From Eubacteriales bacterium (GTDB lineage: Bacteria; Bacillota; Clostridia; Christensenellales; CAG-138), in the NCBI GenBank assembly GCA_021373115.1, contig JAJFTI010000013.1:1-64000 (forward strand): 64,000 bases of DNA, read 5' to 3'. Shown piece after piece: positions 1 to 64,000 of this stretch. The notes beneath the pieces are model-generated. The model ran no database searches. It was not told the origin of the DNA and saw only the letters and a list, made by a program, of their open reading frames with translations. Made by a program: the position numbers and the translations under genes. How positions within the stretch are numbered: the first letter of the stretch is position 1; the number at the start of each line of letters is the position of its first letter.

Positions 1-90
1 TGGATCCGATACTACAATCAAATAAGGCCGCATTCGAGCCTCAGCGGGCGGTCGCCCGCTCCACAAACCGTGGTTCCAATCGCTGCCTAG
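1..90 (+). pseudogene. IS3-family transposase, C-terminal fragment
   Basis: This open frame enters from the left edge and stops at 88-90 (TAG). The readable tail contains WIRYYNQIRPHSSL followed by SGRSPAPQ, which matches the end of the DDE integrase core of IS3-family OrfB transposases. Only about 29 residues are visible, so whether the gene is intact outside the window is unknown. It is followed at once by a 52-bp direct repeat that probably includes the element's right end. Confidence 0.75.
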
Positions 91-210
91 AATTCCGAGT
101 TTACTAACATTGCTCCTGGACCATAAATCGGGGGCAGATCAATTTGGGGGACACCTCAAATTCCGAGTTTACTAACATTGCTCCTGGACCATAAATCGGG
201 GGCAGATCAA
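91..210. repeat. 52-bp direct repeat, two copies
   Basis: Positions 91-142 and 159-210 are identical over 52 bases (starting AATTCCGAGTTTACTAACAT) and are separated by 16 bases that include TTTGGGGGACACCTC. The first copy abuts the transposase stop codon. The spacer resembles an IS3 terminal inverted repeat. One reading is that the element end lies in the spacer and the transposase-proximal sequence was duplicated on its far side, for example by nested insertion. Positions 211-405 hold no gene that I can support. Confidence 0.85.
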
Positions 211-405
211 ACCATTAAACGAGCATTGCGAAGGCCGAGATTTGCACGTTGATAAACAACTGATTTTACATTCTTGTGTTTTGAAGATATCAGCGCTGGA
301 TCGGGCGCTGCGCAATGGCGGCGGAGAGAGCAACAACGTTTTCGATGGACGAGGGATTCTGTTCCTGTGGTTCGCCCACCAGTGAATCATATCGCTCAGA
401 AGCGG

Positions 406-436
406 ATTTGTTTGGGCGTATATCGCCCAAACAAAT
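406..436. promoter_or_regulatory. Palindromic operator upstream of fic
   Basis: Two 13-base arms, ATTTGTTTGGGCG and its exact complement, flank a 5-base centre. The core half-site TTGGGCG recurs at 464-470, straddling the end of the -10 box, and at 484-490 just before the start codon. This looks like a multi-site operator at which a DNA-binding protein, possibly the downstream Fic protein through its winged-helix tail, would block transcription. The binding partner is inferred. Confidence 0.6.
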
Positions 437-464
437 TGACTTACGCACAAAACGAACATATAAT
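436..464 (+). promoter_or_regulatory. Promoter for fic
   Basis: TTGACT at 436-441, a 17-base spacer and a perfect TATAAT at 459-464. It lies immediately downstream of the palindrome at 406-436 and is followed by two further TTGGGCG half-sites. Confidence 0.75.
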
Positions 465-490
465 TGGGCGTATTGGAAGGAGTTGGGCGA

Positions 491-1537
491 ATGAGAGCTT
501 TTCAATATGATAAGATTGCGAAGAAAACATGGGATACTGAAACTCTGCAGCTAATCGCTGGAATACGCGAATGTAAGGGGCGCCAGGAAATGTTCCTTGC
601 GCAAAAACCTGCGGTTTTAAAGAAATTAGTGGAGATCGCACGGGTGCAGAGTACTGAAGCGTCGAATAAAATAGAAGGAATCGTGACCACAAGCGTTCGT
701 GTGAAGCAACTTTGCGAAGAGAAGGTCTTGCCGCGAAACCGAGATGAGGAAGAAATCAGCGGATATCGGGATGCGCTAAACACCATTCATGAGAACTTTG
801 AATATATCCCGATCACGCCAAACTACATTCTTCAGCTTCACGGAATGCTATATCGCTATTCCGGACGTGAGATTGGCGGTAGGTTCAAGAATGTTCAGAA
901 CTATATCAGCGAAACTCGCGCGGATGGAAGCGCATGGACACGCTTCACTCCCTTAGCACCATATGAAACGCCTGAAGCGGTAGAAGCGATCTGCACGAGC
1001 TACAGTAAGGCGATAGACGATGGTATTGTCGATCCGCTGATCTTAATACCTGTATTCATCAATGACTTTCTTTGCATCCATCCGTTCAACGATGGAAACG
1101 GCAGGATGAGCCGTCTTTTGACGACGCTGCTGCTTTACCAAAGCGGATTTGTGGTTGGACGTTATGTCAGTCTGGAAGCGAAAATTGAAAAGACCAAGGA
1201 TGTGTACTACGATGTTCTACAGGCAGCATCAGCGGGATGGCATGAAGGGACGAATGATCCAACTGACTTTATAAAATATCTACTTGGCACCATTCTTGCA
1301 GCATACAGGGATTTTGAAGACAGAGTTAATATCGTCGAAGAAAAATTGCCTGCTCTTGAACAAGTACGACAGGCGGTCAAAAAGAAAGTTGGCAAGTTTA
1401 CCAAGAGTGAGATCATGGAGCTATGCCCAAGTATAGGAAAAACGTCGGTCGAAAATTCGCTAAAAACACTAGTAGAGGAAGCATACATAACGCCGCATGG
1501 AAAAGGCAAGGCGACCTTCTATACCAGGAACGATTAG
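491..1537 (+). CDS. Fic family AMP-transferase-type protein, class II
   Basis: This 348-residue protein is a Fic-fold enzyme; the family usually transfers AMP from ATP to a hydroxyl group on a target protein. The complete catalytic motif HPFNDGNGRMSR is at residues 197-208, including the essential His197. An N-terminal inhibitory helix carries SNKIEG at 58-63, the class II pattern (S/T)xxxE(G/N), so the enzyme is expected to be autoinhibited. The last 80 or so residues look like a winged-helix DNA-binding segment. The ATG at 491 was chosen because GGAAGGAG lies at 476-483; an ATG at 464 overlaps the -10 box. No antitoxin gene is adjacent. It sits among mobile-element debris, consistent with horizontal acquisition. 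The target protein is unknown. Confidence 0.88.
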   Translation: MRAFQYDKIAKKTWDTETLQLIAGIRECKGRQEMFLAQKPAVLKKLVEIARVQSTEASNKIEGIVTTSVRVKQLCEEKVLPRNRDEEEISGYRDALNTIHENFEYIPITPNYILQLHGMLYRYSGREIGGRFKNVQNYISETRADGSAWTRFTPLAPYETPEAVEAICTSYSKAIDDGIVDPLILIPVFINDFLCIHPFNDGNGRMSRLLTTLLLYQSGFVVGRYVSLEAKIEKTKDVYYDVLQAASAGWHEGTNDPTDFIKYLLGTILAAYRDFEDRVNIVEEKLPALEQVRQAVKKKVGKFTKSEIMELCPSIGKTSVENSLKTLVEEAYITPHGKGKATFYTRND

Positions 1538-1555
1538 AGGAATTTCATCATTTGG

Positions 1556-1588
1556 AAAGCATCTATCGAAAGACAGGTGCTTTTCTAT
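1556..1588 (+). terminator. Terminator after fic
   Basis: AAAGCATCT at 1556-1564 pairs with AGGTGCTTT at 1575-1583, with one G-U pair, and a T-rich tail follows. It is nearly identical to the hairpin at 1899-1929. Confidence 0.75.
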
Positions 1589-1595
1589 AAAGTTA

Positions 1596-1624
1596 TTGAC
1601 AGTATTGCGAGCGCATAATACAAT
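1596..1624 (+). promoter_or_regulatory. Promoter for the 71-residue orphan gene
   Basis: TTGACA at 1596-1601, a 17-base spacer and TACAAT at 1619-1624, about 30 bases ahead of the start codon at 1656. Confidence 0.7.
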
Positions 1625-1655
1625 TCAGGAAAACAAGCAGAAGGAGATCGTTTTT

Positions 1656-1871
1656 ATGGGATACTATAAGCCATCGCAGTACACAATTGAAAGTGCTCTC
1701 AAAGAGGTCGCAAGATATGACGGAATTTACGTTGGAGACAACTATGTTACCAAAGACCATGGTGATTATATCGAAATTAATATTGACGCTGGCAATGATA
1801 AGGGGCATGTAAGCTATGATTTATATTTCGATGAAAACGGCAGGCTCATTCGTTGGGAAAAGCACCGCTAA
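1656..1871 (+). CDS. Small hypothetical protein, 71 residues
   Basis: I do not recognise this family. The protein is acidic and hydrophilic and has no membrane segment. Its second half has an alternating pattern (residues YIEINIDA, then VSYDLYFDENGRLIRWEKHR) that suggests paired beta strands, like small PepSY- or SufE-sized domains, but no assignment is justified. The start ATG at 1656 has AGAAGGAG at 1639-1646 upstream. It has its own strong promoter and lies between two nearly identical terminators, so it is an independent cassette. Its setting between a Fic gene and a broken phage portal gene suggests a phage or mobile-element cargo gene. Confidence 0.65.
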   Translation: MGYYKPSQYTIESALKEVARYDGIYVGDNYVTKDHGDYIEINIDAGNDKGHVSYDLYFDENGRLIRWEKHR

Positions 1872-1898
1872 TAGATAATAGCTTGGTATTAATTAGGT

Positions 1899-1929
1899 AA
1901 AGCATCTACCGAAAGGCAGGTGCTTTTTG
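1899..1929 (+). terminator. Terminator after the orphan gene
   Basis: The stem AAAGCATCTACC (1899-1910) pairs with GGCAGGTGCTTT (1915-1926), with a GAAA loop and a T run. It differs from the hairpin at 1556-1583 at only a few positions. Confidence 0.85.
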
Positions 1930-1952
1930 ATATTCAAGAACAGGAGAAAAGG

Positions 1953-2856
1953 ATGGGGATATTAAAAAGCATTTTCCGCTCGCGCGACAAACCGAAAGAC
2001 TCCCTCAACGGCAGTCGCTACAGCTTCTTCTTCGGTGGGACGTCAAGTGGGAAGCCGGTGAACGAAACGACCGCCATGCAGATGACGGCAGTATACTCCT
2101 GCGTGAGAATCCTGTCCGAGACCGTCGCGGGTTTACCGCTGAACGTCTATCGATATAACGACAGTGGCGGTAAAGAGAAAGCGTTCAAGCACCCGCTCTA
2201 CCGGCTGCTGCACGACGAGCCGAACCCGGAGATGACGAGTTTCGCGTTTCGGGAAACGCTCATGAGCCACATGCTCTTGTGGGGCAACGCCTACGCGCAG
2301 ATCATCCGAAACGCTCGAGGCGAGGTGATCGCGCTCTACCCGCTCATGCCGAACAAAATGACAGTCGACCGTGATCAAAACGGCCGGCTTTTTTATTTGT
2401 ATCAGCGCGGGTCGAAGGATCCGACTACACTCGGAAAATCGACGCAGGTGACGCTTCCTCCTTCGGATGTATTACACATCCCCGGACGTGGCTTCGACGG
2501 CCTGATCGGCTATAGTCCGATCACCATGGCAAAGAACGCCATCGGATTGGCGATCGCAACAGAGGAGTATGGCGCGAAGTTCTTCGCTAACGGCGCGGCA
2601 CCGTCCGGCGTGCTGGAACACCCCGGCACGATCAACGATCCGCAGCGGGTCAAGGAGAGCTGGAACTCGGCGTATCAGGGCAGCGCGAATTCGCACAAGA
2701 TCGCGGTTCTCGAAGAGGGCATGAAGTATACGCCCATCGGGATATCGCCCGAACAAGCGCAGTTTCTGGAAACGCGGAAGTTTCAGATCAACGAAATCGC
2801 GCGTATCTTCCGCGTGCCGCCGCACATACTGGCGGACTTGGAGAAATCGTCGTTGA
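1953..2856 (+). pseudogene. Phage portal protein (HK97 type), 3'-truncated
   Basis: The first 300 or so residues are a typical HK97-family portal protein, the ring subunit through which DNA enters the capsid. Recognisable segments are VNETTAMQMTAVYSCVRILS near residue 32, the FRETLMSHMLLWGNAYAQI region near 100, and ARIFRVPPHILADLEKSS near 285. Family members normally continue with a segment such as NIEQQSLEF and reach about 400 residues. Here the homology stops near base 2850 and the frame runs on to 2993 only by chance, through sequence that encodes an epimerase in another frame. The ATG at 1953 follows AGGAGAAAAGG. No other capsid, terminase or tail gene is nearby, so this is a prophage remnant. 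Confidence 0.8.
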
Positions 2857-3523
2857 GAAAGTCGTCTATACCAGCACAACAAATACGCTGGGAGCGCATG
2901 GCCCCGTACTGGTTGACGAAACCGGAGAATTCAATCACTGGAAAACCAAGGATCACTATTGTATCTCGAAATACCTTGGTGAGGTCGAAGTAAAAAAGTT
3001 CGTTGAAAAAGGGCTGCCGGCCGTCATTGCCAATCCAACCATTATGATCGGAGAGTATGACAGAAAGCCAACCCCATCGGGAATGCTCATTTTAGATGTA
3101 GCCGCTCAACGGATGCCGGGGTATATTGAGGGCGGAAGCAACATTATTGATGTAGAAGACGCCGCAAGAGGGCACATACTTGCTGCAAAGAAAGGCAGAG
3201 TAGGGGAAAGATACATTCTTGGAAATGAGAATATGACAATAACGGAGTATTTTGAATTGATAGCCGATGTAGCAGGTGTAAAACCTCCTCGCATCAAGAT
3301 ACCATATCCTCTTGCCGTTGTTACCGGCCATCTCTATGAGCTTTCAGCTTTCATAACAAAGAAGCCACCGGCATTCACTGCATCGGAGGTCAGAATTGGC
3401 AAATTGTACGAATGGTATGATAATTCTAAGGCGATTCGAGAACTGGGACTGCCTCAGACGCCGGTGAAAGAACCAATTCGGAAAGCGCTAAACTGGTTCA
3501 AAGAAAATGGATATATGCAGTAA
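2852..3523 (+). pseudogene. NAD-dependent epimerase/dehydratase, N-terminally truncated
   Basis: About 223 residues of an extended short-chain dehydrogenase are readable in a frame different from the portal gene. They begin with EKVVYTSTTNTLG, the segment holding the active-site Ser/Thr. The catalytic YxxxK follows as YCISK, and the C-terminal half (from GSNIIDVEDAARGH to the stop) is well conserved with dihydroflavonol-reductase and hopanoid-type sugar epimerases. The N-terminal Rossmann half with its GxxGxxG dinucleotide-binding loop is absent, so the product should be inactive even if made. The upstream boundary coincides with the break in the portal gene, so both genes were cut and joined at about 2841-2860. 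Confidence 0.8.
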
Positions 3524-3955
3524 AACGAATCGAATACAGGGTGCGGAGAGGACCACGCTTTATATGTCCATTCGATGCAAGGCAGAACCCTTCACTTAAG
3601 TCGAAGAAAAAGTAAACACTAATTTCCCCGTGAATCGTGGCAATGACAGAATGAACAGAGCGCTTGCGGGCTGATGCAAACACCTGCTAGGCGCTCTTTC
3701 TCATGCACGGGGAAATCCCGTTGGGCCAGATAGAAATAGCACGCTGTGGATGGAACTTGTTGTTGCTTTTTATCAGCGTAGAGAGAATATGTTTATCGTG
3801 TATTCGTGCTCTGAAAACTGAGCACTAGGGATCGATTTCATGCAAAAATCGGATCGATGGAATGCAGGTCCGCTCTGAAAACCATGCCATCGTTTTTGTC
3901 ACGCGCGCTATTGACACATTCCGGTGGCCGCGATACCATTAATCCAGAGGTAATT
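3524..3955. other. Intergenic stretch with a nested inverted repeat
   Basis: No gene is supported here. ATTTCCCCGTG (3622-3632) pairs perfectly with CACGGGGAAAT (3706-3716). Inside it, AGAGCGC (3657-3663) pairs with GCGCTCT (3691-3697), and TTGC/GCAA can close a further hairpin. A separate hairpin, GTGCTC/GAGCAC, is at 3806-3825. The 95-base element could be a structured RNA or a small mobile-element remnant; the sequence does not decide between them. Confidence 0.5.
3911..3939 (+). promoter_or_regulatory. Possible promoter for the TetR gene
   Basis: TTGACA at 3911-3916, a 17-base spacer and a weak TACCAT at 3934-3939, ending 17 bases before the start codon. Confidence 0.5.
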
Positions 3956-4636
3956 ATGTTTGATATAGATGCGACGGAAAACAACGAGAATAGATTTTAT
4001 AAAGATACGTTCACAAAAACTTCGGCAGACCGTCGGAAGAAGCTCTGGGATGTTGCCATTGACGAGTTCTCCGCAAAGGGTTATAGCGCGACAAATATTA
4101 ACGACATCGCAAGAAAAGCGGGCGTCAGCATCGGCGCGATGTATAGCTATTTTGCGTCCAAGGAGGACCTGTTCCTGACGATTGTGGAGCAGGGGTACCT
4201 GCTTCTTGAGATGATTTTAAAGAATATGGCAGAGGAGAGCGAAGACATCTTCGACTTCTTCAGAAGAGCGTTGCTTGCATCGAGAGAATACGCGCTGAAA
4301 TATCCAAAACTCAATCAGATTTATCTGGATTTAACAACGCAGTCGCTATCAAGCATGTCGGTGCGGCTATCCAACAAAATGGAAGCGGTCACAACGCAGC
4401 ACTACAGAAACTTTTTTGCGCAGGCTAAAGAAAAAGGTCTGGTGCGGTCCGATCTGGACGAAAGAGCCATGTCGTTTCTGCTGGACAGCATCTGCGTGAT
4501 GTATCAGTTTTCGTTCTCTTCCGAGTATTATAAAGAGAGAATGAAGCTCTTCCTCGGAGACGAAGAATACAACGACATCGAGACGGTGGAAAGCCATTTG
4601 CAGGCATATATTCATACAATGATTGCCAAGAGTTAA
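3956..4636 (+). CDS. TetR/AcrR family transcriptional regulator
   Basis: This 226-residue protein has a classic TetR N-terminal helix-turn-helix at residues 46-66 (INDIARKAGVSIGAMYSYFAS), followed by an all-helical ligand-binding domain that has no recognisable specificity. The ATG at 3956 is preceded by CAGAGGT, and upstream in-frame starts lack a ribosome-binding site. It lies convergent with the SCP2/transketolase genes, and the only TetR-like palindrome found nearby is at 7681-7702 between the two divergent arms. The inferred role is repressor of both arms, released by a pathway metabolite. Its own promoter shows no copy of that palindrome. Confidence 0.88.
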   Translation: MFDIDATENNENRFYKDTFTKTSADRRKKLWDVAIDEFSAKGYSATNINDIARKAGVSIGAMYSYFASKEDLFLTIVEQGYLLLEMILKNMAEESEDIFDFFRRALLASREYALKYPKLNQIYLDLTTQSLSSMSVRLSNKMEAVTTQHYRNFFAQAKEKGLVRSDLDERAMSFLLDSICVMYQFSFSSEYYKERMKLFLGDEEYNDIETVESHLQAYIHTMIAKS

Positions 4637-4666
4637 AATATACTTTGTGTAATAATTGACTATAGC

Positions 4667-4698
4667 AAAGCGGCCGGATTGGAATCCGGCCGCTTTTT
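4667..4698 (+). terminator. Terminator after the TetR gene
   Basis: A GC-rich stem (AAAGCGGCCGGATT at 4667-4680 against AATCCGGCCGCTTTT from 4683) ends in a T run at 4694-4698. It sits between converging genes and may act in both directions, although the minus-strand T run is only three bases. Confidence 0.9.
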
Positions 4699-4731
4699 GA
4701 TGGCGATATTGGATTTTAAAATAAGATGCGA

Positions 4732-5523
4732 TTACGTAAGCATGGATTGCAGGATAGACATATAGTCGTTGAGGTAACAGGAATACTCCGGGCTGCCGAT
4801 GGTTTCGACATATCCTTGTTCAACCGCCTTTACGAACTCGATATCCTTTAGCAGCACCGCCATGGCGCCCTTTACGCTTAAGAACCGAAAATGCACGAAC
4901 GGCGCGCGGCGCGTATAGATGCCGTGCCCGGATTTTGTTTGTCCTGCTTTGATCCGCAGATAACAGGCGATGCTGGCCGGATCATCCTTCTCCTCAACCG
5001 TAAATTGATAGATTCGGTCAGGCTGCCGCAGACAAAACTCGCGCATATCCGGGTCACCGAGCTTGTTATATTGAGACAACGCCCGCGTGATCATGTATAG
5101 GCTCATCTTCACCTTCAAGTGTTGCTTAGCCGGATCTTTGGGACGCTGCTTCGGGGACATCAGCATAAGCCCCATCAGTAACGAGAGAAAATGGATCAGC
5201 AGACCGACATGGCGCGCACCTTGGATGGATGGCAGCGCAAGTCCGCCGCGGAGAAGCGTGTTCATCTTTGCGACGGTCGGGAACGTTAGAGTAAGATCGG
5301 GATGATCCGCAGGGCCTTGTACCACGGCGACCTGTCCGCAGTTGAACAGAAGGTGGCATGCCAGCATGGAGTCGCCATCCTTTGCCCCGAACTGGATGAC
5401 CGCCGTCACATTCTGAAACGCCGCGTGTAGCTTTGGATCGTCATCCAAAAGGACCTGCATCACAGGAAAAACCGCATTTAGGAACAGCTTTGCGGTCATG
5501 ATGTCTTTCGGTGTTGCGTTCAA
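4732..5523 (-). CDS. SCP2-like protein (263 residues)
   Basis: This protein appears to hold two consecutive sterol-carrier-protein-2-like halves, a fold that binds hydrophobic ligands in a shallow tunnel. The first half includes VTAVIQFGAK and PDLTLTFPTVAKMNTLL; the second includes ASIACYLRIKAG and FVHFRFLSVKGAMAVLL. The same pattern, in the same order, appears in the protein at 7777-8535, so the two are paralogues on opposite arms of one divergon. The start is a TTG at 5523 with AAAGGAGGG six bases upstream; the longer open frame reaching 5676 overlaps the transketolase gene and is not used. It follows that gene by 16 bases and is certainly cotranscribed. Its role in a carbohydrate pathway is unclear: a ligand carrier, or an enzyme built on this fold, are both possible. 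Confidence 0.7.
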   Translation of the reverse strand: MNATPKDIMTAKLFLNAVFPVMQVLLDDDPKLHAAFQNVTAVIQFGAKDGDSMLACHLLFNCGQVAVVQGPADHPDLTLTFPTVAKMNTLLRGGLALPSIQGARHVGLLIHFLSLLMGLMLMSPKQRPKDPAKQHLKVKMSLYMITRALSQYNKLGDPDMREFCLRQPDRIYQFTVEEKDDPASIACYLRIKAGQTKSGHGIYTRRAPFVHFRFLSVKGAMAVLLKDIEFVKAVEQGYVETIGSPEYSCYLNDYMSILQSMLT

Positions 5524-5539
5524 TGCAATCCCTCCTTTC

Positions 5540-6553
5540 TTATTCGTCGTCCCAGCTTTCGTCGGCCTCAAACTCCTTGCCCATGATTGAGCGCACCTGA
5601 TCAACGATGCCGTTCGCGTCCAATCCGTAGTAAGAGTACAGATCTTCCGCATATCCGATGGTAACAAACTCGTCATAGATGCCGTGCTTCTTAAAGACGC
5701 AACCCTTGCCGCTTTCGGCGATCACGCTGCCGACTGCGTCACCAAGACCGCCGATTACATTGTGTTCTTCAATGGTCAGAATACGGCGCGTATCGACAAC
5801 GGACTTTAAGATTGCTTCGCGGTCAATCGGTTTAATGGTGTGCATGTTGATGACGCGAACGGAGATTCCGTCTTGCTCCGCCAGCGTTTTTGCCGCCTGC
5901 AGCGTTTGAAGCACGGCGATTCCGCAGCAAATGACGGTGATGTCTGTGCCGTCGCGCATGGTGATTGCCTTGCCAATCTCGAAGTCGTAGTTTGCATTCT
6001 CGTAACAGGGCGGTTCAAACCCGCGACCGATTCGAATATAAACCGGCCCCGGCGTTTTTGCGCAGGCCTGCACCGCCATCGAAGTCTCAATACCGTCGGC
6101 CGGGCAGATCACCGTCATGTTTGCGATGGAACGCATGACAGCAAAATCCTCGGTGCAGTGGTGCGTTGTACCGGCATGCCCAAAGGAGATGCCCGCATGC
6201 GTAGCAATGATTTTCACCGGCAGGCTTTGGTAGGCGATATCGGTTCGAACTTGCTCGCCAGCGCGCAAACAGGCAAAGATCGCCATGGTAGAGGCAAACG
6301 GAATCAGACCGGCTTTCGCAAGGCCGGCAGCGACGCCAAGCATGTTTTGTTCTGCAATACCAACATTGAAGAACCTTTCCGGGAAGGCGTTTGCAAAGTG
6401 AACGATTGCCGTCGTATTCGCAAGATCCGCTGTAACACCAACGATCCTGTCGTCGTTCTTTCCAAGTTCCGTTAATGTACGCCCGTAAATTTCCCGGGCG
6501 GTCATGGTTGCCGCGTCGTATGCATTCCAGTTTGTTCCCGTGTTGACTGCCAT
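5540..6553 (-). CDS. Transketolase, C-terminal half (split subunit)
   Basis: This 337-residue protein carries the pyrimidine-binding and C-terminal domains of transketolase. The segment FFNVGIAEQNMLGVAAGLA near residue 61 contains Glu68, which activates thiamine diphosphate. THHCTEDFAVMRSI near 130 and the C-terminal alpha/beta domain are also present. It works only together with the separate N-terminal half encoded just upstream (6567-7397), 13 bases away, forming an alpha2beta2 enzyme. Such split enzymes usually move or cleave two-carbon ketol units; some family members act on apulose 4-phosphate or sulfo-sugars, but nothing here fixes the substrate. GAGGAGGG precedes the ATG. It is one of three split transketolases in the window. 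Confidence 0.9.
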   Translation of the reverse strand: MAVNTGTNWNAYDAATMTAREIYGRTLTELGKNDDRIVGVTADLANTTAIVHFANAFPERFFNVGIAEQNMLGVAAGLAKAGLIPFASTMAIFACLRAGEQVRTDIAYQSLPVKIIATHAGISFGHAGTTHHCTEDFAVMRSIANMTVICPADGIETSMAVQACAKTPGPVYIRIGRGFEPPCYENANYDFEIGKAITMRDGTDITVICCGIAVLQTLQAAKTLAEQDGISVRVINMHTIKPIDREAILKSVVDTRRILTIEEHNVIGGLGDAVGSVIAESGKGCVFKKHGIYDEFVTIGYAEDLYSYYGLDANGIVDQVRSIMGKEFEADESWDDE

Positions 6554-6566
6554 TGTTTTTCCCTCC

Positions 6567-7397
6567 TCAACTCTTCAATATCGATGCTTTGGCCTTTTCG
6601 CACATCGCGGTATCGCCGGAAGCATAGTGGTAGACGACATTGTTCTCCATGAAGTCAACGCCCTTGCCCTTCACGGTGTTCGCAAGAATCAGAACCGGTT
6701 TCTCCGTTGCCGTCCAGGCGCGTTCAAACGTCGCGTCGAGTTGATCAAAGTCATGCCCGTTGATTTCGATCACTTCAAACCCGAATGCCCGCCATTTGTC
6801 CGCAAAGGGTTCCAGCGCCATAATATCCTCGGTCTTTCCGTCTATCATCAAACGGTTTCGGTCGACAACCGTAATTACGTTTGTGAGCTTGAAATGCGAA
6901 ATGGACATGGCGGCCTCCCATACACTGCCTTCACAGCATTCGCCGTCGCCGAGCAAGCAGACCGTTTTATAACCTTTTTTAAGATACCGCGCACCAAGCG
7001 CAATCCCCGCGGCAATTGGCAGACCATGCCCAAGAGAACCCGCGGAAACGTCGCAGCCGACGACCTTTTTCGAATCGGGATGCATGGCGAACGGACTGCC
7101 GAAATGGTTAAAGGATTTCAGTTCATCCGACGGAAAGAAGCCTTTTTTGGCAAGAACCGGAATGTAGCCGGCGGCAGAGTGCCCCTTGGATAAAATGAAT
7201 CGGTCTCGATCTTCCCAACAGGGGTTTTCCGCATCGACATTAAGGTACTTGAAGTAGAGAATCGTAAGGATATCGGTGATGCTGAGAGACCCACCGATAT
7301 GCGCACCGCCGGACCACGCCATGACATCGATAATGGTCAATCTGAGTTCACGTGCGATGTCTGCAAGCCGCTTTTTTTCGATAACTGAAATGGCCAT
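6567..7397 (-). CDS. Transketolase, N-terminal half (split subunit)
   Basis: This 276-residue thiamine-diphosphate-binding subunit has the expected landmarks: GGAHIGGSLS near residue 30, LSKGHSAAGY near 69, and the cofactor motif beginning GDGECCEG at 150 and ending with Asn181 in VDRN. It is the first gene of the leftward arm, read from the promoter at 7701-7729, with AGGAGG just before the ATG. The C-terminal half follows immediately. The pairing and spacing indicate one enzyme made of two polypeptides. Confidence 0.9.
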   Translation of the reverse strand: MAISVIEKKRLADIARELRLTIIDVMAWSGGAHIGGSLSITDILTILYFKYLNVDAENPCWEDRDRFILSKGHSAAGYIPVLAKKGFFPSDELKSFNHFGSPFAMHPDSKKVVGCDVSAGSLGHGLPIAAGIALGARYLKKGYKTVCLLGDGECCEGSVWEAAMSISHFKLTNVITVVDRNRLMIDGKTEDIMALEPFADKWRAFGFEVIEINGHDFDQLDATFERAWTATEKPVLILANTVKGKGVDFMENNVVYHYASGDTAMCEKAKASILKS

Positions 7398-7513
7398 GAA
7401 ATACCTCCTGTTGAATCATAATGTGCTTTGGTAAAGAAACTGTGTGAATCGATAGGTATCGCGGAGACACTTGATAAACGGAAGAGCTTTGGATCATATT
7501 CGGGAATCTATGT

Positions 7514-7543
7514 GAAAAAGCGGTTACGCTTTTTGTTTTTTCA
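7514..7543. other. Hairpin in the divergent spacer
   Basis: AAAAAGCG (7514-7521) and CGCTTTTT (7526-7533) form a stem, followed on the plus strand by GTTTTTT. On the minus strand it lies in the untranslated leader of the transketolase transcript and could be an attenuator. Function unknown. Confidence 0.4.
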
Positions 7544-7647
7544 CGCGATATACTCGGGGCAGTATGAGATTGTGTGAATTTTGATTGTGTTGGAATGCGG
7601 GTTTATAGAACAAATAAATCCTTACTGTAAGATTACGGAATTCATTA

Positions 7648-7676
7648 TTGACAGGAACGATTAAGCGGAGTATATT
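7648..7676 (+). promoter_or_regulatory. Rightward promoter of the TetR divergon
   Basis: Perfect TTGACA at 7648-7653, a 17-base spacer and TATATT at 7671-7676. Transcription would begin inside the palindrome at 7681-7702. It drives the SCP2-like, aminotransferase and alanine dehydrogenase genes. Confidence 0.8.
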
Positions 7677-7680
7677 TCGA

Positions 7681-7702
7681 ATAGAGCGAGCGCTCGATCT
7701 AT
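7681..7702. promoter_or_regulatory. Shared TetR-type operator
   Basis: A 22-base palindrome, perfect except for one base pair: ATAGA, one unmatched base, then CGAGCGCTCG, one unmatched base, and TCTAT. It fills the gap between the -10 boxes of two divergent promoters, so one bound repressor would cover both transcription starts. The probable ligand is the TetR protein at 3956-4636; this is inferred from context. Confidence 0.75.
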
Positions 7703-7729
7703 TATAAAACACTATTTCATCAATTTCAA
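7701..7729 (-). promoter_or_regulatory. Leftward promoter of the TetR divergon
   Basis: On the minus strand, TTGAAA (7729-7724), a 17-base spacer and a perfect TATAAT (7706-7701). The -10 box touches the shared palindrome. It drives the transketolase halves and the first SCP2-like gene after a leader of about 300 bases. Confidence 0.75.
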
Positions 7730-7776
7730 CATCTGCTTATGACAATCAAACAACAATTTCATATAAGGAGGTTTCT

Positions 7777-8535
7777 ATGACAAACCAGACGGCCAAAGCG
7801 TATATCAATCTCAACGGAGTTCTACGTTGTCTTCCCTATGTCTGCGCGCTGGATCAAGACGCAAAAGAACGGATTCAAGGGCGAAACCTGACGATTCAGT
7901 TCAAAGTACGAAATGGCCCGATTGCACGCTTGGTGTTCGAAAACGGTGTTTGCCGCTTTGAGAAGGGCAAGGGCAAAAGCCAAATCAAGCTCAACTTCTC
8001 AAGTCCCGAACACTTTAACCGAATGATGGAAGGTCGGGCAAACCCATCGATTTCAAAAGGGCTGCTGAAGATCGGTTTCTTAACAAAAGAGTTTATGCAG
8101 CTGACAAAGCGGATGGAGTACTATCTCAAACCGAACCCCGCTCTGCTGGCAGATGCATCGTTTCGAAGAATCAATACGATACTGACGTTCTACGTCGCGT
8201 TCCATTCTCTTGCCGAGGTTGGTATGCACGATCCGGTTGGCGTTCAGGTGATGAAGCACGCAAAACGGGGAGCACTGATTGCGGCAATTGAACAGACGGA
8301 CGTAATGGTGAGGCTTAAACTTTCTCCCGGCAACATTGAAGTTGCGGCAGTAGATGATGATTCTCCTGTCTGCAAGCTCCGGTTTGCCAGCGTGGATAAG
8401 GCATACGAGGTGCTGAGCGGAAAGCTGGATTTTCTAACCGCGATCGGGTTTGGCGATGTGCGCATGGAAGGGTTTATGCCGGTCATGCAGACGGTTGAGC
8501 ACATATTACCGATGGTCAATACCTATTTGGCTTAA
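7777..8535 (+). CDS. SCP2-like protein (252 residues)
   Basis: This is a paralogue of the protein at 4732-5523. It shares the order of motifs: NLTIQFKVRNGP and IKLNFSSPEHFNRMM in the first half, a central segment with YYLKPNP, then DVMVRLKLSPGN and CKLRFASVDKAYEVL in the second. Each half resembles the sterol-carrier-protein-2 fold. It has no signal peptide or membrane segment, so it is likely cytoplasmic. AAGGAGG lies just before the ATG. It is the first gene of the rightward arm, followed 21 bases later by an aminotransferase. Placing one copy on each arm suggests a dedicated function, possibly as a heterodimer; this is inference. Confidence 0.7.
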   Translation: MTNQTAKAYINLNGVLRCLPYVCALDQDAKERIQGRNLTIQFKVRNGPIARLVFENGVCRFEKGKGKSQIKLNFSSPEHFNRMMEGRANPSISKGLLKIGFLTKEFMQLTKRMEYYLKPNPALLADASFRRINTILTFYVAFHSLAEVGMHDPVGVQVMKHAKRGALIAAIEQTDVMVRLKLSPGNIEVAAVDDDSPVCKLRFASVDKAYEVLSGKLDFLTAIGFGDVRMEGFMPVMQTVEHILPMVNTYLA

Positions 8536-8556
8536 TCAGAAAGTGAGGCGGACAGA

Positions 8557-9795
8557 ATGGAAACATATCAATATAACAAGAGCAAGGAACTTTTTCAGCG
8601 CGCGGCGAAGGTAATTCCGGGCGGAGTATACGGTCATCAAGGGCCGGCGAATGGATGCTTTATTCCGAAAGAAGCCTTTCCGTTCTTCTCCGATCACGCG
8701 GAGGGCGCTTATTTCTGGGATGTGGATGGCAACCGTTTCATCGACTATATGTGCGCTTATGGGCCAAACATCCTCGGATACAACGACCCCGACGTGGACC
8801 ACGCGGCGATGGAACAGGCAAAGCGGGGGAATTGCACGGTGGCCCCGTCCAGCGTGATGATTGATTTTGCCGAAGAGCTGGTGAACACCGTCGCGATGGC
8901 TGACTGGGCGTTCTTTGCAAAAAACGGCGGAGACGTCACATCGCTTGCAATCATGACGGCGCGGGCGGCAACGAATCGAAAGAAGACCATTCTGGTGCGA
9001 GGCAATTATCATGGCGTCGCGCCCTGGACGCAGGGATTGGGTTGCGGCGGTGTTCTTGCGGAAGAACTCTCGAACAATCTCTATGTGGATTGGAACGATT
9101 ACGATCAGGTGGAAAGCCTCGTAAAGAAATATCCGGGTGAAATCGCCTGCTTTATGTCCACACCCTACTGGCATGGTAACTTCGTGGAAAACCAGCTGCC
9201 CGAACGCGAGTACTGGCAGAAAATCAGGAAGCTATGCACGGAAAACGGGATCGTTTTGGCGATTGACGACGTGCGCTGCGGATTCCGCCTTGATATGGAG
9301 GGATCGGATCACTATTTTGGCTTCAAAGCGGATCTCATGTGCTTCTGCAAGGCGCTGGCAAACGGTTGGAATGTATCCGCGCTCTGCGGGGCAGAGAAAC
9401 TGCGCAACGCCGTGAACGACGTGTTCTTCACCGGCAGTTATTGGATGTCCGCCATACCGTTTGCTGCGGGCATCGCCACGCTCCGAAAAATGAAGAAGCT
9501 GGGCGGACCTGTCATGCTGATGGAATACGGGAAACGGCTGACGACCGAGCTGGTTAAACTCGCGGCCTCGCGGGGATTCGAACTTATCGTGTCCGGCGCG
9601 CCGTCTATGTGGTACATGCGAATTGCGGATGATCCTTCGCTCATGCTGCATCAAAGGTGGATCGCGGAATGCGTGAAGAGAGGCGTCTACTTTACCAATC
9701 ATCACAACCATTTTGTGAACTACTCCATGCGTGAAAAAGAGTTCAATTTTACTCTTGAGGTTGCGGACGAAGCGTTGAAAGCCGTCAAGGCATAA
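8557..9795 (+). CDS. Class III PLP aminotransferase, GSA-aminomutase-like
   Basis: This 412-residue enzyme belongs to the fold-type I, class III group near glutamate-1-semialdehyde 2,1-aminomutase. The cofactor Lys is Lys265 in MCFCKALANGW, and the Asp that binds the pyridine nitrogen is in AIDDVRCGFR near residue 237. The N-terminal GGVYGHQGP resembles the substrate loop of the aminomutase group, but there is no haem-synthesis context, so the standard hemL role is unlikely. Alanine dehydrogenase follows directly. That pairing recalls taurine:pyruvate aminotransferase systems, in which amino groups go to pyruvate and are released from alanine as ammonia. The inferred role is removal of an amino group from a pathway substrate. 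Confidence 0.82.
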   Translation: METYQYNKSKELFQRAAKVIPGGVYGHQGPANGCFIPKEAFPFFSDHAEGAYFWDVDGNRFIDYMCAYGPNILGYNDPDVDHAAMEQAKRGNCTVAPSSVMIDFAEELVNTVAMADWAFFAKNGGDVTSLAIMTARAATNRKKTILVRGNYHGVAPWTQGLGCGGVLAEELSNNLYVDWNDYDQVESLVKKYPGEIACFMSTPYWHGNFVENQLPEREYWQKIRKLCTENGIVLAIDDVRCGFRLDMEGSDHYFGFKADLMCFCKALANGWNVSALCGAEKLRNAVNDVFFTGSYWMSAIPFAAGIATLRKMKKLGGPVMLMEYGKRLTTELVKLAASRGFELIVSGAPSMWYMRIADDPSLMLHQRWIAECVKRGVYFTNHHNHFVNYSMREKEFNFTLEVADEALKAVKA

Positions 9796-9830
9796 TAATA
9801 AGATTGAACATCAGATAGGAGCCAGCGTAT

Positions 9831-10949
9831 ATGATCATTGGAGTCCCAAAGGAAATCAAGAACAACGAGTTTCGTGTCGCGATGACGCCAGCGGGCGTGC
9901 AAGCCTTGGTCGCGAAAGGGCATCAGGTACTCGTAGAGCGCTCCGCGGGTGTAGGCAGCGGGATTGAGGATGCGGAATACGAGTCACAAGGCGCAAGCAT
10001 CCTGGCTACGGCGGAGGATGTGTTCGAAAGATCCGACGTAATCGTCAAGGTCAAGGAGCCGCTGGAGCGCGAATATGCGCTGCTGAAAACAGGGCAAACT
10101 CTGTTTACCTACCTGCACCTGGCGCCGAACCCCTCGCTGACAAACGCGCTCCTTGAAAAAAAGATTACGGGTATTGCGTATGAAACGGTTCAACTGCCGA
10201 GCGGCGCGCTGCCGCTGCTCGCGCCGATGAGCGAGGTTGCCGGAAGAATGTCCGTTCAGGTTGGTGCGGATATGCTGCGCAAGTATAACGGCGGCATGGG
10301 TGTTTTGCTCAGCGGAGTTCCCGGCGTATTGCCCGCGGAGGTTGTGATTATCGGCGGCGGCGTAGTTGGCACAAATGCCGCAAAAATGGCGGTGGGTCTT
10401 GGCGCAAGGGTTACGATTGCCGATATCAACGCCAGCAGACTGGCAAGTCTGGACGACCTGTTCGGCGGACGCGTTTCGACGCTGATTTACAACGAGTACA
10501 ACATTGCCGAAGCGGTTCGTAAGGCGGATCTGCTGGTGAGCGCGGTTTTAGTGGTTGGTGCAAAAGCACCCAAGATCGTTACCGAAGCGATGGTGAAGAC
10601 CATGAAACGCGGCTCGGTCATCGTTGATGTTGCAATCGATCAAGGCGGTTCCGTTGAGACCATAGACCGCGTAACCACGCACGATCAACCGTGTTATGAG
10701 AAGCATGGCGTCATTCATTATTCGGTTGCAAATATGCCCGGCGCAGTGCCGCGCACGTCCACGTATGCGTTGACCGGCGTGACGCTGCCTTATTTACTCG
10801 CAATTGCAGAGCACGGCGCTGAGCGGGCAATGACGCTGGATCAATCGCTGATTTGCGGGCTCAACACGTATAATGGCGCGGTTACCAATCGCTCGGTTGC
10901 AAACGAAATATCGATGGATTATACGCCGGCAGTCGCGATGCTTTCTTGA
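9831..10949 (+). CDS. ald: Alanine dehydrogenase
   Basis: A full-length (372 residues) NAD-dependent enzyme that interconverts L-alanine with pyruvate and ammonia. It begins [17 protein letters not shown], has the catalytic Lys75 in KVKEPLE and His96 in YLHLAPN, a Rossmann segment [16 protein letters not shown] near residue 175, and the conserved [16 protein letters not shown] precedes the ATG. As the last gene of the rightward TetR arm it most likely regenerates pyruvate for the adjacent aminotransferase. A terminator follows 16 bases after the stop. Confidence 0.95.
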
Positions 10950-10964
10950 AGGATATGAACGAGG

Positions 10965-11008
10965 TGCGGGGTGATCAGTCCGGGTGAAGGATCACCCCGT
11001 GCTTTTTT
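10965..11008 (+). terminator. Terminator after ald
   Basis: GGGGTGATC and GATCACCCC form the stem around a 12-base loop, followed by GTGCTTTTTT. It marks the end of the rightward TetR-regulated arm. Positions 11010-11230 show no gene. Confidence 0.85.
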
Positions 11009-11251
11009 CGGCGGGTAAGAGGCGCATCTGGATACTGTATGAATTATAACCATCCCGAACGATAGACGACGTCAATTCAGCGTTAACACTCGCGATCAAT
11101 ACCGGTAAGGAGAATGCTCTTTCTTCGCGATTCGGACACAGTGGCATCGATGTTGAATGCGTGTTATCACGTTGTTCGCTTTGTGACCGGAAATACGACC
11201 TAACGCAGGGGGTATTTTTGATCAACAATAAAAAACAGGAAGGAGATTCAA

Positions 11252-12024
11252 ATGCGCAAGGACTTTTATGCGTATGGAATGGGACTTCAGGTTGTTACCG
11301 AAGCCGATCTGGATGCCATTCATGACGCGACACTGGATGTACTATCAACCGTAGGAATTCGATGTACGAGTAAAAAAGGCTCAGGATGTACTCGCCGGTG
11401 CAGGATGCACGATTGACACGGAAAAAGACATCATTTTCTTCCCCCCTCACGTGGTTATGGATGCGCTTAGCCACCTTCCCAAAGAGTGGATGACCTATGG
11501 TGTCGATCCCGAGATGGATTGGGAGGTCGAACTGAACAAAGTCAGGCTCGGCAACTCGGGTATCTGTCCGTACATCGTCGATCTTTACACGGGTGAAAGA
11601 CGCGCCACCACGCTGGATGATGTTGCAATGACTGCCAGAATTGTGGATGCTATTGATGAATTTCCGTCTTACATGCTGACTGTTCCCGCACAGGATGTTC
11701 CGCAACCCATAATGTCTCTCTATCAGAGTGCGGCAATCTTGCAAAACACTTCCAAGCACTTCGTGAATATGCATGACAACTGTTGGGTTCTGGAAAAGCA
11801 GCTTAGGATGTATGAACTCGTAGCGGGAAGTAAGGAAAAGTTTAGAGAAAGACCATTCTGTGGCCTTATCGTTTGCCCGGTAAGCCCGCTGGAAATCATG
11901 GGTGAAGAAGCGGACATGATGTTCCTTGCACTGGACTATAATATGCCTGTCACCATCTTCAACGATATTATGTCGGGCTCAACAGCTCCCGCAACTTTGG
12001 TAGGAACGATGGTTGTTCGGCAGC
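11252..12024 (+). pseudogene. MttB-family methyltransferase, frameshifted and truncated
   Basis: The start is MRKDFYAYGMGLQVV at an ATG preceded by AGGAAGGAG. Near 11371-11379 the run AGTAAAAAAGG shifts the frame; removing one base restores SKKAQDVLAGAGCTID and then a long conserved reading (from base 11381) up to SGSTAPATLVGTMV. This matches the trimethylamine methyltransferase (MttB/MtgB) superfamily, which moves methyl groups from quaternary amines to a corrinoid protein. Only about 255 of the usual 470 or so residues remain, because at 12024 the sequence changes to a reversed IS3 element. The position equivalent to pyrrolysine in true MttB lies beyond the break, so the subtype cannot be told. 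No corrinoid protein gene is adjacent. Confidence 0.8.
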
Positions 12025-12179
12025 ATCCCGCCATACTTACTCTTCCAGCGGTAAAACGTCTGTTCAGCAATCCCGAGTTTCCGGCACGCCTCCGATACCG
12101 GCGTGCCCAGCTCCGCCTGCTTCAGCGCAAAGGCGATTTGCTCCTCCGTGTATTTGCTTTTCTTCATTTCTTCGTCCAC
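12024..12179 (-). pseudogene. IS3-family OrfA transposase, truncated
   Basis: On the minus strand a GTG (12179) or ATG (12167) start opens MKKSKYTEEQIAFALKQAEL, then PVSEACRKLGIAEQTFYRWK and KYGGM. This is the helix-turn-helix N-terminus of IS3-family OrfA, with AAAGGAG upstream. The frame leaves transposase sequence at 12024, where it meets the interrupted MttB gene. The rest of OrfA and all of OrfB are missing, so the element was inserted and then partly deleted together with the 3' half of the methyltransferase gene. Confidence 0.85.
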
Positions 12180-12198
12180 TCCTTTTTTGACTTTACTA

Positions 12199-12341
12199 TC
12201 TTTTTCTCTTTTTCGGTGGACTACTTCTTTGGGGAGCAGGTCAAAATTGCTTTTTCAGACAGGCAGGTCACAACTTCTTACTATTTCTGAACCAACCATT
12301 TTCTCTACCCTGCTGAACTGCTTTTTCGGAGAACAGCCCCC
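12199..12341 (-). repeat. IS3 element left end, with repeated motif
   Basis: Upstream of OrfA, the minus strand carries CTGCTCCCCAAAGAAG then TCCACCGAAAAAG (about 12240-12205), and a related motif TCTCCGAAAAAGCAGTTCA at 12331-12313. A close relative of the first motif occurs alone at 36225-36266. These are probably terminal or subterminal sequences of the element. Confidence 0.6.
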
Positions 12342-12351
12342 ATTCGTTTAC

Positions 12352-12381
12352 TTGACATCGCTAGCACGAGAATAATAAACT
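12352..12381 (+). promoter_or_regulatory. Possible promoter for the GntR gene
   Basis: TTGACA at 12352-12357, an 18-base spacer and TAAACT at 12376-12381, about 65 bases ahead of the start codon and just outside the IS remnant. Confidence 0.5.
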
Positions 12382-12444
12382 ATAGGAAAGTTATCATGCA
12401 TGTTTTATAGATTTAAGTAATCGTATGAGGCTGGAGGAGTATCC

Positions 12445-13206
12445 TTGGAAACGCAGAATGATGGTAAAATTTTGGGCCCTGTGGTCGTAAAAAGAGCCAG
12501 CGAAGAGATATATGATCAGATTCGTCAAAAAGTGATGAGCGGAGAGCTCAAACCGGGCGACCGCCTTCCTTCTGAGAAAAATATAATGGAAATGATGCAT
12601 CGAAGCCGCGCAACCGTTCGTGAAGCGCTGCGAATGCTGGAAGGGGACGGCTACATTAAAACGATCCCCGGAAGCGCAGGCGCGATTGTACAAAAGCTCG
12701 ACACGCGCAATATGGAACAGTCGTTTGATGCGTTGATGCGCGTGGAACGAATTGGGGTGCGCGAACTTGGAGAATTACGCGATGTGATTGAAATACAGAC
12801 CGCAGGTTGGGCAGCCGAACGCAGAACAACGGAAGAATTGGAAGCGTTGTATGGATGTCTCCGGTGGGAGGAAAGCCATGTTTCCAATACGCGCCTTTTC
12901 CTGATGGCGGGTGGCGAACGTCCCGACATCGGGTTTCATATCCTTATGGCAAAAGCGGCACATAACGATTTTGCGCTGATGATTGAACGTGTCACCTATA
13001 TGAACGTAAGAAAGTATGTGGAAAAAGAAGTGATGCGGTTCCCGATTAAGGAACAAGCGGCAATCTGCCGTCAGATATTTGAGAAACATGCACGCGTTAT
13101 TACGGCGATTGCCGAACAGGATAAAGAAAAAGCAATGGATGAAATGCGGCAACGGACGGTGCCATTCGCCAGCGATGAGTATATCGAAGACTATATGGAC
13201 CGTTAA
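12445..13206 (+). CDS. GntR-family (FadR subfamily) transcriptional regulator
   Basis: This 253-residue regulator starts at TTG 12445, with CTGGAGGAG eight bases upstream. The N-terminal winged helix-turn-helix is clear (EIYDQIRQKVMSGELKPGDR near residue 20, then RSRATVREALRMLEGDGYI near 52). The C-terminal FCD-type all-helical domain has ELGELRDVIEIQTAGWAAER near 108 and a later metal-ligand-like His pattern. FadR-subfamily members usually sense a carboxylic acid or sugar acid. It stands alone, is followed by a strong terminator, and the next promoter (13312-13340) contains a palindrome of the type these proteins bind. It is therefore the probable repressor of the long cluster that follows. 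Confidence 0.88.
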   Translation: METQNDGKILGPVVVKRASEEIYDQIRQKVMSGELKPGDRLPSEKNIMEMMHRSRATVREALRMLEGDGYIKTIPGSAGAIVQKLDTRNMEQSFDALMRVERIGVRELGELRDVIEIQTAGWAAERRTTEELEALYGCLRWEESHVSNTRLFLMAGGERPDIGFHILMAKAAHNDFALMIERVTYMNVRKYVEKEVMRFPIKEQAAICRQIFEKHARVITAIAEQDKEKAMDEMRQRTVPFASDEYIEDYMDR

Positions 13207-13223
13207 ATAATTGCGATCTTCTG

Positions 13224-13253
13224 CAGCGCCGGTTACAACCGGCGCTGTTTTTT
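13224..13253 (+). terminator. Terminator after the GntR gene
   Basis: A perfect 11-base stem (CAGCGCCGGTT with AACCGGCGCTG), a two-base gap at the apex and six T residues. Confidence 0.95.
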
Positions 13254-13311
13254 CGTAATATGAACACCACAAATAGTTTTAAATAGCGGTAAAAACACTT
13301 CAAGAATATAG

Positions 13312-13340
13312 TTGACTTAGTATACTAGGTATGCTACCAT
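13312..13340 (+). promoter_or_regulatory. Promoter and GntR-type operator of the long cluster
   Basis: TTGACT at 13312-13317, a 17-base spacer and TACCAT at 13335-13340. The spacer begins with the perfect palindrome TAGTATACTA (13318-13327), and the pattern GTAxxTAC fits FadR-subfamily operators. A bound regulator here would block polymerase. A leader of about 210 bases (to 13560) follows; I see no gene in it. Confidence 0.65.
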
Positions 13341-13560
13341 CAATGTGTCAAATGAAAGCACATTCCGAGTCATTCCCAGAAATCAGGCAAGAACCAGACG
13401 ATTCAAGAAGTAATCTTAAACACAGAACCGCGGCTTAAAAGCGAATCAGAAGATCCCTATAAAAAAGAAAGACACGTTTCTTCGCCATTTTCGATATAGC
13501 ATGGATTTCGTTCATTGAAGAAATCAATCGAATATAATAGAGAGAAAGAGAGACTTGCAA

Positions 13561-13944
13561 ATGGATCATGTAACGCGAGAGATGTGTCCAAAGAAAGACA
13601 TGCTTGGCCGCACAACAAATGCTGCTTTTGGCAAAGCCGGTGTCGCAAAAATTGCCACGACCGACTGTTTCGTTGGGTACGTAACATTTGCCCCCATATA
13701 TGGAAAGATGAAGCCGCATTATCATGAAGATGAAATCATGTATGTTGTCGATGCAAAGAATGCATTCGTACGATATGGCGATGCTCCGGATCAGATGACG
13801 AAAAAAGATGCACTCAACAAAGGCGATATCATTCGTGCCAGAAATGGAGAATGGCATATCTTTGAATTCGACAGTGAAGATGGGTTTTTAGAATTGATCC
13901 CGTTCTTTACAGTGCCTCTTGGACATACGGTGGAAGCGGACTGA
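13561..13944 (+). CDS. Cupin-domain protein
   Basis: This 127-residue single-domain cupin has a metal-site segment KPHYHEDEIMYVVDA near residue 51, with His and Glu spaced as in cupin motif 1, and a later NKGDIIRARNGEWHIFEF matching motif 2. It begins the long catabolic cluster, directly after the regulated promoter. The ATG at 13561 has only a weak GAGAGA upstream, and a TTG six bases earlier is an alternative. Cupins in such clusters are often sugar isomerases, epimerases or small-molecule binding proteins; the sequence does not decide. Confidence 0.7.
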   Translation: MDHVTREMCPKKDMLGRTTNAAFGKAGVAKIATTDCFVGYVTFAPIYGKMKPHYHEDEIMYVVDAKNAFVRYGDAPDQMTKKDALNKGDIIRARNGEWHIFEFDSEDGFLELIPFFTVPLGHTVEAD

Positions 13945-13968
13945 CGGCGGCGGAAACAGGCGGAAAAA

Positions 13969-15012
13969 ATGATGAATATCCCAGATAAGATGAAAGCGAT
14001 CTACCTGACCAAGCCGCAAACCTTCGAGATGCGGGAGATCGACACGCCGAAAATCACGGAGGCGCATCAGGTATTAGTGAAGACAAAGGCGGTCGGTGTT
14101 TGCGGTTCGGACCTGCACGCATGGAATGGTGCGCATAAGGACGTCGTCATGCCGGCCATCTTGGGCCATGAGATTGTTGGCGAGGTCGTCGCTTGCGGCG
14201 GCGCCGTGACGAATGTTAAGGTCGGCGATCATGTGGTCCGTGAACCGATTGACTATTGCGGGACCTGCTATGCATGTACGCATGGACGCCCGAATGTGTG
14301 CCCGGATTTGAAGGTCTGGGGATTTGCGCATGACGGCGGCCACCGCCAGTATTTTCTTTCGGAATGTGAGAAACTGTACCGCTTTCCGGAAACGGTGGAC
14401 TGGACGGTTGCTGCAATGTTGGAGCCATACACGATTGCCGCGGAGGTAAACGACCGTGCCAATATTCAGGCTGGCGACACGGTCATGATCTATGGCCTTG
14501 GTCCCGCCGGGATTTCCATTGGCGATTGGGCAAAATATCATGGTGCGACCGTTTTTGCGTCCGACGTGATTCCGAAGCGTTTGGAAATGGCACGTGCGTT
14601 CGGATTTGATCAAGTATTGGATGCGAGCCGGGTGGATGTAAACAAGGAGATCATGCGTTTAACCTTCGGCAAAGGCGTCAATGTACTGATTGATGCCGCC
14701 GGGTTTCCGGGCGCGTTGGACAATGCGCTCAATCTGATCACTCCATTAGGGCGGATTGTACCAGTGGCCATCAACTTCAATTCGGTCAGCTTTCCGATGA
14801 TTTGGTTTGACCTGAAGGAAGCCTCTATCGTAGGATCTCGTCTGGAGGCTGGAAAGTTTCCGGTTGTGATATGCGAATTGAAGAATCACGAGCAGCACAT
14901 CCGCCAGATGGTTACAAACGTCTTTCCATATACTCAGTTAGGTGAAGCATTTGAACTGGCGGCAAGCCGTGATCCGGACGTCTGCAAAATAGTGGTCAAT
15001 TACGACCTGTAA
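13969..15012 (+). CDS. Zinc-dependent alcohol dehydrogenase (MDR family)
   Basis: A 347-residue medium-chain dehydrogenase of the sorbitol/threonine/L-gulonate dehydrogenase type, which oxidises a secondary alcohol of a polyol or sugar acid with NAD(P). Catalytic zinc ligands are visible as Cys45 (GVCGSDLH) and His67-Glu68 (GHEIVGEV). The structural zinc loop has four Cys from residue 97 (CGTCYACTHGRPNVC). The nucleotide-binding turn is YGLGPAGISIGDWA near 179. It is tightly linked to the cupin gene before and the amidohydrolase gene after. It probably catalyses an early oxidation step. Confidence 0.88.
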   Translation: MMNIPDKMKAIYLTKPQTFEMREIDTPKITEAHQVLVKTKAVGVCGSDLHAWNGAHKDVVMPAILGHEIVGEVVACGGAVTNVKVGDHVVREPIDYCGTCYACTHGRPNVCPDLKVWGFAHDGGHRQYFLSECEKLYRFPETVDWTVAAMLEPYTIAAEVNDRANIQAGDTVMIYGLGPAGISIGDWAKYHGATVFASDVIPKRLEMARAFGFDQVLDASRVDVNKEIMRLTFGKGVNVLIDAAGFPGALDNALNLITPLGRIVPVAINFNSVSFPMIWFDLKEASIVGSRLEAGKFPVVICELKNHEQHIRQMVTNVFPYTQLGEAFELAASRDPDVCKIVVNYDL

Positions 15013-15027
15013 AAAGGGGCAATCATC

Positions 15028-15939
15028 ATGAAATGTATCGATGCGCATGTCCACATTTACGAGCATTTCCACGGCTACGGGTTTATGGGGGAGTTCCGCA
15101 TATTTCCGGATGGCACGATGCGGATGGCAGGCGGCGAGAGCGGGAGGGTCATCCCGGAAGGGTTCGGGACGACCGGCGTTTCCGCGGAGCGGGCGCTTGC
15201 GTTTATGGACGAAATGGAAATTGAACGCGCCGTTCTTTTACAGGGAAGCGCGTACGGCTTTCAAAACGAGTACATTTCAGAAAGCGTTCAGCGGTATCCG
15301 GACCGGTTTACCGGCGCCGCCACAATCGATCCTTGCATCCGTTTATTCGATCGCGTATTCGACCGGCTGACGAAGGAACTGAACTTCAATATCTTCAAGA
15401 TGGAGATCAGCGAGTTCGGCGGATTCATGGGGTACCATAATCCGAATACCTTTCTGGACGAGCCGAATCTTCAAAAAATCTGTGCACACCTGAACAGGAC
15501 GAACGGCACGCTCGCTCTGGACATTGGCCAGCCCGGGACCGTAAGCCACCGGGTTGAAAAATACCTTGCGTGGGTGGAGCGGTATCCGGATATGAAATTT
15601 GTCTTCTGTCACCTCCTTTCGATGACACCCAAGAATGTGGAAACGCTGCGGCGCGAGATGGAACTGCTGAATCAGCCAAACGTATGGTATGACCTTGCGT
15701 CCATCGCGTGCAATACGTCCGAGCACGCGCCGTATCGCTGGGCACGCGAATATTTGAAGATTGCCGGCGACATCGCGGGCGCGGAACGGCTGCTCTGGGG
15801 CAGCGACATGCCGACCACGTTGTCCGACTATCCCTATTTGGAAGCGCAGGAAATCATCACGAAGGCAGGCATTTTCAGCGATTCGGAACTGAAACGGATT
15901 TTCCGGGAGAACGCGAAAGACGCATATTCCATTAAATAG
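15028..15939 (+). CDS. Amidohydrolase-family metal-dependent hydrolase
   Basis: A 303-residue TIM-barrel protein of the Amidohydro_2 group. The HxH metal motif is at the start (CIDAHVHIYEH), a barrel His occurs in KFVFCHLLSM, and the late Asp ligand is in LLWGSDMPTTLSDY near residue 263. Members include lactone hydrolases, for example 2-pyrone-4,6-dicarboxylate and sugar-lactone hydrolases, and decarboxylases. Placed after a polyol dehydrogenase, lactone hydrolysis is a reasonable guess. It is cotranscribed with the dehydrogenase gene, 15 bases upstream. Confidence 0.82.
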   Translation: MKCIDAHVHIYEHFHGYGFMGEFRIFPDGTMRMAGGESGRVIPEGFGTTGVSAERALAFMDEMEIERAVLLQGSAYGFQNEYISESVQRYPDRFTGAATIDPCIRLFDRVFDRLTKELNFNIFKMEISEFGGFMGYHNPNTFLDEPNLQKICAHLNRTNGTLALDIGQPGTVSHRVEKYLAWVERYPDMKFVFCHLLSMTPKNVETLRREMELLNQPNVWYDLASIACNTSEHAPYRWAREYLKIAGDIAGAERLLWGSDMPTTLSDYPYLEAQEIITKAGIFSDSELKRIFRENAKDAYSIK

Positions 15940-16023
15940 AGTACATTGCTGCTCGAAAATGCGTAAAAGCGAAAAAGAAACGGGATTTTCCTGCAGAAGG
16001 GTACGATAGAGAGGTTTGCATAC

Positions 16024-16899
16024 ATGTTGGATTCCAAGCAAGAAACGGAATTTGAAATTCTGGCAGCCGAGATCCGGCTGGAGACGTTCAGGGAACTGGC
16101 GGAATTGGGCTTTGGCCATATCGGTGGTGCGATGAGCATTGCGGACGTGCTGGCGGTTCTCTACGGCGGAGTGATGAAGATCGACCCGGAGAACCCCGCC
16201 TGGGAAGACCGGGATTACTTTGCTCTGTCCAAAGGGCATGCCGGCCCGGCCGTCTACGCGGCGCTCGCGCTGAGAGGATTTTTCCTAAAGGAACAGCTTA
16301 AAACGTTGAACAAGAGCGGGACGATGCTGCCGAGCCATTGCTCTCGTATCCATACGCCGGGAATCGACCTGACGACGGGGTCTCTGGGCCAGGGGATCAG
16401 CACGGCTGCGGGAGCCGCACTTGCTTCGCGAATTCTGGGCGGGGACAATTACGCCTACTGCATTATTGGCGACGGCGAATGCGACGAAGGACAAATCTGG
16501 GAAGCGGCCCTCTTTGCGGCGCACCAGAAACTGGACCATTTCATTCTTTTTGTGGACGCTAACAAGCTGCAGCTGGACGGTCCCGTTGCGGAAATCTGCT
16601 GCATGGGCGATATTGGCGAAAAGTTCCGCTCGTTCAACTGGCATGTTCAAACGGTGGACGGTCATTCCGTCGCCGCGATATACCGGGCGATTGAAGCGGC
16701 GAAAGCCGCGGTCGGCCAGCCGTCCGTTGTCGTATTGGAGACGATCAAGGGAAAAGGGTGCGCTCTGGCGGAAGAAGCGGCTGCCAAGGGGCAGGGCATT
16801 CATCATATGCTGTTTCCGGATCAGGAAACGAACCGCAGGGAAATCGCGCGCATGGAACAGGTGGTTTCAGATCTGAAAGCAAAGAGAGGTTCACGATAA
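16024..16899 (+). CDS. Transketolase, N-terminal half (second pair)
   Basis: A 291-residue thiamine-diphosphate-binding half-transketolase. Landmarks are GFGHIGGAMSIADVL near residue 30, LSKGHAGPAVYAAL near 69, and GDGECDEGQIWEA near 150 ending at the Asn of VDANKLQLDG. GAGAGG lies eight bases before the ATG. Its stop codon overlaps the start of the partner gene (TAATG), indicating translational coupling and equal subunit amounts. It differs clearly from the halves at 6567-7397 and 18659-19513, so it is not a recent duplicate. Confidence 0.9.
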   Translation: MLDSKQETEFEILAAEIRLETFRELAELGFGHIGGAMSIADVLAVLYGGVMKIDPENPAWEDRDYFALSKGHAGPAVYAALALRGFFLKEQLKTLNKSGTMLPSHCSRIHTPGIDLTTGSLGQGISTAAGAALASRILGGDNYAYCIIGDGECDEGQIWEAALFAAHQKLDHFILFVDANKLQLDGPVAEICCMGDIGEKFRSFNWHVQTVDGHSVAAIYRAIEAAKAAVGQPSVVVLETIKGKGCALAEEAAAKGQGIHHMLFPDQETNRREIARMEQVVSDLKAKRGSR

Positions 16900-17885
16900 T
16901 GGTAGTGCGTGCTGCGGAGAATAGTACCGTTGAGATGCGTGGCGTATACGCAAAGACGCTGATAGACATGGCCCGGAGCGACTCGCGCGTCGTAGCGCTC
17001 GACTGCGACCTGGCCGCGCCGATCGGCATTATTGGGATGGCGAAGGAATTTCCGAAACGCTTGATCGACTGCGGAATCATGGAAGCGAACATGGCAGGCG
17101 TGGCGGCCGGTATGTCGGCGCGCGGATGCATTCCGTTTACGCATACCTTCGCATGCTTTCAATCGAGGAAGTGCCTGGATCAGATCTTCCTGTCCGCCGG
17201 TTTTGCGGATTTAAATGTGAAGTTCGTTGGCTCGGATCCGGGTATTCTGGCGCTCTACAACGGAGCGTCCCACATGGGTCTGGAGGATATGGGCGTTCTG
17301 CGGAACGTGCCGAATCTGACACTGCTGGAACCGTCCGACTCTGTTATGCTGGAGAATCTGCTCCGCCAGGTGAAGGATACTTACGGCCTGTTCTATATTC
17401 GCATGAACCGTAAAAATGCTACGACAATCTACGAACCAGCTACGGATTTTACGATCGGAAAGGGACTGGAGCTGCGCAAGGGCAGGGACGTGACGATCTT
17501 TGCCAGCGGAATTATGGTGGAACAGGCGCTTCGGGCGGCCGAATTGCTCGCCGCACAAAAGATCGACGCGCAGGTGATCGACCTGTTTACCTGGCATCCG
17601 ATCGACCGTGACCTGATCGTTCGCTCGGCAAAAGAGACGGGAGCGGTTGTAACGGCTGAAAACCATAGAGTCGCCTCCGGACTTGGCGCCGCTGTTGCGA
17701 GCGTATTGCTTGAGAACTGTCCAGTTCCGATGGAACGAGTTGGCATTGGGGACGTTTATGGCGAAGTCGGCGAATTGCCATATCTCATGGAGCAGTTCCA
17801 TCTGCGCGCGGAGGACATCGCGCTCAAGGCAGAAAAGGCCGTTGCAAGAAAACGAGAACAGTTTACGTTCTTCAGCAAGTTTTAG
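16899..17885 (+). CDS. Transketolase, C-terminal half (second pair)
   Basis: This 328-residue partner subunit starts at the ATG overlapping the previous stop; longer upstream frames would overlap the N-terminal half and are rejected. The cofactor-activating Glu is kept, but in the altered context CGIMEANMAGVAAGMSARG rather than the common GIAEQNM. The substrate-side segment ASHMGLEDMGVLRNVPN replaces the usual THQxxED pattern while keeping its His. These changes suggest a different donor or acceptor from those of the other two pairs. Cysteines around the entry loop (FACFQSRKCLDQ) are unusual. Confidence 0.88.
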   Translation: MVVRAAENSTVEMRGVYAKTLIDMARSDSRVVALDCDLAAPIGIIGMAKEFPKRLIDCGIMEANMAGVAAGMSARGCIPFTHTFACFQSRKCLDQIFLSAGFADLNVKFVGSDPGILALYNGASHMGLEDMGVLRNVPNLTLLEPSDSVMLENLLRQVKDTYGLFYIRMNRKNATTIYEPATDFTIGKGLELRKGRDVTIFASGIMVEQALRAAELLAAQKIDAQVIDLFTWHPIDRDLIVRSAKETGAVVTAENHRVASGLGAAVASVLLENCPVPMERVGIGDVYGEVGELPYLMEQFHLRAEDIALKAEKAVARKREQFTFFSKF

Positions 17886-17992
17886 CCGATTCCACGGCAA
17901 TATGCCGGCGGAAATGCGATCAAGAATTGAAACGTTTTCGGCCGTCCGCGGCAGCGGAAAGGCCGGCAGACATCCCTTCGGAGGTGAATCCA

Positions 17993-18649
17993 TTGAAAAT
18001 CGTGAACGTTTTTACCGGAATGGGCGGATTGGTCGATCATATCGGCAACCAGTTTCGCAATACGCTCGATAAAGTGGAGATTTCGAATATAGCGGACGAC
18101 GGAATACTCGGCGCGATTATTCGGGATGAAACCGTAACGGAAACAACAGCAAAACGGGCGGAGTGCCTGTTTCGCGCAGCACAGCTGGCAAAACCGGATT
18201 TAATCGTGTGCACTTGTTCCAGCATTGGAGACGTTGCGGACGCCTGTGCCGCAACCAGTGAAATTCCAATTCTGCGAATCGACTATCCGCTGGTTAGTAA
18301 AGCGCTGGAAACCAGCGACCGGATCGCGGTCCTCGCAACCCTGCGTTCAACGCTTCTTCCCACCACAAGCTTGTTGGAACGCGTCGCGCGGGAGAACGGC
18401 AGGAAGATTCAAGTGGAGTCAATCTTAATAAACGGCGCGATGGATGCAATGCGTGCCGGGAAAATGGATCAGGCGGTCGCGCTCGTTCTTGACGTGGCTT
18501 TGGACGCGCAGAAACGAAACGGCGTGCTCATGATGGCGCAGGCTTCCTTTGACCTGATGCGTGGGAGCATTCAGCCAAAACTGAGTGTGCCTATGCTGGT
18601 CAGCCCGCCGCTGTGCGCCGAATATATCCGCGAACACATTTCGAAATGA
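17993..18649 (+). CDS. Asp/Glu racemase superfamily protein
   Basis: A 218-residue member of the aspartate/glutamate/hydantoin racemase fold. The first catalytic Cys position is filled (LIVCTCSSIGDVADA near residue 66), but the segment where the second Cys normally lies reads MMAQASFDLMRG, with no Cys. Two Cys are needed for ordinary racemisation; family members with one, such as arylmalonate decarboxylase, do other chemistry. TTG 17993 was chosen as the start because GGAGGTG is eight bases upstream; an ATG at 17927 lacks a site. It lies between two split transketolases and probably acts on a pathway intermediate, as an isomerase, decarboxylase or lyase. Confidence 0.75.
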   Translation: MKIVNVFTGMGGLVDHIGNQFRNTLDKVEISNIADDGILGAIIRDETVTETTAKRAECLFRAAQLAKPDLIVCTCSSIGDVADACAATSEIPILRIDYPLVSKALETSDRIAVLATLRSTLLPTTSLLERVARENGRKIQVESILINGAMDAMRAGKMDQAVALVLDVALDAQKRNGVLMMAQASFDLMRGSIQPKLSVPMLVSPPLCAEYIREHISK

Positions 18650-18658
18650 GGCTTGAAG

Positions 18659-19513
18659 ATGGAGAATGAACTGAAACGGCTTAAAAAAATCGCTATTCAA
18701 ATCCGGCGTGACATCATAGAGACTGCTTCATTCGGCAAAGGCGGCGCCATCCACGTTGGGCCGGCGCTTTCCAGCGCCGATATCGTAACTGCCCTCTATT
18801 TCAAGATTATGCATGTCGATCCGTCGAATCCCAACTGGGAAGACCGGGATCGGTTCATTCTATCGAAAGGACACGCCTATGCGGTCCTCTACTCCGCTTT
18901 GGCGGAAAAAGGGTTTTTCCCGCGCGAAGAACTCATGACGGCCCGCGCGCTGAACAGCCGCCTGCAAGGGCATCCGGTGCTCGGTAAAACCCCGGGGGTC
19001 GATATGGTGAGCGGCTCGCTGGGAAACGGGCTCTCCTGCGGCGTCGGCATCGCAACCGCACTAAAGATGCAGTGCAGGCATGCCCGGGTGTACGTGATGC
19101 TGGGCGACGGCGAAATTCAGGAAGGTATGGTTTGGGAAGCCGCCATGTACGCGGGCAATCACGGGCTGGACAACCTGACCGCCATCGTGGACTACAACCA
19201 TTTTCAAAGCTGCGGGGCTGAAAACGAGATAATGCCTCTTTATCCGCTTGCGGACAAGTGGCGCGCGTTCGGCTGGCAGGTTATGGAGATGAACGGCCAC
19301 GATATGGCCGACATCGTAAGGGGGCTGAGCATGGCGAAAGAATTTGCGGGCAGGCCGGTATGCGTTATTGCGCATACGGTCAAAGGCAAAGGGATCAGCT
19401 TTATTGAACATAACAACAAATGGCATGTCGGCAGGTGCACCATGGATCAGCATACGCAGGCAATGAAAGAGCTGGACGAGCAGGAAACGGCTGTGGAAGC
19501 CGGCCTGATGTAA
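18659..19513 (+). CDS. Transketolase, N-terminal half (third pair)
   Basis: A 284-residue thiamine-diphosphate-binding half, with GGAIHVGPALSSADIVTALY near residue 25, LSKGHAYAVLYSAL near 69, and GDGEIQEGMVWEAA near 150 ending in VDYNHFQSCG. The ATG at 18659 has TGAGG nine bases upstream; a TTG at 18653 is too close to that site. It begins nine bases after the racemase-like gene and 13 bases before its C-terminal partner. Confidence 0.9.
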   Translation: MENELKRLKKIAIQIRRDIIETASFGKGGAIHVGPALSSADIVTALYFKIMHVDPSNPNWEDRDRFILSKGHAYAVLYSALAEKGFFPREELMTARALNSRLQGHPVLGKTPGVDMVSGSLGNGLSCGVGIATALKMQCRHARVYVMLGDGEIQEGMVWEAAMYAGNHGLDNLTAIVDYNHFQSCGAENEIMPLYPLADKWRAFGWQVMEMNGHDMADIVRGLSMAKEFAGRPVCVIAHTVKGKGISFIEHNNKWHVGRCTMDQHTQAMKELDEQETAVEAGLM

Positions 19514-19526
19514 GGAGGCGGCGGAT

Positions 19527-20480
19527 ATGCGCAGTTTTGAAATGGAGCAGAAAACAACGCGGGATGCGTTTGGCGCCGCCGTATACGACCTGGCAAAGGA
19601 AGACCCATCGATCATCGCCCTGGGCGCGGACACCACCAATAATCTTGGAATGGGACCCATGAGCCAGGAAATACCGAAGCGGGTCATCAACGTCGGCATC
19701 GCCGAACAGAACATGATGGGAATTGCCGCCGGGCTGGCGGCGAGCGGATACCGCGTATTTGCCGGTTCGTTCGCGCCGTTCGTGGCGATGCGTTCTCTGG
19801 AACAATTCCGCACCTTTATCTGTTATCCGCATTTGAATGTGAAGGTGGCGGGCGGAATGGGCGGGTTGTCGGCTTCCAACGAAGGGGTCACACACCAGTG
19901 TCCCGAGGACTTTACCATCATGCGTTCGATTCCGGGCAACGTGGTGGTCTATCCCGCCGATACGGCATCCTGCAAGGTAATTGTCAGGGAACTCAACAAA
20001 CACGACGGCCCGGCGTATATCCGGCTGGGAAAACTTCCATTCCGAAAAGTCTTCGACGAGAACTATCATTTTGAACTTGGGAAAGCGAACCTTCTGGAAG
20101 AAGGTACGGACGCAACCATTTTCTGCAACGGTACGACGGTCAGCCGCTCGCTTCAGGCATTCGACGTGCTGCGCGAAGAGGGAATTTCCGTTCGCGTTAT
20201 GGAAATGCCATGCATAAAACCGCTGGACGAGGAGGCGGTTCTGAATGCCGCAGAGGAAACCGGCGCGATCGTAACCGTTGAGGAAGCAACAATTCTTGGC
20301 GCGCTTGGCGGAGCGGTTGCAGAGGTATTGGGCGAGAACCATCCGACCATTATGAAGCGCGTCGGACTGAACGACTGCTTCGGTGAATCTGGAGAATTGG
20401 AAGAACTGATGGACAAATACGGAATCTCTGTTGAAAGTATTGTAAGCGCGGTGAAAAGCGTAATCGCCCGAAAACGGTAA
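19527..20480 (+). CDS. Transketolase, C-terminal half (third pair)
   Basis: A 317-residue subunit with the standard activating segment INVGIAEQNMMGIAAGLA near residue 53 and the substrate-side EGVTHQCPEDFTIMRSIPG near 117. AAGGAGGCGG precedes the ATG. It is closer in motif wording to the pair at 5540-7397 than to the pair at 16024-17885. Two complete split transketolases in one transcript suggest two successive thiamine-dependent steps or two substrates. Confidence 0.9.
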   Translation: MRSFEMEQKTTRDAFGAAVYDLAKEDPSIIALGADTTNNLGMGPMSQEIPKRVINVGIAEQNMMGIAAGLAASGYRVFAGSFAPFVAMRSLEQFRTFICYPHLNVKVAGGMGGLSASNEGVTHQCPEDFTIMRSIPGNVVVYPADTASCKVIVRELNKHDGPAYIRLGKLPFRKVFDENYHFELGKANLLEEGTDATIFCNGTTVSRSLQAFDVLREEGISVRVMEMPCIKPLDEEAVLNAAEETGAIVTVEEATILGALGGAVAEVLGENHPTIMKRVGLNDCFGESGELEELMDKYGISVESIVSAVKSVIARKR

Positions 20481-20530
20481 CAGGTTTCGACCCGCTTAAC
20501 AATAAACAAGTAAAAGGAAGGGGTACTCAA

Positions 20531-21547
20531 ATGAAAAAAATTCTTAGCGTCATCCTCTGCATAGCACTGCTGCTATCCTTCGCTGCTTGCGCGCGTGACG
20601 TTGCGGCGACGACGACGACAGCCTCAGCTGCGGATTCCGCCAGCGCCAGCACCGAGGCGACCGCAGTCGGGAAAGATCTTTCCACGGAACCGATCAAAGT
20701 CGCATTTCTGGCTGCACAAATGGATGCCAACCCGGCATACTGGGAGGAAGGAATCAAAAAAGCCTGCTCGATGTATTCAAACATTGAGGTGACTACGTTT
20801 GATGCCGGCGGCAGCGCTGAAACCCAGAACCAGCAGATCACGGAATGCGTCAATCAAGGCTACGATGCGATCATTATCAACGCGGCTGACTCCACCGCGA
20901 TTGCATCCGCCGTCACCGATGCGGAAGCCGCGGGCGTGAATGTCTTTGCAATCAACATCGGCATTGAGTGTGTTTATTCCGGTATTGTCGCAGCGGACAG
21001 CTATAACGCTGGCGTAGTTTGCGCACAGGATGCGATCAGCCGCAGCAGCGGCGGCAAGTGCGTCGCCATTGGCGCGCCGGTCGCCATGGCCAGCACCGTT
21101 CGCGGCGCGGTCGGATTTGAAGACACGATCAAGGCGGCCGCAGGGTTTGAATTCCTCGAAGAACAGCCCGGCGACTGGTCGACGGAGACCGCGAACACCA
21201 TTATGCGCGACTTCCTGACCAAGTATAACAACGATATTCAGGTTGTATTCTGCCATAACGACCTGATGGCGATTGGCGCAGCGCAGGCGATTGACGCCGC
21301 CGGCCTAACCGGCAAAGTCCTCGTTTACGGATGCGACGGCCTGCCCGAAGCTATTGCGTACATCAAAGAAGGCAAGATGGCCGGCAGCGTCTTCCAGGAC
21401 AGCGTTCAGCAGGGTTATACCGCCGCCGAGCTCGCTCTCTATGCAATCGCCACCGGCTTGGACGGCAGCAAACTCGTCGCTACTCCGTCGATCGCTTCTA
21501 CCTTGATTGTGATCAACGCAGAAAACGTCGCGAAATACGAAAACTAA
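20531..21547 (+). CDS. Ribose-type sugar ABC transporter, solute-binding lipoprotein
   Basis: A 338-residue periplasmic-binding-protein type I (RbsB-like) protein. It has a signal peptide with lipobox LSFAAC, so it is anchored outside the membrane by Cys21, followed by a Thr/Ala/Ser-rich linker to about residue 50. The binding domain begins near EPIKVAFLAAQMDANPAYW and includes the hinge pattern NAADSTAIASAVTDAEAAGV. The ligand class is pentoses, hexoses or polyols; no residue fixes it. AAGGAAGGGG precedes the ATG. It is the first of four importer genes inside the long cluster. Confidence 0.9.
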   Translation: MKKILSVILCIALLLSFAACARDVAATTTTASAADSASASTEATAVGKDLSTEPIKVAFLAAQMDANPAYWEEGIKKACSMYSNIEVTTFDAGGSAETQNQQITECVNQGYDAIIINAADSTAIASAVTDAEAAGVNVFAINIGIECVYSGIVAADSYNAGVVCAQDAISRSSGGKCVAIGAPVAMASTVRGAVGFEDTIKAAAGFEFLEEQPGDWSTETANTIMRDFLTKYNNDIQVVFCHNDLMAIGAAQAIDAAGLTGKVLVYGCDGLPEAIAYIKEGKMAGSVFQDSVQQGYTAAELALYAIATGLDGSKLVATPSIASTLIVINAENVAKYEN

Positions 21548-21571
21548 AAAACGGCCCTACACAAATTATTG

Positions 21572-21608
21572 GAGCACCCCTGCGCCGTGCAAACGGCGCA
21601 GGGGGCTC
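21572..21608 (+). other. Strong hairpin after the solute-binding gene
   Basis: CCCCTGCGCCG (21577-21587) pairs with CGGCGCAGGGG, extended by GAGC/GCTC, around a TGCAAA loop. There is no T run, so it is probably not a full terminator. It more likely protects the upstream mRNA and raises binding-protein levels over the permease. Similar hairpins occur at 41777 and 54667. Confidence 0.75.
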
Positions 21609-21630
21609 AAAGCGGGAGTGGTACGCACCC

Positions 21631-22644
21631 ATGAAGAGTAAGATTGATCAAAGCGTCATTCGAAAACTGGTGTCCCTCAGCATGGTCGTGATTATGGTAG
21701 CCGTATTCAGTGCGACTGCCCAATCATTTTTAACGTCACGCAACATATTCTCTGTTCTTCGGGAGGTATCCGTTATCGGCCTGCTGTCCATCGGCGTTAC
21801 GTTTGTCATCATTGGCGGCGGAATCGATATTTCGACAGGCGCGATTATGGCGGTATCCGCCATGATTTGCTCAAGGCTGGTCAATATGACGCTGATGCCG
21901 ATTTGGCTGATCGTCTGCATCGCGGTAGGGGCGGGCATTTTGTGCGGACTTATAAACGGGCTTTTGGTTACGAAGCTGAAAATGTCGGAATTGATCACGA
22001 CGTTTGCAACCATGTTTATCTATCGCGGAATTGTATACATGCTGGCGTTTCGGGATGAGGACGGCCGGCTCATCACCAAGGCGATTACGGACAAGGGATT
22101 TCTTACGATTGCCGGTAAATGGGGCAATTTTTACCCGATGACGCTGGTCTGGATTGCAGCCGTCGTCATCGGCTACCTACTTTTGAAAAAAACCAAACTG
22201 GGTACGTATATATACGCAATCGGGACCGACCGGAAAGCCGCGCTGTTTTCGGGCATCAAGGTTGACCGGATCAAGATTGCGACGTTCATAATCTCCGGCA
22301 TATGCGCGGCAACCGCCGGCGTCCTGCTGGTTGCGTGGCAAGCCTCCGTGGCACTGAGTTCCGGGAGCGGAATGGAGTTTCAGGCGATCGCGGCGGCGGT
22401 CGTCGGAGGCATCGCGCTGGCCGGAGGGCGCGGAGACACGATCGGCACGGCGATCGGAAGTATTTTTATGGTTATGCTGATCAACGGGATATACAAATAC
22501 GGGCTGCCAACCGAAATTCAGACCATTACATACGGTGTTGTGATCGTAATCATGTCGGTATTTGACTCGATCTATTTCCGTGCGCTCAACAAACGGAATC
22601 AGGTTACCAAACGCGCTGTCGGCAGGAAGGGGGAAGCGTCATGA
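21631..22644 (+). CDS. Ribose-type ABC transporter permease
   Basis: A 337-residue RbsC-like inner-membrane permease with about eight to ten hydrophobic segments. The characteristic early motif IGGGIDISTGAIMAVSAMI is near residue 61 and GGIALAGGRGDTIGTAIGS near 260. The ATG at 21631 was chosen because sequence upstream, through the hairpin, is noncoding; its ribosome-binding site is weak (GGGAG at 13 bases). Its stop overlaps the ATP-binding gene by four bases. Confidence 0.9.
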   Translation: MKSKIDQSVIRKLVSLSMVVIMVAVFSATAQSFLTSRNIFSVLREVSVIGLLSIGVTFVIIGGGIDISTGAIMAVSAMICSRLVNMTLMPIWLIVCIAVGAGILCGLINGLLVTKLKMSELITTFATMFIYRGIVYMLAFRDEDGRLITKAITDKGFLTIAGKWGNFYPMTLVWIAAVVIGYLLLKKTKLGTYIYAIGTDRKAALFSGIKVDRIKIATFIISGICAATAGVLLVAWQASVALSSGSGMEFQAIAAAVVGGIALAGGRGDTIGTAIGSIFMVMLINGIYKYGLPTEIQTITYGVVIVIMSVFDSIYFRALNKRNQVTKRAVGRKGEAS

Positions 22645-24155
22645 ATACCCTGCTGCAAATGATCGGCATCGAGAAAAGTTTTTCCGGTGTAAAGGTACTC
22701 AAGGGAGTTGATTTCACCGTGGGGGAGGGAGAAATTCATGGCTTGATGGGCGAAAACGGCGCTGGGAAATCGACGCTCATCAAAATCCTGACAGGCGTCT
22801 ATCCTGGCAACAGCGGTGTGATTCGGATGAACGGCAAGGAGATCTTTATTAACAGCCGCAGCGACGCAATGGCGAATGGGATTTCCGTGATCTATCAGGA
22901 ACTGAGCCTGATTCCTACGCTGACCGTTATGGAGAACATTTTTCTCGGGCAGGAGCTGACGTTCGGGAAAGTGTTTTTGAAAAAGAAAGAAATGCACCGC
23001 AGAGCGGAGCAGCTGATTGAGAAATGCCGTTTCGATATAAAACCGGACGATCTTGTTGAGACGCTTTGCGTTGCCAAGCGGCAGACCGTGGAAATCATGA
23101 AATCGCTGCTGCTGAACGCCAAGCTGATCATCATGGACGAACCGACCGCTTCCCTGAATGCGGCGGAATCGGAGAATCTGTTTAAGATCATACGAAACCT
23201 TAAGTCACAGGGAACCAGCATCGTCTATATTTCGCACCGGCTGGAAGAAATCTATGCGATGGTGGATCGCCTGACGATTCTGCGCGACGGTGCGGTGGTC
23301 GGCGTACTGCCGCGAGAGCAGATCGATCCCGTCACGGTTGTGCGGATGATGATTGGCAAATGCCTGGACTGCGCGGAGCATACGGTTCACGATGCGGCGA
23401 GCGAAGCGGCGGTTTTGGAAGTGACGAACCTTTGCAGCGAGACGCTTCTGGACCATGTCAGCTTCCGCGCGTACGGCGGGCAAATCCTTGGAATCGGTGG
23501 ACTTGTCGGATCCGGACGTTCGGAAGTGCTGCGCAGTATATTCGGGCTGGACCACTATACGGAGGGCAGTATTCGCTACAATGGGGAAGCTCTTCCACGC
23601 AGTGCGAGAGAAGTTTCGCGGTATGGGATAGGGCTTGTGCCGGAGGATCGAAGAAACGAGGGGCTTATACCGCTTCTGAACATCGTAGAAAACATGGCTC
23701 TGCCGAACTACGATCAGCTTTATGAAACCGCGTTCGTCAGCGGAAAGCGCGAGCGCCAGCTTGGGATGCGCGGGATCGAATCCCTGTCGATTCGTCCGGG
23801 AGATCCGAACATCCGCTGCATCAATCTCTCCGGCGGAAACCAGCAAAAAGTTGTCATCAGCAAATGGCTGCAGAGGAAGGATCTGAAGGTACTGCTGGTA
23901 GACGAACCAACCGCGGGCATAGATGTCGGCGCAAAAGCGGAGATATACGAGATTATGCGCCGCCTCGCCAACCAGGGCTGCATTGTAATTGTTGTTACGT
24001 CCGATGTGGAAGAACTGATCAAAATAGCGGACCAGATTTTAATCATGGTGGACGGAAAAGTTTTCCAACAGATGCGAAACGAAAATCTGACGCAGGACGA
24101 TATTTTGCTGGCGGCGTCCAGGATCAAACGAAAGGAGCCCGATCATGCGAACTGA
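22641..24155 (+). CDS. Ribose-type ABC transporter ATP-binding protein
   Basis: A 504-residue RbsA/MglA-type protein with two fused nucleotide-binding domains. The first has Walker A GENGAGKST near residue 39 and Walker B LIIMDEPTASL. The second has the degenerate P-loop GGLVGSGRSE, the signature LSGGNQQKVVISKWL and Walker B VLLVDEPTAGID. It energises uptake by the flanking permeases and overlaps both neighbours, so the four transport genes form one translationally coupled block. Confidence 0.92.
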   Translation: MNTLLQMIGIEKSFSGVKVLKGVDFTVGEGEIHGLMGENGAGKSTLIKILTGVYPGNSGVIRMNGKEIFINSRSDAMANGISVIYQELSLIPTLTVMENIFLGQELTFGKVFLKKKEMHRRAEQLIEKCRFDIKPDDLVETLCVAKRQTVEIMKSLLLNAKLIIMDEPTASLNAAESENLFKIIRNLKSQGTSIVYISHRLEEIYAMVDRLTILRDGAVVGVLPREQIDPVTVVRMMIGKCLDCAEHTVHDAASEAAVLEVTNLCSETLLDHVSFRAYGGQILGIGGLVGSGRSEVLRSIFGLDHYTEGSIRYNGEALPRSAREVSRYGIGLVPEDRRNEGLIPLLNIVENMALPNYDQLYETAFVSGKRERQLGMRGIESLSIRPGDPNIRCINLSGGNQQKVVISKWLQRKDLKVLLVDEPTAGIDVGAKAEIYEIMRRLANQGCIVIVVTSDVEELIKIADQILIMVDGKVFQQMRNENLTQDDILLAASRIKRKEPDHAN

Positions 24156-25158
24156 CAACGTGAAACGGTGGGCGCGCATGGCGCAGAAACCGCTGATGCT
24201 GGCGGCCTTGATCGTATTGATGGCTTTTCTTGCGCCGGGCGTGTTCCTCAGCCGCAGTAATATTGCAAGCATTCTAATGGCTGTCTGCATCTACGGTCTG
24301 ATGGTTTGCGGAACGATTTTTCCGCTTCTGAACGGGGGAATCGATCTGTCCATCGGCTCGGTAGGCGCTCTTGCGGGATCGATTTGCGTGCTGGTCACCC
24401 TGCGTTATAATTCCTCCGTGGGCGGAACGGTGCTGGGGATTGCCTGCGGGCTTGCGGCGGGTATCCTCTGCGGGATATTCAACGGGTTCATATCCTATCA
24501 GTTTGCGGTTCCGGCATTCATTGTGACGCTGGCTTCTAAGAATATCATCTACGGTATCGCACAGAACATTACCGGAATGAACACCATCCTGAGTCTTGAT
24601 TCCAAGGTTATGAATTGGATTGGAACCGGAAAGATCGCGGGCGTGAACTTTACGATTCTCTTCTTCCTGTTCATCGTGGTCGCCACCTACTTCCTGCTGA
24701 ACCATACGAAGTTCGGGCGCTATACGTACGCCGTGGGCGGCAATGCCAAAAGCGCGCGCTTCAGCGGAGTGAAAGTGAATTTGATCGGTATCAGCGCTTA
24801 TGCGATTTCCGGTTTCACAGCCGCGCTTACGGGTATCGTTCTTTCCTGCTTCAACCGTCAGGCGGTTGCGACGCAGTGCAGCGGCTACGATGGCGACGTG
24901 CTGGTCGCGCTGGTCGTTGGCGGGGTCAGCCTCGCCGGAGGGGAAGGAACAATTCAAGGGGCGGCCTTTGGTATCCTGTTGATGGGCATTCTGAACAACG
25001 CGATGGTCCTCTTGGGTGTCAACTCGATCTATCAGGACCTGCTCAAGGGTGTTATTGTCATCATTGCGGTTGCCCTGGATATGTACGTAAAGAACAAGGG
25101 GAACGGATTGAGCCGTAATATCTGGAACCGGGCCCGCCGCAGCGCAGTGAATTCGTAA
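24145..25158 (+). CDS. Ribose-type ABC transporter permease (second)
   Basis: A 337-residue RbsC-like membrane protein with LLNGGIDLSIGSVGALAGSI near residue 52 and GGVSLAGGEGTIQGAAFG near 252. It starts 11 bases inside the ATP-binding gene. With the permease at 21631-22644 it probably forms a heterodimeric channel, a common alternative to the RbsC homodimer. Confidence 0.9.
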   Translation: MRTDNVKRWARMAQKPLMLAALIVLMAFLAPGVFLSRSNIASILMAVCIYGLMVCGTIFPLLNGGIDLSIGSVGALAGSICVLVTLRYNSSVGGTVLGIACGLAAGILCGIFNGFISYQFAVPAFIVTLASKNIIYGIAQNITGMNTILSLDSKVMNWIGTGKIAGVNFTILFFLFIVVATYFLLNHTKFGRYTYAVGGNAKSARFSGVKVNLIGISAYAISGFTAALTGIVLSCFNRQAVATQCSGYDGDVLVALVVGGVSLAGGEGTIQGAAFGILLMGILNNAMVLLGVNSIYQDLLKGVIVIIAVALDMYVKNKGNGLSRNIWNRARRSAVNS

Positions 25159-25216
25159 TATTCATAATCGCATTATTGAGAAGCATGTTCCCGCGAGAGG
25201 GCATAAGGAGGGCGTC

Positions 25217-26029
25217 ATGAAACACGATCTGGAAACGATGTATTCGGTGAAGGGTAAGGTCATTGTCATCAGCGGCGGATCCGGCGGAATCGGTTCCGGC
25301 TTCGCGCGCGCGCTGCTGGATTTGGGCGCGACTGTCGTTTTGCTCGATCACAACGAAGAATCGCTTCGCAGGGTGAGCGGGGAACTGGCCGCGTGCGGAG
25401 CGCCGGTCGATACGCAGACGGCGAACATCACCGACTATTCCAGCGTAGAAGAGTCGTTTGCTCAGATCTACCACCGGCACGGAAGGATCGACGGCCTTGT
25501 CAACTGCGCCGGGATCAATATTGTGAAAAGCCTCGCGGATTTAAGCGCGGATGAGTATGAGCAAATCATTCAGGTCAACCTTCTCGGGACCGTGTTCTGC
25601 TCTAAGGCTGCAAGCAAGTATATGCTGAACGCGCATAAGGGGCGCATTGTGAATATCAGTTCGCTCGCCGCAACGCACGGAAAGCCCAACTACACCGCCT
25701 ATACGGCGAGCAAAGCCGCAGTCAACGGATTTACGTTTACGCTGGCGACCGAACTGGCGCGCAAGGGAATTACGGTCAACGCCATATCACCCGTTCTGAT
25801 TGTGACCGACATCAACCGCAATCAGATTCAGAACGATCCGGCGTATTTCGAAAACGTTGTAAATATGATCCCCGCGGGCAGGGTCAGCGAAGTCGAGGAC
25901 ATCGTCGGGCTGCTGGTCTTTCTGCTGTCGGATTCCTCGGCATTCTTAACCGGACAGAATATCGGATGCGACGGCGGCGCTCAAAACGGGGATGTAGGCG
26001 TAATAAAACCGGAATCCTATTCCGCCTGA
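25217..26029 (+). CDS. Short-chain dehydrogenase/reductase
   Basis: A 270-residue classical SDR of the gluconate-5-dehydrogenase/3-ketoacyl reductase type. The dinucleotide loop is SGGSGGIGSGFA near residue 18, the NAG motif appears as NCAGIN near 95, and the catalytic set is Ser in VNISSLA with YTASK near 160. ATAAGGAGG precedes the ATG. It is the only NAD-type redox enzyme between the importer and the acyl-CoA-forming enzymes and likely oxidises or reduces a keto group on an intermediate. Confidence 0.88.
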   Translation: MKHDLETMYSVKGKVIVISGGSGGIGSGFARALLDLGATVVLLDHNEESLRRVSGELAACGAPVDTQTANITDYSSVEESFAQIYHRHGRIDGLVNCAGINIVKSLADLSADEYEQIIQVNLLGTVFCSKAASKYMLNAHKGRIVNISSLAATHGKPNYTAYTASKAAVNGFTFTLATELARKGITVNAISPVLIVTDINRNQIQNDPAYFENVVNMIPAGRVSEVEDIVGLLVFLLSDSSAFLTGQNIGCDGGAQNGDVGVIKPESYSA

Positions 26030-26087
26030 TCCTCTGATATAGAAGAATTCCCCATCCGGACAAAATGAAGAACGAACCCCGCGGCAG

Positions 26088-26204
26088 ATGAACGCCATGA
26101 AAACGCGGGATTTACTGGAGTACGCAAAATTCGTCGCTCAGCCATCCGGCGATGACTCGTTTCAGCCGGACGGACAAGCGGGACGGAGAGGAGGGAACCG
26201 ATGA
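26088..26204 (+). CDS. Possible 38-residue protein
   Basis: A short open frame opens at ATG 26088, or internally at 26097 giving MKTRDLLEYAKFVAQPSGDD, and its TGA overlaps the ATG of the P-loop gene in another frame. That overlap is typical of translational coupling. There is no clear ribosome-binding site and I recognise no family. It is either a small partner protein or a leader peptide, or it may not be a gene. Confidence 0.3.
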   Translation: MNAMKTRDLLEYAKFVAQPSGDDSFQPDGQAGRRGGNR

Positions 26205-26884
26205 TCCGGGAATTTCAAGCGATGCTCGGAGACGCGAAGAACTTTGTTCTGCTTGGCGAATCGGGGTGCGGGAAGAGCGAGATAGCACTGAACCTTGCGT
26301 TTTTCCTTTCCCAAAGCGGCGAGACGCACGTATTTGACCTGGATCAGACGAAACCGCTGTTCCGCTCCCGTGATGTTGCGGCGGAGGCGGCGAGGCGGGG
26401 GGTAAGCGTCCATTTCAGCGAGCAGTACTATGACGCACCGACGCTTGCGGGCGGCGTTCCGGAGCGGCTGGCGAACGCTTCGGAGTACACCGTTCTGGAC
26501 GTAGGGGGCAACGATACCGGCGCGCGGATGATCGGACGGTTCGCCGCGACGTTGAATCAGCCGCTTGCAAAAGTCTTTTACGTGGTCAACACCTACCGGC
26601 CATGGTCGAAAAATTACGTTACGATCGACGGGATCATGACTTCTATCTTAAAAGTATCCCGTCTGCGGGGAATCCACATCCTCACCAATCCGAATATCGG
26701 GGCGGAGACCACGGAGGCGGATTTTCGGGCTGGGCTGGACCGAACGCACGAATTGCTGGACCCGTTCATGGCGGTGGAAGGTGTTTGCGTTCAGGAAACG
26801 CTGTTTGAGGCGGCAAAAAGGTACACGCGGCTGCCGGTATTTCCACTCCGGCTGTTTTTAAACTACGACTGGTCGGAGCGATAG
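26201..26884 (+). CDS. P-loop NTPase of the MinD/CobQ-like type
   Basis: This 227-residue protein has a Walker A GESGCGKSE near residue 20, then a DLDQTKPLFRSRD segment where the partner loop of SIMIBI GTPases/ATPases usually lies, and an acidic VLDVGGNDTGARM that could be a Walker B. It is soluble, with AGAGGAGGG before the ATG. It is placed between the SDR gene and the ferredoxin-type subunit of a 2-oxoacid oxidoreductase, which is unusual for those operons. Possible roles are iron-sulfur cluster or cofactor insertion, or an ATP-dependent activator. I cannot name it. Confidence 0.65.
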   Translation: MIREFQAMLGDAKNFVLLGESGCGKSEIALNLAFFLSQSGETHVFDLDQTKPLFRSRDVAAEAARRGVSVHFSEQYYDAPTLAGGVPERLANASEYTVLDVGGNDTGARMIGRFAATLNQPLAKVFYVVNTYRPWSKNYVTIDGIMTSILKVSRLRGIHILTNPNIGAETTEADFRAGLDRTHELLDPFMAVEGVCVQETLFEAAKRYTRLPVFPLRLFLNYDWSER

Positions 26885-26913
26885 AACAAGGAACACGCAA
26901 GGAGGCAAACTAT

Positions 26914-27117
26914 ATGGCGTATGTGACAATCTTGACGGAGAGCTGCAAGAGCTGCGGCTATTGCGTTAAATTCTGTGCAAAGCATGTACTCGCCGTGGGA
27001 AAACAAGTGAACAAACAGGGGTATCCCTATATCGTAGCGGAGAATCCTGCTGCCTGCATCGGCTGCGCGATGTGCGCGCAGATGTGCCCGGAAGCGGCGA
27101 TTGAAGTGTACAGGTGA
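26914..27117 (+). CDS. 2-oxoacid:ferredoxin oxidoreductase, ferredoxin-like delta subunit
   Basis: A 67-residue protein with two complete [4Fe-4S] motifs, CKSCGYCVKFC near residue 11 and CIGCAMCAQMC near 49, matching the delta subunit of VorABCD/KorABCD enzymes. It passes electrons from the thiamine-dependent core to free ferredoxin. AAGGAGG precedes the ATG, and the alpha, beta and gamma genes follow directly. Confidence 0.92.
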   Translation: MAYVTILTESCKSCGYCVKFCAKHVLAVGKQVNKQGYPYIVAENPAACIGCAMCAQMCPEAAIEVYR

Positions 27118-27130
27118 GGAGAGAAAACGT

Positions 27131-28207
27131 ATGAGCAGAGTATTTATGAAGGGCAACGAAGCGATTGCCGAAGCTGCTGTTCGGTCCGGCTGCCGGTTCT
27201 TCGCCGGGTATCCGATTACACCGCAAAACGAGATTCCAGAATATCTTTCCCGTCGTCTGCCGGATGTTGGCGGCGTGTTTGTACAGGGAGAAAGCGAAAT
27301 TGCGTCCATCAATATGGTGTACGGCGCCGGCCAGACGGGGACCCGCTCCATGACTTCGTCTTCCAGCTGCGGCATCAGCCTAAAGAGCGAGGGCGTCTCA
27401 TTCTGCGCCGCGGCGCGCGTTCCCATCGTTTACTGTAATATGGCGCGCGGCGGCCCTGGAATCGGCACGATACAGCCCGCGCAGCAGGATTATATGCAGG
27501 CGACGAAGGCCAGCGGAAACGGCGGATTCCGCATGTTGGTTTTCGCGCCATCCACGGTGCAGGAAGCGGCGGACATGACCTATGCGGCGTTCGATTATGC
27601 GCAGCGCGACCGAAACCCCGTGCTCATACTTGGAGACGGCGTGCTGGGAACCATTATGGAACCCGTCGAACTGCCGCGCATGCGCAGCGAAGAGGAAGTG
27701 GCACAGCTGAAGCGGGAGCTGTCCGATTGGACGCTCATTGGGCACGATCCGGACAAGGGCCGCGCGTTCATTAAGCCGGGCGTTTGGTCGACGAAGGGGC
27801 AGGAGCAGATGTGTAAGGACAATGCCGCTTTGTATGATTCCTGGGAGAAGGACGTTCAGGTGGAGACAATCGGGCTGGAAGACGCGCAGCTCGTGATTAC
27901 GGGATACGGGATCTCCGGCCGGATCGCCGCCTCTGCGGTGGGTAAGCTGCGGACGGAAGGTTTGAAAGTCGGATTCATTCGGCCTAAGACCGTTTCGCCG
28001 TTTCCGTACGGCGCTTACGAAGTGCTCGATTTCCACCGCGTGAAATGCATATTGGATGTTGAAATGGCGATTCCCGCGCTGATGATTTACGACGTCAGGC
28101 TGGCGGTGAAGGATCGCTGCCCAATTGAAACCTGCCTGCATGCCGGCGGGGAAATCATGAGCCGCGAAGAGATCATTGAAAAAGCGCGCGCCCTCTTGGC
28201 GAAGTGA
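27131..28207 (+). CDS. 2-oxoacid:ferredoxin oxidoreductase, alpha subunit
   Basis: A 358-residue VorB/KorA-type subunit beginning RVFMKGNEAIAEAAVRSGCR, then FFAGYPITPQNEIPEYL, the usual substrate-channel segment. TRSMTSSSSCGISLKSEG and ARGGPGIGTIQPAQQDY follow, as in KorA proteins. The start ATG at 27131 has GAGGAGAG upstream. With the beta, gamma and delta subunits it decarboxylates a 2-oxoacid to an acyl-CoA while reducing ferredoxin. The Ptb and Buk genes downstream suggest a propionyl-, butyryl- or branched-acyl-CoA product. Confidence 0.92.
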   Translation: MSRVFMKGNEAIAEAAVRSGCRFFAGYPITPQNEIPEYLSRRLPDVGGVFVQGESEIASINMVYGAGQTGTRSMTSSSSCGISLKSEGVSFCAAARVPIVYCNMARGGPGIGTIQPAQQDYMQATKASGNGGFRMLVFAPSTVQEAADMTYAAFDYAQRDRNPVLILGDGVLGTIMEPVELPRMRSEEEVAQLKRELSDWTLIGHDPDKGRAFIKPGVWSTKGQEQMCKDNAALYDSWEKDVQVETIGLEDAQLVITGYGISGRIAASAVGKLRTEGLKVGFIRPKTVSPFPYGAYEVLDFHRVKCILDVEMAIPALMIYDVRLAVKDRCPIETCLHAGGEIMSREEIIEKARALLAK

Positions 28208-28219
28208 GAGGAGAAAGTC

Positions 28220-28972
<753 letters not shown>

Positions 28973-28973
28973 C

Positions 28974-29534
28974 ATGGAAAAGAACCTGATGGTCGCCGGA
29001 TTCGGCGGACAGGGCGTTATGATGATGGGGAAACTGCTCTCCTACGCGACCTGCGAATCCACGGATTTAAACGTTACGTTTTTCCCGTCGTACGGCGCCG
29101 AACAGCGCGGCGGGACCGCGAACTGCTACGTGGTCATCTCCGACGAGCCAATCGGCGCGCCTTTGGGCGACGCGATGGACGATCTCGTCGTCATGAACGG
29201 TCCCTCCCTGAACAAGTTCTTATATAAACTCAAGCCGAACGGTACGCTTTTTATCAACAGCTCCATCGTGAAAGATGAAATTATCCGCTCGGACGTTCGT
29301 GTTGTCGCGGTGCCGGTGACGGAGATTGCACTTGAAATGGGGAATGCGAAAGTGCTGAACATCATCATGCTTGGCGCGTATATCGGCTATACGGGCGCGC
29401 TGGCTGAGGATCTGATGATGAAGACCATCCTCCATAAGCTGAAGAAAAAGCAAGAGCTGATCGCGTTGAATACGGATGCGTTTGCACGTGGTCTGGCCAT
29501 CGGCAAGGCAGTGCGGAGCGAAGCGAACGCATAA
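28974..29534 (+). CDS. 2-oxoacid:ferredoxin oxidoreductase, gamma subunit
   Basis: A 186-residue gamma subunit. The N-terminal MVAGFGGQGVMMMGKLLSYA and SYGAEQRGGTANCYVVIS are diagnostic of this family; they form the CoA-binding domain. It completes the four-gene set in the order delta, alpha, beta, gamma. About 130 noncoding bases separate it from ptb. Confidence 0.92.
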   Translation: MEKNLMVAGFGGQGVMMMGKLLSYATCESTDLNVTFFPSYGAEQRGGTANCYVVISDEPIGAPLGDAMDDLVVMNGPSLNKFLYKLKPNGTLFINSSIVKDEIIRSDVRVVAVPVTEIALEMGNAKVLNIIMLGAYIGYTGALAEDLMMKTILHKLKKKQELIALNTDAFARGLAIGKAVRSEANA

Positions 29535-29665
29535 ACGAAGAGCGTTTGCGATTTTTCGTTTTTGCGGCCGTGCAGCGAGTTCTTCGCTGTTTCCGAACGC
29601 ACACTTGAAGCCGAACCAGCGTCACTGAGCCGGTTGAAAGCGAAATCGGCAGAGAGGCTACCGAT

Positions 29666-30559
29666 ATGTTGCGAAATTTCGATGAACTGATTGAGCGGGT
29701 AAAAGACGTAAAGAAAAAAACCGTAGCCCTGATCGCCGCGGATGATGTACACGCGCTGCAGGCAATCTTGGAAGCGAAAGACATTGTGGACTGCATCCTG
29801 GTCGGGGATAGGGGGCGCATTTGCGAGGCGCTTCGTTCGCTGGGGCAGATTCCTGCGAACTATGAAATCGTGGAGAATGAACGGGAGGAGCATCCTTCTG
29901 TTTGCGCGGCACGGTTGATTCAGAGCGGGCGCGTGGATTTCCTGATGAAGGGGAAAATCATGACGTCGGACATGCTCAAAGGCGTTTTGAAACCGGAATC
30001 GGGCCTCCGCACCGGCAGGCTGATGTCGCATATTGCGCTGAATCAGATTCGCGGCTTTCACAAACTGCTGGGAATGACCGACGGCGGAATGTGCCCGCAT
30101 CCCGACCTGGAGCAGAAAAAGCAGATTTTAGCCAACGCTCTGGAGCTTTTCCACATCCTCGGATACGAAACGCCAAAGGTTGGGGTCCTCTGCGCGGCGG
30201 AAGCCGTCAGCCCCGGAATGCCGGAAACGGAGGATGCCGCCGAGCTGAAACGCCTGAACGACGCGGGTGAAATCAGCGGGTGCATTGTGGAGGGCCCGAT
30301 TTCCTACGATATCGCCATGTACCCGGAGATTGCGAAATACAAAGGTTATACGGGCGTATGCTCCGGCGAATTCGATATCCTGCTCGTCCCAAACGTCGTG
30401 ACGGGAAACGCGCTGGGGAAGTGCCTTGTTTACACCGTCGGCGGGGAGATGGCGGGCATTGTAATGGGCGCGAAGGTGCCGATTGTGCTGACCTCCCGCG
30501 CGTCGTCCGCCAGCGAAAAGTACAATTCGCTTGCGCTCGCCGCCGGCATTTGCAGATAG
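29666..30559 (+). CDS. ptb: Phosphate butyryltransferase-type acyltransferase
   Basis: A 297-residue enzyme of the Ptb/Pta family that converts an acyl-CoA and phosphate into an acyl phosphate. LMKGKIMTSDMLKGVLKPES near residue 95 and MTDGGMCPHPDLEQK near 134 are typical, as is GEFDILLVPNVVTGNALGK near 239. It forms the classic pair with the butyrate kinase gene nine bases downstream. Placed after the 2-oxoacid oxidoreductase, it conserves the thioester energy. Confidence 0.9.
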   Translation: MLRNFDELIERVKDVKKKTVALIAADDVHALQAILEAKDIVDCILVGDRGRICEALRSLGQIPANYEIVENEREEHPSVCAARLIQSGRVDFLMKGKIMTSDMLKGVLKPESGLRTGRLMSHIALNQIRGFHKLLGMTDGGMCPHPDLEQKKQILANALELFHILGYETPKVGVLCAAEAVSPGMPETEDAAELKRLNDAGEISGCIVEGPISYDIAMYPEIAKYKGYTGVCSGEFDILLVPNVVTGNALGKCLVYTVGGEMAGIVMGAKVPIVLTSRASSASEKYNSLALAAGICR

Positions 30560-30568
30560 GAGGCTGTT

Positions 30569-31657
30569 ATGGAGCGGATTCTTGTCATCAACCCCGGGTC
30601 CACCTCCACGAAAATCGCGCTGTTTGAAGGGGACAAAAAAGTCCTCGGCAGTTCGCTTAGGCATATGGACGAAGAAATAGCGCAGTTCGCGGGATGCCTG
30701 GAACAGGAAGAATTCCGGGAGCAAAAAGTGCTCGAATGGATGAACGACAACCGAATCGAAGCGAGCTCGCTGGACTGCATCATGGCGCGGGGGGGCGCTC
30801 TGCCGCAGGTGCCCTCCGGAGCGATTCTCGTGACGGAACGGATGATCGACTATATGTATCACAAAGCGTCCCGGGCGAACTTCCATCCCTCCAATCTCGC
30901 CTGCATCATCGCCTACCGTCTTGCGCAGCAGGCCCATATACCGGTCTATGTGTACGACGCCGTAAGCACGGACGAACTAACCGATATTGCCCGGGTTACG
31001 GGCGTACCGCAGATTCCGAGGATCAACCTGGGGCATACGCTGAACACGCGTTCCGTCGCCATACGCTGCGCAAAAGAGGTGCTGCACAGGCCGTTTGAAC
31101 AGTGCACGTTCATCGTTGCGCATCTTGGGGGAGGCTACAGCGCAAGGCTGCTGCAGAACGGCAGGAATGTCGATTCGGTCCGTGACGACGAAGGCGCGTT
31201 TTGCCCGGAGCGGTCCGGAAACATTGCCGCGCTGGACTTGATTAAATACATCTATGAAAACGGAATTTCCTATCCGGATGCCGTGAAGCTCCAGCGCGGC
31301 AGCGCAGGCTGGAAAGCGCTTCTCGGCACGAGCGACGCGCGGGAGCTCCTCGACCGCGAAAAAGCGGGGGATGCGAAAGCGGCTCTTGTGCTGGACGCGT
31401 TCTGCTATAACGTTGGAAAGGACATTGGAAAACTTGCGTGTGCGGTGAAGGGGAAAGTGGACCGCATCCTTTTAACCGGGGGCATTGCGTTTTCCGAGCG
31501 CATTACCGCGGCGATCACGGAATATGTGGATTGGATCGCGCCGGTCATTGTGAGCGCAGGCGAATTCGAAATGGAAGCGCTTGCCGAAGGCGGCTTGCGT
31601 ATTTTGCGCGGCGAAGAGACTTGGCGCGAAATGGGCGAGGATTACCGCTGCCAATAG
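30569..31657 (+). CDS. buk: Butyrate kinase
   Basis: A full-length (362 residues) acetate-kinase-superfamily enzyme with the N-terminal signature VINPGSTSTKIALFEG, the second motif VAHLGGGYSARL near residue 185, and LLTGGIAFSERI near 297. It turns an acyl phosphate plus ADP into a free carboxylic acid plus ATP. AGGAGG precedes the ATG. The substrate may be butyryl or branched-chain acyl phosphate; the gene context does not decide. Confidence 0.93.
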   Translation: MERILVINPGSTSTKIALFEGDKKVLGSSLRHMDEEIAQFAGCLEQEEFREQKVLEWMNDNRIEASSLDCIMARGGALPQVPSGAILVTERMIDYMYHKASRANFHPSNLACIIAYRLAQQAHIPVYVYDAVSTDELTDIARVTGVPQIPRINLGHTLNTRSVAIRCAKEVLHRPFEQCTFIVAHLGGGYSARLLQNGRNVDSVRDDEGAFCPERSGNIAALDLIKYIYENGISYPDAVKLQRGSAGWKALLGTSDARELLDREKAGDAKAALVLDAFCYNVGKDIGKLACAVKGKVDRILLTGGIAFSERITAAITEYVDWIAPVIVSAGEFEMEALAEGGLRILRGEETWREMGEDYRCQ

Positions 31658-31794
31658 GGACGGTTCTGAACAGATGTTCCTTAAGAAGAATTGAAAGAAG
31701 ACGGGCGAATAGCGATGCGGGTTTCTCAGAGCGGTGCGTTCGCTGGAGCTGACCGTTCGGCACACGAAAGAAAAATTGAGAAAAGGCGGGCGGC

Positions 31795-33018
31795 ATGACG
31801 GAGCAATCTATGAAACGCAAAAGAATCCTCACGCTGATCAGCGCTGTTTGCGTGCAGCTCTGCGTTGGCATCATCTATATCTGGAGTATTTTTCGCGTTC
31901 CGGTGATGGAGTATTTTGGCTGGGACAGTACGCAGGCTTCCTTGACTTTCTCCATCATGCTTCCGCTGAATATGCTTGGTGTTTTGGTCGGCGGTATCCT
32001 TTGCGACCGCAGGGGGATTCGTCCCGTGGTGTTGACCGGCGCAGCTTTTGCGGTTTCCGGGTTGTATTTGACCTCGCTTGTATCGAGTGCAAACGCCGCG
32101 CTTCTTTATGTTTTTTACGCGGGTTTGTGCGGATTTGGCGGCGGATTGGTCTATGCGTCCGCGATTGCAAGCGTCAATCAATGGTGGACGCGGCATAAAG
32201 GCTTCGCCGTCGGGTTAACGATTGGCGCGTATGGGTGCTCGACGGTGGTGTTTGGCGCGTGGGTGAACCGGATGCTGTCGTCCCATCTGGGCGTACAAGG
32301 CACATTTCGAACGCTCTCGCTCATATTTCTGTTGGTGTTCGCAGCGTCGGTGTGGATGCTTCGCAACGCTCCCGACGGTGTCGGTTTGGCACGCAGTGAA
32401 GCGCCGGACCAGGCGGTCGTCGGTCAAAAACAATATACGCCCCAAAAGGTACTTGCAACGCCGGTCTATTACCTTCTTGTGATCTGCTTGGTTTGCCTGA
32501 CGGCACCGTATTTGATGCTGAATACGACGATGAAATCTTTTGCCGTCGCGCGCGGGCTGACAGCGGAAATGGCCGTCGTAACGGTTATGACGACGGGGAT
32601 TGCGTCCGCGGCAGGCCGGATTATCAGTGCGTGGATGACGGACAAGACGTCCGTTCAAACCGTGCTGATCATGCTGTTTTGCCTGGCGCTGACCGCAACG
32701 GGGGTGCTCTTTTATGCTAGCGGGATTTGGTTTATCGCGGCGATTGCATTGGTTGCGTTCGCATACGGCGGGTGCGCGGCGATTACGCCGCTCCTTGCGA
32801 TTTCGTTTTTCGGCACAAAATACATGAGTTCGATTATGGGACTGCTAATTATCTCGGCAATTATAGCCGGCATGGCTCATCCGGCAATCGCCGCAAAAAT
32901 CAGTGTGGACGGGCTGCCGTCTGCTACAACTTTTATTGTGATGGAAAGTATTGTATTGGGGGGGCTTATTCTATTTCAAATTCTGATTTTAACGCAAAAC
33001 AGGACTCGAAATCGATGA
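31795..33018 (+). CDS. MFS transporter, oxalate/formate antiporter (OFA) family
   Basis: A 407-residue membrane protein with about twelve hydrophobic helices. The opening LISAVCVQLCVGIIYIWSIF near residue 13 and the segment DRRGIRPVVLTGAAFAVSG near 72 are characteristic of the OFA family, whose members exchange monocarboxylates or dicarboxylates. At the end of the acid-producing cluster it probably exports the acid formed by Buk, or exchanges it for an acidic substrate. A start at 31810 is an alternative. No clear terminator follows; the frame runs into IS debris. Confidence 0.82.
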   Translation: MTEQSMKRKRILTLISAVCVQLCVGIIYIWSIFRVPVMEYFGWDSTQASLTFSIMLPLNMLGVLVGGILCDRRGIRPVVLTGAAFAVSGLYLTSLVSSANAALLYVFYAGLCGFGGGLVYASAIASVNQWWTRHKGFAVGLTIGAYGCSTVVFGAWVNRMLSSHLGVQGTFRTLSLIFLLVFAASVWMLRNAPDGVGLARSEAPDQAVVGQKQYTPQKVLATPVYYLLVICLVCLTAPYLMLNTTMKSFAVARGLTAEMAVVTVMTTGIASAAGRIISAWMTDKTSVQTVLIMLFCLALTATGVLFYASGIWFIAAIALVAFAYGGCAAITPLLAISFFGTKYMSSIMGLLIISAIIAGMAHPAIAAKISVDGLPSATTFIVMESIVLGGLILFQILILTQNRTRNR

Positions 33019-33144
33019 GTGCGCAATAGGTAGAATTTATCCCGAAAGACATTTGGGTCGGGTCGTTCTAGAGTGTGTTTCCAAAAGGATAATAGAGAAA
33101 CGTCGAATATATACAGAGGTGTTTATAAAACAGGAACTGTAATT

Positions 33145-33496
33145 CGATGTTATGAACTCACGGATGCTGAATGGGACTCTGCGGATTGCGCGCAGCGGAA
33201 CAGCTTGGAGAGACTTGCCGGAGCGGTACGGAGCGTGGCAAACCATCTATTAACGCTTCGTGCAGTGGCAGGAAGCAGGGGTTCTGGAGCGCATCTTCCA
33301 CGATCTCGACGCGGACGCAGATTTGCAGGATATCAGCATCGACAGCTTACAGCAAGGCTCACAAGGCGGGCGCGGGAGTCACAAAAAAAGGAACAAGATC
33401 CCAAAACCAACGCCAAAACGAATGGGTTGGAGTAAGCCGCGGCGGTATCTTTGTAATAATCAAGAAGATATAAGGCGGCGGAGGTTGAACCATTGA
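33145..33496 (+). pseudogene. IS5/IS4-type transposase, degenerate
   Basis: Pieces of an IS5-family (DUF4096-type) transposase are readable in one direction. RCYELTDAEWD starts at 33145. After a deletion comes LNGTLRIARSGTAWRDLPER from 33167, then YGAWQTIY, an in-frame TAA at 33251, RFVQWQEAGVLERIFHDLD and DADLQDISIDS. Downstream, AHKAGAGV and NEWVGVSRGGI lie in another frame. At least one deletion, one stop and one frameshift are present, so the gene is dead. Confidence 0.8.
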
Positions 33497-33505
33497 ATTA
33501 CCCTA

Positions 33506-35968
33506 TCAAACAGTCCCAGGATAATCGTCCGCCACTTTCAGAATAAACACCTCGATAATGGCGGCATCGAATTGCGTTCCCGCGTTTTTTCGAAGTTCGG
33601 CAATTGCTGCGGATTTGCTCAGTGCCGTCCGATAGGGCTGTGCGTATACCATTGCATCGAACGCTTCGGCTACGGCAAGGATTCTTGACTTCCAATTGAT
33701 TTCTTCGCCCTTGAGTTTCCTCGGATAACCCGTACCGTCTATTCGTTCGTGATGCGCCAATACAATATCAGCGACATTGTAATATTCACTGCAGGCTCCA
33801 AGCAGGCGGTATCCTGTTTCCGGATGCTTTCGTAGCTGCATCCACTCGGCGTCATTCAACGGCTCAGCTTTGCTTAACAGCGTTGCGTCGAGGGAGATCT
33901 TTCCGATATCGTGCAATTCGCCTGCGATACGAAGATCGCTGACGTCGGACGCACTTAATTCAAGCGCTTTGGCCAGCATTTCGCAAGCAAGGCCTACACG
34001 TTCAGAATGCCCCCGCTCAAAGGGGGCTTTTTGCATAAGCGAATCGAAAACCTCGTGGATAACCCCGCTTCGATAGCCTCCGGCATCCTGAATTTTCGCT
34101 TGATACATATTCCTCTCGGCGCTGTTCATGACTTCACTCATATTTTGCTGTGATATCGCTTTAGTATCAACACCAAAGGAAACGGAAGCGCTCATACCGT
34201 TGAAATGAACGATGCCGATGCCCTCTTTAATACGCTCGATAATTCGCACAGCTTGTAATTCATCTGTTTTCGGCAGCAAGATCAAGAACTCATCTCCGCC
34301 GATACGCGCGATTATATCGTCGGTGCGGCAGGCTCTTTTCATTGCGTCTGCTACTAATATGAGCAATTGATCGCCGGACTCGTGCCCGAAAGCATCGTTG
34401 ACCACTTTTAGCCCGTTCACATCCGCGTAGACGATGGATAACGGGTAATTACGCTCGACGTCGAGCCTGCGCAATTCTTCCTCAAAGAAGCGGCGATTAT
34501 ATAGTTCCGTAAGCTGATCGTGATAGCTCAGGTATTCAATGCGTTTCTGCCGTTCTTTTCGTTCACTGGAATCGCGAAATACAAGTACGCAGCCGGTGAC
34601 GGCTCCAGCTTCGTCAATGATTGGAGCGGCGGTATCTTCAATTGGAATTTCGTTCCCGTCTTTCGTAATCAAAAGGGTATGGTTTGCGAGTTCTACGATC
34701 TCGCCCTGCTCGAACACTTGAGCAACCGGGCTGGGGACCGTCTCTTTGGTATACTCGTTGATAATACGGAAAACGCCCTGGATGGATGTGTCCTTGACAT
34801 CATCAAACCGCCACCCCGTCAGCCTCTGCGCGACAGGGTTCATGAAAACGATATTCTGCTCCGTATCAACCGCGAAGACTCCATCACCAACGGAAGTCAA
34901 GGTTGCTTCCAGCTTCTTTTTACTGTCGTACAGCTCCCTTTGGCCGGATTCAATCCGATTTAGGAGATGATTGATAGACTTGCCGAGAGAGGTGATTTCC
35001 TTTCCGCCGGATTCGGATACTCTGGCAAATCTGCCGGTGTCTGTGTCAATTTTACCAACTTCGGAGACGAGCCGGGTAAATGGTTTGGTTAAAACATTGC
35101 CAAATATGATAATCAGTACAATGGCAAGGGCTGTGCTGCTGATTGTATTGATATGTGTAAAGGTCAATAACCGCCGCATCGAGGAGAGATAGAGATCCCT
35201 TGAAATCTCGAGATCAAACCGGACCGCATCCTTTGCGGAAGTGGGGTTTGAAAGCAATAGCCCAATGCCGATTTCAGACTTGGATTTTTGTACTGTTGTG
35301 CTTGAGACTGTTGTTTGGTTGGCCTTCTCGGAAGCGATGTTGTTTTCAACCGTGGATATCCCTTTTATCTTCGCGCCGGAGATTGTTTCGATGGTACGCA
35401 GAGTATAGTCGTCTACGATACGGCCGATGATCAGTCGGCCGTTTGGTAGCGACGTAGAGGTGGAATCCGTTACTTCAGAGGCGGCTATGAAATAGTAATC
35501 ATCGCCGATTTTTTTAAGAAACGAGACGTCGGAATCCTGCGATGCATAGGAAAGGACATCTGTCATACTTGCGCCGAAGTTCGCAGGAAATTCGATAAAA
35601 CGATCGTTATCAAGGGAATAGTACTGACTATGATAAACTTGTTTCGCTTGATCCACCAGGATTAGAAAACTCAGATTCAGATTCTCGAAGGTGCTTTGAT
35701 TCAGATTCAGCTCGATATATTCGGGATTATGTCCGTCCACAAACTCGTAAGTATCGTCCCAGTGCGCCCAGTCGTTGACGCTTCCAAGATAGTTGTCGAT
35801 CTTCTCACGGACATAATTCGTTACGCTTTCCGTCGCGACATCCACCTGGGTGTCTTCTTGCTGCTGAATATAATCGCGCGAGAAGAGCCAAAATGCAACA
35901 TTACATAAAACGACAATGAGCAAAATCAGGGGGATGACCACAAGGAGAATTTTGCTCTTAATACTCAT
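33506..35968 (-). CDS. Membrane sensor with CHASE4, HAMP, PAS, GGDEF and HD-GYP domains
   Basis: An 820-residue protein that could both make and destroy cyclic di-GMP. Two membrane helices (about residues 7-28 and 272-292) enclose an extracytoplasmic CHASE4-like sensor containing NDWAHWDDTYEFV. A HAMP linker and a PAS domain (GDGVFAVDTEQNIVFMN) follow. The GGDEF domain has the intact site ARIGGDEFLIL and an RTDD inhibitory site five residues before it. The C-terminal HD-GYP domain keeps HDIGK and HHERIDGTGYP. AGGAGA precedes the ATG. It stands alone with its own promoter at 36135-36163. Which activity dominates cannot be told from sequence. Confidence 0.9.
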   Translation of the reverse strand: MSIKSKILLVVIPLILLIVVLCNVAFWLFSRDYIQQQEDTQVDVATESVTNYVREKIDNYLGSVNDWAHWDDTYEFVDGHNPEYIELNLNQSTFENLNLSFLILVDQAKQVYHSQYYSLDNDRFIEFPANFGASMTDVLSYASQDSDVSFLKKIGDDYYFIAASEVTDSTSTSLPNGRLIIGRIVDDYTLRTIETISGAKIKGISTVENNIASEKANQTTVSSTTVQKSKSEIGIGLLLSNPTSAKDAVRFDLEISRDLYLSSMRRLLTFTHINTISSTALAIVLIIIFGNVLTKPFTRLVSEVGKIDTDTGRFARVSESGGKEITSLGKSINHLLNRIESGQRELYDSKKKLEATLTSVGDGVFAVDTEQNIVFMNPVAQRLTGWRFDDVKDTSIQGVFRIINEYTKETVPSPVAQVFEQGEIVELANHTLLITKDGNEIPIEDTAAPIIDEAGAVTGCVLVFRDSSERKERQKRIEYLSYHDQLTELYNRRFFEEELRRLDVERNYPLSIVYADVNGLKVVNDAFGHESGDQLLILVADAMKRACRTDDIIARIGGDEFLILLPKTDELQAVRIIERIKEGIGIVHFNGMSASVSFGVDTKAISQQNMSEVMNSAERNMYQAKIQDAGGYRSGVIHEVFDSLMQKAPFERGHSERVGLACEMLAKALELSASDVSDLRIAGELHDIGKISLDATLLSKAEPLNDAEWMQLRKHPETGYRLLGACSEYYNVADIVLAHHERIDGTGYPRKLKGEEINWKSRILAVAEAFDAMVYAQPYRTALSKSAAIAELRKNAGTQFDAAIIEVFILKVADDYPGTV

Positions 35969-35991
35969 AACGTTCTCCTGCTATCCGAAAT

Positions 35992-36020
35992 ACTGCGATC
36001 AAGTTTCTTACTTGAATATC
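35992..36020. other. Hairpin in the leader of the GGDEF/HD-GYP gene
   Basis: GCGATCAAGT and ACTTGAATATCGC pair around TTCTT in the roughly 160-base untranslated leader. It has no T run on either side. It could stabilise the leader or influence translation; no known riboswitch was recognised. In particular I did not find the conserved parts of a c-di-GMP-I riboswitch. Confidence 0.35.
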
Positions 36021-36134
36021 GCAATCTGAAAGCGCGTATACATCCGCTGAAACGAAAGAATAAACGAATATACTCTCCAGGGCGGGACTTAGAAAAAGCA
36101 TGCAGGAAAGATTTCTCCTGCACTTGCTATCTCC

Positions 36135-36163
36135 ATTCTATTCTTCATGCATTACTTAGTCAA
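36135..36163 (-). promoter_or_regulatory. Promoter for the GGDEF/HD-GYP gene
   Basis: Minus-strand TTGACT (36163-36158), a 17-base spacer and TAGAAT (36140-36135), about 165 bases upstream of the ATG. Confidence 0.7.
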
Positions 36164-36224
36164 CAAAACAAAGGGGAATGTGATTTATCTCAAACCGACT
36201 TACTGTTGAAAATCCATTCCACTT

Positions 36225-36266
36225 CTCTCTTTTTTCGGTGAACTGCTTTTTCGGGGAGCAGTTCAG
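36225..36266 (-). repeat. Solo IS3-end-like sequence
   Basis: On the minus strand it reads AACTGCTCCCCGAAAAAG, then CAGTTCACCGAAAAAAGAG. It matches the region upstream of the truncated OrfA at about 12205-12240 with roughly eight mismatches over 42 bases. GAACTGCT and AGCAGTTC also make a hairpin. No transposase gene is present, so it is an excision scar, a solo end or a MITE remnant. Confidence 0.6.
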
Positions 36267-36271
36267 TACTA

Positions 36272-36313
36272 GAAAAAGGCAAGCATTGAGCGAATCACGC
36301 CAATACTTACCTT
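36272..36313 (-). terminator. Terminator after the isomerase gene
   Basis: On the minus strand, AAGGTAAGTATTG pairs with CAATGCTTGCCTT, including two G-U pairs, and a short U run follows. It ends the ROK/kinase/isomerase transcript. Confidence 0.7.
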
Positions 36314-36339
36314 CTTTTCTTTATCAATAACGACCAGCG

Positions 36340-37773
36340 CTACCGTAGAAAGGCTTCTATTTCTTCCTTTGTCGGATCCGTGGGATCAGGCTCTAAACCG
36401 GGGATATATTTGCACGCCTCATATAGTATGGGAGAGATCTTGTCATAGATGCCGACGCAGTGATGGATATAGGGGCCATATACGATTTTATGCTCCAGCT
36501 TCGGCCAGTCCTTGAATTCGAACCATCCATATGTACCGGTTGTCTTTGGACCTGGAACGCTCGTTCCTTCCGCCATGAGCAGCTGATACCGATCACCGGA
36601 GCAATCGAATCGGGAGATGGTAACGGTTCCGTTCTCCAGCAGGAAGTTTCCGACGGAAGGCCGCCCCTCATCGAACGAGTGCCCGATGACCGGCTTAGCC
36701 GATTTGGAGGCGGTTGAACGCGGGAATACCCCGCAATGCCAGAACAACTCGGCGTTCTCGTTCGTTGGATGGCGTACCGTAACATCGGCGAGGAAGGAGG
36801 CCTTCTGCCAGCGCGTAGCCGATTGCGCCAGAACGGAGGTGATTGCGCCATGGATATCCATTTCACAGACAACCGGCAAATGTGCATTCGTCAGTTCGGC
36901 GAAGGTGAAACAGGAGGAAATGCCGGCGATTTGACGCATGGCGCCCCAGCAGCTTGACGCGATGCCGTCGATCTTTTGCGAATCCGCCCACCCCCGTATA
37001 GCGCGGTTCAGCGCTGCGGTTCGGTAGAGATACTCGGATTCGATCTTGGAATCGAAGTCTGCCTGGTACGAATCAACCAGCTCGGACAATTCACTCCTGT
37101 GATTCTGAATTGTGTCCTTGTAGAGATTCTCCAATTCCAGCATGGTGATCGGGACGACCTCAATACCGAACTGTTCGAGAAGCTGAAGCTCGTTGCACTT
37201 CACCGACCAGAAGGTTTCCGGGCGAACGCCAATCTGGCCGATTCGCATATGGCGAAACCCCTTAACCACCTGCGCTGCGGCAAGAAAGTTGCAAAAGACA
37301 CGGCTAAAGGTCGGATCCTCCAGCGTGCAGCTGGTCATATAGGAAAAAGGAACGCCAAACTGGCGCAGCACTTTTCCGGTGGCAAACAGCCCGCACTGGC
37401 TGTCTGTACAGCGGTTTCCATTTGTGTCCGGCGAGGAATCCCGTGGACCCCATATCAGAACCGGCTTGTCCAGCAGCTTCGAAACCTTGGCGATTGCATC
37501 CTCGCAACCAAAGTTCAAATGTGGGCAAAACAAAGCGTCAACGCCTTTTTCCAGAAAGACGGATGCAACCTTCTCCGCGTCGAAGCCGTTGAGCAGAATG
37601 CCTTCTTCGTTCAGGAAATCGATATTGATATAATCGACCTTCATGCTCTGCAGCTTTGCTTCAATTTGCTTTTTCCGCTGGCCTGCAACACCGCTGTTGC
37701 AGAAATACTCTCCGTCGAGATCGCGCCGCGTATAGACGACGCCTAACAGGAGCGATTGTTTCGAATGTTCCAT
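36340..37773 (-). CDS. L-fucose/L-arabinose isomerase-like protein
   Basis: A 477-residue protein of the FucI/AraA-like superfamily, which interconverts aldoses and ketoses with a divalent metal. Recognisable segments are PVLIWGPRDSSPDTNG near residue 107, the mid-domain RIGQIGVRPETFWSVKCNE, and the C-terminal EMDIHGAITSVLAQ and FWHCGVFPRS with metal-ligand Glu and His. The ATG at 37773 was chosen because GAGAGGTG lies nine bases upstream. It is the last gene of a minus-strand unit with a PfkB kinase, so aldose to ketose followed by phosphorylation is the likely order. The exact sugar is not determined. Confidence 0.8.
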   Translation of the reverse strand: MEHSKQSLLLGVVYTRRDLDGEYFCNSGVAGQRKKQIEAKLQSMKVDYINIDFLNEEGILLNGFDAEKVASVFLEKGVDALFCPHLNFGCEDAIAKVSKLLDKPVLIWGPRDSSPDTNGNRCTDSQCGLFATGKVLRQFGVPFSYMTSCTLEDPTFSRVFCNFLAAAQVVKGFRHMRIGQIGVRPETFWSVKCNELQLLEQFGIEVVPITMLELENLYKDTIQNHRSELSELVDSYQADFDSKIESEYLYRTAALNRAIRGWADSQKIDGIASSCWGAMRQIAGISSCFTFAELTNAHLPVVCEMDIHGAITSVLAQSATRWQKASFLADVTVRHPTNENAELFWHCGVFPRSTASKSAKPVIGHSFDEGRPSVGNFLLENGTVTISRFDCSGDRYQLLMAEGTSVPGPKTTGTYGWFEFKDWPKLEHKIVYGPYIHHCVGIYDKISPILYEACKYIPGLEPDPTDPTKEEIEAFLR

Positions 37774-37826
37774 GTGCAAGTTCACCTCTCCATACAATCA
37801 CGATCAATAATTGCGGTATAAAATGC

Positions 37827-37966
37827 CGTTGGGTTCGGAACATCTGCCGGATGTTCCAGGGATGCGACCTTGCCGGATATAACCGCCTGATCTTTTCGCA
37901 GTGGCTTCGAGTGCATGCCGGCACACCTAAACCGGCGTACAAACAAAAATCCGACCGAACCCAACG
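37827..37966 (-). other. Candidate structured RNA element between kinase and isomerase genes
   Basis: A perfect 12-base inverted repeat (CGTTGGGTTCGG with CCGAACCCAACG) encloses 116 bases. Inside it are two more perfect stems, GCCGG/CCGGC (37917-37936) and GGAACATC/GATGTTCC (37837-37857). The arrangement resembles a multi-branched RNA closed by one long stem. It ends 53 bases before the isomerase start in the direction of transcription. It matches no riboswitch that I recognise. Otherwise the 320-base gap holds no supported gene. Confidence 0.5.
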
Positions 37967-38093
37967 ACAAACGGGCAGGTATTGCCGGCATTCCTTTGGC
38001 TGTTTTGCCGCGCGGGGGGATATCGTATCCGCCGACAGCACGGGAATAGCCTGGGTATATTGCGGCAATAGCCTTTTTCAGAACAACTCCGCG

Positions 38094-39056
38094 CTAACGG
38101 CGAATGCTTCTTGTCATTACCGTTTTTTGGAAATCCAGTACCTGCTGGCAGCTTTCCACCGCTCCATGCGCGCCGATTTTTGTCGCGTTGATAGCGCCTG
38201 CGGCACAGCCGAACGACGCGCTGTCGCGAAGGCTATAGCCGTGCAGTACGCCATACAGGAAACCGGCGGTAAAATTATCGCCGCATCCGGTCGTATCAAG
38301 CGCGTCTATCGCATACGGGTCGAGAAAGAATTCCTCGTCGGGCGATTTCACATAGCAGCCCTCGTCTCCGAGCTTGATGACGACGTTTCGCACGCCCTCG
38401 CGCATCAGACGGCGCGCCATTGCGCGGGGATCGCTTTCCCCGGTAACGTAGCGCGCCTCCGCGAGGCTGGGCAGAAGGTAATCGACATGCGGATACAGAT
38501 CCTGAAATGCGGCTCCGCCGATATGGTAGGCATCCGCCGTCATATCCGCAAACGTTAATACCCCTTTGCGCCGCGCCTGCTGAAAAATGGCGGCGATACC
38601 CCCGCGGTCGAGCTCCTTCAGACAAAATAGGCTGCCCACGCAAACCGCACGGGTCTGATCCAGAAAATCCAGGTTCATTTCAGGCAATGATAAATCTTTC
38701 TTTCCGCTTCCGGCCCAGACCAAAAAATTCCGTTGCCCATTCGGCTGAACAATCACGACACAGAATCCGCTTCCTTTTTCCGCACTAAAAAGCGTGTAAT
38801 CCAGGTCGATTTTTTCATTTCGCAGCTTCGATTGGATGATTCGTCCTATATCATCATCCCCGATTTTCGCAACCAGAGCGGTTGAGTTTCCGAGCGCGCT
38901 GGATACTGCCGCCTGGTTTGCAGCATCTCCACCGACTGAAATGGCTATTATATCAGCGTATGATGAATCTGCACATAAAAAATTGGATGGGATGTTGCAC
39001 ATCGTAATATCCAGCGTTGCATCGCCAATGCAAACCACGTCGTACTTTTTCGCCAT
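38094..39056 (-). CDS. PfkB-family carbohydrate kinase
   Basis: A 320-residue ribokinase-fold kinase. The N-terminal KKYDVVCIGDATLDI and the mid GGDAANQAAVSSALG give the sugar-binding Asp and GG. The PfkB signature DTTGCGDNFTAGFLYG near residue 249 has the catalytic Asp in the variant GCGD. It starts at ATG 39056, with GGGGAG eight bases upstream. It lies 30 bases after the ROK regulator gene. It presumably phosphorylates the ketose from the isomerase, feeding the class II aldolase on the opposite arm. Confidence 0.88.
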   Translation of the reverse strand: MAKKYDVVCIGDATLDITMCNIPSNFLCADSSYADIIAISVGGDAANQAAVSSALGNSTALVAKIGDDDIGRIIQSKLRNEKIDLDYTLFSAEKGSGFCVVIVQPNGQRNFLVWAGSGKKDLSLPEMNLDFLDQTRAVCVGSLFCLKELDRGGIAAIFQQARRKGVLTFADMTADAYHIGGAAFQDLYPHVDYLLPSLAEARYVTGESDPRAMARRLMREGVRNVVIKLGDEGCYVKSPDEEFFLDPYAIDALDTTGCGDNFTAGFLYGVLHGYSLRDSASFGCAAGAINATKIGAHGAVESCQQVLDFQKTVMTRSIRR

Positions 39057-39086
39057 AACTATGCTCCCCAATCGATGAAATGAGGG

Positions 39087-40301
39087 TTATTGTTCGATCA
39101 GTTCCGTTTTTTGAATCAGGAAATCGTTTAGAATTTTATCCAACGCGAAGAAAGCGGCGCCAAGAGCGGGGGCGGAGGCGCTTAAATTTGAATAGATCAG
39201 GCTTGTGCTGACGCCGGGATACAAATTCTGCTGGAATGTTTCTTCCAATATAGACTGATACAGAATTTTATCATTCGCGAGATCGCCGTAGAGAAAGATT
39301 GCATCGGAATCAAAAATGGTCGCGAGCAAACCGCAGGTTTGGCCGAGCAGTCGTCCGGCGTTTTCGAAAAGACCGAGGCAGAGGGAATCCCCGCGGATTG
39401 CGTAATCGCGAATCGTTTGATAATTCAGGTTAAACGTATCCTCAATATCAACCGTTGTTTGCTGGCCGTTGTTGATGGCCTGCATGAAACGGCTGATGAT
39501 ACCGGCCTTGGTCGCGTAGGCTTCCAGACAGCCGCGCCTGCCGCAGCTGCAATGCTCGCCGCCCGGAACAACGGTGATGTGACCGATTTCACCGCAGCGT
39601 CCGTTGGAACTGGAGTATATTTTGGAGTCGATCATCATGGACATTCCAAGCGCATAATTCATGTTCAGCAGAATGACATTTCGAAACGATTCGTTGAGCG
39701 CGCCAAAGTACTTTTCCGCAATGAGGACGCAATCCGGATCGTGAAACATAAAGGTTTTAATATGAAAATGATCTTCGACCGCCTGCTTGATGTGCAAATT
39801 GCGCCAGGTAGGTACAAACGTCAGGTAAAGCGCGACGCCCTTTTCCTCGTCGATATTGCCCTGCGTGCTGATGCTGATTGCCAGTATGTTTTTTACGCCA
39901 ATATACTCGGAAATCGTACTTTCAAGCGTATGGATGAGCAGGTCGATAACGTTGCTGGGGTCGATGACGACAGCGACACGCGATTTCAGGATACAGCCTT
40001 TCAGGTCAAGAACCATGACGCGAATGGCTTCGAAATTCAGATCCACTCCGACGATAAAATTATCTTTCTGGTTGATATCGAGGGTCAAAGGCGTTTTTCC
40101 TACGTTGCCGCTCGCATTCAGGTTCTGCGTCAGGATATCCGCCTGAAGGAGCGCGGCTGTATATTGGGAAACAGCCCCCCAGCTCAAGTCCGTATAAGCC
40201 TGAATCTGCTTTCGCTCGATCGGGCCTTTCCGCTGGATGGTGCGGAATACCTTGCTGAGATTATTTGTTTTTATTTCCTCTTGATGCGTTGTTTGTTTCA
40301 T
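39087..40301 (-). CDS. ROK-family transcriptional regulator
   Basis: A 404-residue NagC/XylR-type protein. An N-terminal winged helix (LSWGAVSQYTAALLQADIL near residue 39) is followed by a ROK sugar-sensing domain. The ROK zinc motif is intact (GEHCSCGRRGCLEAYAT near 251) and EIGHITVV precedes it. The phosphate-binding loop reads VGVDLNFEAIRVMV, lacking the DxGxT of active kinases, so it is a sensor rather than an enzyme. It is divergent from a sugar importer, and the promoter there has a fitting palindrome (40493-40510). Confidence 0.88.
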   Translation of the reverse strand: MKQTTHQEEIKTNNLSKVFRTIQRKGPIERKQIQAYTDLSWGAVSQYTAALLQADILTQNLNASGNVGKTPLTLDINQKDNFIVGVDLNFEAIRVMVLDLKGCILKSRVAVVIDPSNVIDLLIHTLESTISEYIGVKNILAISISTQGNIDEEKGVALYLTFVPTWRNLHIKQAVEDHFHIKTFMFHDPDCVLIAEKYFGALNESFRNVILLNMNYALGMSMMIDSKIYSSSNGRCGEIGHITVVPGGEHCSCGRRGCLEAYATKAGIISRFMQAINNGQQTTVDIEDTFNLNYQTIRDYAIRGDSLCLGLFENAGRLLGQTCGLLATIFDSDAIFLYGDLANDKILYQSILEETFQQNLYPGVSTSLIYSNLSASAPALGAAFFALDKILNDFLIQKTELIEQ

Positions 40302-40333
40302 AACGATACGAACCGTCCCTTTTGGATAAACCG

Positions 40334-40362
40334 ATTATATTATGTTGTGATAAAATTAGCAA
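40334..40362 (-). promoter_or_regulatory. Promoter for the ROK/kinase/isomerase unit
   Basis: Minus-strand TTGCTA (40362-40357), a 17-base spacer and a perfect TATAAT (40339-40334). Confidence 0.65.
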
Positions 40363-40474
40363 GAAGTTTTTTCAGCGTTTTTTTCGAATAATTTCGTCGA
40401 TGCAAGGGCGAATTTTCAAAAAATACGAAAATATCCTATATAAATGGAGCAAAAAAAGCGGAGAAAAATTCATA

Positions 40475-40503
40475 TTGACATTACCGAAACGCTGTGCTAA
40501 ATT
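40475..40503 (+). promoter_or_regulatory. Promoter for the ROK-linked importer
   Basis: TTGACA at 40475-40480, a 17-base spacer and TAAATT at 40498-40503. The palindrome at 40493-40510 overlaps the -10 box. A leader of about 155 bases precedes the first gene. Confidence 0.75.
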
Positions 40504-40510
40504 AAGCACA
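40493..40510. promoter_or_regulatory. Probable ROK repressor operator
   Basis: TGTGCT and AGCACA flank a six-base AT-rich centre, giving an 18-base palindrome with one mismatched pair. It covers the -10 box and the start of transcription, as expected for a repressor site. Assignment to the adjacent ROK protein is inferred. Confidence 0.65.
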
Positions 40511-40667
40511 TCGAATTACATCAACTAATGACGTAATGCGATTCACAAATCTAAACTGCCGGGTTAGAATTGAGTCAAAACACACCTGATCAGAAAAGGG
40601 TCCGTCCATTCGGTATCAAATTCCCCAAAATGAAAAGAAGCATGAAAAGTTGCAAGGAGGAAAACAA

Positions 40668-41762
40668 ATGAAAAAGCTCTTGGTGTTCTGTCTCGTTGTA
40701 TGCACGGTAGTTCTCTCGTTTGCCGGATGCTCTCAGGCACCCGCGGCAACAACAGCCCCGGATGCTGCCGCAGCGGCGGAGGAAGCCACGCAGGCGCCTG
40801 CTGCAGTGGAGGAAGCGCCGCAGGTTGGCACGATTGGCGTTGCGTTCCGTCGGTTCGACGATACGCATATCACGAATATCCGAAACTCCATGACGGACGA
40901 GGCAGCAGTACTTGGTGCGACAATGGATGCTGTCGATTGCCAGTCTTCGCAGACGGTCGAGAATGACAAGATCGATATGTTCATTACGAAGGGCTACACC
41001 GCAATTGGCTTGATTCTTCAGGAAAACAGCAGCGGCAGCACAATCATTGAAAAAGCAAAAGCGGCCGGAAATCTGCCGCTGGTATTCTTCAATCAGGAGC
41101 CTTTCGCCGAGGATCTGAAAGCATACGACAACGCGTATTATGTTGGAGCGATTGCTTCCGAGTCCGGCAAAATGCAGGGAACCATCATGGCGGACTACTG
41201 GGAAGCGAACATGGAAACCATGGATAAGAACAAGGACGGCATTCTCCAGTATGCCATGATCACCGGCGACCTCGGCACGGTGGACGCGGTGCAGCGCACG
41301 GAGTTCTCCGTGAAAGAACTTGAAGCACGTGGAATCAAAGTTGAGTGCGTCGCGCAGGATACCGCCATGTGGGATCGCGTAAAGGGCCAGGAGAAAATGC
41401 AGGCGTTCATCTCCGCCTATGGCGATAAGATTGAAGGCGTGTTTGCGAACAACGACGACATGGCGCTGGGCGCGATTGAAGCGCTGAAGGCCGCCGGGTA
41501 CTTTACGGACGGTAAGTTCATGCCGGTGATCGGCGTGGATGCGACGGATGCCGGTAAAGCGGCTATCGCGGACGGAACGATGCTGGGTACCGTTCTGAAC
41601 GACGCCAAGACGCAGGGCAAAGCAGCGATGGATCTGCTGTATTTATTGGCTAAGGGCGAGAAGCCGGACGCGAATAACTACGCCTACACCATTACGGATG
41701 GCAAGTATATCTGGATTCCGTACGTACCGGTCAGCAAGGACAACCTCGCGGATTTCAACTGA
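40668..41762 (+). CDS. Sugar ABC transporter solute-binding lipoprotein
   Basis: A 364-residue type I periplasmic-binding protein of the galactose/ribose group. The signal peptide ends in lipobox LSFAGC; an Ala/Glu/Pro-rich linker runs to about residue 50, and the sugar-binding domain begins at TIGVAFRRFDDTHITN. The late segments GVFANNDDMALGAIEALKAAG and PVIGVDATDAGKAAIADG match glucose/galactose-binding MglB. AAGGAGG precedes the ATG. It is the first gene of the ROK-controlled plus-strand arm. Confidence 0.9.
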   Translation: MKKLLVFCLVVCTVVLSFAGCSQAPAATTAPDAAAAAEEATQAPAAVEEAPQVGTIGVAFRRFDDTHITNIRNSMTDEAAVLGATMDAVDCQSSQTVENDKIDMFITKGYTAIGLILQENSSGSTIIEKAKAAGNLPLVFFNQEPFAEDLKAYDNAYYVGAIASESGKMQGTIMADYWEANMETMDKNKDGILQYAMITGDLGTVDAVQRTEFSVKELEARGIKVECVAQDTAMWDRVKGQEKMQAFISAYGDKIEGVFANNDDMALGAIEALKAAGYFTDGKFMPVIGVDATDAGKAAIADGTMLGTVLNDAKTQGKAAMDLLYLLAKGEKPDANNYAYTITDGKYIWIPYVPVSKDNLADFN

Positions 41763-41776
41763 TCATTTTCGCCGGC

Positions 41777-41808
41777 AGGGAGGAGCGGCATTCGAGCCGC
41801 TCCTCCTC
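41777..41808 (+). other. Strong hairpin after the solute-binding gene
   Basis: GGAGGAGCGGC pairs with GCCGCTCCTCC around ATTCGA. It lies 15 bases after the stop and 28 bases before the ATP-binding gene, with no T run. It is the same arrangement as at 21572-21608 and 54667-54709. Confidence 0.75.
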
Positions 41809-41835
41809 CTACAAAACGACCAAGAGGTGATACCA

Positions 41836-43383
41836 TTGCCAACGCAGGATTATATTCTTGAAATGCATCATATCTCAAAGAGTTTTCCAGGCGTAAAAGC
41901 GCTGGACGGCGTCACACTCCGGGTGAGGCCGGGCACCGTCCACGCACTGATGGGTGAAAACGGAGCCGGAAAATCTACTTTGATGAAATGTCTGTTCGGC
42001 ATCTACTCCTTGGATGAAGGAGAGGTCATTTTCGACGGAAAAAAGGTCTGCTTTTCGAGCGTGCGAGACGCGATTCAAAGCGGGATTTCCATGATTCATC
42101 AGGAGCTGTATCCGCAGATTTACCTGAGCGTGATGGAAAACATCTGGGTGGGGCGGCTTCCGGTGAAGTACGGGGTCGTGGATTACAAGAAAATGTATGC
42201 CGATACGGCGGCGCTGCTTCGGGAGCTGGAGATTAACATCGACCCGAAAACGGTGGTCGGCAGCCTGTCCGTTTCGCAGATGCAGTGCGTCGAGATCGCA
42301 AGAGCCGTATCGTTTCACTCAAAAGTGATCATTATGGATGAGCCGACTTCCTCCTTAACCGGAAACGAAGTGGAACATTTATTTCATATAATCAGCAAAC
42401 TTCGCAGCCAGGGGATTGCCTTTATCTATATCTCCCATCGAATCGACGAGATTCTTCGCATTGCGGACAACGTCAGCATTATGCGGGATGGATTCCTTGT
42501 TGGCGAATGGAACGCAAAAGAGATTACGAATGATTTCATCATATCCAGCATGGTTGGAAGAAAAATGGATCAGTTGTTTCCTAAACGGAACAACCATCCG
42601 GGCGAGGTCGTTCTGGAGCTGGAACATTTCACTTCGCCCGTTTCGAATTGTTTTCGGGACATCTCGCTGACCTTGCGCAAAGGGGAGATCCTTGGAATCG
42701 GAGGTTTGGTCGGCGCGCAGAGGACGGAGCTGATTGAGGCGATCTTCGGCATTCGAAAATCCACTGGCACCATCCGGATCAACGGCAGGGAAGTCCACAT
42801 TCCCAGCCCGATTCAGGCAAAGAGGCACAGGATGGCGCTCCTGACCGAAGACCGGCGCAGAAGCGGTATTTTCGGTTTGCTAAGCGTTTCGGAAAACATG
42901 GCGATTGCAAACTACAAAAGCTATATCGGGCTGCTGGGTGCGCTGAATTATAAACATATCCAGTCTGACGCACAGCAAGGCGTAAAGAAACTGAAGATTA
43001 AAACCCCTTCCCTGAAGACGATGATTAAGAACCTGTCGGGTGGAAACCAGCAGAAAGTGCTGTTTGCCAGATGGCTTCTGACCGAGCCGGAAATCCTGCT
43101 GCTGGACGAACCGACGCGCGGGATCGACGTGGGCGCGAAATACGAGATTTACTGCATTATCGCGGAGCTTGCGGAGCAGGGGAAGAGCATCATCATGATC
43201 ACGAGCGAAATGACCGAGCTGATCGGCATGGCGGATCGGGTGGTTGTCATGTGCGAAGGAAGACTTACGGGCGAACTGACAAACGAGCATATTAATGAAA
43301 CGGAAATCATGCGGCTATCCTCCGATTTCAGTTCAAAACTTGAGAATGTATGCGGGCGTGATATCCCGGAAGTGGAGAAATAA
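41836..43383 (+). CDS. Sugar ABC transporter ATP-binding protein
   Basis: A 515-residue MglA/RbsA-type protein with two nucleotide-binding domains. The first has Walker A GENGAGKST and Walker B VIIMDEPTSSL; the second has GGLVGAQRTE, LSGGNQQKVLFARWL and LLLDEPTRGID. It starts at TTG 41836, with AAGAGGTG eight bases upstream; the longer frame would run through the hairpin and the previous gene. One base separates it from the permease gene. Confidence 0.92.
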   Translation: MPTQDYILEMHHISKSFPGVKALDGVTLRVRPGTVHALMGENGAGKSTLMKCLFGIYSLDEGEVIFDGKKVCFSSVRDAIQSGISMIHQELYPQIYLSVMENIWVGRLPVKYGVVDYKKMYADTAALLRELEINIDPKTVVGSLSVSQMQCVEIARAVSFHSKVIIMDEPTSSLTGNEVEHLFHIISKLRSQGIAFIYISHRIDEILRIADNVSIMRDGFLVGEWNAKEITNDFIISSMVGRKMDQLFPKRNNHPGEVVLELEHFTSPVSNCFRDISLTLRKGEILGIGGLVGAQRTELIEAIFGIRKSTGTIRINGREVHIPSPIQAKRHRMALLTEDRRRSGIFGLLSVSENMAIANYKSYIGLLGALNYKHIQSDAQQGVKKLKIKTPSLKTMIKNLSGGNQQKVLFARWLLTEPEILLLDEPTRGIDVGAKYEIYCIIAELAEQGKSIIMITSEMTELIGMADRVVVMCEGRLTGELTNEHINETEIMRLSSDFSSKLENVCGRDIPEVEK

Positions 43384-43384
43384 A

Positions 43385-44386
43385 GTGAAGAGCAAGATCA
43401 ATCATATCAGCAGTCTAGTCACACAGAATGTTATGTTCGTTGTGCTGATTGTCCTTGTAGTCGTCATCGCGGTTCTGCAGCCGACCTTTCTGTCGCTGCG
43501 CGTGCTCAACGATCTGCTTTTGCAGAACTCCACAAGGTTGATCATTGCATGCGGAATGTCGTTTATCCTGATTGGCGGCGGCGTTGATCTAGGCGCTGGG
43601 AGAGCGGTTGGAATTTCCGCGGTCATTGTGGCTTCGATGTCGCAGTCGATTCTGTATCCCCGCTTGTTTTATCCGAATCTTCCCGAACTGCCGATCATCG
43701 TTCCGATTCTGATCGCTGTGCTGGCATGTACGGTAATTGGCGTAATCAACGGCATATTAATCTCCAAGCTGAACATTCCACCGTTTATCGCAACGCTTGG
43801 CACACAGGTCGCGGTCTACGGGCTGAATTCGCTCTATTTCGATATGCCGCCGAACACGTCGCAGCCAATCGGCGGAATCCGCGATGATCTGACCTTTTTG
43901 GGATCCGGCCACCTTGGCTTTGTGCCGGTAGTCATTCTGATTGCGATTCTTGTTATTGCAGTCTGCTGGTTTATCCTGAAAATGACGCGCTTCGGCAGGA
44001 ATATTTATGCGATTGGCGGCAATAAGGAAGCAGCGGTCGTATCCGGCATCGACGTGCAAAAAACGACGATCGCCATTTATGCAATTGGTTCCGCTTTATT
44101 CGGCCTCGCGGGGGTGCTGGAGTGCGCGCGTTCGGGCGGCGCAACCAATAATTACGGGAATATGTATGAATTCGACGCGATTGCAGCGTGCGTTGTCGGC
44201 GGCGTTTCGAATACGGGCGGCGTTGGGAAAATCCCAGGCATGATCGCGGGCGTGTTTATTTTCGGAATTATTAACTACGGACTGACCTTTGTCGGCGTAA
44301 GCCCATACTGGCAGCTGGTTGTCAAGGGAATTATCATTGTAACAGCCGTTGGGCTTGATGTTCGAAAGTACAAAAAAGAGAAATAA
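43385..44386 (+). CDS. Sugar ABC transporter permease
   Basis: A 333-residue MglC/RbsC-type membrane protein with about ten hydrophobic segments. It has LIGGGVDLGAGRAVGISAVI near residue 61 and GGVSNTGGVGKIPGMIAGV near 277. The GTG start at 43385 follows GTGGAG and comes directly after the previous stop. Only one permease gene is present here, so it should act as a homodimer, unlike the two-permease importer at 21-25 kb. Confidence 0.9.
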   Translation: MKSKINHISSLVTQNVMFVVLIVLVVVIAVLQPTFLSLRVLNDLLLQNSTRLIIACGMSFILIGGGVDLGAGRAVGISAVIVASMSQSILYPRLFYPNLPELPIIVPILIAVLACTVIGVINGILISKLNIPPFIATLGTQVAVYGLNSLYFDMPPNTSQPIGGIRDDLTFLGSGHLGFVPVVILIAILVIAVCWFILKMTRFGRNIYAIGGNKEAAVVSGIDVQKTTIAIYAIGSALFGLAGVLECARSGGATNNYGNMYEFDAIAACVVGGVSNTGGVGKIPGMIAGVFIFGIINYGLTFVGVSPYWQLVVKGIIIVTAVGLDVRKYKKEK

Positions 44387-44407
44387 AGTTAGGCAGGAAA
44401 GATCAAC

Positions 44408-45256
44408 ATGGAAAACACTCTACACAAATTACTCGTTGCGGCCGATCGCGGCGGCTATGCAATCCCGTCCTTCAACTACTCCGATATTTGGGATTTTCTG
44501 GCGATTATCCAGGCAGCGGAGGAAGAAAACGCTCCGATTATGATTGCGTCGAATCCGCTGGTGGTTTCGGCGATATCGGTGGAAGTTTGCGGCGCCATCG
44601 GGCGCGCGGCGATGGCAAAAGCGAAAACGCCGCTGTTCCATCATCTGGATCATTCGATTTCGGTGGATATGTGCAAGGCGGCGATTGAAAACGGCTATCC
44701 TTCCGTCATGATTGACGTCTCTAAATACGAATTGGAAGAGAATATTCGAAACACCAAACAGGTTGTCGAGTTTGCCCATGCCCGGAATGCCCACGTGGAG
44801 GGCGAAATCGGAAAGATTATGGGCAACGGCATCGAAGGCAAATTCAAGGGCGGGGATTATCTCGTCAATGTGGACGAAGCGGTGGAACTCGTCCGGCAAA
44901 CCGGCGTGGATTCGCTTGCGGTAGGCATTGGCACCGCGCACGGATTCTATTCCGGAAAACCGCAGATCAACTTTGAGCGTCTTTCGGAGGTAAACCGGGC
45001 GGTCGATGTGCCGCTGGTTCTTCACGGCGGAACGGGGATCCCCGAGGAGGACATCCACCGGGCGATTCGCGAAGGCATTAACAAGGTAAACGTAGGAACC
45101 ATCATTCACTGCACCTATATGAACAACATGCGGGAAGAGCTGATCCGCGTTGGAGAAAACCCCTATACGCTGGATGTTGTAAAGCCGGTGATGGAACAAA
45201 TCAAGCAGGTCGTCAAGGGCTGGATTCGGGTCTGCATGGCGAACAACAAGGCTTGA
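44408..45256 (+). CDS. Class II fructose-bisphosphate aldolase-family protein
   Basis: A 282-residue zinc aldolase. Landmarks are FNYSDIWDF near residue 22, the metal-binding LFHHLDHSISV near 78, AHVEGEIGKIMGNG near 133, VGIGTAHGFYSGKP near 172 and VLHGGTGIPEE near 204. The NVGT phosphate-binding segment near 226 (VNVGTIIHC) is kept. With the isomerase and PfkB kinase of the opposite arm it completes a route from imported sugar to triose-level products. Fructose, tagatose or a deoxy-sugar phosphate are all possible substrates. Confidence 0.88.
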   Translation: MENTLHKLLVAADRGGYAIPSFNYSDIWDFLAIIQAAEEENAPIMIASNPLVVSAISVEVCGAIGRAAMAKAKTPLFHHLDHSISVDMCKAAIENGYPSVMIDVSKYELEENIRNTKQVVEFAHARNAHVEGEIGKIMGNGIEGKFKGGDYLVNVDEAVELVRQTGVDSLAVGIGTAHGFYSGKPQINFERLSEVNRAVDVPLVLHGGTGIPEEDIHRAIREGINKVNVGTIIHCTYMNNMREELIRVGENPYTLDVVKPVMEQIKQVVKGWIRVCMANNKA

Positions 45257-45272
45257 CAGGGAGGCTTGAATT

Positions 45273-45770
45273 ATGAAGGAAGTCACCGTTCAAACACTGA
45301 CGCGGGACGCGTTTGAAAAATACGGCAGCTTTTCGGAAATGGTGGAGCCGAGAGGCCCGCACCTTGGAAGCGAACCGTGCGAATTCTATCGTGATCGGGC
45401 GATTCTGACGCTCAACACCTGTAATACGGCGTTCTCCGTAACGCGTGTCTGCAAGAGGCCGAAGATTGTTTCGGAGGTGGAGTACCATACCCATACCGGA
45501 GAGGCGATTCTGCCGCTGGACGGGGATATCCTGATCCATGTCGCGCCCGCATCTCCGGCGAACCAAACACCGGCGGAAGAGATAGAAGTCTTTCTGGTGC
45601 CCAAAGGAACGCTTGTGGTGCTTCGTCCCGGCGTTTGGCATGGCGCGCCGTATTGCGTGGATACAGATGTGACAAACATCCTGGTTGCGCTGCCGGAACG
45701 TGCGTACGTAAACGACTGTGTCGTGGTTCAGCTTTCCAAAGCACAGGCGATCCGCATCGCTGAACTTTAA
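45273..45770 (+). CDS. Ureidoglycolate lyase (AllA)-like cupin
   Basis: A 165-residue protein resembling the AllA cupin family: an N-terminal LTRDAFEKYGSF, a motif-1-like EYHTHTGEAILPLDGDILI near residue 70, then VFLVPKGTLVVLRPGVWHGAP near 109. AllA itself acts in allantoin breakdown, but no purine genes are present. It closes the ROK-regulated plus-strand unit, so a sugar epimerase, isomerase or lyase role is more likely. A strong terminator follows about 80 bases downstream. Confidence 0.72.
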   Translation: MKEVTVQTLTRDAFEKYGSFSEMVEPRGPHLGSEPCEFYRDRAILTLNTCNTAFSVTRVCKRPKIVSEVEYHTHTGEAILPLDGDILIHVAPASPANQTPAEEIEVFLVPKGTLVVLRPGVWHGAPYCVDTDVTNILVALPERAYVNDCVVVQLSKAQAIRIAEL

Positions 45771-45852
45771 AGGGATGGAAAAGCGAATGCGGAAAGTTTA
45801 CGCTGCTGCCTATCCTCACGTATTCGTTTAATTTGCAGGGTATTGATAAAAA

Positions 45853-45885
45853 GGCAGGCGGGTTTCTCGCCTGCCGATTTTTTAT
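45853..45885 (+). terminator. Terminator of the ROK-regulated importer unit
   Basis: GGCAGGCG and CGCCTGCC form the stem around GGTTTCT, followed by GATTTTTTA. Confidence 0.92.
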
Positions 45886-46041
45886 GAAACAAAACGGTTA
45901 AGGGGTGCCGCAACAGGTAGATCTTTACAGAGCAGGCAGTCTGCGTGGCAAAGCAGAGCAATTGCAGCGGGTTATATGAAACACAACTTGCTTGGGGTGT
46001 GTGCTGAAATTCCGAAGAGGTTGTGCCCCCATTACATCTTG

Positions 46042-46084
46042 TTTACATTTTGATGCGGACGCGTTTACAAACACCTGATAGAAT
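46042..46084 (+). promoter_or_regulatory. Promoter region of the two-component operon
   Basis: TTTACA occurs twice in direct orientation, at 46042-46047 and 46064-46069, 22 bases apart (two helical turns), followed by a -10-like TAGAAT at 46079-46084. There is no good -35 box. The pattern suits activation by an OmpR-type regulator, possibly the downstream one acting on its own operon. Confidence 0.45.
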
Positions 46085-46106
46085 GAATGAAACAGGAGGA
46101 TGAAAT

Positions 46107-46772
46107 ATGGCGCGCAATCGTATTCTTGTGGTGGAAGACGACGAAAGCATCAACAAAGTAATCGTCAAGAATCTGACGGCGGCCGGGTACGCCGTTTTCT
46201 CTTGCCTCGACGGGGAGCAGGCGGCAAAGGCCGTTTCCCGTGATACGGACTTTGACCTTGCGCTGCTGGATGTGATGCTGCCGGGGATCGACGGCTTTGC
46301 GCTGCTTGGTATCTTGCGGCATGCGGAGATTCCGGTGATCTTCCTCACGGCGAAAAATGATGTGGAGAGCAAGGTGCGGGGACTGCGGGAGGGCGCGGAT
46401 GACTATATCGTAAAACCGTTCGAGGTGCTGGAACTGCTCGTGCGCATTGAAAAAGTGCTCGAGCGCACGGGAAAACTGCGCCAGGTGCTGGAAGTCGGCC
46501 CGCTGACCATCAATCTGCTGGAGCGCTCCGTTCGACAGGACGGCGAGGAGATTCCGCTCAAGCCGATGGAGTTTGATCTTCTGGTGATGCTTGCAAAGAA
46601 TAAAAACATCGCGCTCTCGCGCGAGCGGCTACTGCACGGCGTCTGGGGCGTGGACTATCAGGGCGAAACGCGAACCGTGGACGTCCATATTGCGCAGATT
46701 CGCAAAAAACTCGGCCTGAACGAACAGATCAGGACAATTTCCAAACTTGGTTACCGGCTGGAAGATGCGTAA
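46107..46772 (+). CDS. OmpR-family response regulator
   Basis: A 221-residue regulator with an N-terminal receiver (acidic pocket VVEDDES near residue 8, phospho-acceptor Asp55 in LALLDVMLPG, and the Lys of FLTAKND) and a C-terminal winged helix (TRTVDVHIAQIRKKL). AGGAGGATG lies before the ATG. It is 63 bases upstream of its sensor kinase gene. The likely targets are its own operon and the two lipoprotein genes that follow. Confidence 0.93.
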   Translation: MARNRILVVEDDESINKVIVKNLTAAGYAVFSCLDGEQAAKAVSRDTDFDLALLDVMLPGIDGFALLGILRHAEIPVIFLTAKNDVESKVRGLREGADDYIVKPFEVLELLVRIEKVLERTGKLRQVLEVGPLTINLLERSVRQDGEEIPLKPMEFDLLVMLAKNKNIALSRERLLHGVWGVDYQGETRTVDVHIAQIRKKLGLNEQIRTISKLGYRLEDA

Positions 46773-46835
46773 AGGCGAAGATCGCGCCGGATTTCGCCTG
46801 CAAAGAAGAAAGAGCATTGGGGAGAGGGAGCACAT

Positions 46836-48215
46836 ATGAGGCTTTGGCTCAAAGTTTCGCTCATCGCGCTTATTCTGGTTGTGCTGGCAACGGGGGCCTG
46901 TTCGCTGATCATGCTGATTCGCAGCGGGGAGAGCAACCTTGCGCTCTCGGTGGAAAACACGCTGACCAATCAGCAGGTGCGCGCGGCGTCCTGGTCAACG
47001 GCGATGACCTCGGAGCTGGACAGCCAGTATACCGACGTCGCCAGACGCAGCCTCGCGCGGTACTTAATTGCGAAATTTGCGCAAGGAAACACGATTCTGC
47101 TCTCCGGAGCGGACACGATTTACAACAGCACTTCGATTGACCCGAAGGATTATCTGCCGATTACGGCGGGTTCGCAGCAATATGTTGTCGCCGAGATCAA
47201 CGGGCGATCGATGCTGCTCGCGGGCAGCCAAATTACAATTGCGAAAACGGACTACCAGCTCTATGCCGTCAGCGACATAACCCCGGTCTACACAGGGGTT
47301 GAAACGATGGCGTATCAGTTTGCGCTCATCAACGCCTGCATCCTCGCGCTTGCCGGCGGTGTGCTGATGCTGCTGCTGCGCGCGGTGCTGCGCCCCGTTC
47401 AAACCCTTCAAAAGAACACGGCATATCTCGCCAGCGGGGTATATAACCGGCGTATTGAGATCTTGCAGGACGACGAAATCGGCGAGCTTGCCGCGGATTT
47501 TAACCGCATGGCGGACGCGGTGGAAACGCACGTTCGCGCCCTGAAGGAGGAAGCGGAGCGGCGGACGATGTTTATGTCCGCCTTGACGCACGAGATGAAA
47601 ACGCCGATCACCGGCATCTCCGGCAACGCGCAGACGCTGCTTGGCACCAAAATGACGGAGGAGGAACGCGAGGACGCGCTGATTGCGATCAATAATGAGT
47701 GCTTGCGTATGGAGCGGCTTTCGCAGAAGCTGATGCAGCTTATCGTTCTAAGGCAGGGTGGCGAGATGGAACGAAAGCCGGCAAGCGTTTCGGATCTGCT
47801 GGAGAACGTGTATGCGTCCGCTACCGGATTGATTCATCAGCGCGGGCTGACGCTCCATATGCAAAATGAGATGGGTACGCTTACCATGGAGCGGGACTTG
47901 CTTGCAAGCCTGCTGCTGAACCTGATTGATAACGCGGGTAAAGCGTCCCGCCCCGGGGATACGATCGAGGTGCTTGCCTGCGGGAATGTGATTTCGGTAA
48001 GGGATCACGGCTGTGGCATGCCGCGCGAGGAATTGGATAAGATCACGCAGCCGTTTTACAGAATTGACCGTTCCCGCGCGAAGAAAGCGGGCGGAATCGG
48101 GCTGGGGCTGGCGCTCGCGGAGGAGATTGCGCGGCTGCATGAGGCGCGGCTGGAGTTTGAAAGTGAACCGGGGATTGGGACGACGGTGAAGGTGGTGTTT
48201 GAATATGACTCGTAA
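46836..48215 (+). CDS. Sensor histidine kinase
   Basis: A 459-residue membrane kinase with helices at about residues 7-29 and 163-184, and a 130-residue extracytoplasmic domain between them. A HAMP linker follows, then the phospho-acceptor His252 in ALTHEMKTPITG. The ATPase domain has NLIDNAGKAS, DHGCGMP and GGIGLGLALAEEI. The kinase lacks a cytoplasmic PAS domain, so it should sense envelope or extracellular conditions. The next small gene overlaps its end by 11 bases. Confidence 0.93.
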   Translation: MRLWLKVSLIALILVVLATGACSLIMLIRSGESNLALSVENTLTNQQVRAASWSTAMTSELDSQYTDVARRSLARYLIAKFAQGNTILLSGADTIYNSTSIDPKDYLPITAGSQQYVVAEINGRSMLLAGSQITIAKTDYQLYAVSDITPVYTGVETMAYQFALINACILALAGGVLMLLLRAVLRPVQTLQKNTAYLASGVYNRRIEILQDDEIGELAADFNRMADAVETHVRALKEEAERRTMFMSALTHEMKTPITGISGNAQTLLGTKMTEEEREDALIAINNECLRMERLSQKLMQLIVLRQGGEMERKPASVSDLLENVYASATGLIHQRGLTLHMQNEMGTLTMERDLLASLLLNLIDNAGKASRPGDTIEVLACGNVISVRDHGCGMPREELDKITQPFYRIDRSRAKKAGGIGLGLALAEEIARLHEARLEFESEPGIGTTVKVVFEYDS

Positions 48216-48351
48216 AACAAAATGGAATTCTTTGTATTTTGTTCTTGCGGCGCTGATCCTGTTTTCGGTCTTTGCTGTGCCAAAGATCGCTGTCTTGGTT
48301 GTGGAGCGCTCGCGCGGGCAGATTATCACGGCAGAACCCTCCGGAAATTGA
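48205..48351 (+). CDS. Small single-pass membrane protein, 48 residues
   Basis: ATG 48205 opens inside the kinase gene in another frame and ends at TGA 48349. The product has a basic start (MTRKTKWN), one hydrophobic helix (LYFVLAALILFSVFAVPKIA) and a short polar tail ending SGN. The overlap with the kinase gene implies translational coupling. A small membrane partner that modulates the kinase is a reasonable guess. I recognise no family. Confidence 0.55.
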   Translation: MTRKTKWNSLYFVLAALILFSVFAVPKIAVLVVERSRGQIITAEPSGN

Positions 48352-48475
48352 ATGCCCGCAAATGAATTACATTCCGTTTACGGATTGATGAAGACTTGAT
48401 GCGGTTTTCGCGCTATCGTAGATACCGGAAAGCCGCAAAGAGAATTTGCGGAAATCGGAAAGCGAGGGTTACAGA

Positions 48476-49942
48476 TTGCTAAGAAATATGAAATTCAAGC
48501 AATGGATTCAGCGATTTTTCTTATGGATTGGCGCGGTCGGCATGCTGTTCGCGCTCGGCGGGTGCGGCGGTGCGGTCCGGACTGCGGCGGCAAACCCCGT
48601 TTCGCTCGAAGCCGCGCAAATGGTGGAAACGGCGTCCCAGTCGCAAACATCCTCCGGCGCAAGCACGGCGGCGCCTTCGCCCGTCGATCAATATACAACC
48701 CTTGGCGCGCCGAAAACCTACGCCGCCGAACTGCAAAGCGAAACCGGTTTTCTCAAGGTGCATGTTAACGCCGCCGTCGAGCTGCAAAACATGAGCTTAC
48801 CGGTTGAACGCACGAAATTGCATCGGTTTACCGACGAGGGAGCTGCGCGCTTTGCGCAAGTCCTTCTGGGGAAAAACGCGCAGTATATCGACGACTCGCG
48901 CGCAAACGAGCATTTTACGAAAGCGTACTTGCAGCGCGAGATCGACGATTTGAGCGACTCGATTGCGCACTGGGACGCTTATGGCAGCTACAAGTACGAC
49001 CTGCGCTATGATACAAAAAACGAAGCGGAGGATGCGCTCGCCGAGTTTCAGGCACTGTTGCCGGCCCTGCCGGACGCGCTGCCCGCCATTACGCCGGATT
49101 TCTCCAACTGGAAAATGATCAGCGCTTCCAACGACCAGGGAGCGATTGAAACGACGGACTGCTACCAATGTCACTTTGCCATGCCGGACAACGCAACGGT
49201 TTCGCGTTTCGCAATCCATAACTGCCCGGAAGTGCTCTCCAGCTGTTTCCTCGAATACGCGCGGAATATCCAGCGGACCGTCGGCGCGATGAGCCTCGAT
49301 TTCGAAAACGTCGAAGGGCTTATCACGGTTACGCAGGAAAACGCCGAAGCGCAGGCCAGAGCGGTCGTGGACGCGCTGGGGTATCCGGAATTCGTCTGCG
49401 TACACCGGCAGGCATGCCTGAGCGATTATCGGGATTTCGCCTACTACCGCTTCTTCTTCCTGCGGCAGATCGACGGTGCTGAGACGCTCTACTGGAACAG
49501 CAGCTCCTATGCGGACGAGAATTTTGAGTTGATTCAGGTCTGCGTGGACAACGGCGGCATTTTGAAGGTTTCCTACAACAACCCGCAGGATATACTCGGC
49601 GAAATGACGCCCGCGGCGGATTTGCTCCCGTTTTCGCAGATTCAATCCGTCTTTGAAAAGATGATCCTCGTGGTGGACAACCAAACGGAAGCCGAGGCCT
49701 GGAACAGGGACGGCATGCCAAAGCTGACGAAAGACTACTACATTTCGAGCGTCCGGCTTGGGCTTTCGAGCGTGGCGGAGTCGAACAATGCGGATACCAG
49801 GCTGCTAATCCCCGTGTGGAGTTTCTTCGGCTACGAAGAAAGCCGCGTGAACGACGGCGAACCGGAACGGCTGGGCACGAACGGGCAGCGGGCATTGCTG
49901 ACCATCAACGCCATCGACGGCACGGTCATTGAGCAGTCATGA
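48476..49942 (+). CDS. Lipoprotein of unknown function (DUF6034-like), first copy
   Basis: A 488-residue exported lipoprotein, with a signal peptide ending in lipobox FALGGC and a Ser/Thr/Ala-rich linker of about 40 residues. The mature domain has a repeated-looking middle and conserved tail segments LLPFSQIQSVFEKM, LIPVWSFFGYE and LLTINAIDGTVIEQS, all shared in order with the next gene. The combination resembles DUF6034-type proteins, often found beside two-component systems in Clostridia; that label is from memory. TTG 48476 has GAGGG eight bases upstream, and ATG 48488 is an alternative. It lies downstream of the regulator, kinase and small membrane protein genes. Confidence 0.75.
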   Translation: MLRNMKFKQWIQRFFLWIGAVGMLFALGGCGGAVRTAAANPVSLEAAQMVETASQSQTSSGASTAAPSPVDQYTTLGAPKTYAAELQSETGFLKVHVNAAVELQNMSLPVERTKLHRFTDEGAARFAQVLLGKNAQYIDDSRANEHFTKAYLQREIDDLSDSIAHWDAYGSYKYDLRYDTKNEAEDALAEFQALLPALPDALPAITPDFSNWKMISASNDQGAIETTDCYQCHFAMPDNATVSRFAIHNCPEVLSSCFLEYARNIQRTVGAMSLDFENVEGLITVTQENAEAQARAVVDALGYPEFVCVHRQACLSDYRDFAYYRFFFLRQIDGAETLYWNSSSYADENFELIQVCVDNGGILKVSYNNPQDILGEMTPAADLLPFSQIQSVFEKMILVVDNQTEAEAWNRDGMPKLTKDYYISSVRLGLSSVAESNNADTRLLIPVWSFFGYEESRVNDGEPERLGTNGQRALLTINAIDGTVIEQS

Positions 49943-51450
49943 GCAGGCAGGGGCGAGATATGAAAGAAAAACGCGCTCGGTTGCATCGAATCGCTGCCAC
50001 GGCGGCCGCGCTTCTGTTTCTCTGCGGGTGCTCGCCGGAAAGCAAGGCCGCAGTACCGTCCCCCCTCCAGCTCGACACCGCGCAGATGATGGAGACGGCG
50101 GCAGACGAGGTTTTGCAGGAGCGCGGCCAATCACTCCGCGAGCGGCTGGATGCGCCGGAAATATACCGGTTTGAGGAAGAAAACGGGATCGTCACATTAC
50201 GGATCGACGCGCCTGTCGTCATTCCGGATGCGGCGGCCGTTCCCGTGATCAGGATCAGTGGCGTGGATTTTTCGCAGGAGCAGGTAGACAAGGTTCTATC
50301 CTTACTCTGGCGGGAGGACGCCATGTGGGACAACAATCCGCCTCTGACCAAAGCGCAGATCACAGAGCAGATAGCATCCATCGAGCACAATCTCGAAACG
50401 CAGCCGGACTATCAGGACGAGCGGGAATACTATGAGACCATCCGCCTGCCGGAACTGCGCGGAATGCGAAATACCGCGCCGGAAACCACAGATCCCGTGC
50501 GATCCGACGGGCAGCTTGCTGCAGAGCAAATTTTGGATGGCAGGACGGAAAAGGTGGTTGCAAGCGTGACCCGGCTCTCGGTTCACGGTACCAGCGGGGA
50601 GTATTTCAGCGTGCAGAACAATCCGGATAATCAAATCGTGCTCGAAAACACAAGAAATGGACGATTGGATGTGCAAAAATGGGCGACGCTCGACTACCAG
50701 CTCTCCGTCGCGGCAACGCGCTTCGACAGCGTTCGTACAACGTTTTCCGGAACGAAAGTTTCACCGGACGACCAGACTCGTCCGGCAACTGAAAACGGGA
50801 GCCTATCGCAGACGCCGGCACAGGCGGCAAAGACGGCAGAGGACTTCTTTCGATCGCTTGGCGAGGATATTTCGATTTATGACATGTATCTGTTTGGCGG
50901 CAAAGGGGTTTACATAGTACGATGTGTGCGCAATGTACAGGGCATTCCATGCATCCTGATGGATGGCGAAAGCACCATGCTATACACGCAATCCGCTGAC
51001 GAGGAAGTACCGGATGCGGTTTGGGCCGGCGAAACCATTACGCTTGCGCTCAGCGAATCAGGCATTCTGCAGTTTGACTGGGACTCACCGCACCGGACTG
51101 GGGAAACTTTGGTAGAGGACTGTTCGCTGCTTCCGTTTTCGGACATCATGGAGGTTTGCACCAGAATGCTGCCGCTGGTCTTTGACGAGCAATGGGGGCA
51201 TATTGAGGACATGACGAGCGCGATGATCAGTATTGATAGAATCGAGTTTGGTATGATGCGCATCATCAAAAACCAATCGATCGATGAAGGGCTGATGATA
51301 CCCGTATGGGCATTCTACGGTTCGGAACCGTTTGAGTCCGCAAGTCATGGCCGCCAGAACGCATCCACAAAACAACCCAAGCGCTTGCTTGCCATCAACG
51401 CCATCGACGGCACGGTTGTCGATCCGCAAAGCGGAAACCAGGGGTGGTGA
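49939..51450 (+). CDS. Lipoprotein of unknown function (DUF6034-like), second copy
   Basis: A 503-residue paralogue of the previous protein, starting four bases inside it (ATGA overlap); an internal ATG at 49960 is also possible. Lipobox LFLCGC follows a short hydrophobic signal. Shared segments include LLPFSDIMEVCTRM, MIPVWAFYGSE and LLAINAIDGTVV. The two copies are quite divergent, so the duplication is old. Exported, anchored and encoded with a sensor kinase, they may bind an extracellular signal or an envelope target. A terminator follows 79 bases downstream. Confidence 0.75.
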   Translation: MSRQGRDMKEKRARLHRIAATAAALLFLCGCSPESKAAVPSPLQLDTAQMMETAADEVLQERGQSLRERLDAPEIYRFEEENGIVTLRIDAPVVIPDAAAVPVIRISGVDFSQEQVDKVLSLLWREDAMWDNNPPLTKAQITEQIASIEHNLETQPDYQDEREYYETIRLPELRGMRNTAPETTDPVRSDGQLAAEQILDGRTEKVVASVTRLSVHGTSGEYFSVQNNPDNQIVLENTRNGRLDVQKWATLDYQLSVAATRFDSVRTTFSGTKVSPDDQTRPATENGSLSQTPAQAAKTAEDFFRSLGEDISIYDMYLFGGKGVYIVRCVRNVQGIPCILMDGESTMLYTQSADEEVPDAVWAGETITLALSESGILQFDWDSPHRTGETLVEDCSLLPFSDIMEVCTRMLPLVFDEQWGHIEDMTSAMISIDRIEFGMMRIIKNQSIDEGLMIPVWAFYGSEPFESASHGRQNASTKQPKRLLAINAIDGTVVDPQSGNQGW

Positions 51451-51529
51451 GCGGCTGTTCCCCGGCGATACGCCCCGGGATTCGGAACGGCGGGGCGATT
51501 CGCTGTGCGGGTCGAACCGGCATAGCCCG

Positions 51530-51557
51530 AAACGTCATCTTCGGATGACGTTTTATT
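51530..51557 (+). terminator. Terminator of the two-component/lipoprotein operon
   Basis: AACGTCATC and GATGACGTT form a perfect stem on a TTCG tetraloop, followed by TTATTATG. It is a very stable hairpin with a short T run. Confidence 0.85.
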
Positions 51558-51676
51558 ATGCTGTATTGAATCTGAAATTCCAGGGTGAGGGACTTTGCGG
51601 GAAATTCCCGTGAAGAAGGAAGCGCGGGACGATTCCATGCAGTAAACCGCGTTCGGCGGTTGCCTGAAACGCGGCG

Positions 51677-52702
51677 CTATTGATGAAGCTTTCGGAATTT
51701 ACCGGGCGATACCGTATAAAGCGAGCTGAACAGCTGATAGAAACTGCTGATGCTGCGAAAACCGCAGTGGAACGCGATCTCCGAGATTGGCTGATCCGTG
51801 GATTTGAGCAGCTCGGCGGCGTTGCTCAGGCGTTTGATCGCGATGTACTTGGAGCAGGGGATTCCCAGTTTTTTTTTGAAGTAGGAGGAAAAATAGCAAG
51901 GATTCATGTGAATGTGCTGCGCAACATCCTGCGGGCTGGCGGTGGATTCCAGATGCTCGTTGATGTAGAGAATCGCTTTTTGCAGTGTTTCCGGCCTGCG
52001 CGGAGCGGCGTTTGCGGAGTCCGGCAGCAGAGAGCATGCGCGCGCAAGCAGGAGCGAAAACTCCACGATATAATTATGGATCATCGCGCTGCTTGCGGGT
52101 GATTTCTCCTGAAATTCGTCCAGAATGCGGGTAAAGCAGCGCCCGAAATTCGTGTAAACGGGTGAACGGTTCGAGACGGACACGCTTGGAAACTGCATGC
52201 TGTAGAGCAGGCTGAAGGCGTGTTCGCAGTGCTGCGCATAGGCGTTCAGCCGCAGCTGGGTCGGATAAAAACCGATGCTCGCGCAGCGCGTTTGCTCCAC
52301 GGCAAGCCAGGAATGAACGGTGTTTGGGTTGATCACAATGATATCGCCCTTTGTCATCTCGACCTGCGTGTTATTAATCAGGTAAAGGATGCGGCCTTCC
52401 TCCACCCGGGTGATCTGGCAATAGTCATGCATATGAAAACAAAGCGGACAGGGCAGGTAGGCGCGCCAGAATGCCGGGATCTCGTCGGATACGGGGGCAT
52501 GAAACTCCGTAATGAAGTTTGCTTTTCGGGATGGATTCTGAACCGAAGGGGAGGAATTGACCAGCACGTTCCGTCCCGGAACGTAGTCGTCCATTGTCGT
52601 AAAAAAGGCGTCGCTCTCCAGCGTTGGCGCCTGCGTGTCGATCGTTACCTCACAAAGAAAGGGGGAAGCGGAGGGTTCCATGGAATTTGCGGTACTTTTC
52701 AT
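51677..52702 (-). CDS. AraC-family transcriptional regulator
   Basis: A 341-residue regulator with an N-terminal cupin-like sensing domain (FHMHDYCQITRVEEGRILYL near residue 88 and GDIIVINPNTVHSWL near 118) and a C-terminal pair of helix-turn-helices (ASPQDVAQHIHMNPCYFSSY near 255, then PISEIAFHCGFRSISSFYQL near 307). It is divergent from the maltose-type importer and the oligosaccharide genes and is their probable activator, sensing a sugar in the cupin. It has its own promoter at 52754-52781. Confidence 0.9.
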   Translation of the reverse strand: MKSTANSMEPSASPFLCEVTIDTQAPTLESDAFFTTMDDYVPGRNVLVNSSPSVQNPSRKANFITEFHAPVSDEIPAFWRAYLPCPLCFHMHDYCQITRVEEGRILYLINNTQVEMTKGDIIVINPNTVHSWLAVEQTRCASIGFYPTQLRLNAYAQHCEHAFSLLYSMQFPSVSVSNRSPVYTNFGRCFTRILDEFQEKSPASSAMIHNYIVEFSLLLARACSLLPDSANAAPRRPETLQKAILYINEHLESTASPQDVAQHIHMNPCYFSSYFKKKLGIPCSKYIAIKRLSNAAELLKSTDQPISEIAFHCGFRSISSFYQLFSSLYTVSPGKFRKLHQ

Positions 52703-52753
52703 TCTGGTAACCTCCGGAATGGTTCGGGATGAATTCGGCTGCGCACAAAGCTA

Positions 52754-52781
52754 ATTATATCGTACAAATACAAAATTTCAA
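52754..52781 (-). promoter_or_regulatory. Promoter for the AraC gene
   Basis: Minus-strand TTGAAA (52781-52776), a 16-base spacer and a perfect TATAAT (52759-52754). Confidence 0.7.
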
Positions 52782-52879
52782 GAAGCTATGCCCGCGAAAC
52801 ACGGCAATTGTGAACAAAGAATCTAAAAATATTGGAATAACTCATGAAAAATGCATAAGACGCGGCGCATACAGTTCCT

Positions 52880-52941
52880 TTACACTATAGGTGTAACCAC
52901 TCAATCCATCCTTTCAATTTTCGCAACAGGTTCAACCTGTT
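52880..52941 (+). promoter_or_regulatory. Regulatory region of the maltose-type importer
   Basis: Two palindromes lie here: TTACAC/GTGTAA (52880-52896) and the perfect 17-base AACAGGTT-C-AACCTGTT (52925-52941). No standard -35/-10 pair was found, which suits an activator-dependent promoter; TACACT or CACTAT near 52881-52888 could be the -10. A further 240 bases of leader with no gene lead to 53184. Confidence 0.5.
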
Positions 52942-53184
52942 AAATCACCCGGCAGGAACGGATCGGTACGCCGCCGCGGGTGAGGCAAACCGGTTTCGCG
53001 GCGGGCAAGCCGAATCGAAACGGGAATCATCGACAGACGTTTAACCGGAAACGCAGCTTTTCACATACGGCAGGGCTCTGCTTCTTTCGGAACACCAACG
53101 AATCGCCCGGCGAAACGGGAGAACACAAACGTGACCGCGCGGCATTCGTTTGGGTTGATAAACAATACTGGAGGAGGAAAGTTC

Positions 53185-54552
53185 ATGAAGAAAGTACTGG
53201 CACTTGGTTTGGTTTTTTGTCTCCTGTTTCTGACGTTTGCCGGATGCAAACCGGCCGAAACGGCAACGGCGGACGCAACTGCGGCGGATGCGGCGGCGGC
53301 AGATGCGGCGGCCGCGGACACCGCTGCGCCGGAGGCGGCGCAGAGTGCGGACACGGGCGTACTGAATGTGGCGATTGCGGCGGACATCGCGCCGGATTCC
53401 GTTACCGAATGGACCAAGATGTTCAACACGGATTATCCGGACGTGACGCTCAACGTGATGCTGGAGGACGCGAGCAACTATGAGGTAACGCTTGAACCGT
53501 TGGTTGCCGCCGGAGAAATGCCGGATGTGGTCGGAATCGGCTGCACCGACTGGTTTGCGACGTTGGCGGACAAAGGGTACATTCTGGACGTTTCCGGTAC
53601 GCCGGGATGGGATGCGCAGCTGGACGTGCTGAAAGACATGTACACATCCCGCAGCGGCGTCCACTTTGCGGTTGCCAACGGCGTTGAGACCGAATTGCTC
53701 TACTACAACATCGATCAGTTTACGCAGGCGGGCGTGACGAGCGTTCCCACCAACTGGCAGGAATTCCTGGATTGCTGCCAAAAACTCAAGGATGCGGGAT
53801 TCCAGCCGCTGGCGGTTGCCGGCGCGAGCCCCAACAATCTGGGGCACAGCTTCATCAGCTTCGGCATTGCGCATGAAATCGTTGCGAGCGGCTTTGATCC
53901 GGACTGGAACGTAAAAGCGCGCGACGGCGAATACGACTTCTCCACGCCGGAATGGCAGGCGGTGCTCAACAAGGCGGTTGTCCTGCGCGACGCGGGATAC
54001 TTCCAGCGCGGCTATGAATCGGCGGATCTCTACGAGTGCATGCGCGAAGTTTCCGTTGGCGAAGCGGCCATGACGATTCAGGGTTCCTATCAGACGGGCA
54101 ATATCATCGTCGAGGGCGGCGCGAACATCGGAATTACAACCGTTCCCTGGAATGACCCCGGCAAAGAGCAGGTTGGCATCGTGATTGCCGGCGACGGATA
54201 CGCCATGGGGAAAAACACCACGGGCAATGTGGACCTTGCGACGAAGTACTTCAACTATGTTTCCTTTGAACATGCCGATGTGTATCAGAACATGAGCGGA
54301 ACGATTCCGCCGTGGAAAGATGCGGCAAAGGACATGCCCAACGCAAAGGTAAACGACAAGCTAAAGGCGGCCTGGGATGCCAGCAACGCGCTTGTCACAA
54401 AGAGCTTGGAACCGCAGCAGGCCTTTACAGCCATCGTGTATGAGCAGGTCAAGCAGTTTGTCCAGGCGGTTATTCTTGGCAGCGCGGAACCGAGCCAGAT
54501 TGGCGACTATCTCAACCCCGCGCAGCAGGAATATCTGGCTACGCTGAACTAA
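53185..54552 (+). CDS. Carbohydrate ABC transporter solute-binding lipoprotein (MalE-type)
   Basis: A 455-residue family 1 extracellular solute-binding protein with lipobox LTFAGC, an Ala/Asp/Thr linker to about residue 55, and the binding domain beginning GVLNVAIAADIAPDSVTEW. MPDVVGIGCTDWFATLADKG near residue 112 and GEAAMTIQGSYQTGNI near 292 are typical of sugar-binding members. GGAGGAGG precedes the ATG at 53185; an ATG 54 bases earlier lacks a site. It is the first gene of an importer for oligosaccharides or glycosides. Confidence 0.9.
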   Translation: MKKVLALGLVFCLLFLTFAGCKPAETATADATAADAAAADAAAADTAAPEAAQSADTGVLNVAIAADIAPDSVTEWTKMFNTDYPDVTLNVMLEDASNYEVTLEPLVAAGEMPDVVGIGCTDWFATLADKGYILDVSGTPGWDAQLDVLKDMYTSRSGVHFAVANGVETELLYYNIDQFTQAGVTSVPTNWQEFLDCCQKLKDAGFQPLAVAGASPNNLGHSFISFGIAHEIVASGFDPDWNVKARDGEYDFSTPEWQAVLNKAVVLRDAGYFQRGYESADLYECMREVSVGEAAMTIQGSYQTGNIIVEGGANIGITTVPWNDPGKEQVGIVIAGDGYAMGKNTTGNVDLATKYFNYVSFEHADVYQNMSGTIPPWKDAAKDMPNAKVNDKLKAAWDASNALVTKSLEPQQAFTAIVYEQVKQFVQAVILGSAEPSQIGDYLNPAQQEYLATLN

Positions 54553-54666
54553 GCGGTACGGCCGCACTTCGGGTCACCGCGCGTTTTGCCTGCGCAAGAA
54601 GGGAATTCGCTTGACAAAACGGCGGTTCTGCCGGAGGATGAAGAAAAACCGTAAACGAAATGAAGA

Positions 54667-54709
54667 GGCGGAGGGAATGCGAAAGGATTCGGTTCGCGTT
54701 CCCTCCGCC
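54667..54709 (+). other. Strong hairpin after the solute-binding gene
   Basis: GGCGGAGGGAA (54667-54677) pairs with TTCCCTCCGCC (54699-54709), and GCGAA/TTCGC extends the stem. It lies between the binding protein and permease genes and lacks a T run, the third such case in this window. Confidence 0.75.
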
Positions 54710-54736
54710 CGACGGGTATGTTTGGAAAGACAGGAT

Positions 54737-55654
54737 ATGAAGAAAACACGGCATGTCTGCTACTACAAGAGCATTTGGAAATGGAACGGGGCGCTGATGG
54801 CGCTGCCGGGTATCGTGCTGATTGTGGTATTCATTATCGTTCCGTTTCTGATGAACGTCGGGTATGCGTTCACCGACTACAACACCGCAAGCGACGTTCC
54901 CCGCTTCATCGGACTGACGAACTTTCGTAATATGGCGAAGGACCGGGATTTCTGGCTGGTGTGCACCAATACGCTCAAGCTGATTCTGACCTATGTGATC
55001 GGCGGAAACGTGATTGCGATTCTGCTTGGCGTAATGATTACCAATGTCGGCCGGAAATTCGGTAATTTCGTCAAGACGTCGATCTATTTTCCGCAGCTGC
55101 TCTCCATGGTCGTCGTAGGCTTTCTCTGGCGGATCATGTTTAGCTACAACAATGGTCCGATCAATCATTTTCTGGAATGGATCGGCGTTCCGCCGGATCT
55201 GCTGCCGCAATGGCTTGGCGTTCCGGCGCTGATCATCCCTTCCATTTCCACGGCGCTGATCTGGCTGATCTCCGGATATTACAGCATTATTTACCATGCG
55301 GGCATGATGAATATTCCAATGTCCTACTACGAGGTTTCCGCGATTGAAGGCGCGAGCAAATGGCAGGAATTCGTCCATGTCACGCTTCCGTTCCTTGCGC
55401 CGTCCATTACGATCAATACGGTGCTGCTGACGGTTGAGAGCCTTTCCGCTTTTGCCGTTCCCGCGTCCATGACCGGCGGCGGAGGACCGGGAAGGTACGG
55501 AACAACGCTTGCGCTCTGGTCTTATACGACGTACTTCAACAACCATCAGTATGGCAAAGCAATCGCGATATCGGTGGTACTCGGCCTGTTTGCAGTCGTC
55601 CTTGCGTTCATTGAGTTAAAGATTCTGCTGAAGAAGGAGGTGGGCAATTCATGA
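54737..55654 (+). CDS. Carbohydrate ABC transporter permease (MalF-type)
   Basis: A 305-residue membrane protein with six predicted helices. The permease loop reads EVSAIEGASKWQEFVHVTLP near residue 208, the segment that docks with the ATP-binding subunit. The ATG at 54737 was chosen to exclude the hairpin, and its ribosome-binding site (ACAGGA) is weak. Its stop overlaps the next permease gene by four bases. No ATP-binding subunit gene is present, so a shared MsmK-type ATPase elsewhere is likely. Confidence 0.88.
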   Translation: MKKTRHVCYYKSIWKWNGALMALPGIVLIVVFIIVPFLMNVGYAFTDYNTASDVPRFIGLTNFRNMAKDRDFWLVCTNTLKLILTYVIGGNVIAILLGVMITNVGRKFGNFVKTSIYFPQLLSMVVVGFLWRIMFSYNNGPINHFLEWIGVPPDLLPQWLGVPALIIPSISTALIWLISGYYSIIYHAGMMNIPMSYYEVSAIEGASKWQEFVHVTLPFLAPSITINTVLLTVESLSAFAVPASMTGGGGPGRYGTTLALWSYTTYFNNHQYGKAIAISVVLGLFAVVLAFIELKILLKKEVGNS

Positions 55655-56502
55655 AACGGGCACGAACCAAGTCGCTTTCCTGGCAAAATAAGCACATTGG
55701 CTCCAGAATACTGCTGCTGCTCTTTACCATCTTTGTGCTGTTTCCCATTCTGCTGGCCGTGCTGAATTCGTTTAAGCCCATCGCGGCGATTCAGCGGAAT
55801 TTCCTGACCTTTGACCTCAAGGATTTTTCACTGAGCGCTTACGACAAGGTGATCACGATCCTCCGGTTTGGCGAAGGGCTATGGAACACGACGGTCGTAA
55901 CGCTTCTTTCCATTGTGATGACCGTGCTGCTGGGCTCGTTGATGGCGTTTGCGATTTCGCTTGTGAACTCCAAATTCCTCAGAACGGTTTACATGACGTC
56001 GATTCTGCTGATTTGCATCCCGATCCATGCGATTATCCTTCAGCTGGTGCCGCTGCTCAAGTCGATGGGAATACTGAACACCTATTTCGGAACGGCGTTT
56101 GTGTTTACGGCGCTTTCGCTTCCGGTTGCCGTATTTCTCTATACCGGATTTATGCGGACGCTCCCGCGGGAACTCAGCGAAGCCGCCGTGGTGGACGGAT
56201 GCAGCCTCTGGCGCATCTATACGGCAATCTATATGCCGCTGATGAAGACGATTACCGTGACCGTGATCATTCTGCGCGCGACCTATATTTGGAACGATCT
56301 GCTGGTGAGCCTTGTTACCATTTCCGACGCGACGAAGACCATGCTGGTGCCGCGGATGTACGCGTTTAACTCCAGCACGTCTACACGCTGGGATCTGGTG
56401 CTCGCGTCCTCGGTGCTGGTCAGTCTCCCGGTGGCGGCGCTGTACCTTTTCCTGCAAAAATTCTATATGCGCGGTCTCGTTTCCGGGGCAGTGAAGGAGT
56501 AG
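55651..56502 (+). CDS. Carbohydrate ABC transporter permease (MalG-type)
   Basis: A 283-residue partner permease with six hydrophobic segments and the docking loop ELSEAAVVDGCSLWRIYTAI near residue 174. AAGGAGG lies upstream within the MalF-type gene, and the ATGA overlap implies coupling. With the previous permease it forms a heterodimeric channel. Confidence 0.9.
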   Translation: MKRARTKSLSWQNKHIGSRILLLLFTIFVLFPILLAVLNSFKPIAAIQRNFLTFDLKDFSLSAYDKVITILRFGEGLWNTTVVTLLSIVMTVLLGSLMAFAISLVNSKFLRTVYMTSILLICIPIHAIILQLVPLLKSMGILNTYFGTAFVFTALSLPVAVFLYTGFMRTLPRELSEAAVVDGCSLWRIYTAIYMPLMKTITVTVIILRATYIWNDLLVSLVTISDATKTMLVPRMYAFNSSTSTRWDLVLASSVLVSLPVAALYLFLQKFYMRGLVSGAVKE

Positions 56503-56612
56503 AACATTTCGTGCGAGGCCATTCGCCCTGCGCAAAACGCGCGTGGCCTGGTTTTTTTGCGCAATCATAAGTCCGCCCGCAGGGCGGGAATGGAATGAAA
56601 AAGGAGTTTATC

Positions 56613-57083
56613 ATGATTTTTGACCGATTGGAACACGCAAAACAATACTACAGGCTGGGCGAAGGAATTGAGAGAATTCTCCGCTTTTACGAGCAGTATC
56701 AGGATGACGGCGGGGATCTTCCCGCAAGGCTGACGCTGGATGGCGAAAAGGTATTCTTAATCGGGCTGAACTACATCGGCGGCCAGGAAGACGGAAACGA
56801 GCTTGAGGCGCACCGGGAATATGTGGACGTCATGTATGTTGTTGAAGGCGAGGAGATGTTCTATCACAAACCGCTTGCCGATGTTCAGCAGATTACGGCC
56901 GCGTATGACGCGGCGGATGACTGCACGATGATGGCGATCGATCCGGATGCGGCCAGGGTTCATTTTCCGGCCGGACACATCGCCATATTTTTCCCGCAGG
57001 ACGCGCATCTTGCGGCGCAGTGCTGGAGCGCGCCCTGCCGGGTACGCAAATGGATTGCGAAAGTGCGCCTGGATACCCTGTGA
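56613..57083 (+). CDS. YhcH/YjgK/YiaL family protein
   Basis: A 156-residue beta-sandwich protein of the YhcH/EbgC family (DUF386). It shows the expected ELEAHREYVDVMYVVEGEE near residue 65, with the His/Glu metal site, and the later GHIAIFFPQDAHLAAQC. Members are linked to sialic acid or unusual sugar utilisation and may act as anomerases or isomerases. AAAGGAG is just before ATG 56613; an ATG 18 bases earlier would put that site inside the gene. It follows the importer genes and probably shares their transcript. Confidence 0.88.
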   Translation: MIFDRLEHAKQYYRLGEGIERILRFYEQYQDDGGDLPARLTLDGEKVFLIGLNYIGGQEDGNELEAHREYVDVMYVVEGEEMFYHKPLADVQQITAAYDAADDCTMMAIDPDAARVHFPAGHIAIFFPQDAHLAAQCWSAPCRVRKWIAKVRLDTL

Positions 57084-57098
57084 AAGGAAGGAAACAGC

Positions 57099-57446
57099 AT
57101 GGATATTGCGCGATTTGAGCAGGATCACAGGATGAGTGACGTGGTCGTATATAAAAACACGGCATATATTGGCGGACAGATCTGCACGCAGCGGGACGGA
57201 ATCCGCGCGCAGGCTGCGGATACGCTGGCGCTGATCGACCATCTTCTATCCCTTTGCGGCTCGGAGAAAAGCCGTATTCTATATGCGACGATCTATCTTT
57301 TGGATATGAGCAATTTGCCCGAATTTAACGAGATATGGGACGCATGGATCGAGCGGGGATACGCTCCGGCGCGGGCCTGCGTTGGCGTCCAGATGGCAAA
57401 TCCGCGCTGCCTCGTTGAAATTGCGCTGACGGCGGCATGCGGGTAA
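57099..57446 (+). CDS. RidA (YjgF/UK114) family protein
   Basis: A 115-residue RidA-fold protein. The substrate Arg lies in the conserved C-terminal segment ARACVGVQMANPRCLVEIAL, and the N-terminal half has VVYKNTAYIGGQI. RidA hydrolyses reactive enamine/imine intermediates, but paralogues in sugar operons can have other roles. It is 15 bases after the YhcH-like gene. The 139-base gap to the convergent glucosidase gene shows no clear terminator. Confidence 0.88.
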   Translation: MDIARFEQDHRMSDVVVYKNTAYIGGQICTQRDGIRAQAADTLALIDHLLSLCGSEKSRILYATIYLLDMSNLPEFNEIWDAWIERGYAPARACVGVQMANPRCLVEIALTAACG

Positions 57447-57585
57447 CCGGAAGTGCGGACGTTTCCCGAATCGCGTGAACCGGCGTTTTCGGGTTGCCCG
57501 CGAAGCAGAAACTTTTCGACGAACTGCTGCCGGTGATACAAGGATGGAATATCCGGTAACACAGGCTTATGCGTAACAAGATTTG

Positions 57586-59280
57586 CTAACATTCGCCGGA
57601 TTCTTCCGCATAGTATACGACCGCTTCATAAGGCCGCAGGGAGCAAAGCGGCGCATCTTCCGAATAGTTTCGAAGCACGATCTGCCCGATGCGCGGCGGA
57701 GTGTACGGCAAGGGGGCTTCGGCGTCGGTGAAGTTGCAAAATACGCAGAGCGTCTCGCCGTCAAACTGACGCGAATAGGCGAAGATGGAATCGCTCTCCG
57801 GATAGAACATCACAAAATCGCCGTCACGGATCACCGGGTTATTCCGGCGAAAGCGCAGCAGAGCGCGGTAATAGCAAAGCACCGAATCGGAGTCTGCCTG
57901 CTCGGCTTCCGCGTTGATCTGCCGGTAATTCGGGTTTACGCCGATCCAGGGCGTACCCGCCGTAAACCCGGCCTGCGCGCCGGGGGTCCACTGCATGGGC
58001 GTTCGCGCATTGTCACGCCCGGCTTGACGGATATACCGCATCATCTGCTCTCCCGAAACGCTGCCGCCGTCAACAAGCCTGTGGTAGGCGTTCACCGATT
58101 CGATATCGCGGCAGTCCGCTATGGTTTCAAAAGGCGCGTTGGTCATGCCGAGCTCCTCGCCTTGAAAAATGTAGGGGGTTCCCTGCATGAGATATAGGCA
58201 GGTGGCAAGCATCTTTGCCGAGCGCGCGCGGAAGGCGGGGCGGTCGTCGCCAAATTTGGATACCGCGCGGGGCTGATCGTGATTGGACCAAAAGAGGCAG
58301 TTCCAGCCTCTTTGGTGCAGAGCGAGCTGCCAGTTTGCGAGCACGGCCTTCAATGCGCCCAGATCGGTTTTTTGCCCGCTCCATTTGCCAAGCGGCCCGT
58401 CCGACAAAGACGTATGATCAAATGAAAACACCATATTCAGCTCCCCGCGGTCAAACCCCGCGTAACGCAGCGCTTCCGCGGGCGTGACATTGGGCGTTTC
58501 GCCAACGGTCATGTTATCGTACCGGCTCAATACCTGCGCGTTCATTTCGCGCAGGTATTCGTGTACACGCGGCCCGTTGAGGCAGAGTGGTGAAAGATCG
58601 CCGAATTCGCCGTCCGGCGGCCCGTCCGGCAAACCTTCCGGCTTGGATATAAGGCTGATGACGTCCATGCGAAACCCGTCCACACCCTGATCCAGCCACC
58701 AGCGCATCAAATCGAACACTTCGCCTCGAACCGCCGGGTTTTCCCAGTTCAGATCGGGCTGCTTTTTCGAGAAGATATGCAGGTAATACTGGCCGCTCGC
58801 TTCGTCATATTCCCAGGCCGATCCGCCGAACCAGGAACCCCAGTTGTTCGGAGGGGTGCCGTTGCGCCCGTCCCGCCAGATATAGTAATCCCGATAGGGA
58901 CTGTTGCGGTCTGCGCGCGCTGCGGTAAACCAGGCGTGTTCGTCGGACGTGTGATTGACGACGAGATCCATAACGATGCGGATTCCGCGCCGGTGCGCTT
59001 CGCCAAGCAAGCGCTCGAAATCCGCCCTTGTGCCAAAGTCCGGATGAATGGCTCGATAGTCGCTGATATCGTATCCGTTGTCGTCGTTTGGAGAGGCGTA
59101 AACCGGGCAGAGCCAGATTACGTTTGCGCCGAGGGCCTGAACATAATCCAGCCGAAGCGTGATTCCGTTGAGGTCTCCGATTCCATCTCCGTTCGTATCG
59201 AGAAAACTCCTTGGGTAAATCTGGTAGACAACGGCGTCCTTCCACCACTGCGACTGGCGCGAAATGTAGGTTTTTTGCAT
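57586..59280 (-). CDS. GH13 alpha-glucosidase, oligo-1,6-glucosidase type
   Basis: A 564-residue intracellular GH13 (subfamily 31-like) enzyme without a signal peptide. The nucleophile is Asp206 in DGFRMDVISL, the acid/base Glu261 in TVGETPNV and the stabiliser Asp335 in WSNHDQPR. DLVVNHTS and QPDLNWENP are also intact. Val directly after the nucleophile (Asp-Val-Ile) is the residue associated with alpha-1,6 specificity in this family, whereas alpha-1,4 enzymes usually have Thr. AAGGAG precedes the ATG. It is the third gene of a unit with the YesM/YesN-type sensor and regulator and would cleave imported isomalto-oligosaccharides. Confidence 0.92.
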   Translation of the reverse strand: MQKTYISRQSQWWKDAVVYQIYPRSFLDTNGDGIGDLNGITLRLDYVQALGANVIWLCPVYASPNDDNGYDISDYRAIHPDFGTRADFERLLGEAHRRGIRIVMDLVVNHTSDEHAWFTAARADRNSPYRDYYIWRDGRNGTPPNNWGSWFGGSAWEYDEASGQYYLHIFSKKQPDLNWENPAVRGEVFDLMRWWLDQGVDGFRMDVISLISKPEGLPDGPPDGEFGDLSPLCLNGPRVHEYLREMNAQVLSRYDNMTVGETPNVTPAEALRYAGFDRGELNMVFSFDHTSLSDGPLGKWSGQKTDLGALKAVLANWQLALHQRGWNCLFWSNHDQPRAVSKFGDDRPAFRARSAKMLATCLYLMQGTPYIFQGEELGMTNAPFETIADCRDIESVNAYHRLVDGGSVSGEQMMRYIRQAGRDNARTPMQWTPGAQAGFTAGTPWIGVNPNYRQINAEAEQADSDSVLCYYRALLRFRRNNPVIRDGDFVMFYPESDSIFAYSRQFDGETLCVFCNFTDAEAPLPYTPPRIGQIVLRNYSEDAPLCSLRPYEAVVYYAEESGEC

Positions 59281-59289
59281 GGAATGCGG

Positions 59290-60816
59290 TTACTCCTTGC
59301 CGTAGAATTTATTGTATGCCGAGAGAAAATAGTAGGGGTTGGGATAGCCGCAGAGCTCCGCAATCTCCCGCGTGCTCCGCGTCCCCTGCTCTATGAGCTC
59401 CCTGGCGCGCTGCATGCGGATGCGCTGCAGGTATTCCGTAAACGTGCCGCCGGTTTGCGCCTTGAACAGGCGACTTAAATAAATATAGTTCAAATGATAC
59501 CGTTCGGAGAATTCCATGAGGCTGATGTCTTCGGCATAGTGGGTATGCAGCTGGGATACGATCTCGTCCACAATCTGCACGCTTGTTAAAACGTGTTTCT
59601 GACCAAGCGCCTGGGTCACGGCGGTGAATAAATGGTTTAAGTAGCGTTCCATCGCGGGGAGCGACTGCACGCCGCGGATGGACTCGAGATAGCTCCGCCC
59701 GAGTTCGCGGCTGATATTGACCGCAAACCCGGCTTTCTGGCACGATTTTTCCAACGAAAGCGAAAGATCGATCAACGTTTTTTGGAGCGTGCCAACGGGC
59801 AGATATTCCACCGAACGCGCCCAGTCGAGCAGCTGCTCAAGCAAGTGCTCGACTTCCGTGCGGTTCGGGCGCGCAAATATCTCCTGCAGGCGCTTTTCGC
59901 CGACCGGAAGGGCGGGCGGCGCGGAATCCGGCACGGTAACCTGTTCGGCAAAGATCAGCCCGTTTTTGCCCCGATGCAGCAACTGGGCCGCCTGCGAAGC
60001 CAGCCGGAGCGCGCTCTGCGGTTTGTCGAAGGAAATCGGCGCGCGAAGCGCGCCAATTCGAATGTGCCGGCCGGACCGCCGCGCGTCTTCCAAAATGCGG
60101 TTGAGCAGTTCGACGTAGGCGGCGCCGCATTCGCGCGGACCGGACGGGAAAGCAAAAAGCAGCGCGATCAACCCCTCGGAGGAAGAGACCGGCGAAAGCT
60201 CGAACTCCCCGCCTTCCCGAATACACATGCCAATAACCTGCTCCAGAAAGGAGTAGGATTCGCGCACGGGCAAATCCGGCACATGAATGCAAGCCAGATG
60301 GACGGAACGTTCCGCATTGGGAACGCAGTACTCGCTTTCTAAACGCTCCGGTGTGTCACAGAAGGTTTCGCCGCGTTCCAAATGGACAAAGAGCGCGGAC
60401 AAAGCGGAGTTCCGGACGGTCCTTTCACTGCTTTGGTGCAAGGCGCGCTTCTCGACGAGACGTTTGAGGCAGGCGTTCAGCACGTTCGTATCGACCGGCT
60501 TGAGCAGGTAGTCGAACACCTTTGCATGGATTGCCTGGCGCATATAGTCAAAATCCGAATACTCGCTGAGCACGACAACCTCGCAGTTTTGGTGCCGCTC
60601 TTCCATTTGAATGAGCAGCTCTTTGCCGTCGCAGGCGGGCATACGCATATCCGTAATGACGATATCGATGCGTTCGTGCGCGAAGAAGGAGAGCGCTTCC
60701 AGGCCGTTTGCCGCTTCGCCGGCCAGGGAAAGACCCAGATCATCCCAAAGGATGCTCTTGATAAGCCCCTTTCGAATCCACTCTTCATCTTCAACAAGCA
60801 GAACGCGAACGGACAT
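59290..60816 (-). CDS. YesN-type response regulator with AraC DNA-binding domain
   Basis: A 508-residue regulator with a receiver domain (VEDEEW near residue 8, phospho-acceptor Asp56 in IVITDMRMP), a long central region of about 270 residues, and a C-terminal AraC double helix-turn-helix (ISLMEFSERYHLNYIYLSRL near 428 and STREIAELCGYPNPYYFLSA near 480). It is three bases downstream of its kinase gene. It probably binds the 21-base-spaced direct repeats at 62718-62754 to activate the importer gene there. Confidence 0.93.
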   Translation of the reverse strand: MSVRVLLVEDEEWIRKGLIKSILWDDLGLSLAGEAANGLEALSFFAHERIDIVITDMRMPACDGKELLIQMEERHQNCEVVVLSEYSDFDYMRQAIHAKVFDYLLKPVDTNVLNACLKRLVEKRALHQSSERTVRNSALSALFVHLERGETFCDTPERLESEYCVPNAERSVHLACIHVPDLPVRESYSFLEQVIGMCIREGGEFELSPVSSSEGLIALLFAFPSGPRECGAAYVELLNRILEDARRSGRHIRIGALRAPISFDKPQSALRLASQAAQLLHRGKNGLIFAEQVTVPDSAPPALPVGEKRLQEIFARPNRTEVEHLLEQLLDWARSVEYLPVGTLQKTLIDLSLSLEKSCQKAGFAVNISRELGRSYLESIRGVQSLPAMERYLNHLFTAVTQALGQKHVLTSVQIVDEIVSQLHTHYAEDISLMEFSERYHLNYIYLSRLFKAQTGGTFTEYLQRIRMQRARELIEQGTRSTREIAELCGYPNPYYFLSAYNKFYGKE

Positions 60817-60819
60817 TCG

Positions 60820-62637
60820 TCAGCCCCTTTCCGCAGGCAGCGTGATGCTGATGCTCGTGCCAACGCCAACTTCGGTTTCGATGCGCAGACCGGCGCGCTC
60901 GCCATAGAACAGCTCGAGGCGGGATTTGAGATTGATCAGCCCGATGCCGGTTTCCGTATTGGGAATCTGCGTTAGGCGGAACTGCTCATAGATGCGCTCC
61001 AGTTCTTCCGGCAGAATTCCGCAGCCGTCGTCCGAAACCTCAATGTGCAGAAAATCGTCTTCCTGCCAGATGCGAATGGAGAGATTGCCGGGTTCGGGCT
61101 GCGATTCCAGTCCGTGGATGATGGCGTTCTCCGCCATAGGCTGGAGAAACACGCGCGGCAAAACACAATCCATGACGTATTCCGGCACGTTGAGCTGGTA
61201 ATGCAGCCGCTCACCGAAACGGATCTTCTGAATCAGCAGATAATGCTCCACATGCGACACTTCCTCCCGCACGGTGGCGGTGAGGGATTCGCTTTGAATG
61301 GAATACCGCAGCAGGCTGCCGAGCGACCGGGCGAGCGTAACGATTTCCGGCGCCTCGCGCACCTCGGCCATGCTGCTGACGGACTGCAGCACATTGTAGA
61401 GAAAATGCGGATTGAGCTGCGCTTGCAGTGCGCGCAACATGGCCTCCTTATGGCGGATTTCCAGCAGGTATTCGTTTTGAATCGCGGTTTGCAGGCGGTC
61501 CATGAGTTCGTTGAAACTCCGCGCCATCTGCGAAACCTCGTCGTGCCCGCTGACCGCCGCGCGAATGGAGAGGTGCTCGGAATCCACGCGGTTCATCGTT
61601 TGTGCCATCCGCTCAAGCGGACGGCTCAAAATGCGCGAAAACAGCGTTGTGAGCGCGGCGGCGAGCGTAAGAACCGCGATTGCGCTAAGCAGGATTGCGT
61701 CCGAAACGGAATAGGCTTCTTTGGCGTAGACCTCTTCCGGAACGAGCGTCACCACGCGCCAGCCAAACGACGCGACCTCGGAGTGCGCAATCACGTAGGT
61801 GGTGCGCTCGATGGAAAGGAGAGGATCGTTGCGGCCTTCGCTGAAATAAGCGGCAAGGCTTTTTGGAGCGGACTGCCCGGTACGCGATCCGGACGAGTCG
61901 TAGATGACGGACCCGTTTTGATCGACCACGTAAACGAGAGTGGTGGAATCAGCCGAAATGGTCTGCGCCATATGCGCGCAGGTGCTCAGATCCATCGTGA
62001 TATACATGACCCCGACCGGTTCATAGTGCGATTCGGTGTTGACGATTTTGCGCGCGGCGGCATAGACGAGCGGCGCTTTGTTTCCGGCCTTGGAGCGCAG
62101 AGCCATATGCTTTGCCGTCGGCAGCATTTTCAGCCCGCGCTGCCAGGTATCGAGCGATTCGTATAGCGCCGTGTAATCCTCCGGCAGGCCGCAATTTTCG
62201 TAATCTTCATAATGACCGGCTTCGTCCCGGGTGCAGTAGGTGAGCCGCCCCAGCGGGTCGATATAAATAATACTGTAGATATCCGTACGGCTGGACAGGC
62301 GGGATAGAAAAACCGACTTGAGCTGGTCCGTATATCCAACGGGCAGGTTCCTGGGGCCGCTGAGCGCGAGGCTCTTCAGATAATCGCGGAATTCGCTGTC
62401 CAGATAGATCGACTGATAGATCGTATTGATCTGGCTTGCGGCCGCGCTGAGCTGCTCCGCACCCATCTGCGCCAGGGAAGCGTTGAGTACGCTGCTCTGC
62501 TCGCGTATGACGGAGAGGGATTTCTGATTGGATATCACCGTAACGAGGCTGAGGGAAAGCAGCAGGATCAGCAGGACGGCAAGGACGAGCTTATATCGGA
62601 TTTTACTTCCCAGCATTTTCATTTTGGAAATCCCCAT
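60820..62637 (-). CDS. YesM-type sensor histidine kinase
   Basis: A 605-residue kinase with helices at about residues 15-37 and 300-325 enclosing a dCache-like extracellular sensor of some 260 residues. A HAMP domain and the His_kinase motif LQAQLNPHFLYNVLQSV follow, with the phospho-acceptor His, and then an ATPase domain (MAENAIIHGLE, DDGCGILPEEL, GIGLINLKSRL). It is divergent from a sugar-binding protein gene, the usual arrangement for oligosaccharide-sensing YesM systems. The start at 62637 has a weak site; ATG 62622 is an alternative. Confidence 0.93.
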   Translation of the reverse strand: MGISKMKMLGSKIRYKLVLAVLLILLLSLSLVTVISNQKSLSVIREQSSVLNASLAQMGAEQLSAAASQINTIYQSIYLDSEFRDYLKSLALSGPRNLPVGYTDQLKSVFLSRLSSRTDIYSIIYIDPLGRLTYCTRDEAGHYEDYENCGLPEDYTALYESLDTWQRGLKMLPTAKHMALRSKAGNKAPLVYAAARKIVNTESHYEPVGVMYITMDLSTCAHMAQTISADSTTLVYVVDQNGSVIYDSSGSRTGQSAPKSLAAYFSEGRNDPLLSIERTTYVIAHSEVASFGWRVVTLVPEEVYAKEAYSVSDAILLSAIAVLTLAAALTTLFSRILSRPLERMAQTMNRVDSEHLSIRAAVSGHDEVSQMARSFNELMDRLQTAIQNEYLLEIRHKEAMLRALQAQLNPHFLYNVLQSVSSMAEVREAPEIVTLARSLGSLLRYSIQSESLTATVREEVSHVEHYLLIQKIRFGERLHYQLNVPEYVMDCVLPRVFLQPMAENAIIHGLESQPEPGNLSIRIWQEDDFLHIEVSDDGCGILPEELERIYEQFRLTQIPNTETGIGLINLKSRLELFYGERAGLRIETEVGVGTSISITLPAERG

Positions 62638-62672
62638 AGTTTCTTGGTATGATTTCGTTGGATCATGATTCT

Positions 62673-62678
62673 ATTATA
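62673..62678 (-). promoter_or_regulatory. -10 box for the sensor/regulator/glucosidase unit
   Basis: A perfect TATAAT on the minus strand (62678-62673), about 36 bases before the kinase start. No good -35 box lies at 16-18 bases, so activation by a protein is likely. Confidence 0.45.
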
Positions 62679-62717
62679 TCGGCAGATCCATGTTTCGCAT
62701 CGAAAAATCCGCAAGAG

Positions 62718-62771
62718 GCTAAATCATTTGAAAGACAAGCTAAATGATTTGAAAACCAACATTGATAGAAT
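62718..62771 (+). promoter_or_regulatory. Direct-repeat activator site and promoter
   Basis: GCTAAATCATTTGAAA (62718-62733) and GCTAAATGATTTGAAA (62739-62754) differ at one base and are spaced 21 bases apart, two helical turns. A TAGAAT -10 box follows at 62766-62771 with no -35 box. This is the expected form of an AraC/YesN-activated promoter. Confidence 0.7.
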
Positions 62772-62816
62772 GAGGGCAGCAAGTCCACATCCATCATATC
62801 AAAAGGAGAGAGATTT

Positions 62817-64000
62817 ATGAAACGTTCCATTGCTGTGTTAATGACCGTACTTCTGCTGCTTTCGTTTGCCACGGCGTGTTCGGCTCAAACGCCCGCGGTT
62901 CAAACACCGACGGAAGCTCCCGTTGAGCAGGCAACCGAAGCGCCCGCCGCGAGCGCGGAAAAGGAACCCGTGACGCTGCACCTCTTCCATCAAAAGCAGG
63001 AAGCGCAGGAAACCTTTGCCCAAATCATAGAGAAATTTGAAACGGAATATCCCTACATTACCGTTGAGCAGGAAATCGTAACCAACGAGCCTGCCGCGGT
63101 GCTCAAGGCCCGCCTTGCGACCGACGAAATTCCGGATATCTTCCAGGGCGCGCTGGATACGATGGATATCGCCAAGGGCGGTTATCTGCTGGATTTGAGC
63201 GGCGAAGCATTTTTAAGCAATATCAACGACGCGGCGCTTTCGTCCTCTTCGTTTACGGATGCGGACGGCCATACCTGGGCGATGCCGATCGACGGCAGCT
63301 GCATCTGCGTGTTCTACAACAAGGATATCTTCGCGCAGTATGGGCTTGCCGTGCCGACCACGCTGAGCGAGTTTGACAATGTTCTTGCGACGCTGAAATC
63401 GAATAACGTAACGGCGTTTGCCCTCGGCTTTAAGGACGCCTGGACGATGAAACCTGCTTCGCTCGCGCTGGCTTCCCCCGCGGTTTACGGCAAGTACCCG
63501 ACCTGGGACGCGGAGAAGACCGCCGGAGCGACATCCTTTGCGGCGACTCCCGAGTGGACGGTGGTGTTTGAACAGCTGAAGAAGATTTATGAAAACGGCA
63601 ACACGAAAACCGCGTTCGATACGGACTATAACGGCGCCTGCGCAATGCTGGCACAGGGCGAAGCGGCCATGATGGCAAACGGCCTCTGGGCGCTGGAGCC
63701 GATTCGTTCCATCAACCCGGACATCAACCTCGGCATTATGGCGCTGCCGGTATCCGAGAATCCGGCGGATGCGAAACTCCACCAGTTCCCGGACTTCGGC
63801 CTTTCAATTTCGAAAACTTCGAAGCATATCGAGGAATGCAAGCTCTTCCTTGAGTTCCTGACCAGACCTGAAATTGCGGAGCTTTGGTCGAATTCCGCAA
63901 AGCTCTTCTCGGCGGTCAAGGGCGTTTCGGTCAACTTTGATCCCGTCGCGGCGGATGTAAACGCCTATATCGATGCGGGCATGGTCTGCACGCAGGCGGA
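62817..64000 (+). CDS. Carbohydrate ABC transporter solute-binding lipoprotein, partial
   Basis: The 3' end lies beyond the window; 394 codons are present. ATG 62817 follows AAAAGGAGAG. The signal peptide (LLLLSFATAC, with the lipid-modified Cys at 21) leads to a Pro/Thr/Ala/Glu linker and a family 1 binding domain starting PVTLHLFHQKQEAQETFAQI. DEIPDIFQGALDTMDIAKGG, VFYNKDIFAQYGLAVPTT and LAQGEAAMMANGLW are typical. It is activated in all likelihood by the divergent YesM/YesN pair, and its permeases should lie to the right. Confidence 0.9.
   Translation, partial: MKRSIAVLMTVLLLLSFATACSAQTPAVQTPTEAPVEQATEAPAASAEKEPVTLHLFHQKQEAQETFAQIIEKFETEYPYITVEQEIVTNEPAAVLKARLATDEIPDIFQGALDTMDIAKGGYLLDLSGEAFLSNINDAALSSSSFTDADGHTWAMPIDGSCICVFYNKDIFAQYGLAVPTTLSEFDNVLATLKSNNVTAFALGFKDAWTMKPASLALASPAVYGKYPTWDAEKTAGATSFAATPEWTVVFEQLKKIYENGNTKTAFDTDYNGACAMLAQGEAAMMANGLWALEPIRSINPDINLGIMALPVSENPADAKLHQFPDFGLSISKTSKHIEECKLFLEFLTRPEIAELWSNSAKLFSAVKGVSVNFDPVAADVNAYIDAGMVCTQA

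Follow-up and report, generated by a model that had tools for sequence, protein, structure and literature searches.

The window, i.e., the whole 64,000-nt stretch of DNA that we analysed, carries at 13561-33018 a run of genes that we read, at somewhat worse than even odds, as a single dedicated catabolic gene cluster, with 20 genes constant in three genomes and a predicted kinase-free fermentation of a likely branched sugar. Open reading frame calls combined with a Pfam/NCBIfam scan gave 21 co-directional genes on the + strand, in the order cupin, Zn-alcohol dehydrogenase (ADH), amidohydrolase, first transketolase pair (TK1), racemase-like protein, second transketolase pair (TK2), sugar ABC transporter, SDR dehydrogenase, P-loop NTPase, VorDBAC, Ptb, Buk, and MFS transporter (Table 1). 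The first-pass annotation had recognised their shared direction but counted ~19 genes; the first of the 21 is the cupin gene (13561-13944). Its gene calls were upheld by the profiles (two Transketolase_N plus Transket_pyr/C pairs, Amidohydro_2, Zn-ADH, Asp_Glu_race, ABC, SDR, Vor, Ptb, Buk, and MFS). Domain profiles detected no sugar kinase domain among the scanned cluster proteins.

Table 1 Features of the cluster and its upstream region (identities are with the two related clusters)
Feature	Position	Strand	Remarks
GntR/FadR-type regulator	12445..13206	+	TTG start; NanR/LldR/UxuR-like NCBIfam matches, all listed ones below cut-off
Promoter-like site TTGACT-17-TACCAT	13312..13340	+	Overlaps palindrome
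Orphan cupin	13561..13944	+	127 aa; in both related clusters
Zn-dependent alcohol dehydrogenase	13969..15012	+	RspB/LgoD (sugar-acid dehydrogenase)-like; 61-63%
Amidohydro_2 protein	15028..15939	+	Predicted lactonase; 48-51%
TK1 N subunit, split transketolase	16024..16899	+	Pfam; 67-70%
TK1 C subunit	16899..17885	+	GIMEANM; ATG overlaps TK1 N stop (TAATG)
Asp/Glu-racemase-like protein	17927..18649	+	Asp_Glu_race; TCSS at first cysteine site, AQAS in place of the second cysteine
TK2 N subunit	18653..19513	+	Start TTG 18653 or ATG 18659; 71-72%
TK2 C subunit	19527..20480	+	Usual GIAEQNM
CUT2-type sugar-binding protein	20531..21547	+	Without ribose-binding Arg90 and Arg141 of RbsB
ABC permease 1 (BPD_transp_2)	21631..22644	+	ATG at 21631; open frame 21331-22644
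ABC ATPase	22641..24155	+	Two ABC_tran domains; Pfam
ABC permease 2 (BPD_transp_2)	24145..25158	+	Pfam
SDR dehydrogenase	25217..26029	+	Glucose 1-dehydrogenase-like; 46-55%
CobQ/ParA-type (CbiA-like) P-loop NTPase	26201..26884	+	Vor-associated; Pfam
VorD, 4Fe-4S dicluster subunit	26914..27117	+	Domain scan
VorB	27131..28207	+	408.7 bits (cut-off 399); cluster-specific clade 100/100
VorA, ThDP-binding subunit (PorB-like)	28220..28972	+	77-78%
VorC, POR-gamma subunit	28974..29534	+	Pfam/NCBIfam
Ptb-like phosphotransacylase	29666..30559	+	298.7 bits, below cut-off 399; 44-46%
Buk-like acyl kinase	30569..31657	+	361.6 bits (cut-off 289.1); 38-39%
MFS transporter, L-lactate/oxalate-formate type	31795..33018	+	239 bits to L-lactate MFS model (cut-off 320); no match in related stretches

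In the pathway that we propose, the ABC transporter would import a sugar that would be converted to a sugar acid by the two dehydrogenases (ADH and SDR) and by the amidohydrolase acting as a lactonase. Conversion of this acid to a 3-oxo-isoapionate-type branched 3-keto acid, HOCH2-CO-C(OH)(R)-COOH, would fall to the cupin, the one-cysteine racemase-like protein, or both; from this keto acid, TK2 would transfer the HOCH2-CO unit to glyceraldehyde-3-phosphate to yield xylulose-5-phosphate. Since the carbon left behind would be a tertiary carbinol bearing the carboxylate, the leftover would directly be a 2-oxoacid, R-CO-COOH. VorDBAC would oxidise it to R-CO-CoA, producing reduced ferredoxin, and Ptb and Buk would convert the latter to the acid R-COOH with formation of ATP, the acid being exported by a carrier. 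TK1, which has an altered active site and belongs to the ordinary split-transketolase lineage, might carry out a second two-carbon transfer or recycle xylulose-5-phosphate to an acceptor, a role for which this scheme does not account well. Cleavage of a 3-oxo-isoapionate-type acid by a transketolase is our own prediction. In its boldest form, to which we assign a probability of roughly one in three, TK2 would use an unphosphorylated branched sugar keto acid directly as its substrate, with release of a 2-oxoacid, so that sugar cleavage would be coupled to ferredoxin-dependent oxidation and ATP formation by Ptb/Buk. If true, this would represent a new principle of sugar fermentation, one transketolase replacing a kinase and a RuBisCO-like decarboxylase. 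The likeliest R would be, by a weak preference, CH2OH (an apiose-type substrate, with hydroxypyruvate as 2-oxoacid and glycolate as product).

The cupin-to-Buk set recurs on two Lachnospiraceae contigs, with 20/20 genes in FE2018 (G378:C14) and 20/20 in ABMPRH_276 (G377:C29), which exceeds chance. These two other genomes thus combine the racemase-like gene and Vor/Ptb/Buk with both pairs of transketolase genes, so that the co-occurrence check proposed in the first-pass annotation was positive and its condition for refutation, homologous neighbourhoods in which the genes are never found together, did not arise. The pathway interpretation of that annotation stood in this co-occurrence, but not in its placement of the GIMEANM motif. 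As the related clusters were located via the racemase-like gene, the presence of that gene in them is not independent. The cluster is rare in Lachnospiraceae, a TK1 ortholog being found in 2/397 genomes searched. The trees unite TK1, TK2, and VorB, each with its FE2018 and ABMPRH_276 counterparts, in clades of 100/100 support, separate from the other VorBs and split transketolases of the window genome placed in the trees.

These comparisons make it highly improbable that the region consists of two unrelated neighbours, with an operon for sugar use at 13561-26029 and a Vor/Ptb/Buk operon of the ordinary type, for amino-acid oxidation, at 26201-33018. Although a 171-bp gap upstream of the NTPase gene would suit such a division, the two halves are together in 3/3 clusters, in three different gene orders, and in FE2018 the Vor block is placed inside the sugar genes, with TK2 on one side and the cupin/ADH/TK1 block on the other. 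Moreover, the VorB of the cluster, in its own clade, shares only 43-44% with the other VorBs of the window genome. Genome neighbourhoods and the available part of PMC13290082 do indicate that NTPase-VorDBAC is a module of general occurrence among anaerobes, to which Ptb/Buk are sometimes added, OFOR loci with Ptb/Buk being tied elsewhere to amino-acid oxidation in that source. The presence of the module is thus ordinary in itself, and the special feature is the dedicated copy. All four VorDBAC subunits are present in the cluster, and the six other matches of the NTPase in 13 genomes searched are all near a vorB match. Since Ptb scores below its family cut-off, its acyl group need not be butyryl.

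A single GntR-controlled promoter for the whole cluster is plausible from the upstream sequence. After gntR comes a terminator-like hairpin (13223-13248), and the promoter-like site farther downstream overlaps the palindrome TAGTATACTA (13318-13327), a candidate operator. The weight of both elements is limited by the scans that yielded them, with 25 terminator matches against 24.1 expected and 26 promoter matches against 14.0 expected. The perfect palindrome occurs once in the window and in one further place in the genome (2 places in total); genome-wide, it is no commoner than its reversed control. Gaps of 171, 131, and 137 bp upstream of the NTPase, ptb, and mfs genes, respectively, make internal promoters possible. 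In the related clusters, stretches of 60 kb and 39 kb yielded no match to gntR or mfs; both clusters adjoin a sigma-54-type activator.

The motif GIMEANM, attributed earlier to the second transketolase, sits in the first pair (16899-17885), the second (19527-20480) having GIAEQNM; both TK1 relatives read GIMEGNM. The catalytic Glu (TktA E411) is retained in TK1 and TK2, and the TktA residues H26, H66, H100, D155, N185, H261, E411, and H473, which we take to be the ThDP/substrate catalytic residues, are present in both enzymes of all three clusters; R358 is also kept in TK1 and TK2. At TktA positions 461 and 469, TK1 and TK2 differ from TktA and from one another. TK2 has a Glu at position 469, a residue of no obvious benefit for binding an acid, which counts against the main reading. 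In the trees, the TK1 clade (100/100) is nested within the ordinary Clostridia split-transketolase branch, and TK2 is joined (supports 100/98 and 99/98) by transketolases from other operons that include a racemase-like gene, namely those of G1434 and of L070/L071. The G1434 operon encodes a racemase-like protein, a distant cupin, a TRAP-like carrier, a TIM barrel, and a transketolase. Neither TK1 nor TK2 falls in the AptAB clade (AptAB with L034, L049, L063, L065, and L087, 100/99). Most transketolases encoded close to a racemase-like gene, the Lachnospiraceae pair excluded, do belong to that clade (5/7 placed), which counts against the main reading.

The active-site differences between the two transketolases would also suit a sequential shortening of an unbranched keto-aldonate, similar to the sulfo-transketolase pathway with one enzyme per step. 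The sugar would be converted to an aldonate and oxidised at its penultimate carbon, TK1 would remove C2, the cupin would isomerise the shorter aldehyde acid, TK2 would remove C2, and a C3 acid (tartronate semialdehyde/hydroxypyruvate) would enter Vor/Ptb/Buk. The cupin is reasonable as an isomerase, the ADH is nearest to the RspB/LgoD group of sugar-acid dehydrogenases, and the sulfo-transketolase pathway, in the part of PMC11659671 available, runs two rounds with an isomerase between them. However, two full rounds ending at C3 would require a C7 substrate, TK1 comes from an ordinary lineage, and that of TK2 goes with racemase-like operons whose kin carry OiaK/OiaX-like branched-acid enzymes, so that we regard this route as possible but doubtful.

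The structure model of the racemase-like protein (pLDDT 94.4; Foldseek matches to Asp/Glu racemases, best E 4e-8) indicates the Asp/Glu racemase superfamily fold. A cofactor-independent two-cysteine racemase was rejected because in 22/22 aligned rows only the first site is Cys, the second being Gln (AQAS); two partial matches (P0016, P0021) were omitted from the alignment. Its TTG/GTG start candidates are 17927, 17993, and 18002, the true start being perhaps one of the latter two. This gene is the least conserved cluster member (34-37% in the related clusters), it groups with its FE2018 and ABMPRH_276 counterparts at a tree support of only 91/84, and in ABMPRH_276 it lies beyond a regulator, next to KdgT and AEC carriers.

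Within 5.5 kb of 80 racemase-like loci, we found a DUF1537 kinase in 64/80, a RuBisCO-like protein in 55/80, and an SBF carrier in 61/80. In many Bacteroidota, a kinase and a RuBisCO-like protein accompany the racemase-like protein, those classified being most similar to 3-oxo-isoapionate enzymes. The two Bacteroidota loci L070 and L071, on which the case for replacement by a transketolase rests, have a TK2-type pair in place of these two genes; their genomes contain a RuBisCO-like gene in 0/2, against 8/8 in a comparison set chosen for having one, and each keeps a lower-scoring DUF1537 gene elsewhere. Away from the cluster, a RuBisCO-like gene is present in both G1434 and G377, and a DUF1537 gene in both G378 and G1434, that of G1434 being high-scoring (188 bits).

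This genomic company, together with the lactonase-like protein and the dehydrogenases, would fit a variant of the oxidative D-apiose pathway (apiose to apionolactone, apionate, and 3-oxo-isoapionate) with a transketolase replacing the kinase/decarboxylase end; this variant corresponds to the main reading with R = CH2OH and is weighed here on its own. In L102, the racemase-like gene and a transketolase are followed by a tartronate-semialdehyde reductase (461.9 bits, cut-off 397), fitting a C3 leftover of the hydroxypyruvate type, and that transketolase branches outside the TK2 clade. We nevertheless consider the D-apiose variant rather unlikely. For both RuBisCO-like proteins that were classified, the best-scoring family is OiaX (492 and 505 bits), and for the single classified kinase it is OiaK (405 bits); all three scores are below the cut-offs of 700, which indicates a related but different acid. 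In addition, the window genome (G000, 89% complete) has 0 RuBisCO_large and 0 SBD_N (DUF1537) matches, TK1 and TK2 are not AptAB, and the binding protein shares only 26% with its counterpart in E. coli apiose clusters and is devoid of the two RbsB arginines. Against the main reading itself, a CUT2-type importer points to a neutral ligand, as opposed to the SBF-type (acid) carrier of most racemase-like loci. The MFS protein is a candidate acid exporter.

The cupin, a candidate isomerase, scores 17.3 bits to Cupin_2 (cut-off 27.2); its PHYHE..E and GEWH metal-ligand-like motifs are invariant in the alignment, and its structure model, of medium confidence (pLDDT 71.7), matches cupins. Only 14 relatives were found in 5.8e9 proteins, two of them on contigs of 25686 and 53415, the same sizes as the contigs of two close racemase-like relatives. 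Distant relatives of the amidohydrolase adjoin CUT2 transporters in L109 and L112. Every NCBIfam score of the ADH is below cut-off, and its second-best match is IolM, which would fit an inositol-type route where the ADH makes a diketo ring that the amidohydrolase opens to a keto-aldonate for the transketolases. CUT2 importers can indeed carry inositol. However, the IolM score (204.5 bits) is far under the cut-off of 450, none of the matches listed for the remaining scanned cluster proteins names an inositol-pathway enzyme family, and the product after two rounds would be glyoxylate, on which Vor does not act; we find this route hardly probable at all.

Our literature search, covering top-ranked matches and few subscription papers, retrieved no described pathway combining two transketolase pairs with racemase-like and Vor/Ptb/Buk genes, in line with the first-pass suggestion of an undescribed pathway. 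The D-apionate pathways with OiaK/OiaX, reportedly from Carter et al. 2018, employ a kinase and a RuBisCO-like decarboxylase, whereas the cluster has a transketolase; the branched 3-keto acid intermediate is likely of the same kind as the one proposed here, and in Bacteroidota the racemase-like gene has relatives of OiaK/OiaX in its operon. That D-apionate work is cited in the accessible part of PMC6302742. The D-apulose-4-phosphate transketolase pathway (E. coli SE15 cluster), as far as the available part of PMC13001218 describes it, resembles our cluster in its CUT2 transporter, split transketolase, and SDR-type dehydrogenases, but phosphorylation precedes cleavage (AptAB plus an FGGY kinase), and no FGGY (apulose kinase) domain was detected among the scanned cluster proteins. 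AptB is without TktA R358 and R520, both of which TK1 keeps and where TK2 has R and K, respectively, and the annotation of the SE15 cluster, in contrast to the cluster of the window, includes neither a lactonase-like or cupin gene nor a Vor gene.

The sulfo-transketolase pathway (SqvD, SqwGH, SqwI), according to the portion of PMC11659671 at hand, shares a split transketolase, anaerobic Clostridia, an exported end product, and the kinase-free C2 transfer to glyceraldehyde-3-phosphate, giving xylulose-5-phosphate, that we predict for the cluster. In that portion, one transketolase is used twice, instead of two pairs; the cluster has additional lactonase-like, cupin, and racemase-like genes, and Vor/Ptb/Buk instead of SqwF or SqwD/SqwKL. 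Finally, amino-acid oxidation by OFOR plus Ptb/Buk, in the part of PMC13290082 available, uses the same energy module that we predict for the cluster (2-oxoacid to acyl-CoA, acyl-phosphate, and ATP), from which the cluster differs by having a dedicated copy within a sugar cluster, with its own VorB clade.

The cluster comprises 21 genes in a single direction: cupin, Zn-alcohol dehydrogenase (ADH), amidohydrolase (a predicted lactonase), TK1 N and TK1 C (the first split transketolase pair), a one-cysteine Asp/Glu-racemase-like protein, TK2 N and TK2 C (the second pair), sugar-binding protein, permease, ABC ATPase, permease, SDR, a CobQ/ParA-like P-loop NTPase, VorD, VorB, VorA and VorC (a 2-oxoacid:ferredoxin oxidoreductase, OFOR), Ptb and Buk (phosphotransacylase and acyl kinase), and MFS. 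Most intergenic gaps are shorter than 90 bp, three gene pairs overlap, and three gaps, upstream of the NTPase, ptb and mfs genes, exceed 130 bp. A gntR gene followed by a terminator-like hairpin precedes the run, and the space separating gntR from the cupin gene holds a promoter-like site that a perfect palindrome overlaps. This palindrome has a single copy in the window and one other elsewhere in the genome; a reversed control pattern is equally frequent in the genome, so that this count alone is uninformative. The FadR-type operator TNGTNNNACNA was absent from the gaps examined in the window.

Coordinates of the features discussed
Feature	Sequence	Coordinates	Strand	Remarks
Fic-domain protein and phage portal protein	window	464-2993		portal PF04860, 330 bits; prophage remains or edge
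SCP2-like protein	window	4732-5676		weak; near third pair
Third split transketolase pair	window	5540-7397	-	groups with E. coli AptAB and the pair of racemase-like locus L087 (98/98); with wider AptAB group 93/96 in second tree
SCP2-like protein	window	7777-8535		near third pair
Class-III aminotransferase	window	8557-9795		near third pair
Alanine dehydrogenase	window	9831-10949		by eye; near third pair
MTTB (trimethylamine methyltransferase) match	window	11451-12290	+	short, profile positions 84-271 of 500; looks truncated
21-gene cluster	window	13561-33018	+
TK1	window	16024-17885	+
TK2	window	18653-20480	+
P-loop NTPase	window	26201-26884	+
Second sugar locus	window	36340-45770		L-fucose-isomerase-like (weak, under cut-off), PfkB kinase, probable ROK regulator and ABC genes (by eye), CUT2-type binding protein, ureidoglycolate-lyase-like protein
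L102, racemase-like locus	G029, window's family	7753-12119
L103, racemase-like locus	G028, window's family	48-14150		racemase-like beside glycyl-radical-enzyme-like gene and activase (by eye), CUT2-like transporter, DUF1537 kinase

The first-pass annotation had suggested checking whether both transketolase pairs, the racemase-like gene and Vor/Ptb/Buk are conserved together, and in two other genomes they are. An alignment of the racemase-like protein scanned over a genome collection (84,980 species) gave at least 593 stretches, at least 543 of them confirmed, from which the best 80 were taken. Of the two top-ranking loci among those listed, one belongs to Lachnospiraceae bacterium FE2018 and the other to ABMPRH_276, a metagenome bin, and tblastn with the window proteins recovered every gene from cupin to Buk in each (20/20 and 20/20); because the racemase-like gene was the bait, the independent co-occurring genes number 19 rather than 20. 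Protein identities to the window range from 34–37% (racemase-like) to 77–78% (VorA). The order is TK2, buk, ptb, NTPase, VorDBAC, cupin, adh, amidohydrolase, TK1, transporter, sdr, racemase-like in FE2018, and racemase-like (past a regulator), sdr, cupin, adh, amidohydrolase, TK1, TK2, TRAP-like carrier (by eye), transporter, buk, ptb, NTPase, VorDBAC in ABMPRH_276. Within these 60 kb and 39 kb stretches, gntR and mfs had no tblastn match; a sigma-54-type activator adjoins both clusters, its PrpR_N match exceeding the cut-off in FE2018 but falling short of it in ABMPRH_276. Three orders of one gene set suggest selection for togetherness rather than a single inherited DNA stretch, and the 20 genes very probably serve one pathway.

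VorB of the three clusters forms a clade (100/100) separate from two further VorBs of the window genome (43–44%). The 13 genomes searched hold six further NTPase matches, the window genome contributing one, and each of the six has a VorB match nearby. NTPase-VorDBAC is a general module, the NTPase being a constant VorDBAC neighbour in the Clostridia genomes searched, and Ptb/Buk are also present at two of five further such loci examined. We know of no function for this Vor-associated NTPase. OFOR loci with Ptb/Buk in gut acetogens are tied to amino-acid oxidation (PMC13290082). Set beside the 20 genes shared by the three clusters, two unrelated halves, one of them such a module, are a highly improbable reading.

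TK1 of the three clusters forms a clade (100/100) inside ordinary Clostridia split transketolases, and TK2 forms another (100/100) on a different branch. Aligned with E. coli TktA, both keep R358 and the residues for binding of ThDP and of the two-carbon unit; they vary at TktA positions 469 (D in TktA, N in TK1, E in TK2, L in AptB), 461 (H, D, M and N in the same order) and 520 (R, R, K and G). From these kept and varied residues, TK1 and TK2 are probably both active, probably retain the use of a phosphorylated acceptor, and probably differ in what they accept. The altered segment GIMEANM, previously attributed to the second transketolase, is placed by the residue alignment in the first pair, TK1. 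With two such pairs, an unbranched keto acid might instead be shortened sequentially, a reading that we regard as doubtful.

The racemase-like protein has an Asp/Glu racemase fold in a predicted model (pLDDT 94.4); PDB sequences gave a single chance match (E 0.43). In an alignment that excludes two partial matches, 22/22 rows carry the first cysteine only, with AQAS at the second site, and the missing second cysteine makes a two-base racemase mechanism unlikely. Within 5.5 kb at the best 80 loci, there is a DUF1537 kinase gene at at least 64, an SBF-type carrier at at least 61, a RuBisCO-like gene at at least 55 and a GH127 enzyme at at least 24; these are lower bounds, since the racemase-like gene itself was picked up by the greedy ORF calling at 67/80 loci and many loci are short, and Pfam identities were confirmed on one example per type. 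Two RuBisCO-like proteins and one kinase that we classified scored best to OiaX and OiaK, the decarboxylase and kinase of the D-apionate pathway, yet under cut-off, so that their substrate should resemble 3-oxo-isoapionate and differ from it. Enzymes of the OiaK/OiaX type act on HOCH2-CO-C(OH)(R)-COOH; part of this chemistry appears in PMC6302742.

Among these loci (L024–L101, Bacteroidota and Verrucomicrobiota), a widespread operon joins OiaX-like, OiaK-like and racemase-like genes with an SBF-type carrier, often also GH127 and, at some loci, acetylesterase or (by eye) rhamnosidase-like genes. It may serve the breakdown of aceric acid or of some other branched acid from pectin. GH127 prompted the choice of aceric acid, a branched C6 acid found in the pectin rhamnogalacturonan II, as a candidate, but this family also includes arabinofuranosidases.

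A split-transketolase match above 100 bits occurs at ten of the best 80 loci: the two Lachnospiraceae, five of AptAB type, L042 (partial, outside the tree), and the Bacteroidota loci L070 and L071. The L070/L071 pair falls on the TK2 branch (99/98 with TK2, 100/100 with that of genome G1434), the racemase-like proteins of both loci are placed among the RuBisCO-like-type ones (88/91), and RuBisCO-like and kinase genes are absent within 5.5 kb. Genome-wide, neither genome has a RuBisCO-like gene (0/2; the 8/8 positive genomes were preselected for that gene and serve as positive control only), and both have a DUF1537 gene elsewhere, at 111–119 bits versus 174–199 for the operon type. The window genome and G029 have neither gene genome-wide; away from the cluster, FE2018 has the DUF1537 gene only, ABMPRH_276 the RuBisCO-like gene only and G1434 both. 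One run in G1434 comprises racemase-like (28%), a distant cupin (34%), a TRAP-like carrier (by eye), a TIM barrel and the TK2-type pair.

In the pathway that we propose, a neutral sugar would enter via the CUT2 importer and be oxidised by the ADH, SDR and lactonase-like protein. A transketolase would then cut, in HOCH2-CO-C(OH)(R)-COOH, the bond that links the keto carbon to the carbon bearing the carboxyl group. Such a cut would form a 2-oxoacid directly, which is what Vor needs, and would account for Vor/Ptb/Buk inside a sugar cluster. We give this reading, a branched 3-keto acid cut by transketolase with the 2-oxoacid passed to Vor/Ptb/Buk, a probability of about 40%. Regarding the sugar itself, the binding protein (window 20531-21547), aligned against RbsB, AlsB and the apiose protein of E. 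coli, lacks the ribose-binding Arg90 and Arg141, which disfavours a ribose-like pocket and names no ligand. Two of the seven amidohydrolase loci viewed (of nine from the order) adjoin CUT2 transporters (L109, L112), and the neighbours at the other five point to no substrate. The cupin model resembled general cupins only in the PDB (2oa2, Psf4, HppE, KdgF; best E 3e-4, TM about 0.5), and its sequence gave a single chance match there (E 1.7).

The cluster is rare, judging from its few relatives. The racemase-like protein occurs in 3/103 genomes of the window's family (the window genome itself and two at 28–29%) and in none of seven other genomes of its genus. The TK1 C subunit has matches at E 1e-80 or better in 26/391 genomes of the class (best besides self, 57%) and at 1e-100 in 7/397 of FE2018's family, with FE2018 and ABMPRH_276 at 63–68% and the remaining five at 50–52%. 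The cluster is absent from 15 class loci of TK1 C homologs (46–57%; one is the window genome's own paralog), which show only scattered 23–40% matches to its common types (ADH, SDR, ABC, GntR); TK1 by itself is thus no marker. A word-based search of 5.8 billion proteins found 14 cupin relatives (58–94% identical), a profile search of 398 genomes of the phylum found the window cupin and the distant G1434 relative, and plasmids gave no match.

If true, the pathway would give anaerobes another way to use branched sugars of plants or pectin: two-carbon transfer would bring carbon into the pentose phosphate pool, the residual acid would yield ATP and reduced ferredoxin, and the sugar kinase step would be bypassed, with zero ATP spent there. 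It would also assign functions to the orphan cupin family and to the one-cysteine racemase-like family, found at dozens of Bacteroidota/Verrucomicrobiota loci adjoining OiaK/OiaX-like enzymes. In the literature searched, which included few subscription papers, no described pathway unites OFOR-Ptb-Buk, two split transketolases, an orphan cupin of this kind and the one-cysteine protein, and for apiose and isoapionate no transketolase route that starts from an apionate is described. Catabolism by transketolase is already known, and so is OFOR-Ptb-Buk. TK1 and TK2 fall outside the group (100/99) that E. coli AptAB forms with the transketolases of L034, L049, L063, L065 and L087, and we consider it unlikely that the cluster is as such a special case of apiose catabolism. 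L102, a row of TIM barrel, racemase-like, split transketolase (outside the TK2 clade) and tartronate-semialdehyde reductase (above cut-off), is a one-transketolase relative of the pathway, whereas the window cluster has two pairs.
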